Positions 1-23,191 of a DNA stretch of 23,191 nucleotides are shown piece by piece. The stretch lies in contig NZ_CALADU010000057.1 in assembly GCF_937890665.1 (NCBI RefSeq), positions 1 through 23,191 on the forward strand, read 5' to 3'. The notes beneath the pieces were generated by a model, which saw nothing but the letters and a program-made list of their open reading frames with translations, ran no database searches and was not told the origin of the DNA. The DNA comes from an uncultured Subdoligranulum sp. Lineage in GTDB: Bacteria; Bacillota_A; Clostridia; Oscillospirales; Ruminococcaceae. Made by a program: the position numbers and the translations under genes. Every line of letters starts with the position of its first letter. The first letter of the stretch is position 1.

Positions 1-15
1 TCGTGCTATATTCGC

Positions 16-34
16 CCACAAGCATAGCTTGTGG
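16..34. other. Small perfect hairpin at window edge
   Basis: An 8-bp perfect inverted repeat (CCACAAGC, loop ATA, GCTTGTGG) lies just before the terminator at 47-90. It has no T-tract of its own and sits in DNA without a convincing gene. It could be the 3' end of an intergenic repeat or an RNA whose 5' part is outside the window. Only the inverted repeat itself is certain. Confidence 0.4.
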
Positions 35-46
35 TTCTTATATGAA

Positions 47-90
47 AAGGAAGCCTTCCCCGCTTACCGGCAGGGAAGGCTTCCTTTTTT
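47..90 (+). terminator. Rho-independent terminator, probably bidirectional
   Basis: A 14-bp stem (47-60 with 73-86) with a 12-nt loop is followed on the + strand by a run of T to 90. On the minus strand the same stem is followed by TTTTC. It can therefore end an upstream rightward transcript and also the leftward operon whose last gene stops at 100. Confidence 0.85.
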
Positions 91-99
91 ATGTCCTGT

Positions 100-1219
100 T
101 TATCGTTTCATTTTGGCGTGAACCCCCAGCTCCTTAGCCACAACGCGGGGATTCCCCACCAGTCGGCGCACCAACCGATGCCCCCAAAACCAAGGCAGCA
201 GCACCGGATACCGGCTCAATACCGGGTAGGTAGCCTGCATGGTGGCAAAGTCCGGGAAAGCCCGATGCAGCACAAAGCTGACGGTCCCTCGCTGCGGAGC
301 TACTGCACCGGCGGCATGGGCATAGGGCGAGCCGTGGGTACCCGCAGCCCAGACCACCCGCGCCATGGATTCCAGTTCAGCGGGCAGGGGCTGTCTATCC
401 CCAAACCAGCACTCTCCCAGCGTGGACAGATCCCGGTGAAATGCCTCCAAATGGATGGCACGCAGCGCTGCCTGCACCGGCGCTTCCTCCGGCGGGCAGT
501 GGCGGCGCAGCAGGTACAGGTCCAGCACGGTGCGGATACCTGTACCTTTATAGTAATAGTGTTTGGCGGCATGGATCACGCAGTAGAGGTAGGTATACAG
601 CGCGTCCAGCCGGTCCCCCGACGGCGCCAAATGCCCCCATGGGTCACAAACCGCCGGGTAATACGCCGCCTGCGGGTCCAGCAGATCGGTGTGCAGTTCC
701 ACCTGAAGGTAGGGCGGCCGGACATATCCCCGGTGGTAGGGGGTCTGTTCGGCATCTTCCTCCAACCGGTAGCCCTGTTCCGCCAAGAAAGCAGCCGCGG
801 CCTGTGCCTGCTCGGGATGAATCAGCAGGTCCAAATCGGAAAGCTGCCGCATGGTGGGTTGGGGATAAAGGTCCCGCAGGACCAGTCCTTTTAGCTGCAC
901 CAAGGGGATGCCCGCCTGACCCAACTGTTGGGTCAGGGTTTGCAGCGCTTCCCACTGGGTCAGCGTCTGAAGCAACAGTTGGTCGGTCCGGCGCTGCCAT
1001 ACAGCCGCCAGCGCGGGGACGTGGTCCGTCACCGCCGCTTGAACGGTGGGCCAGATCATCCCCTCCAGACTATGGAACCGGGCGGCGTCGTAAAGGCGGG
1101 CCCAATCACAGTCTTTCGGCAAGGGGGGGCGGTGCAGTTTGTTTTAAAGCCGCCCGCACCACCTCGGTGAGAAACCGACAATCCCGTTGTTGTTGCACAA
1201 AGTCAGGCGTCTGGCTCAT
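100..1219 (-). CDS. Nucleotidyltransferase-family protein (PF14907/NTP_transf_5-like), split by a +1 frameshift
   Basis: The best reading is one 372-residue gene broken by a single extra base. The start is ATG at 1219, with GGAGG six bases upstream, overlapping the end of the ABC transporter gene by 17 nt. That frame reads MSQTPDFVQQ... for 37 codons and stops just after a run of seven G on the + strand (1123-1129). Removing one base of the run joins it to the long downstream frame, which otherwise would have only a TTG start at 1122 with no ribosome binding site. The junction then reads APPPLPKDCDW, and the joined N-terminus (FLTEVVRAAL...) looks like that family's usual start. The nucleotidyltransferase signature is LKGLVLRDLYPQP followed by R and SDLDLLI (DxD) at about residues 108-135 of the joined protein. 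Members often sit beside PqqD and exporter genes. The substrate is unknown. Whether the shift is real, programmed or a sequencing error cannot be told here. Confidence 0.8.
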
Positions 1220-2894
1220 CGGATGCCTCCCGCAGTTTTCCATTTTCCACATAGATGGTACGGCTGCAAATCTGCCGTGCCTGCGCATCGTGGGTGATGA
1301 GCAGCACGGTCTTATCCCGCAAGGCCCGCAGATGTTCCAGCAATTTCTGCTCTACCTCCACATCCAGTGCCGAGGTCGCTTCGTCCAGCAGCAGTACCGG
1401 TGCGCCGCAGTAGAGCGCCCGGGCAATGGACAACCGCTGGAGCTGCCCTTCCGAGAAGCCCGCGCCATCCTCCCCAATGCGGGCATCATACTGTTCCGGC
1501 AGTGCCTCCACAAAGGTGTCGGCGCACGCCACCTGACAGGCCCACCGAATGCGGGCTCGTTCTTCGGGGGTGAAGGTTTTGCTATGGTAGCGAAAGGCCA
1601 CGGCCTGACAGATGGACCCGGCCAGCATATCGTTGCCCTGCGGCACATAGGCAAAAAGGGTACGCAGGGCGGCATTCAGCGGTTGCGTACTGCCGTCCGC
1701 CAAGGTGACCCGCAGTTCGCCGCTGTCCGGCGGATAAAAGGCCAGCAGCAACCGGAACAAGGTGCTTTTTCCCGCACCGGACAGCCCCGCAATGGCGATG
1801 ACGTCCCCTCGGTGAACGGTCAGGCAGATGTCCTCCAGCACAGGGGTCCCCTCATAGGCAAAGGAGACATGGTCCAGCGTGATGGATTCCACATCCGGCA
1901 GCGTGGCCGGCTGTTCGGGCAGCGGGTCCTGCCGGATGGCGTAGAGTTCCTGCAGCCGTTGGGCCGAGGTACACAGCGCGCAATAGTGGGAAAAAATCCG
2001 TCCAAAGGACCCCATCGGGCTTTGGAGCTGCCCCACCAACTGCAAGGCACCGGCCAACGTGCCGTAGCTGACGGTACCGGCAAGGATTCCCATGCCGTAC
2101 CACAGCAAACAGGCCAAAAATCCCAGATCGTTCAGCAGCGTGTAGCCGCTGTAAATCGTATTGGCGTAGGCGTTCTGCCGGTCCCGCACCATCCGCCAGC
2201 CCTCGGTGCGGCGGCGCCAAGCCTGCTCCACCGTATCAAAGGCCGAAAAGCTGCGGATCAGCAAGGTGTTGCGCAAGGTATCCTGCTGGACCGTCATGAC
2301 CCGGTCATATTTCTGACGGGATTCCCGGTACAGCGCTTGCAGCGGACGGTAGACCCGGGTCAATACCAGCCCCGCTACCGCCAACAGTACCACAAACAGC
2401 AGTAGGAAGGTGCGGTCCCACCAGAAAAGCACCACCGCTGCGCCCACCACCTGAACGGCCAGATAGAGCAACTGGGGCAGCATTTCCAACAGGCTAGATA
2501 CCACAATGGCCACATCTTCGTTGATGTGGTTGTTCAGTTCCCCCAAGGAATGCTTTTGCAGTTCCCGCTGATCGGCCCGCAACAGCCGGGCAAGCAGTTT
2601 GCCCCGCAGATAACCTTCCATGCGGTAGGTGGTTCGGCCTTGCAGTGCATAGCCCAGCGTGCCCAGCCCGGTCTGCGTCAGCAGCAGCAAACCATAGACC
2701 GCCAACGCCCACAAAAAATCGCTGCGCCGCAATCCGGTGGCAGCGTCCACCACCGCCCGGAACGCCAGCGGTGCGGCCACACCGGCCAGCGCCATCAGGA
2801 CTTGCAGCAGGCACAGCGCCAAGGCGCCGTAACGGTACCGTCCGGCATGGCTCCACAGCCAGCGCAGCGCATTCCCTTTGGGTAGATGCAGCAC
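1203..2894 (-). CDS. ABC transporter, fused permease and ATPase (peptide-exporter type)
   Basis: A 563-residue half-transporter with an N-terminal membrane domain (about residues 20-300, with LVLFWWDRTFLLLF-type helices) and a C-terminal ATPase. Walker A is GLSGAGKST near residue 371. The signature loop is FSEGQLQR, a variant of LSGGQ. Walker B is PVLLLDEATSALD and the H-loop is LLITHDA. No N-terminal C39 peptidase domain is present, so leader removal would need another enzyme. The start is GTG at 2894 with AAGGAGG seven bases upstream. It lies 27 nt after pqqD and overlaps the nucleotidyltransferase gene. Position next to a precursor-like peptide and PqqD suggests export of the peptide product. 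A lipid or glycan substrate is the alternative. The family call is firm, the substrate is inferred. Confidence 0.93.
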   Translation of the reverse strand: MLHLPKGNALRWLWSHAGRYRYGALALCLLQVLMALAGVAAPLAFRAVVDAATGLRRSDFLWALAVYGLLLLTQTGLGTLGYALQGRTTYRMEGYLRGKLLARLLRADQRELQKHSLGELNNHINEDVAIVVSSLLEMLPQLLYLAVQVVGAAVVLFWWDRTFLLLFVVLLAVAGLVLTRVYRPLQALYRESRQKYDRVMTVQQDTLRNTLLIRSFSAFDTVEQAWRRRTEGWRMVRDRQNAYANTIYSGYTLLNDLGFLACLLWYGMGILAGTVSYGTLAGALQLVGQLQSPMGSFGRIFSHYCALCTSAQRLQELYAIRQDPLPEQPATLPDVESITLDHVSFAYEGTPVLEDICLTVHRGDVIAIAGLSGAGKSTLFRLLLAFYPPDSGELRVTLADGSTQPLNAALRTLFAYVPQGNDMLAGSICQAVAFRYHSKTFTPEERARIRWACQVACADTFVEALPEQYDARIGEDGAGFSEGQLQRLSIARALYCGAPVLLLDEATSALDVEVEQKLLEHLRALRDKTVLLITHDAQARQICSRTIYVENGKLREASDEPDA

Positions 2895-2921
2895 AGGCTC
2901 GCCTCCTTTTTGGTAGGGGTG

Positions 2922-3188
2922 TCATGGTTCTTCCAACAGACCGTTGGCACGCAGCTGTGCCAGCAGTGCGTCCACATCCGCCTCTGCCTGCGGCCGCTCC
3001 ACCGCGTACTCTGCCAGCAGACTGTCTATCAGCGCCTGCCGGGTGGTGCCGCCTTGCAGCAGCCGGAACAGAAAATCAGCCGTTTCGTTGTTGCGGATCA
3101 TGCCGTTGCACTGGGCAGCGGCACCGGTGGCCACCGCCAGATACTGTCCTGCCAGTTGGTGCAGGGTCCAACCGTCTTTGAGTTTCAT
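2922..3188 (-). CDS. PqqD-family peptide-binding chaperone (RRE domain)
   Basis: An 88-residue protein with the layout of stand-alone PqqD/RiPP recognition elements. It has a short beta-rich start (MKLKDGWTLHQLAG), the typical middle CNGMIRNNETADFLFRLLQ, and a C-terminal helical part ending LLAQLRANGLLEEP. Known members bind leader peptides and present them to modifying enzymes. GGAGG lies six bases before ATG at 3188. It follows the precursor-like peptide, with a terminator between them, and precedes the ABC exporter, as in RiPP clusters. The presumed partner is the peptide at 3299-3481, whose N-terminus resembles RRE-bound leaders. Which enzyme it serves is unknown, since no modifying enzyme is encoded in this operon. 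The radical SAM protein at 12736 is a candidate. Confidence 0.92.
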   Translation of the reverse strand: MKLKDGWTLHQLAGQYLAVATGAAAQCNGMIRNNETADFLFRLLQGGTTRQALIDSLLAEYAVERPQAEADVDALLAQLRANGLLEEP

Positions 3189-3202
3189 GGAGTACCTCCG
3201 TA

Positions 3203-3237
3203 ACCAAAAAAATAGCAGGCGGTCCCCCGCCTGCCTA
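3203..3237 (-). terminator. Terminator between precursor peptide gene and pqqD
   Basis: Read leftward, an 8-bp GC-only stem (3234-3227 with 3222-3215, GCAGGCGG/CCGCCTGC) with a 4-nt loop is followed by TATTTTTTT. It lies after the precursor stop and just before the pqqD start. It should end most transcripts after the peptide gene and let a fraction read on, giving an excess of peptide over processing proteins, a common RiPP arrangement. Confidence 0.85.
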
Positions 3238-3298
3238 ATCGCCGGCCCGGCGGCCTCGGCCTAACGGGCCGACGGCACGCCGCGCAGACGGCTCGGTC

Positions 3299-3481
3299 TT
3301 ACTTCTTGTGGTGGCCGCCGTTACCGGGCTTGTCGGGGAACCAATGGCCGTTGCCATTGCCGTTGCCGTTGTTGTTCCAACCGTCGCCGCCCGACTCGCT
3401 TCCGCTGGTGGTAATGATGTCGTCGTTACCAAAGACGATCAGCTCGCTGACCGGCTTTTGATAGGGTTTCCGATTTTCCAT
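3299..3481 (-). CDS. 60-residue RiPP-precursor-like peptide
   Basis: The start is ATG at 3481 with a perfect AAGGAGGAG seven bases upstream. The longer frame back to 3604 has no such site and would cover the riboswitch and terminator. The N-terminal half (MENRKPYQKPVSELIVF) carries a YxxP motif and a hydrophobic stretch like RRE-bound leaders, then NDDIITTSG. The C-terminal half is a low-complexity core rich in Gly, Asn and His, with two Trp and one Phe but no Cys, ending HHKK. Lack of Cys argues against thioether, lanthionine or disulfide products. An (Asn-Gly)4 run is encoded by a hexanucleotide repeat. It is the first gene of an operon with PqqD and an exporter. The lasso leader motif is similar, but no lasso cyclase or transglutaminase-like protease is present. 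The product is unknown. It could also be an unmodified surface peptide. Confidence 0.8.
   Translation of the reverse strand: MENRKPYQKPVSELIVFGNDDIITTSGSESGGDGWNNNGNGNGNGHWFPDKPGNGGHHKK
3347..3370. repeat. Hexanucleotide tandem repeat in the peptide core
   Basis: Four near-identical units (GCCGTT, GCCATT, GCCGTT, GCCGTT on the + strand) encode Asn-Gly four times in the core of the peptide. In-frame slippage would lengthen or shorten the core by two residues per unit. Confidence 0.75.
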
Positions 3482-3525
3482 TTGTTTGCTCCTCCTTGCG
3501 CATTTCAACGGCGTTATCCCCCGAT

Positions 3526-3572
3526 AAAACAAAAAGCCGCAACAAACCTCCGCTTGGGGGGTTGGTTGCAGC
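3526..3572 (-). terminator. Intrinsic terminator in the leader of the peptide operon
   Basis: Read leftward, a 13-bp stem with one mismatch (3572-3560 with 3548-3536, GCTGCAACCAACC against GGTTTGTTGCGGC) and an 11-nt loop is followed by TTTTTGTTTT. It lies between the promoter and the first gene, so it must be conditional. Its 5' arm overlaps the 3' strand of the proposed riboswitch helix P1. Confidence 0.8.
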
Positions 3573-3643
3573 CAGTCAATCCTACGACAACGTCGCTTAG
3601 ACACTTATGCTTTCCGTCCTGGCTTTTCAACCAGTTTGGTACA
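3567..3643 (-). promoter_or_regulatory. Candidate cyclic-di-GMP-I (GEMM-I) riboswitch, divergent
   Basis: The leader RNA has the order expected of GEMM-I aptamers. CAAA is followed by a 6-bp hairpin with a GAAA tetraloop (CTGGTT 3634-3629, AGCCAG 3624-3619). Then come GACGGAAAGC (3618-3609; the family has GACGCAAAGC), GTCTAA, a small CGAC/GTCG hairpin, and GGATTGACTGGCTGC (the family has a GACAGC..GGTTGCC-like end). TGTACC (3643-3638) can pair with GGCTGCA (3573-3567) around a bulged C to close the element as P1. At the place of the ligand-contacting G20 of Vc2 I read A, so the ligand could be c-di-GMP or a related dinucleotide such as cGAMP. P1 shares bases with the terminator at 3526-3572, so ligand binding should allow read-through. 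The alignment was done by eye. Confidence 0.55.
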
Positions 3644-3675
3644 TCATTCAATTTTATGCGTAATTGCTCGTATGT

Positions 3676-3705
3676 AGTATACCATGTTTTTCGGCATCCT
3701 GTCAA
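3676..3705 (-). promoter_or_regulatory. Sigma-70-type promoter of the peptide operon
   Basis: A perfect TTGACA (3705-3700) is spaced 18 bp from TATACT (3681-3676). Transcription would begin near 3668 and give a leader of about 190 nt before the peptide start codon, holding the candidate riboswitch and the terminator. Divergent from the rightward promoter about 70 bp away. Confidence 0.8.
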
Positions 3706-3744
3706 TATTATATACACAAATGATTTTTTTGGCCGGAACGAGTC

Positions 3745-3774
3745 TTTACAAAACAGTTCTTTTTTTTCTATAAT
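3745..3774 (+). promoter_or_regulatory. Sigma-70-type promoter of the polysaccharide operon
   Basis: TTTACA (3745-3750) and TATAAT (3769-3774) are 18 bp apart in AT-rich DNA. The start point would be near 3781, giving a 5' UTR of about 120 nt before the first gene. I saw no riboswitch-like structure in that UTR. Confidence 0.7.
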
Positions 3775-3901
3775 AAATTTGGGATTTTATGACCTATTTC
3801 ATTTTTTCGCAAATTAACATCTTTATATCGTTGTTTTTCTTGTCATTTTTCCATTGCATCTTTCGTCATTGCCTCTTGGCCACCTGAAGGAGAAATCATC
3901 C

Positions 3902-5329
3902 ATGTGGAGCAAAAAGCCCAAAAAAGCGACGTCCAAACCGGCGGATTCTCAGCCCATTTCCACAACAGAAGATTTATTATCTACCACCGCAGAGCAGTGG
4001 CAGCAGGAGATGGAGACCCCCTTTTTGCAGCGGGTGTTTCAGGTCCTGCACCAGCGTTCTCGGCTGCTGCTGTGCGCTATGGCGGCCGTGGTGCTGGGCA
4101 GTTCGGTTTTTTTCTATTTTCGCAACAACGGCGTGGCCGGTGCGGTCCTCTCGCTGAATTATGAGGAAAGCACACAGGGCCTGACCCCTTCGGGCGGCCG
4201 TTTTTCCCCCAGCGAGATCCGCAGCGAGGAAGTGATGACCCGTGCCATCGAGTACGCCGGTCTGACCGGCACAGTGGACCCGCTGGAATTGTCCCAGCGG
4301 GTGGGGGTGGACAGCTCCTTCAACCGGGACATGCTGAACGTGGACGAGGATGAATACATTGCCACCTCCTACTACATCACCCTGTCGGATGACCCGGAGA
4401 TGGACTTGGCCCCGCAGGAGATGCTCAAGCTGATCTTGAAGGCTTACAAGGATGTGTTTTTTGAAAAATACGCTGACACATCGACAGTTTTCCCCAAAGT
4501 GGAGATCGATTACAGCGGGATGGAATATCTGGACATCGTTTCCTATCTGGATGTGCGCCTTTCCAAGCTGTCGGGTTTTCTCAACGACAAAATCAACGAG
4601 GACCGAGAGTTCACTTCGGCCAGCACCGGGCTGACTTTCAAACAGTTGCTGGAGATGCAAAACAACCTGACCGAGCTGCCCTATGCCCAACTGTCGGCCT
4701 ATGTGTGGGAGCATGGCATCGCCAAAAATGCCGACCTGAGCATCCAGACCTTGGAGTACAAAAACAAGCTGCTGCGCCAGTCCTACGAGGAGTACATGGA
4801 CAAATACCAGATCCGCACCGACACCATCGACGCCTACCAAAATTCCATGATCGATTCGGTGCTGATCCCCACCTACGACAACAACCACGAATACTACATG
4901 TCCCGCACCAAAATCGGCATCGATGATCTGGCCTTGGAAGCGGAGAATTATCTGGAGCAGGCCAAAGGCACGCAGGTTTCCATTGACCGGAATTTGGATA
5001 TGATCGACAAGATCGAGCTGGGTTCCACCGATGCGCAGCGCGCCGCCGCCGACGCCATGATTGAAAGTCTGGACGCGGAGATCGCCGAGCTGGAAGCGCT
5101 GGTCACCCAAGTGAACCGGGAGTACCTCAACGCACAGCCCCACAACTATCTGAGCGTTCAGTTCCTGTACAGCGGCATCGTAGACAAAGTGAACCTAAAG
5201 TTTGGCATTGTGCTGGGCGTGGCCGTAGGCGCCGTTCTGCTGCTGGGGTTCTATCTGGACACCTATCGCGCCCCCCGCAAGCCCCGCCGCAAACCCAGCC
5301 GCAAGGCCAAAACCGCCGCCACGACCTGA
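3902..5329 (+). CDS. Wzz/YveK-like chain-length determinant (polysaccharide co-polymerase), copy 1
   Basis: A 475-residue protein of Wzz topology: a cytoplasmic Ser/Thr/Lys-rich start, a first membrane helix near residues 54-74 (LLLCAMAAVVLGSSVFFYF), a large outer domain rich in charged, probably coiled-coil segments, and a second helix near 430-453 before a very basic tail. Such proteins set polymer length at the membrane with a Wzy polymerase. I chose ATG at 3902 because AAGGAG lies nine bases upstream. The earlier ATG at 3854 has none. It shares GLTPSG and SEIRS blocks with the next protein, so the two are paralogues. No tyrosine-kinase domain or kinase gene is visible. It is the first gene of the rightward operon. 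Confidence 0.85.
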   Translation: MWSKKPKKATSKPADSQPISTTEDLLSTTAEQWQQEMETPFLQRVFQVLHQRSRLLLCAMAAVVLGSSVFFYFRNNGVAGAVLSLNYEESTQGLTPSGGRFSPSEIRSEEVMTRAIEYAGLTGTVDPLELSQRVGVDSSFNRDMLNVDEDEYIATSYYITLSDDPEMDLAPQEMLKLILKAYKDVFFEKYADTSTVFPKVEIDYSGMEYLDIVSYLDVRLSKLSGFLNDKINEDREFTSASTGLTFKQLLEMQNNLTELPYAQLSAYVWEHGIAKNADLSIQTLEYKNKLLRQSYEEYMDKYQIRTDTIDAYQNSMIDSVLIPTYDNNHEYYMSRTKIGIDDLALEAENYLEQAKGTQVSIDRNLDMIDKIELGSTDAQRAAADAMIESLDAEIAELEALVTQVNREYLNAQPHNYLSVQFLYSGIVDKVNLKFGIVLGVAVGAVLLLGFYLDTYRAPRKPRRKPSRKAKTAATT

Positions 5330-5346
5330 GATGAGGAGAGACTGTC

Positions 5347-7146
5347 TTGAAAGAATTTCAGTTGCTGCGCTATCTGAAAAAATACCGCTTTCTGATCGCG
5401 CTGATCATGCTGGCCGGCTGCCTATTTGTCTATCGCTATGCACAGAGCCACCAGACCTACACCGCCGCGGTGACGCTGGAATATGTGAATGAAACGGCCT
5501 CCGAAGGGCTGACACCGGCAGGCACCCGCATCGACACCAGCGAGATTTATAGCGCGTCGGTGGTGACGGCCGCTATTCAGGATCTGGGCATCAGTTCCAG
5601 CGTGGAGTATATCCGTTCGGGCATTCAGGTGACCCCCATCATCCCCGAAGATGAAGAGACCCGCAAGGAAGCCCTGCTGGAGGACGGCGAGGAATACGAA
5701 TATTTCCCCACCCGGTATCTTGTCACCTTTACCAGCGGCAGCGAAACCAGCCTTGGTTTTGCCGAGGACGTGCTCAACAGCGTGATCAACCACTATCTGG
5801 AGGAATACAGCCAGAAGTACGTCAACTATGTGGTGTTCCCCAACAACGCCACCAACGTGTCCACCGCCGCCTACGACTACATCGAGTGCGCCCAACTGCT
5901 GCAAAACAGTTGCGAGGACATTATCGCCTACCTGTACAACCGCGCCGAACTGTACCCGGAATTTCGCAGCGTACAGACCGGCTATTCCTTTGGGGACTTG
6001 GTGGACTCCTACGAGTACATCCGGGACACCCGGCTGCCGGTGCTCTTTGCGCTGATCCTCAACAACCGGATCGTGCAGGATCAGGACGTATTGGTCACCC
6101 ATTACACCAACAAACTGACTGCCGCCCAGATCCAGTTGGAAAACTGCAACACCACGCTGGGAAAAACCATCACCTTGATCCAGCAGTTCGGAGATAAAAC
6201 ACTGGAGGATTCCCCCTACTATCTGGAGGACGGCGAAAACAGCCTGATCTTGGGGGATGTGGAGCTGGAGCACGACCAGATCACCAACACCATTACCACC
6301 TACGACAAGCTGATCCGCACCTATGTGGAGCAGCAATCCGAAAAAGCCCAGTTGGAACGCAGCATCGCCCAAAACGAGGAGACCTTGGAAGTGTTTTCCA
6401 GTGCCGAAACGGTGACCGGACCGGGCACGCCGCTGGCCAACCAGATGGACACCGACATCACCGCCCTTTCGCAGGAGATGGACGACCTGTACGAGGTAGC
6501 CCTGCAGACGGTGGATGAATTCAACACCGTCAACAGCCCCGACAACATCGCGGTACGTACCAGCGTGCTGTCCAGCACCTCGGTGAGTGTTGCGCTGTAT
6601 ATGGGTCTGGCTCTCATCGCTTCGCTGATTTTGGCCAGTCTGCTGGCTGTATTTCTGGGCCGTACCGGGGACTTTGTGGAGTATTTCCTCTACATCGACC
6701 CCAAAACCGACCTGCCCAACCGTACCCAGTGCGACCTGCAGTTCAACAAATACAGCGCCGGTGTGCTGGCGGAATCTTTCACCTGCGTCTTTTTGCAGTT
6801 CCGCTTTGACGCGGTACGTCACAGCGGTCATGACCGGGAAACCGGCGACGCAGCCCTGAAAAAATTGGGCCGGATCTTGGGGCAGATCTTCAGTCCCGAA
6901 GGATTTGTGGGCTACAACAACAGCGGCCAGTTCATTGCCCTGCTGCCCCACTGCACCCCCGAAAAGGCCGATGCCCTGCTGGAGCGCGTCCACTCGGAGG
7001 TAGACTACGTCAACAACACCGAGGATGCCGGCATTGTGGTGGACTGCGGCGCCGCTACCTCCACCCAAGACAAAATCTACGAGATTCGCGACCTGCTGCA
7101 TCTGTCCATCGATCGAGCCCGCAAGAAGGAGGCCGCCCATGGCTGA
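5347..7146 (+). CDS. Wzz-like chain-length protein fused to a degenerate GGDEF domain
   Basis: 599 residues. A membrane helix at about 15-33 is followed by an outer domain with the GLTPAG and SEIYS blocks shared with copy 1, then a second helix near 412-437. The cytoplasmic tail from about 450 has GGDEF-family landmarks: DPKTDLPNR (family D.LT.LPNR), GHDRETGDAALKKL (family GH..GD..L), and a beta-hairpin that reads YNNSGQFIALLP where active enzymes read GGDEF. The catalytic Gly-Gly-Asp-Glu residues are gone, and I see no RxxD inhibitory site, so cyclase activity is unlikely. Binding a nucleotide or partner is possible. The start is TTG at 5347 with GAGGAGA seven bases upstream. It lies 17 nt after copy 1 and overlaps the next gene by 8 nt. 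This suggests polymer assembly is tuned by a cytoplasmic signal. Confidence 0.82.
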   Translation: MKEFQLLRYLKKYRFLIALIMLAGCLFVYRYAQSHQTYTAAVTLEYVNETASEGLTPAGTRIDTSEIYSASVVTAAIQDLGISSSVEYIRSGIQVTPIIPEDEETRKEALLEDGEEYEYFPTRYLVTFTSGSETSLGFAEDVLNSVINHYLEEYSQKYVNYVVFPNNATNVSTAAYDYIECAQLLQNSCEDIIAYLYNRAELYPEFRSVQTGYSFGDLVDSYEYIRDTRLPVLFALILNNRIVQDQDVLVTHYTNKLTAAQIQLENCNTTLGKTITLIQQFGDKTLEDSPYYLEDGENSLILGDVELEHDQITNTITTYDKLIRTYVEQQSEKAQLERSIAQNEETLEVFSSAETVTGPGTPLANQMDTDITALSQEMDDLYEVALQTVDEFNTVNSPDNIAVRTSVLSSTSVSVALYMGLALIASLILASLLAVFLGRTGDFVEYFLYIDPKTDLPNRTQCDLQFNKYSAGVLAESFTCVFLQFRFDAVRHSGHDRETGDAALKKLGRILGQIFSPEGFVGYNNSGQFIALLPHCTPEKADALLERVHSEVDYVNNTEDAGIVVDCGAATSTQDKIYEIRDLLHLSIDRARKKEAAHG

Positions 7147-8014
7147 GTTCCATAAAATCCCCCCCCGCCGCACCCCATTTTACTGGTGTGTCGTGGTTCT
7201 GGTGGTGGTCCTGTTTTTGCTGTCGGTAACGGCCGCACTGCACTACGGCTTTGCCAATGACCGGTTGGATTTAACCTTCTATCAGTATCAGGTCAAAAGC
7301 GATAAGGTGGTCAGCAACCTGCGCATCGTACAGCTTTCCGACCTGCACTGTGCTTCCTTTGGCGACGACAACGCCGATCTGGTGGCGGAAGTAAACCGTC
7401 TGTCCCCGGATCTCATCGCCATTACCGGCGATATGATCCTGCGCCAGCAGCCCACCAACACCCAAGGGGTACTGGACCTGTGCCGGCAGCTTGTGGAGAT
7501 CGCCCCCGTCTACTACGGGTTGGGCAACCACGAGTATGCGGTCCTTTTGTCTACCGACAGTACCTTGACCGATGACCTGACCGCACTGGGTGTTCATGTG
7601 GTGAACTTGGATTATGAGATCGTCACCATTGGGGAAAACACCGTGGCCATCGGCGGTATGGCGCTGATGCCCGATCTGGTGCCCACCTACGCAGAGGATT
7701 TTCTGACCCGGATGAGCGGGGAGGACTGCTTCAAGATCTTGTTAAGCCACTACCCCGATGTGTTTGAGAGCGCCATGGACGACTACTCGTTGGATCTGGC
7801 CTTGTGCGGCCATGTACACGGCGGGGTCATCCGCCTGCCGGGACTGGGCCCTTTGTATGAGTCCAACCAAGGGTTCTTCCCCACTTGGGCCGAGGGGCAG
7901 CACGACGTCAATGGCTGCAATGTCATCATCAGCCGCGGATTGGGACAGTCCAACTGGGTGCCCCGGTTCAACAACCCGCCGGAACTGGTGGTCGTTGACA
8001 TAGATTGCTACTAA
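7139..8014 (+). CDS. Membrane-anchored metallophosphoesterase (calcineurin-like)
   Basis: 291 residues. A basic N-terminus is followed by one membrane helix at about 15-35, then a calcineurin-like domain with all metal-binding motifs: QLSDLH (D68, H70), TGD (97-98), GLGNHE (GNH at 129-131), LLSHYP and CGHVHGG. By the positive-inside rule the catalytic domain would face outside. Relatives (YkuE/YaeI type) cleave phosphodiesters or lipid-linked phosphates. The start is ATG at 7139 with AAGGAGG six bases upstream, overlapping the previous gene by 8 nt, so translation is coupled. Its place between chain-length and polymerase genes suggests a substrate in the polymer pathway, such as a lipid-linked intermediate or a phosphodiester in the glycan. 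The exact substrate cannot be read from the sequence. Confidence 0.88.
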   Translation: MAEFHKIPPRRTPFYWCVVVLVVVLFLLSVTAALHYGFANDRLDLTFYQYQVKSDKVVSNLRIVQLSDLHCASFGDDNADLVAEVNRLSPDLIAITGDMILRQQPTNTQGVLDLCRQLVEIAPVYYGLGNHEYAVLLSTDSTLTDDLTALGVHVVNLDYEIVTIGENTVAIGGMALMPDLVPTYAEDFLTRMSGEDCFKILLSHYPDVFESAMDDYSLDLALCGHVHGGVIRLPGLGPLYESNQGFFPTWAEGQHDVNGCNVIISRGLGQSNWVPRFNNPPELVVVDIDCY

Positions 8015-8036
8015 TACCGCTGGAAAGGGAGTACCC

Positions 8037-9317
8037 ATGAACATCTTGGTGGACTGGGGGCGCCGGAACTGGCGCACCGCCCTGTTTTTGGTGCTGTCGT
8101 TGGCGGCCAACCTGTGTGCCTGTTACTACTTCAACGTAGGCATCAAATACGGCGTAGCCTGCCTGATGATGGCTTGGGCTGTGGCGGAATTTGCCGTCAA
8201 ACCGGATTTTGCCAAAGCCCGCCAGATGCTGCGGTTCTTTCTGCTGTTTTATTTTCCCTTCCTGATGTTCTGGAGCTGGTCGCTGGTTCTGTGGATCATG
8301 CAGCTCCAAGACCGGGACTACATTGTTCGCGGTTCTTTGAACACCATCTACATGTTTACCATCATCGGGTATTTTCTCAGCGCCTACTACCTGTTTGGCG
8401 GCCGCTCGATTTACCTGAATTTTTACACCATGTGCGCAGCCAACACCGTCAAGCTGCTGCAGGTCTGTTTGGCTTACAGCTCGGGACAGGTCTTTTCGGA
8501 GTATTTCGCGCTGCTGCGCACCTTCACCGGGGAAACCGGTGACGCCATCCACGCCATGGAGCTCCACGATATGGTGTTTGGATTTGGTCCTTACATCGTC
8601 TTTTTCTTGCTATACCGCAAAAAAGGCCGCTTACAGTTGGGTCACCTGCTGCTGGCTTGTTTCTTCTTCACACTGGCGCTTAAACGAATCGCCGTGCCGG
8701 GGGTCATTCTCGGTGCATTGGTGGGCGGGATCTATCTGCGTCTGCCTGACCGGTTCAAAACCTTGTTTGCCCGGCTGGTGGGTTATACCGCCATCGTGGG
8801 GGTGTTTCTCTACATCTGGGGCATCCGGTCCGGCGTCTACTTTCAGTTGGCGGACGCCCTGCACATCGACCTGATGAGCCGGGATTTTCTGTTCACCTAC
8901 TACGAGGATCTCTACGACTTTTCCCCCACCTATCTGGGGCAGGGCATCCGGTTCATCTACGAGTACGGGCAAAACACCACCACGCAGGTGGGTGCCGTAC
9001 ACTGTGTGTTTCTGGAATTTCTCATCGAAACCGGGTTCTGGTGTTGGACCATCTGGCTGTTCTACGAAATGCGCTTCCGCATCCATCGGGTAGCCAAGCG
9101 GTTCGGGCTGCGGTCCGCCGCCTTTCTGCTGGCGGCCACGGTCTATATGTGGACCACCTTCATGACCGACAACACCAGCTTTTATTGGCCCCCCAACGTG
9201 GCCTATATGCACCTGACGGTGTTCTGGATCGACCTTTCGGTACGGCAGGCCCAGTGCGGCACCGCGTCTGCCGCACTGCCCCGCCGCCGGGGTTTGTTGG
9301 CGCGGGTCACCTTTTGA
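8037..9317 (+). CDS. Wzy-like O-antigen polymerase/ligase family membrane protein
   Basis: 426 residues with about ten hydrophobic helices and a large loop (about residues 275-325) carrying the block GAVHCVFLEFLIETGF, which resembles the H-N-x-x-L-x-x-x-x-E-x-G region of Wzy/WaaL proteins. Such enzymes join undecaprenyl-linked repeat units outside the membrane, or ligate polymer to an acceptor. It follows two Wzz-like genes, its usual functional partners. AAAGGGAG lies before ATG at 8037. The call rests on topology, the loop block and context. Primary sequence in this family is poorly conserved, so polymerase and ligase roles cannot be separated. Confidence 0.72.
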   Translation: MNILVDWGRRNWRTALFLVLSLAANLCACYYFNVGIKYGVACLMMAWAVAEFAVKPDFAKARQMLRFFLLFYFPFLMFWSWSLVLWIMQLQDRDYIVRGSLNTIYMFTIIGYFLSAYYLFGGRSIYLNFYTMCAANTVKLLQVCLAYSSGQVFSEYFALLRTFTGETGDAIHAMELHDMVFGFGPYIVFFLLYRKKGRLQLGHLLLACFFFTLALKRIAVPGVILGALVGGIYLRLPDRFKTLFARLVGYTAIVGVFLYIWGIRSGVYFQLADALHIDLMSRDFLFTYYEDLYDFSPTYLGQGIRFIYEYGQNTTTQVGAVHCVFLEFLIETGFWCWTIWLFYEMRFRIHRVAKRFGLRSAAFLLAATVYMWTTFMTDNTSFYWPPNVAYMHLTVFWIDLSVRQAQCGTASAALPRRRGLLARVTF

Positions 9318-9351
9318 CTTCACCTTTTCACCCCCAAGGGAGGGAACCTCT

Positions 9352-10326
9352 ATGGGCCGCCGGGCGGTAATCTCGGTCCTAGTACCGGTCTACAATCTGG
9401 AAAATCGGATCGAGGCCTGTCTGGCAGCGCTGCAAGCCAGCCGTTTTCCCGACTTTGAGGTGCTCTGTTTGGATGACGGCAGCACCGACGCCACCCCCGC
9501 CTTGCTGGACGCGGCAGCCGCCCGCGATCCGCGGTTTCGGGTCTTTCATCTGCCCCACCGCGGGGTTTCGGCAGCGAGGAATTTTGGGCTGGACCACGCC
9601 GTGGGGGATTACCTAACCTTTGTGGACGGCGACGACCAACTGCACTGCTGCTTTCTGGGAGCCCTATTGGACGCTGCCCGCCGCACCGGCGCCGCCATGA
9701 CGATCGCCCGGCATCTGGAGGGGACAGACCCCGGGCCGGGGTCCCTCTGTCAACCGGGGTTTCGTTTCCTCGCCCCACAGGAACTTTTGCGTGACATCGA
9801 AAAAATCTATGTGCATGGCAAACTCTACACCCGCCGGGCGGTGGCAAGCTGCCGCTTTGCTGCGGGGCTTGCCTACGGCGAGGATGTGGTGTTTGTACTG
9901 GACGTGCTGGCGGGGGTCTGTCAACGGGGCGAAGGATTGGCTTACACCGATACACCGCTCTATTTCTATACCCCGCGTTCCGATTCAGCCTCCCATACGG
10001 CCCCGCCCGAGGCACGGCCCGCACTGCTGAGCGTCCTGCGGGACCGGGCAGCGGCAGCCCCCACCCCGGCGCTGCGCCGCCTATATCTGGAAGAGTGCTG
10101 CAAATACGCCGGTCGGTTCGCCTTGCAGTTGCGGCACCAAAAGCCGCTGCGCCGCCGCTGTCTGCAAGCGCTGGGCACTTCGGCTGCCGAACTTCGGCAA
10201 CTGCCGGGACAAACGCACCGGACATGGCTTCGCTTTGCGGCAGAATGCCTTTTGGTCCGGGTCCCACCGCTGCACCGGCTGGGGCAATGGCTGCGGGATG
10301 CCTGCAAAACGCAGGATGGATTGTGA
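9352..10326 (+). CDS. Family 2 glycosyltransferase
   Basis: 324 residues with a classic GT-A fold start: ISVLVPVYNLENRIEACLAAL, then EVLCLDDGSTDAT (D41, D42), SAARNFGLDHAVGDYLTF and VDGDDQ (residues 91-96), the DxD-like metal and nucleotide-sugar site. No membrane helix is visible. It would transfer one sugar from an NDP-sugar to the growing lipid-linked unit at the inner membrane face. The C-terminal third is Arg-rich and not recognisable. GGGAGGG lies before ATG at 9352. Sugar and linkage cannot be predicted. Confidence 0.93.
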   Translation: MGRRAVISVLVPVYNLENRIEACLAALQASRFPDFEVLCLDDGSTDATPALLDAAAARDPRFRVFHLPHRGVSAARNFGLDHAVGDYLTFVDGDDQLHCCFLGALLDAARRTGAAMTIARHLEGTDPGPGSLCQPGFRFLAPQELLRDIEKIYVHGKLYTRRAVASCRFAAGLAYGEDVVFVLDVLAGVCQRGEGLAYTDTPLYFYTPRSDSASHTAPPEARPALLSVLRDRAAAAPTPALRRLYLEECCKYAGRFALQLRHQKPLRRRCLQALGTSAAELRQLPGQTHRTWLRFAAECLLVRVPPLHRLGQWLRDACKTQDGL

Positions 10327-10347
10327 AAAACACGAGGAGGGATGAAG

Positions 10348-11475
10348 ATGCGAATCGCCATGTTAGGGCACAAGCGGGTGCCCTCCCGCGAGGGCGGGAT
10401 CGAAGTGGCCGTGGAAGAACTGGGTGCGCGGATGACAGCCCTTGGCCACAGCGTCACGTTGTACAATCGGGCCGGGCACCATGTGAGCGGTAAGCATCTG
10501 GACCAAGCCCGGCGCAAAGAATACCGCGGCATGCAGCTTCGTTATGTGCCCACCCTCGACCGCAAGGGCTTTGCCGCCCTTTCCTCCGCCTTTTTCTCGG
10601 CCTTCTGCGCCGCGTTTGGCCCATATGACATCGTACATATTCACGCCGAGGGGCCGGCCATCATGGCGTGGCTGCCCCGGCTGACCGGCAAAGGAGTGGT
10701 GGTAACCATCCACGGGCTGGACCATCGCCGTGCCAAATGGGGCTTTTTTGGCCGCACGGCCATCCTGCTGGGGGAACGTTCCGCCGTCTTATTTGCCCAC
10801 GAGATCATCGTATTGAGCGAGAACGCCCGCCGGTATTTCGAGGAAACCTATCACCGCACCACCGTACTGCTTCACAACGGGGTCAACCGTCCCGAGCCGC
10901 GCCCTGCCGAGCTGATCCGCAGCCAATACGGCCTGACGCCGGGCAGCTACCTGCTCTATCTGGGCCGCCTTGTACCGGAAAAAGGGCTGGACTTGCTGGT
11001 GCGGGCCTACCAAGCACTGCACACCGACAAAACATTGGTCATCGCCGGCGGAGCCTCGGACAGCGGCGCCTACATGGCGCAGCTCCAGACCTTGGCCGCC
11101 GGGGACCCCCGCATCCTCTTCACCGGTTTTGTGCAGGGGCCGCTGTTGGAGGAACTGTACTCCAACGCCTATCTCTACGTACTGCCCAGCCATCTGGAGG
11201 GAATGCCCCTAAGTCTGCTGGAAGCCATGAGCTACGGCAACTGCTGCCTGACCTCCGACATTCAGGAATGCACCCGCGTCATCGGTTCCCATGGGGCCAC
11301 CTTCCGCTGCGGGGATGAAGCAGATCTGCGCCGTGCGTTGCAGCAGCTCTGCGACGACCCGGCTTTGGTGCAGCGCTTCCGGCAGAAAGCCGCCGACCGG
11401 GTTTTGGAACGTTTTTCTTGGGATGATGCCGTCCGGCAAACCCTGCAACTCTATGAGAGGGTACTGCGCGCATGA
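10348..11475 (+). CDS. Family 4 glycosyltransferase (DUF1972-like N-terminus)
   Basis: 375 residues. The N-terminal part (MLGHKRVPSREGGIEVAVEE) resembles the DUF1972 domain of rhamnosyltransferase-like enzymes. The C-terminal GT-B half shows LYLGRLVPEKGLDLLVRAY and the acceptor/donor loop SHLEGMPLSLLEAMSYG with the E-x7-E pattern. I prefer ATG at 10348 over 10342, because GAGGAGG is seven bases from 10348 and only one from 10342. It is followed by a second GT4 gene with a 4-nt ATGA overlap, so the two are translationally coupled. Sugar specificity is unknown. Confidence 0.92.
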   Translation: MRIAMLGHKRVPSREGGIEVAVEELGARMTALGHSVTLYNRAGHHVSGKHLDQARRKEYRGMQLRYVPTLDRKGFAALSSAFFSAFCAAFGPYDIVHIHAEGPAIMAWLPRLTGKGVVVTIHGLDHRRAKWGFFGRTAILLGERSAVLFAHEIIVLSENARRYFEETYHRTTVLLHNGVNRPEPRPAELIRSQYGLTPGSYLLYLGRLVPEKGLDLLVRAYQALHTDKTLVIAGGASDSGAYMAQLQTLAAGDPRILFTGFVQGPLLEELYSNAYLYVLPSHLEGMPLSLLEAMSYGNCCLTSDIQECTRVIGSHGATFRCGDEADLRRALQQLCDDPALVQRFRQKAADRVLERFSWDDAVRQTLQLYERVLRA

Positions 11476-12743
11476 AGGTTCTACTGGTCAACAAATTCCA
11501 CTACCGCAAGGGCGGCAGCGAGACCTACTACTTCACGCTGGCCGAGGCGTTGGCGGCCGCCGGGCATACCGTGATTTTTTTCTCGATGGAAGACCCCCAA
11601 AATCTGCCCTGCCCGCAGGCGGAATATTTTGTTCCCAATGCCTCGGTGGACGGCGGGCTGGCAGGCCGGGTACAGATGCTGCGCCAGATGGTCTATTCCC
11701 GCCCGGCCTACCGCCGGATGGCCGCTTTGCTGCAAGCCGAGCACCCCGATCTGGTGCTCTTGAATCTGGTGCACAAGCACCTGACGCTCTCCATTTTGGA
11801 AGCCATTCGCGCCTACGACCCGGCGCTGCCGGTCTTTTGGACGCTCCACGACCTCATTCCGGCTTGTCCTGCCTACACCATGCGGGATGGGCAAGGCAAA
11901 ATCTGCGAGGCGTGTCTGGCGGGCAGCTTTGTTCCCTGTGTGCAGAACCGCTGTATCCGGGGTTCCCTGCCCATGAGCTTGCTGGCCTATCGGGAAGCCA
12001 CCGTCATCCGCCGCAAAGGCTGGTATGATCTGGTGGACCTTTATCTCTGCCCCAGTGCCTTTTATCGCCGGCTGCTGACCCGCGCCCAATTCACCCATGC
12101 CCCGCTGGTGACGCTGCGCAATCCGCTGCCGTTGGACACCTGCTACACCTTGGCCGGACCGGAGGAAGGATACTTCCTCTATATGGGCCGTCTGTCGGCG
12201 GAAAAAGGCGTTTTGACGCTGCTGCGCGCCGCCATCGACACCCATTGCCCCTTGGTGGTCTGCGGCACTGGTCCGCAGGAAGATGCCTGCCGCCAACTGG
12301 CCGCCGGACAGGACCACATCCAGTTCCGGGGCTTTCAGACCGGGGAGGCCCTGCGCCGTATCGTGCAGGGTTGCCGCTGTGTGGTACTGCCTTCGGAGTG
12401 GTACGAAAACGGGCCTTACAGCGCCGCCGAGGCCATGGCACAGGGCAAACCGCTGATCGTATCGGATCAAGGGGGCCTGCCCGAACTGGTGGAGGACGGC
12501 GTGAACGGTTTTGTCTATCCCATGGCAGAGGGCGCTGCCGCACTGGGGCAGCGGCTGTGCGCCATGCGGGATCTGCCCGCCGACGCCTACGCCGCCCAAT
12601 GCCGCAGCGCACGGGACCGCGCCCGGGCATGGTTTGACCCCCGGACCTATGTGCAGACGCTGGAAGCCCTATATACCGCCATACGCCGTGGGGAATCCCC
12701 CACATCCCTTGTGACCGAAGAAGGAGGTCCCCTGCATGGCTGA
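11472..12743 (+). CDS. Family 4 glycosyltransferase
   Basis: 423 residues. The N-terminal nucleotide-fold half starts KVLLVNKFHYRKGGSETYYF, typical of GT4. A Cys-rich middle (CPAYTMRDGQGKICEACL, then CVQNRC, four or five Cys within about 35 residues) could bind metal and is seen in some capsule GT4 proteins. The C-terminal half has YMGRLSAEKGVLTLLRA, then SEWYENGPYSAAEAMAQGK with the E-x7-E pattern. It overlaps its neighbours at both ends (4 nt and 8 nt). It probably adds a sugar to the same lipid-linked unit as the two upstream transferases. Confidence 0.92.
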   Translation: MKVLLVNKFHYRKGGSETYYFTLAEALAAAGHTVIFFSMEDPQNLPCPQAEYFVPNASVDGGLAGRVQMLRQMVYSRPAYRRMAALLQAEHPDLVLLNLVHKHLTLSILEAIRAYDPALPVFWTLHDLIPACPAYTMRDGQGKICEACLAGSFVPCVQNRCIRGSLPMSLLAYREATVIRRKGWYDLVDLYLCPSAFYRRLLTRAQFTHAPLVTLRNPLPLDTCYTLAGPEEGYFLYMGRLSAEKGVLTLLRAAIDTHCPLVVCGTGPQEDACRQLAAGQDHIQFRGFQTGEALRRIVQGCRCVVLPSEWYENGPYSAAEAMAQGKPLIVSDQGGLPELVEDGVNGFVYPMAEGAAALGQRLCAMRDLPADAYAAQCRSARDRARAWFDPRTYVQTLEALYTAIRRGESPTSLVTEEGGPLHG

Positions 12744-13917
12744 GAAAAAACTCAACGGTACCGTCATTGTGACCTACCGCTGCAACGCCCGGTGCTCGAT
12801 GTGCAATCGCTACAAAGCGCCCTCCCGCCCCGAGGAAGAACTGACGCTGGAAACCATCCGCAAGCTGCCGCGGATGTACTTTACCAACATCACCGGCGGC
12901 GAGCCCTTTATCCGTACCGATCTGCCCGCCATTGTGGAGGAACTGTACAAGAAAAGCGACCGCATCGTTATCTCTACCAACGGTTTTTTCACCGAGCGCA
13001 TCGTGGCCCTCTGCAAGCAGTTCCCGCAGGTGGGCATCCGCATTTCCATTGAAGGTCTGGAGGAGACCAACAACGCCATCCGCGGTTTGGAAAACGGTTT
13101 TCAGCGGGGGTACGAAACCCTGAAGACCCTGCGGGCCATGGGCATGAAGGACGTAGGGTTCGGCATGACCGTGCAGGATTGCAACGCCCCCGATCTGGTG
13201 CCGCTCTATCGGCTGTCTGACCAGATGGGGATGGAGTTTGCTACCGCCTCGCTGCACAACAGCTTCTATTTTGTGGAAGGGCATAACATCATCCACGACC
13301 GCCCCATGGTGGCCCAGCATTTTGAGGATCTGGTCAACGAACTGCTGCGGTCCAACAGCCCGAAAAAATGGTTTCGGGCCTACTTTAACCATGGGCTGAT
13401 CAACTACATCTACGGCCAAAAACGGCTGCTGCCCTGTGACATGAGCTTCGACACCTTCTTCATCGACCCCTACGGCGATGTAATGCCCTGCAACGGCACC
13501 AAGGACAAGGAAGTGATGGGCAACCTGAACACCCAAACTTGGGACGAATTGTGGTCCAACCCCGCTGCGGAAGCGGTGCGCCGCAAGGTGCGCTGCTGTG
13601 ACCGCAACTGCTGGATGATCGGCTCGGTGTCCCCGGCTATGCACAAATATATCTGGAAACCGGCGTGGTGGGTGTTCCGCCACAAGTTCCTGCGGTTTTA
13701 CCGGCGCAAGCCCTATTCCATGTACGAATTGCCCATTGTGCGGGATTACCGCGACGGCAAGGTGACCAAGGCGGAACTGGATGCCTGCTCTACCTGTGAC
13801 CTGCATGCTTCTGTCTGCGACGGCCTCTCGGCGGAGAGCCGGGCCCAGTTGGCGCATCGTTCCGGGGAGGAGATCGTGGCGGAGGACCTGCAGGGGCAAG
13901 GAACGGCCCAATCCTGA
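12736..13917 (+). CDS. Radical SAM protein with SPASM-like C-terminus
   Basis: 393 residues. The [4Fe-4S]-SAM site is CNARCSMC (C16, C20, C23), followed by NITGGEPFIRTDL, the SAM-binding GGE block. Further Cys near residues 234 and 252 (CDMSF... to GDVMPC) and 286-291 (CCDRNC) match a SPASM-like auxiliary-cluster region, with one more group near 350 (CSTCDLHASVC). SPASM enzymes commonly modify ribosomal peptides. Others act on small molecules or sugars. AAGGAGG lies eight bases before ATG at 12736 and the gene overlaps the GT4 gene by 8 nt. It is in the sugar operon but the only obvious peptide-modifying enzyme in the window, so the PqqD-bound peptide at 3299-3481 is a possible substrate. That link is inference. 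Confidence 0.88.
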   Translation: MAEKKLNGTVIVTYRCNARCSMCNRYKAPSRPEEELTLETIRKLPRMYFTNITGGEPFIRTDLPAIVEELYKKSDRIVISTNGFFTERIVALCKQFPQVGIRISIEGLEETNNAIRGLENGFQRGYETLKTLRAMGMKDVGFGMTVQDCNAPDLVPLYRLSDQMGMEFATASLHNSFYFVEGHNIIHDRPMVAQHFEDLVNELLRSNSPKKWFRAYFNHGLINYIYGQKRLLPCDMSFDTFFIDPYGDVMPCNGTKDKEVMGNLNTQTWDELWSNPAAEAVRRKVRCCDRNCWMIGSVSPAMHKYIWKPAWWVFRHKFLRFYRRKPYSMYELPIVRDYRDGKVTKAELDACSTCDLHASVCDGLSAESRAQLAHRSGEEIVAEDLQGQGTAQS

Positions 13918-13947
13918 CCGGTTTGTAGTTCTAGCAAGGAGATCGTC

Positions 13948-14904
13948 ATGCAATCCATCGCTTTTGTGCTAGCCTATTTCGGGGATTTAAACGCCACGGG
14001 GTATTTTCCGCTGTTTTTGCGAAGCTGCGGGCAGAATCCCACGGTGGATTTTTGGCTCTTTACCGACGACCACACCCCCTACGACTATCCCCACAACGTC
14101 CGGGTCCGCTACCTGACGCTGCCCGAAGTCCGCGCCCGGATCCAAGCGGTCATCCCCTACCCCATCATTTTGCAGGTCCCCATGGATCTGTGCAGTTTTC
14201 AGCCCGCGTTTGGGGAAGTTTTTGCCGCAGAGCTGGCCCCCTACGACTTTTGGGGACATATCGACTGCGACCTGATTTTGGGAAATGTGCGCCATTTTGT
14301 CACCGAGGACATCCTGACCCGGTACGACAAGATCTATTCCCACGGCCATATGACCCTCTACCTCAATACCCCCGCCATGAACGCCCTCTACCGCACCGGC
14401 GAAACCGCACAGGCGCTCTCCCGGTATGCCTTTACCGCCGGGGAGCTTAGCTGCTTTGACGAATGGGGGCGGGGCGGCGGCATCAATGGCCTTTGCCTGC
14501 GGGCCGGGTATCCCCTGTACGATGCCTATGATTTTGACGACATTGACGTGACGCGCCGCGCCTTTTGGCCGGTGCAACTGCGCCGCAACGAACCTTACAA
14601 CGCTATGGCGCACCTCTGCTACGAGAAGAAGGGTGACCAACTGCTGCGCCACTGCCTGCTGTACGGTGCCCTTTATACAGCGCCGGTGCTGTACACCCAT
14701 TTTCAAAAGCGGGCCATGACCTGCCCGCCGGCGCTGTGGCAGGCCGAAGCGTATTTGATCGTGCCGGATGAATTTCTGCCCATCCAGCCGGTGGATGAAG
14801 CCTTTTTGCAGAGGCTGCGTCCCGACGGGCTGCGCTGGTCCTATCTGGTCCGGCGTTACCGGGCCGCCATACTGCGGCGGCTGAAACGATGGGAACGGCG
14901 GTAG
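13948..14904 (+). CDS. DUF6625-like protein, probable glycosyltransferase
   Basis: 318 residues beginning SIAFVLAYFGDLNATGYFPLFL, with FWLFTDD and a clear DxD-type site in FWGHIDCDLILGNVRHF. The order of blocks matches the DUF6625 family often found in Clostridia polysaccharide clusters. It is probably a GT-A-like enzyme using an NDP-sugar. No membrane helix is visible. AAGGAG lies six bases before ATG at 13948. It is placed between a radical SAM and an acyltransferase gene, consistent with late decoration of the repeat unit. The function is not proven in the family as far as I know. Confidence 0.72.
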   Translation: MQSIAFVLAYFGDLNATGYFPLFLRSCGQNPTVDFWLFTDDHTPYDYPHNVRVRYLTLPEVRARIQAVIPYPIILQVPMDLCSFQPAFGEVFAAELAPYDFWGHIDCDLILGNVRHFVTEDILTRYDKIYSHGHMTLYLNTPAMNALYRTGETAQALSRYAFTAGELSCFDEWGRGGGINGLCLRAGYPLYDAYDFDDIDVTRRAFWPVQLRRNEPYNAMAHLCYEKKGDQLLRHCLLYGALYTAPVLYTHFQKRAMTCPPALWQAEAYLIVPDEFLPIQPVDEAFLQRLRPDGLRWSYLVRRYRAAILRRLKRWERR

Positions 14905-14927
14905 CCCCGGGTACCGCAGGAGGTTAT

Positions 14928-15956
14928 ATGCAGACAAAACGGGAAATCTGGATCGACAACAGCAAAAGCGTTGCCTGTATTCTGGTGGTGCTGGGGCATT
15001 TTTTCCAGAGCATGACCAAGGCAAACCTTTTGCCCCAGAGCGCACTGCTGGGCTGGTTCGATGAGGCCATCTACTACTTTCATGTGCCGCTCTTCTTTTT
15101 CTGTTCCGGCTACCTGTACCAGCGCACCGCCTGCGTGGACAGCCCTGCCGCGTGGCGCCGCAATCTTGCCAAAAAAGCGCTGGCACTGGGGGTGCCCTAC
15201 CTAACCTTTTCCTGCCTGACTTGGCTGCTGAAAACCCTCTTTGCCGATGCCGTCAACGATGCCGCCGGAGGATTGCTTGACACCCTGCTGGTACACCCAG
15301 CCTCACCGTATTGGTATCTTTACGCTTTGTTTTTCCTATTCTGTCTGGTCCCCACCTTCCAGACCCGCCGAATGGCCGCCTTCTACACAGCAGCGGCCGT
15401 GGCGCTGAAAGCGGCGGGGCTGTGGTTGTCCTTTCCCCTTCCGGCGTTGACCTACCTGACCGACCACGCCGTATGGTTTGTGCTGGGGATGCTGCTGGCC
15501 CGCCGCTGCCGTCCCGGCTTCGCGCCGCCTGCACGGTATGGGCTGCTCAGTGGCGGGGCTGCCGCCGTCTTTCTGGCCCTGAGCGTGGTGCGATACCAAA
15601 CCGGAATGGGCGGGTCGCTGTGGGCACCGCTGCTCTGCCTGCTGGGCATTGCCATGGTCCTGCTGCCCATGGCCGGCTACTACCACACCCACCCCCAAAA
15701 TCGATTTTGGGGGCTGCTGGCCCGCTATACCCTGCCGATCTATTTGATGCACACCCTCTGTGCCGCACCGCTGCGTGTCCTGTTGAACCGTTTGGGGATT
15801 CATCAGGTCCCCGTGCATCTGCTCGCCGGGCTGTTTTTCAGTTTTGCCGGGCCGATCTTTGCCGCATGGGTGACAGAAAAACTTCGCTGGCCGTTGTTTT
15901 TTCTTTATCCCAACCGGGTATTGGCCCAGCGCCGCGCCACCGCCGCCAAGCGGTGA
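14928..15956 (+). CDS. Acyltransferase family 3 (O-acetyltransferase, fucose-4-O-acetylase-like)
   Basis: 342 residues with about ten membrane helices. The start EIWIDNSKSVACILVVLGHFF carries the conserved Asp-Asn-x-Lys and the His of the VVLGH motif in which acyltransferase-3 proteins place their catalytic residue. Later blocks (FHVPLFFFCSGYL, LYALFFLF, YTLPIYLMHTL) also fit. It would O-acetylate a sugar of the polymer. The ATG at 14928 is chosen because AGGAGG lies just upstream; an earlier ATG at 14889 lies in the previous gene's end and lacks one. A 22-bp perfect palindrome lies inside the gene at 15692-15713. Confidence 0.9.
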   Translation: MQTKREIWIDNSKSVACILVVLGHFFQSMTKANLLPQSALLGWFDEAIYYFHVPLFFFCSGYLYQRTACVDSPAAWRRNLAKKALALGVPYLTFSCLTWLLKTLFADAVNDAAGGLLDTLLVHPASPYWYLYALFFLFCLVPTFQTRRMAAFYTAAAVALKAAGLWLSFPLPALTYLTDHAVWFVLGMLLARRCRPGFAPPARYGLLSGGAAAVFLALSVVRYQTGMGGSLWAPLLCLLGIAMVLLPMAGYYHTHPQNRFWGLLARYTLPIYLMHTLCAAPLRVLLNRLGIHQVPVHLLAGLFFSFAGPIFAAWVTEKLRWPLFFLYPNRVLAQRRATAAKR

Positions 15957-15980
15957 TGCCGGACCAAAAAGGAGTTTGTC

Positions 15981-16727
15981 ATGTTCTGCATCCAGATTGC
16001 CGGGTTGTCCATCGGGATGGACAATCGTTACCCTTATGTGCAGCAGCTCTGCCATGGATACGAAACCGACACCCCGCCGCTTTTTACGGTACACGCCACC
16101 CAACAGGATCTGCTGCGCCAGCAAAACGCCGACCCGCGGTATTCCCTTGCCTACTGTGAGAGCCTTTGCCTTTACCGGGCGCTTTGCCTGCAACTGCCCC
16201 TGTACGACGCCTTTTTGATGCATGCCGCCGTGGTAGCCGTGGATGGCGCCGCCTACGTCTTTTCTGCGCCCAGCGGGGTGGGCAAAACCACCCATCTTCG
16301 CCTCTGGCTGGAGCACTTCGGGGACCGGGCACAGGTCATCAACGGCGACAAACCGGTATTCCGCTTTCAAGGGGAACAGTTGTATGCCTACGGCACCCCC
16401 TGGCAAGGCAAAGAAAATCTGGGGACGAATGCCTGCTGCCCTGTACAAGCGGTGTGCTTTCTGGAGCAAAGTCCCCACAACCAAATTCGGCTTTTGACCT
16501 CGGAAGAGTTGATCCCCCACCTCTTCCCCCAACTGCTGCTGCCCAAAGATCCCACCCTGTTGGCTCGCTTCTGGACGCTGCTGGAGCGGATGGTGACGAC
16601 TCTCCCCTTCTATCTGCTGCAATGCAACCGGGAGCCGGAAGCGATGCAGCTCTCCTACAAGACGATGCGGGGCGCTCCCCCGCCGAAAGGAAACACCTGC
16701 CTGTTTTCTTCCCCGTCCGAGCGATAA
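15981..16727 (+). CDS. HPr-kinase/phosphorylase-like ATPase
   Basis: 248 residues. The P-loop SAPSGVGKTTH (about 95-105), preceded by LMHAAVVAVDGAAYVF and followed by VINGDKPVFRF (121-129), is the typical core of stand-alone HPr-kinase-like proteins. It lacks the long N-terminal domain of true HprK and is too short for it. Relatives occur in RiPP gene sets, where some phosphorylate the precursor peptide, and next to PqqD, S24/S26 peptidase and PF14907 genes. AAGGAG lies six bases before ATG at 15981. This gene and the next peptidase are thus the parts of such a set that sit in the sugar operon. The substrate is unknown; the peptide or a sugar are candidates. Confidence 0.82.
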   Translation: MFCIQIAGLSIGMDNRYPYVQQLCHGYETDTPPLFTVHATQQDLLRQQNADPRYSLAYCESLCLYRALCLQLPLYDAFLMHAAVVAVDGAAYVFSAPSGVGKTTHLRLWLEHFGDRAQVINGDKPVFRFQGEQLYAYGTPWQGKENLGTNACCPVQAVCFLEQSPHNQIRLLTSEELIPHLFPQLLLPKDPTLLARFWTLLERMVTTLPFYLLQCNREPEAMQLSYKTMRGAPPPKGNTCLFSSPSER

Positions 16728-16802
16728 CGGCACGGCGAAACCTGCCGTCCGCTGAAATCCATACAGAGTTTTGGAGCCGGGTTTTCCCGGTATGGTATTG
16801 AG

Positions 16803-17246
16803 ATGACACAGACGATCGAACAAGTACTGACAACCCAAGGGCGCGGCTTTTTTGCCACCGTGGGTGACAGCATGGAGCCGCTGCTGCATAACCGCCAAAG
16901 CACCGTCGTCATCGAGCCGGCCGTACATCCACTGTCCCCCGGCACGGTAGCCCTCTACCGGCGTCCCTCCGGCGAGTATGTGCTGCACCGGATCATCCGG
17001 GTGGAGCGCGATGCGTACCGGATTCGGGGCGACAACCGGCTCCAGCAGGAACGGGTCCCGCAAGAGTGGGTTCTGGGCGTAATGGTGGGGTATTACCCCG
17101 ATGAGCGGGAGCACTATGTTTCCTGTACCGGCGCCCAGTACCGGCAGGACCTGCGTCGGGTCCGCCGTCACCATTGGGCCCTGTGGCTGCGTGCCCTGCC
17201 GGGCCGTATACGGCACAAACTGGCACAACTGCAGCCGCCCCGCTAA
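16803..17246 (+). CDS. S24/S26-type peptidase-like protein, no membrane anchor (Ser/His type)
   Basis: 147 residues. GDSMEPLL (S23) is the signal-peptidase Ser motif, and YVLHRIIRV places His62 where SPase I has Lys, as in the ER/SipW subfamily. RGDN (75-78) matches the conserved GDN box. A Ser23-His62 pair is therefore plausible. No N-terminal membrane helix is present, unlike secretory signal peptidases, so it could act in the cytosol, for example on a leader peptide. The start lies 75 nt after the HPr-kinase-like gene with only a weak ribosome binding site, and a 5-bp GC hairpin (CCGGG-TTTT-CCCGG) is in the gap. It is the last gene before the terminator at 17281. Confidence 0.8.
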   Translation: MTQTIEQVLTTQGRGFFATVGDSMEPLLHNRQSTVVIEPAVHPLSPGTVALYRRPSGEYVLHRIIRVERDAYRIRGDNRLQQERVPQEWVLGVMVGYYPDEREHYVSCTGAQYRQDLRRVRRHHWALWLRALPGRIRHKLAQLQPPR

Positions 17247-17280
17247 ACCAAGCGCCCTCTGCCAAGACTTCTTACCAGAA

Positions 17281-17327
17281 AAGCACCGCATCGCTGCGAT
17301 TTTTCGCAACGGCGCGGTGCCTTTTGT
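17281..17327. terminator. Bidirectional terminator between the sugar operon and EamA gene
   Basis: GCACCGC (17283-17289) pairs with GCGGTGC (17314-17320), with an inner TGCG/CGCA stem. It is followed on the + strand by CTTTTGTTTTCTTT and on the minus strand by TTTTC. It ends both the rightward operon and the leftward EamA gene. Confidence 0.8.
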
Positions 17328-17332
17328 TTTCT

Positions 17333-18205
17333 TTATTCCCCGTCGGCAGAAGCCAGCCATGTACCGGCAGCCATCAGCAGAAGGGCGATTACAAAGGTTT
17401 GCTGTGGCCATTGTTGAAAGAGCAGCAGCGACAGTCCTGCACCAAGAAAGGGAGCCAGCGCATAATAGGCACTGGTTTTTGCGGCTCCCAGTCCCCGCTG
17501 GGCATAAATGTAAAAGCAGATGCTAAGTCCGTAAGCCACGAATCCTAATAACAAAGTACCTGCGGCGCAGGGCAGTGTGGGCAGGACCTCGCCGCGGCAC
17601 AGCGCGATGACCAGCGACCCGCCACCTGATCCGAAGCCTTTGACCACCACGATTTGCAGCGGGTCCTTGTGAGAGATGCTGCGTGTACAGTTGTTTTCCA
17701 ATCCCCAGCAGGTGCAAGCCAACAGTATAAACAGCGACCCCACCGAGAAAGAAAAACTGGTGCGATCCTCCACCGACAACACAATGCTGGATGCCGTTAC
17801 CAACCCAATGGCGCCCCACAACCTCCGGGAGATCTTCTCTCCAAAAAGCAGCAGCGCAATTAGCGCGGTGGCCACGATCTCAAAATTGTTGAGCAGCGAA
17901 GCATTGGCCGCCGTGGTCTTGGTCAGACCGATCATCAGAAAGATGGGCGCCGCAATATCCAACGCCACCATACCCACCGTGTAGGGAAGATCCTGACGAG
18001 CCAGAGGTGCTTCGTGGGGCGTATAGCCAGCACGACGCTGCACCAACCGTACAATCACCATGCCGCCTCCTGCGCCCAGATAGAGCAGCGCCGCCATCAT
18101 GGTTGGCCCTACCTGCTCCAATAGAAATTTAGAAAGCGGCGCGTTGAGGGCGTAAAACGCCGCCGCCAACACCGCCGCCAGTGCCGCTTTGTGCTGGGAT
18201 TCCAT
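17333..18205 (-). CDS. EamA/DMT-family transporter
   Basis: 290 residues with about ten evenly spaced hydrophobic helices arranged as two EamA repeats. The first has FYALNAPLSKFLLEQVGP and NASLLNNFEIVATALIALLLFGE; the second has CTCWGLENNCTRSISHKDP and TSAYYALAPFLGAGLSLLLF. Members export or import small metabolites, and the substrate cannot be predicted. ATG at 18205 follows TAGGAG. It stands alone with its own promoter and is convergent to the sugar operon, so no link to it is evident. Confidence 0.92.
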   Translation of the reverse strand: MESQHKAALAAVLAAAFYALNAPLSKFLLEQVGPTMMAALLYLGAGGGMVIVRLVQRRAGYTPHEAPLARQDLPYTVGMVALDIAAPIFLMIGLTKTTAANASLLNNFEIVATALIALLLFGEKISRRLWGAIGLVTASSIVLSVEDRTSFSFSVGSLFILLACTCWGLENNCTRSISHKDPLQIVVVKGFGSGGGSLVIALCRGEVLPTLPCAAGTLLLGFVAYGLSICFYIYAQRGLGAAKTSAYYALAPFLGAGLSLLLFQQWPQQTFVIALLLMAAGTWLASADGE

Positions 18206-18253
18206 AACACGGCTCCTATCTGATCATGCCTTCACTAGATGGTGCACAGCGAG

Positions 18254-18265
18254 AGAACATGTTCT
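18254..18265. promoter_or_regulatory. Palindrome downstream of the EamA promoter, possible operator
   Basis: AGAACATGTTCT is a perfect 12-bp palindrome just downstream of the expected leftward start point of the EamA promoter. The half-site spacing (two bases) does not fit a Gram-positive LexA box (four bases). A repressor site is possible. Confidence 0.35.
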
Positions 18266-18277
18266 TTTTCTTTTGAT

Positions 18278-18306
18278 AGTATAGCGCATCCAGCATCGGT
18301 TGACAA
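18278..18306 (-). promoter_or_regulatory. Promoter of the EamA transporter gene
   Basis: TTGTCA (18306-18301) is 17 bp from TATACT (18283-18278), giving a leader of about 65 nt before the start at 18205. Confidence 0.75.
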
Positions 18307-18381
18307 TGCGAGAGGGTGGGCCGTTTCTTTTTCAAAAAATTTGAGTAGCCGATAAATGGTATCCCTTTTTTCAACAAAATG

Positions 18382-18390
18382 TGGTATAAT
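18382..18390 (+). promoter_or_regulatory. Extended -10 promoter of the restriction enzyme gene
   Basis: TGGTATAAT (extended -10 TGN plus TATAAT) lies about 40 bp before ATG 18431. No good -35 box is seen. The methyltransferase and sfsA promoters have the same TGG before their -10 boxes. Confidence 0.65.
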
Positions 18391-18430
18391 GCAACTAACT
18401 CTTCTCCGTTTTGATAAAAGGAGGGCACCC

Positions 18431-19384
18431 ATGTCCGAAAGCATCGTGGAATATTTCCGTCAACAAGCGGTCACACCGTTGTTGCAGACTGGTGGTTTGC
18501 CTAAGGTTTGGCCGCTCTGGCGCACCGAAATCCGTCGCTTGGCCCCCACCCCCACGGCGCGGCAGCTATTTGATTTGGGGGACCATCTCAAGGATATCTT
18601 CTCCACCTCTAAACCTTCGCAACCGCAAAATGCGCGGAACCAAAGCGCGGTTTCTTCCAGCGGAACTTATTGGGAAGCGTTGGTCTGTTGGTACTTAAAC
18701 CTATGCTGCATCGGGCGGCGTACTGTGATCATCAAACACAACGCCAAGCTGATTCCCCGCTGCATCGCCGATGCGATCACAGTAAATTACAACACATTCC
18801 CCACCAACACCGAATCCGATCTGATTGCACTGACCTTTCCCGACAAACCGGAATATTGCTGCGACAAAGATACCATCGCGATGCAAGATACCGAGGGAAA
18901 GCCCATCAAACCCTATAAAACTCCTTACTCTGCTTACAACATCTCCCCCGTTTTGGAAGCGCTGTGCCAGCGAGATTTCGAGGAGATCGAGATCCACATC
19001 ATCCAATGCAAAACCAACTGGAACGACAACGCCCAGATCCCCATGCTGTGGGACGCCGTGTATTCCGCCACCAACTTCCGTTCCGGCATCACGGTGGGAC
19101 AAAATGGCTATGCCATCGTCAACGCTAAGCGCTTTACCTATGCCTTCGTCACCGTGCCCACCGTGGCCCCCGCCCATTTCACCCCCAAATCGGTGGCGGT
19201 TCTGCGGGTGCGCAATCTTTCGGGCGGCAACTATTGGGGGATGCCCTCCTTGATCGGTGTTGCCAATTCAGTCAAAGAGATGCTCCAGCGCAATCTAAGC
19301 ACCGGCAGCGTCCACAGTCATCTGACCACCTTGCAGGCTGCGCTGCCTGCGCTCTCCACCACCTACGCCTATTTCGGTCTATAA
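18431..19384 (+). CDS. Type II restriction endonuclease (PD-(D/E)XK-like)
   Basis: 317 residues, not assignable to a named type by eye. It is convergent with an m5C methyltransferase gene, the usual sign of a type II system. Candidate nuclease residues are E in SGTYWEALVCWYLN, D in NTESDLIALTFPD, and the Q-x-K block EIHIIQCKTNWND, the order expected of a PD-(D/E)XK core. The start is ATG 18431, with AAGGAGG about eight bases upstream. The frame also extends back to 18356 without a ribosome site. The last part (TVPTVAPAHFTPKSVAVLRVRNLSGGNYWG) may be the DNA-contacting region. The recognition site is unknown. Confidence 0.78.
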   Translation: MSESIVEYFRQQAVTPLLQTGGLPKVWPLWRTEIRRLAPTPTARQLFDLGDHLKDIFSTSKPSQPQNARNQSAVSSSGTYWEALVCWYLNLCCIGRRTVIIKHNAKLIPRCIADAITVNYNTFPTNTESDLIALTFPDKPEYCCDKDTIAMQDTEGKPIKPYKTPYSAYNISPVLEALCQRDFEEIEIHIIQCKTNWNDNAQIPMLWDAVYSATNFRSGITVGQNGYAIVNAKRFTYAFVTVPTVAPAHFTPKSVAVLRVRNLSGGNYWGMPSLIGVANSVKEMLQRNLSTGSVHSHLTTLQAALPALSTTYAYFGL

Positions 19385-19390
19385 CCGCCA

Positions 19391-19428
19391 AAAGCGGCTG
19401 CCCGTGTTGCCACGGGCAGCCGCTTTTT
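19391..19428. terminator. Bidirectional terminator between restriction enzyme and methyltransferase
   Basis: A near-perfect stem of 16 bp (19391-19406 with 19411-19426) and a TTGC loop is flanked by an A-run on the left and a T-run on the right. It ends both convergent genes. Confidence 0.92.
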
Positions 19429-19441
19429 ATCGTAAAAGTTG

Positions 19442-21442
19442 TTATCGAATATGGCGCAAAATTTCCAGCGCGATGGCGTGGGCCATCAAGGGCGGCACCG
19501 CGTTGCCCACCTGCGTGAACTGGGGGGTTTCGTTTTTGCGCTTGTCCCCGCCGGTGGCCCGCTTGCCCTGAAATACAAAGCTGTCGTCAAAGGATTGCAG
19601 CCGTGCCATCTCCCGCACGGTCAACGACCGGTTGGCCCCGTAGTGGACAAAGTCGTCCGGCATGGTGGTGATGGTGGTGCTTTGGCCGTCGGCGCGCAGT
19701 ACCGTGTAGTTCCGCTTTTTGGTTTCCATCAGCGGATTGTTCTGCTCCGAATCCCGGGCGGTCTGGTAGTCGCCGTACTTCCGCATCATGGCGTATCGGG
19801 CCTGCACATCCTCGTTGTGATGGGAAGACTCGTGGTTGTGCAGTTCCGCTGGCACCTTGGGACGGTTGGGAACTTCCTCCCAACTGCTGGCCGGCGTGTA
19901 GACGGGCCGGGTCTGCTGCAGCTGGGGGAATCGCTGGGGATTCAATCGTCCCATACGGCTCCACTGGGCGTAGGTGTGGCAGGGTTTCCCCGCCGCTCGG
20001 GCCGCCGGGACACCTTCCACCGTGCGCAGCCGCTGCCCGGCCTCGGTGGCCGCAAACTGCCGGGCAAAATCCTCGCTGTAGTCCAAAGGATGCCCCCCGA
20101 TGGAAATGAAGTTCAAATCGCCGATGGCTTCCGCCACCGTAACTTTTTCCGCTTCGGTGACAGTGGCGGGGATCTGGGTGATCAGCGGCTGGTCGTTGCG
20201 GCAGCCGATAAACACCACCCGGATCCGGTTTTGGGGCACACCGTAGTCCGACGCCAACAGCGTGATGGGAGCCTCCACCCGGTAGAGCGGCACTTTTTGG
20301 GCCAGCGGCGCCAAGGTCTGCCGCGATACGCCCATTCCTTCGGCCAGTGCCAACACCCGCTCCACCGTGGCGTAGGCGCCTTCGAACAAAATTTCCAGCG
20401 TGCGGCGTACCACCTGCGTGGCTTCCACCGCCCGGGCATGGGTGCCCCGCCGAATCAGATCAGCGCACTGGTCATCGGCAATCTCTACGATCTCGGGCAG
20501 AGAGAGATAATCGGTGATGCGGTCAAATTGTTCCTTGTAGATGCTGCGCTTCAACTGGGCCGTGTTGATCTCCCGCTTGACGGTCTCCCGGCAATGGGTG
20601 ATGTCGGTCTGGTGGGCAATGAGCGCCAACGCCTGCCGGATCACATTGCGGTCATCCTCGGGGATCTCCCGATTGTTGCGGTAGGCTTCCACAAAATAGG
20701 CGGACAATTCATTGCACAGCGCTTCCAAGGCCGGGTTGGGAATCTCGTTTTTGTTGGCCAGCAGCGAAGTCTTGACAAACACCTGCTGGGAATCCGTAAG
20801 GGACAGCCCCTCTACCTGTCGGCAAACCTGTAAATAATCTCCCCGGCGCTGCTCCGCCAGACGGTGTTCCTCCTGCCAGATCTGCAATACCCGCAGGCTG
20901 ATGTCCCACTCGCTCCATTTGGGGCTGGAGATTTTGCGGCATCGGTCGGTGAAGCTTTGCAGCGCGTCATAATCCACCATATTGCGGATCTCCCGCAGGA
21001 TGCGGTCCCGGATCTTGCCCTTATCTTTTGTCAAAATACCGGCCACGTTCTCCATGACGAAGTACTTGGGGCGTAAGGCCTCAATGACCTTGAGATAGTA
21101 GGCGAAAAGATCATCTTTTTTGTCGTTTTTGCGCCGCTCCCCCGCCAAACTGAAGGACTGGCAGGGCGGCCCGCCGGTGAGCACATCCACCTCTACCGGG
21201 CCGAACTTACGGTAGATCTTTTCCTCCAACTGTTCCACAAAATCCGGTTCGGTGATGTCCTTGGTCAAAAATTCCGTGTCCAGTCCCAACTGTTCGTTGT
21301 AGCGCATCCGGTGGGTCACTTCACAGGTGGGATTGATGTCGCTGGCCAACAGAAAATCAAACTGCTGCCCCTGCCATTCCGCCTGCAAAAAGCCTTCACT
21401 GAAGCCCCCTGCCCCCGCAAACATATCTACAAAAGTCGGCAT
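19442..21442 (-). CDS. DNA cytosine-5 methyltransferase of the type II system
   Basis: 666 residues with all m5C motifs: [29 protein letters not shown] with catalytic Cys, [55 protein letters not shown]. The enzyme transfers a methyl group to C5 of cytosine and should protect sites cut by the convergent nuclease. Between motifs VI and VIII lies an insert of about 240 residues (roughly 150-390), helical and charged, larger than in many such enzymes. The second variable segment before motif IX is probably the recognition domain. ATG 21442 follows AAGGAG by seven bases. No controller protein gene is seen. Confidence 0.95.
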
Positions 21443-21480
21443 ACCGGCACTCCTTGTTCGTTGTATGGTTCCTGCTTTGT

Positions 21481-21509
21481 ATTATACCACGATCCGGCCC
21501 GGCTGTCCA
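21481..21509 (-). promoter_or_regulatory. Promoter of the methyltransferase gene
   Basis: TGGACA (21509-21504) is 17 bp from TATAAT (21486-21481), the latter preceded by TGG. The leader is about 30 nt. Confidence 0.75.
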
Positions 21510-21571
21510 GGCCCCGGGGCAAACAATAGATATTCTCTGGCAACACTGGGGGACATTTATTTTGTCCTGTT

Positions 21572-22255
21572 TTACAGCTTGACCGGCACGGGACGACGGA
21601 GCTGCAAACTGTCCGGCGTCACCGCACAGTCCATGGCCAGCACCGTCACACCCCCGGCCGCCGCCCGGCGCAGCGCATCGCCAAAGGCCGGGTGGGTGGC
21701 ATCGTTGGGGGCAAAATCCACCATGCCGCTCATCTGCAGCACAAAGCAGACCGCCGCCTCGTAGCCTTCGGCCCGGCAGTGGGTCAATTCTTCCAGATGC
21801 TTGACGCCCCGCAGGGTGGGCGCGTCGGGGAAACGGGCGTGGCCGTTTTCCTCCAGCGTGACGCCCTTGACTTCCACAAAGCCTTTGCGGCCCGCCTCAT
21901 CCTCCCAGTAAAAGTCAAACCGGGAATTGCCCCAGACCGTCTCGGGCCGGAGCAGCCGCAGCCCCGGGCGAAACTGCCCCGCCCGGGCCCATTCCCCAAA
22001 GACCACATTGGGGGCTTGGGCATCCAGATTGACGAGCAGCGGTCCTTTTTGTACCGCGATCAGGTCGTAGGGGTTTTTGCGCAGCGGGTTCTGGGCCGGG
22101 GTAAGGTAGACGGGCGTACCGGGCACCAGCAGTTCCCGGCAGCGGCCGGTGTTTTTGACATGGACGGTCTGGGTGGTGCCGTCCAGCAGCACCTGTGCCA
22201 CAAACCGGTTGGGACGGGACACGAACCGGGCCTCGACCACAGAAGGATATTGCAT
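21572..22255 (-). CDS. sfsA: SfsA family protein (DNA/RNA nuclease family)
   Basis: 227 residues, the usual length for SfsA. The start EARFVSRPNRFVAQVLLDG followed by HVKNTGRCRELLVPG, RFDFYW, FVEVKGVTLEE and APTLRGVKHLEEL is the family pattern. It was first described in E. coli as a maltose-gene regulator, and the conserved Glu-Val-Lys suggests a nuclease-like site. ATG at 22255 follows CAGGTG. It lies downstream of its own promoter with no clear terminator before the methyltransferase gene, so read-through into that gene is possible. Confidence 0.95.
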   Translation of the reverse strand: MQYPSVVEARFVSRPNRFVAQVLLDGTTQTVHVKNTGRCRELLVPGTPVYLTPAQNPLRKNPYDLIAVQKGPLLVNLDAQAPNVVFGEWARAGQFRPGLRLLRPETVWGNSRFDFYWEDEAGRKGFVEVKGVTLEENGHARFPDAPTLRGVKHLEELTHCRAEGYEAAVCFVLQMSGMVDFAPNDATHPAFGDALRRAAAGGVTVLAMDCAVTPDSLQLRRPVPVKL

Positions 22256-22287
22256 AGCGTTTCACCTGCCTGTTGAGAATAGGGTGA

Positions 22288-22316
22288 GTATACCACCCCG
22301 CCGCCCGGGATGCAAG
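22288..22316 (-). promoter_or_regulatory. Promoter of sfsA
   Basis: TTGCAT (22316-22311) is 17 bp from TATACT (22293-22288), the latter preceded by TGG (extended -10). Confidence 0.7.
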
Positions 22317-22348
22317 GCAGCCCCGAGAGATTGTGGTCGGTTTGCCGC

Positions 22349-22377
22349 TTGCGCAATCGGGCGGCAGGCATTATAAT
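22349..22377 (+). promoter_or_regulatory. Promoter of icd
   Basis: TTGCGC (22349-22354) is 17 bp from TATAAT (22372-22377). It is divergent from the sfsA promoter about 60 bp away, so the two may share control sites. Confidence 0.65.
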
Positions 22378-22433
22378 AAAATGTATCGAAAAAATAACGG
22401 CCTGTCGGGGTCGATAGAAATGAGGAAAGTGCC

Positions 22434-23191
22434 ATGGAAAAGATCAAGATGACCACGCCGTTGGTGGAGATGGACGGCGACGAGATGACCCGCATCCTGT
22501 GGAAACAGATCAAGGACGAAGTGCTTCTGCCCTTTGTGGACTTGAAGACCGAGTACTACGATCTGGGCCTTGTCCACCGGGAAGAGACCAAGGATCAGGT
22601 GACCATCGACGCCGCCAACGCCAACAAAAAGTACGGCGTGGCGGTCAAGTGCGCCACCATCACCCCCAACGCCCAGCGGGTGCAGGAGTACAACCTGACC
22701 CAGATGTGGAAGAGTCCCAACGGCACCATCCGCGCCATTTTGGACGGCACGGTGTTCCGGGCCCCCATCATGGTCAAGGGCATTTCGCCGGTGGTGCGTA
22801 CCTGGCAGCAGCCCATCACCATTGCCCGTCACGCCTTCGGTGACGTCTACCGTGCCACCGAGTATCGGGTCCCCGGCCCCGGCAAGGCGGAACTGCTCTT
22901 CACCGGCGCCGACGGCACCACCTTCCGGGAGACCATCAACGAGTTTGACGGCGCCGGCGTCCTGCAGGGCCAGTTCAACAAGGACAGCTCCATTGCCAGC
23001 TTTGCCCGTTCCTGCTTCCAGTTCGCGGTGGACACCAAGCAGGACCTGTGGTTCTCCACCAAGGACACCATCTCCAAGCAGTACGACCACACCTTCAAGG
23101 ACATCTTCCAAGAGATCTACGACTCCGAGTACAAAGAAAAGTTCGAGGCGCTGGGCATCGAGTATTTCTACACCCTCATCGACGACGCGGT
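22434..23191 (+). CDS. icd: NADP-dependent isocitrate dehydrogenase, eukaryotic-type, 5' part
   Basis: Open from ATG 22434 (GAGGAAAG upstream) to the window edge, 252 codons of an expected 400 or so. VEMDGDEMTRILWKQIKDEV, VKCATITPN, QMWKSPNGTIRAILDGTVFR (with the Ser-Asn substrate loop) and ITIARHAFGDVYRATEYRVPG match the eukaryotic-like homodimeric NADP-IDH subfamily rather than the E. coli type. It oxidises isocitrate to 2-oxoglutarate and CO2, giving NADPH for glutamate synthesis. The rest lies beyond 23191. Confidence 0.95.
   Translation, partial: MEKIKMTTPLVEMDGDEMTRILWKQIKDEVLLPFVDLKTEYYDLGLVHREETKDQVTIDAANANKKYGVAVKCATITPNAQRVQEYNLTQMWKSPNGTIRAILDGTVFRAPIMVKGISPVVRTWQQPITIARHAFGDVYRATEYRVPGPGKAELLFTGADGTTFRETINEFDGAGVLQGQFNKDSSIASFARSCFQFAVDTKQDLWFSTKDTISKQYDHTFKDIFQEIYDSEYKEKFEALGIEYFYTLIDDA

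Follow-up and report, generated by a model that had tools for sequence, protein, structure and literature searches.

Linear polyphosphorylated peptides (LPPs), first described in 2026, are encoded by a core set of six genes which, according to the main text of the original paper, specify the precursor peptide, a PqqD protein, an HprK-like kinase, a signal-peptidase-like protease, an MsbA-like exporter and an NTP transferase (Popov et al., 2026; PMC13381572). In the same text, the cognate serine of the precursor LppA, at a Tyr-Ser distance of 18, is phosphorylated by the kinase, LPP and paeninodin clusters are often found in capsule loci of Bacilli with roles given as unknown, and regarding LPP function the paper only speculates on biofilms (PMC13381572). 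The lasso peptides paeninodin and pseudomycoidin are likewise described with a PqqD protein (B1), an HprK-like kinase, a nucleotidyltransferase and an ABC exporter (D) (PMC9266682, PMC7533575).

The DNA analyzed here, referred to as the window, comprises positions 1 to 23,191 of contig NZ_CALADU010000057.1 from an uncultured Subdoligranulum sp. (GCF_937890665.1) and carries two divergent operons, a peptide operon on the minus strand and a sugar-polymer operon on the plus strand. All six cassette gene kinds are present and distributed across both operons, with the HprK-like kinase and protease genes being the last genes of the sugar operon. A first-pass annotation had placed the system at 2922..17246; each of the parts it named (peptide, PqqD, exporter, PF14907 protein, sugar genes, radical SAM enzyme, HprK-like and S24-like proteins) was found, while the peptide operon in fact extends to base 100, beyond those limits. 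Its suggestion that the set belongs to no recognized named system was not supported, since the set corresponds to the six core genes of LPP as listed in the main text of PMC13381572. The window holds an LPP-type variant, which is probably coupled to a c-di-GMP-linked surface polysaccharide.

The precursor peptide of 60 amino acids (3299..3481, minus strand; translated from 3481 to a stop codon that ends at 3299) has a YxxP leader with Y7 and P10, followed by Ser26 and the conserved core GWNNNGNGNGNGHWFPDKPGNGG. Within its family of 24 sequences, of which the 23 relatives were collected via shared words with a possible bias toward a conserved core, the core GWNNNGNGNGNG is kept in 23 sequences, Ser26 is invariant (24/24), and the distance from the leader Tyr to Ser26 is 19 residues in 23 members and 18 in one. 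YxxP is present in 21/24 sequences, with Ala replacing Pro in the remaining three. Phosphorylation inside the core was rejected because 16/24 sequences lack any Ser, Thr or Tyr downstream of Ser26. Since a word-based search favors the core, the residues conserved beyond the scan pattern (HWF..KPG.GG) in two Pseudoflavonifractor genomes (G001 and G002) are the cleaner evidence. At the codon level, for which few codons could be compared, the 23 core codons of the window differ from those of G001 by six synonymous and three non-synonymous changes; the corresponding numbers are five and two for the window and G002, and seven and one for G001 and G002. As judged from these alignments, both the nearly constant core and the invariant Ser close to the phosphosite reported for LPP are new, and the constancy of the core points to a fixed partner.

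A scan with the exact core pattern over genome contigs of 84,980 species (the figure stated by the resource) returned 13 loci, of which only L007 and L011 encode the peptide; the other 11, together with two viral loci, were rejected as longer Gly/Asn-rich proteins or, at L013, a 12-residue frame. With a shorter pattern the core was found only in G001 and G002 among 20 genomes of the genus and only in G001 among 394 genomes of the order. Neither PqqD nor a genuine peptide was detected on viral contigs, and the peptide-PqqD DNA had no match in plasmids.

Next to the peptide gene lies a discrete PqqD/RRE protein (2922..3188, minus strand; PF05402, E 1.2e-17), which is LppB-like and resembles TfuB1 (3.6e-4) and TbiB1 (1.5e-3); 9x8z was not among the matches of a PDB search with this protein. 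It is followed further along the operon by an LppN-like nucleotidyltransferase of the PF14907 family (100..1122, minus strand; E 4.1e-42), and on our reading of the main text of PMC13381572 the NTP transferase described there is this family, whose name 'PF14907' gave no match in our literature search. The gene is located in the peptide operon of the window but on the sugar-operon side in G001 and G002. Between these two genes, an LppD-like, MsbA-like ABC exporter (1203..2894, minus strand; PF00664/PF00005) is encoded, and its best NCBIfam match, below the cut-off of that model, is MsbA_rel. This match, and the lack of a flippase family among the Pfam matches of the window, would fit a role of the exporter in flipping a lipid-linked sugar for the polysaccharide operon, with the peptide not being its substrate. 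However, the exporter was compared with 12 cassette genomes, which like those searched for PF13471 were chosen from genomes with PqqD or trio (kinase-PqqD-protease) loci, and in 11 of them its genome-wide best match was the cassette exporter; the comparison also included G153 and G188, which have no known cassette. None of the 15 sugar-operon relatives carried it at threshold, with G323 giving a partial match of 108 bits. We therefore regard a sugar-flipping role as improbable. Among the plasmid matches listed for the exporter, all were below 60% identity and none covered 80% of the protein.

The remaining two cassette proteins are encoded on the plus strand. The LppK-like kinase (15981..16727) was assigned by its fold match to HprK/P: it had no match in the Pfam copy used, although its relatives match the newer Pfam model PF27840, and NCBIfam gave only weak matches (ScmC, 5e-5; HprK_rel_A, 0.0045). 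Its AlphaFold2 model (pLDDT 91.9) ranked HprK/P structures first (E 1.1e-6), followed by PEP carboxykinases, with TM-scores (by query) of 0.28-0.52 among the rows listed. The LppS-like protease (16803..17246) is an unanchored, signal-peptidase-like protein that matches PF00717 (E 2.3e-4) below the Pfam cut-off and an archaeal signal peptidase profile (1.8e-5) below its curated cut-off. Motif positions suggest Ser23, His62 and Asp77 as candidate catalytic residues; the Ser23-His62 spacing of 39 residues equals that of Ser29-His68 in LppS, with the Asp not being alignable. The window kinase is 64% and 59% identical to the trio kinases of G001 and G002, respectively, and the protease is 60-61% identical to the corresponding proteases.

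Upstream of the peptide gene on the minus strand we found a promoter-like sequence, TTGACA-18-TATACT (3676..3705; 11/12 consensus matches in a scan that yielded three sites in the region versus a mean of 1.0 in shuffles), followed by a c-di-GMP-I riboswitch aptamer (RF01051, 3564..3650) within the peptide-operon leader, which scored 52.5 bits against a gathering score of 35 over the full model length. The aptamer is followed by a terminator-like hairpin with a U-rich tract (3535..3573), predicted by ViennaRNA folding, which a simple terminator scan of the region did not pick up and which shares 10 nt of its 5' arm with the 3' end of the aptamer. As aptamer and terminator overlap, the riboswitch is suggested to be an ON switch for the peptide operon. 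Another terminator-like hairpin lies between the peptide and PqqD genes (3214..3235, minus strand), found by the terminator scan (two such sites in the region versus 1.3 expected). A riboswitch with a terminator before the peptide gene is new; the first-pass annotation makes no mention of the riboswitch. No c-di-GMP riboswitch was found at the G001 and G002 peptide loci or in the nine further cassette stretches scanned, and only two of the 13 sugar loci scanned (of 15; L122, L123 and L112 lay outside the scan) had one, in one case away from the operon head. The same-strand gene run that leads into a sugar operon of this kind in G358 starts with a c-di-GMP-I riboswitch and an EAL gene.

The plus-strand operon opens with a Wzz/Wzc-like co-polymerase (3902..5329). 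Because Pfam gives no match in any of the nine aligned members of this family, including that of the window, the assignment rests on the fold: in an AlphaFold2 model of middling confidence (pLDDT 76.8), all seven Foldseek matches at E <= 0.001 were Wzc co-polymerases, with TM-scores (by query) of 0.16-0.20. A second co-polymerase-like protein (5347..7146) ends in a degenerate GGDEF domain (PF00990, E 1.1e-9) whose signature is also replaced in all 12 aligned relatives having the domain; alignments A3 and A4 comprise 9 and 8 relatives. These genes are followed by a calcineurin-like phosphoesterase (7025..8014; PF00149, E 1.4e-11; true start probably within the ORF), a Wzy/O-antigen-ligase-like membrane protein (8037..9317; PF04932, 9e-5, below cut-off), a GT2 glycosyltransferase (9352..10326; PF00535, 8e-31), two GT4 glycosyltransferases (10342..11475 and 11472..12743; PF00534, 5.4e-26 and 3.1e-25), a DUF6625 protein (13948..14904; PF20330, E 1.6e-72) and an acyltransferase 3 (14889..15956; PF01757, E 7.8e-31). 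Neither a flippase nor an initiating transferase was among the Pfam matches of the window; Bac_transf is present in L007.

Between the second GT4 and the DUF6625 gene, a radical SAM/SPASM enzyme is encoded (12736..13917, plus strand; PF04055, 5.7e-17; PF13186), which the first-pass annotation had counted among the parts usually seen with PqqD-type sets. Such an enzyme could introduce cross-links at the core motifs WNN or HW and so provide the main modification, three-residue cyclophanes being the kind of structure to compare. It is 84-85% identical between the window and G001/G002, with the core conserved equally, whereas the remaining genes shared by these loci reach 32-62% identity. Yet orthologues nearly as conserved (76-83% identity) occupy 12 other sugar loci with GT4 genes in 11 genomes, none of which contains the peptide, PqqD, kinase or protease. 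These peptide-free loci overturn the assignment as a peptide maturase and largely refute the cross-linking alternative, which we consider highly improbable; by its genomic distribution, the enzyme belongs to the sugar loci.

To what extent the two halves travel together was evident from other genomes. Among 40 PqqD stretches from the Oscillospiraceae, the family of G001, many of which are interrupted by contig ends and four of which were not re-detected by the local profile, the kinase was present in 27, the protease in 22, the trio in 19, the exporter in 14, PF14907 in 16 and all five in eight; these genes are thus often clustered in this family. Local profiles detected glycosyltransferases in three of these stretches and Wzz/Wzy in none. 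The 40 are the stand-alone cases among 55 PqqD places; G001 (already present), G101 (a 282-aa frame), G079 and the 12 weakest, several fused to long proteins, were left out. In the 150 genomes searched, each of the 19 trio stretches came from another genome, to which G001 is added, and in two stretches (L190 and L192) the set and the peptide form a single run. A radical SAM gene is additionally present in some PqqD stretches, which may represent different peptide systems, and at least two stretches adjoin giant secreted proteins. On the sugar side, 16 Wzz-GGDEF places besides G001 were found and 15 analyzed (G586:C20 was left out); Wzz-like relatives occurred in 15/15 of these but in 0/12 radical SAM loci, and trio genes in none of either.

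In G001 and G002, the peptide, exporter and PF14907 genes adjoin the same sugar operon, whereas the trio is placed elsewhere in the genome. The only close exporter of each genome sits with the GNGN-core peptide by the sugar operon, as does a PF14907 gene, and the only PqqD above cut-off sits with the kinase and protease; the two gene groups are complementary parts of one set. We assume that the trio acts in trans on the GNGN peptide, although it also has a second peptide of its own. Two modules which are mostly found separately elsewhere are thus joined in the window, and only three joined loci are known (window, G001, G002), two of them from one genus. The proposal of one joint peptide-polysaccharide system therefore stands in part: its cassette parts cluster elsewhere and the GNGN-core peptide adjoins the same sugar operon in all three places with visible surroundings, but each module mostly occurs alone. 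The co-occurrence pattern that the first-pass annotation had named as speaking against its proposal was half observed: the peptide half was present in 0/15 sugar-operon relatives, and the local profiles detected no glycosyltransferase in 37/40 PqqD stretches, yet every GNGN-core peptide with visible surroundings lay beside the sugar operon (three loci, two of one genus).

The separate occurrence of the modules, and the frequent placing of LPP and paeninodin clusters in capsule loci of Bacilli noted above (PMC13381572), would also fit if cassette and sugar operon were genetically linked as mere neighbors, with inheritance or regulation perhaps in common, and the peptide were an independent secreted signal or antimicrobial without any contact with the polymer. 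Against this, the window kinase and protease end the sugar operon, and the PF14907 gene changes sides between the window and G001/G002. In addition, the core is nearly constant, with few non-synonymous differences among the few codons compared, whereas antimicrobial cores usually diversify. We consider this alternative rather unlikely and favor, with moderate confidence, the view that the window combines an LPP-type peptide cassette with a Wzy-type operon for a surface polysaccharide, and that the two act as follows. A rise in c-di-GMP would probably cause the riboswitch to block the terminator, so that the peptide operon is expressed. By analogy to LppB, PqqD would bind the YxxP leader, and the HprK-like kinase would phosphorylate the invariant Ser26, as reported in the main text of PMC13381572 for the LppA Ser. 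The unanchored protease may then cleave a few residues before Ser26 and free the Gly/Asn/Trp core, the PF14907 enzyme may put a nucleotide or sugar on the phosphate in the manner of PsmN of pseudomycoidin, and the exporter would release the peptide. Meanwhile, judging from the protein families, the plus-strand operon would make an acylated polysaccharide, with the two co-polymerase-like proteins determining its chain length. The joint location of the genes and the c-di-GMP switch suggest that the peptide acts together with the polymer, either on the cell surface or within the matrix. There is a small chance that the phosphoserine is the acceptor for a PF14907-added sugar, with the polysaccharide being built on or joined to the peptide; in that case, the constant GNGN-core peptide would serve a matrix glycan as its anchor or primer, one that is genetically encoded and switched by c-di-GMP. 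We know of no phosphate-linked peptide-polysaccharide of this kind from bacteria.

HprK-like and PqqD-like proteins also occur together in the HprK_rel_A/PqqD_rel_X and SynChlorMet ScmC systems. These have that pair in common with the window, but the matches to TIGR04352, TIGR04353 and TIGR04249 were all below the curated cut-offs (16/200, 20/35 and 23/125 bits). c-di-GMP-controlled exopolysaccharide operons of Clostridia form another known kind, and share with the window Wzz-like, Wzy-like and glycosyltransferase genes and a riboswitch, G358 being similar with its EAL gene, whereas in the window the switch lies on the peptide operon instead of the sugar operon. The lasso type has a WxxP leader where the window has YxxP (PMC9266682, PMC7533575), and a lasso peptide was rejected since neither a macrolactam synthetase (cyclase) nor a B2 transglutaminase-like protease is among the window Pfam matches; PF13471 (B2) was also absent from G001 and G002. 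With LPP, as described in the main text of PMC13381572, the window shares the six core genes, the YxxP leader, a conserved Ser at a similar distance from the Tyr, the polysaccharide-locus setting and the lack of a cyclase. HQ and FET, two elements of the LPP consensus YxxPxVLxHQxIxFETxxS (PMC13381572), are absent from the leader of the window peptide, and for this reason we call the system LPP-type and do not file it in the published Bacilli clade. That main text makes no mention of Clostrid, Oscillospir, riboswitch or c-di-GMP, and our analysis documents LPP-like sets in Oscillospiraceae. In contrast to the LPP C termini, which are described as highly variable (PMC13381572), the core of the window family is nearly constant, and the window further differs in the division of the set over two operons, the c-di-GMP riboswitch and the relatives in Oscillospiraceae. 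With this riboswitch, a gene set interleaved with the sugar operon and a nearly constant core, the suspected tie between LPP and surface sugars becomes testable.

The peptide operon lies on the minus strand and begins, in transcription order, with a promoter-like site found by a site scan (3705-3676), followed by a c-di-GMP-I riboswitch at the head of the operon (3650-3564), a predicted terminator-like hairpin (3573-3535) that was missed by a simple terminator scan, the gene of a 60-aa peptide (3481-3299) and, 3' of this gene, a second terminator-like hairpin recovered by the terminator scan (3235-3214). Genes for PqqD, an ABC exporter and a PF14907 transferase follow downstream in this order and end the operon. 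The divergent sugar operon on the plus strand encodes two co-polymerase-like proteins, the second of which carries a degenerate GGDEF domain, a phosphoesterase, a Wzy-like protein, three glycosyltransferases, a radical SAM/SPASM enzyme, a DUF6625 protein, an acyltransferase, an HprK-like kinase and an S24/S26-like protease. The parts named for both operons in the first-pass annotation were all found, and they can be read directly from the sequence together with the peptide's leader, its invariant serine, the aptamer and the predicted overlap of 10 nt between the aptamer and the 5' arm of the first hairpin. The kinase and the co-polymerases are putative assignments based on fold, the latter with low TM-scores. 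Further along, a C-5 cytosine methylase gene adjoins a 342-aa ORF (18356-21442), and the two possibly form a restriction-modification pair.

A search over 5.8 billion proteins yielded 23 relatives of the peptide. Across the 24 sequences the core GWNNNGNGN.NG.W is invariant except at the dotted positions, while the leader is variable around Y..P..E.I.....DIITTSG; GWNNNGNGNGNG occurs in 23 peptides, KPG in 22 and the leader motif YxxP in 21. The single invariant serine (Ser26 in the window) is located 19 residues past the leader tyrosine in 23 peptides and 18 in one, and no Ser, Thr or Tyr occurs beyond it in 16 of the 24. An exact scan of genome contigs located the peptide in two genomes only, Pseudoflavonifractor phocaeensis (G001, locus L007) and an uncultured Eubacteriales bin (G002, locus L011), which are assigned to one genus in the genome database; NCBI places Pseudoflavonifractor in the Oscillospiraceae. 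Of the 23 core codons, 14 are identical, 6 synonymous and 3 non-synonymous between the window and G001, with corresponding values of 16, 5 and 2 between the window and G002, and of 15, 7 and 1 between G001 and G002. The motif WNNNGNGNG was also observed in Gly/Asn/Trp-rich proteins of Proteobacteria (L003-L005, L008, L010, L012, L014, L015), several of them secreted-looking. These proteins resemble sulfur-globule coat proteins, which might point to a structural function for the core.

When 300 genomes of the family of G001 were searched with a profile built from the 24 peptides, 25 matches, mostly to the leader part, reached E <= 0.01 in 20 genomes, against about 3 genomes expected by chance at this limit; a kinase, PqqD or S24-like gene lay within 1.5 kb of six matches (L024, L029, L032, L036, L038, L043). 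Our analysis of 40 stretches around PqqD genes, taken from 55 places in 43 of 150 genomes, at most 20 kb long and many ended by contig ends, revealed a kinase in 27, a protease in 22 and both with PqqD, hereafter the trio, in 19, while an exporter was present in 14 and PF14907 in 16; eight stretches contained all five. Window-like glycosyltransferases occurred in three of these stretches (L171, L172, L176), and Wzz and Wzy in none of the 40. The window's exporter had the cassette exporter as its genome-wide best match in 11 of the 12 cassette genomes tried, the exception being G294. Transglut_core3 (lasso B2) was detected in 5 of 20 cassette genomes, above the cut-off in 2, and nowhere within the stretches fetched. 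The full order peptide-kinase-PqqD-protease-exporter-PF14907 was found in two stretches, L192 and L190, the latter on the minus strand. In both, the set has a tiny acidic core and lies directly 3' of a giant secreted-looking protein, of at least 1767 aa in L190, where the contig ends, and 1214 aa in L192, with an InlB-like repeat above the cut-off in L190 and weak in L192.

The sugar operon was mostly found by itself in the loci examined. A relative of the second co-polymerase is encoded in 17 of the order's 394 genomes, and all 15 loci examined besides G001 contain a Wzz-like protein with GT2 and GT4 genes, 10 of them also a Wzy-like gene, whereas kinase, protease, PqqD, PF14907 and exporter were found in none at the threshold used; the G323 locus gave a partial ABC match (108 bits). 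The two modules are joined in the window, G001 and G002. In the latter two, peptide and exporter genes diverge from sugar genes for a sugar transferase (Bac_transf, Pfam-checked on L007 only), PF14907, GT4, both co-polymerases, phosphoesterase, Wzy-like protein, GT4, radical SAM enzyme and GT2, with 32-62% identity to the window and 84-85% for the radical SAM enzyme. The exporter beside these sugar genes is the only close one in either genome (581 bits, with 145 and 129 for the runners-up), and the trio resides on another contig (L019, L021) with a second, cysteine-containing peptide, perhaps another modified peptide sharing the trio, and an adjoining radical SAM gene (Pfam match in G001, weak match in G002). 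In the window, PqqD belongs to the peptide operon while kinase and protease belong to the sugar operon, and this spread across both operons of a set that is clustered elsewhere is the strongest ground for the suggestion that the two operons form one system. That ground is narrow, comprising three loci, two of them from one genus. The suggestion is partly supported: the interleaving speaks for it, and the usual separation of the modules against it. Among metagenomic relatives, the HprK-like P0039 and the Wzz-like P0158 both have a longest contig of 24,565 bases and possibly share it.

The radical SAM/SPASM enzyme (12736-13917) had been counted among the peptide-set parts. Its orthologues are 76-84% identical and lie in sugar loci of 12 of the 394 order genomes, with no further match at E <= 1e-50. 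The 12 loci besides G001, from 11 genomes (76-83% identity), have GT4 genes in all 12 and GT2 in 9, but neither the trio nor Wzz/Wzy of the window's type in any; PF14907 and an over-threshold ABC protein occur in one each (G498 and G443). Since its orthologues accompany GT4 genes in every locus and the trio in none, the enzyme is a member of sugar loci rather than of the peptide set, likely with a sugar-modifying role. Conservation of the neighboring glycosyltransferases is far below that of the enzyme.

The riboswitch of the window sits on the peptide operon. Among 13 scanned sugar loci, L110 (G358) has a c-di-GMP-I riboswitch preceding an EAL gene, L117 has a c-di-GMP-I-GGC riboswitch 3' of the sugar genes and 5' of a secreted-looking protein, and the remaining 11 showed none, nor did L007, L011 and nine other cassette stretches. 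In L110, a GGDEF gene, the riboswitch and the EAL gene (1930-5312) head a gene run that continues into the same type of sugar operon. In the window's second co-polymerase (5347-7146) and 12 aligned domain-bearing relatives, sequences like YNNSGQF or YNGNGSF stand in place of the GGDEF signature; the domain is absent from 3 of 15 relatives. This degenerate domain may work as a receptor and not as an enzyme. Among the ten literature matches listed, out of 581 covering two of the subjects, no paper combined a c-di-GMP riboswitch, a precursor peptide and a RiPP.

By inference from relatives, PqqD would bind the leader, Ser26 would be phosphorylated, the leader would be cleaved just before Ser26 and the peptide would be exported. 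By analogy with PsmN of pseudomycoidin (PMC9266682), a sugar or nucleotide might be put on the phosphate; attachment of the peptide to the polymer is speculative. Although no named system had been recognized in the first-pass annotation, the window's gene set corresponds to that of the linear polyphosphorylated peptides (LPP), a class introduced in May 2026, which comprises an SpI-like protease, a discrete RRE, an HprK-like kinase, an NTP transferase and an MsbA-like transporter (Popov et al., 2026; PMC13381572). The same paper reports core-Ser phosphorylation, RRE-dependent cleavage and no change upon LppN deletion in a heterologous host, and neither "riboswitch" nor "c-di-GMP" has a match in the main text (PMC13381572). 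The window carries a new version of the LPP-type set, in which the core is nearly constant, the peptide operon bears a c-di-GMP riboswitch and the genes are interleaved with a polysaccharide operon.
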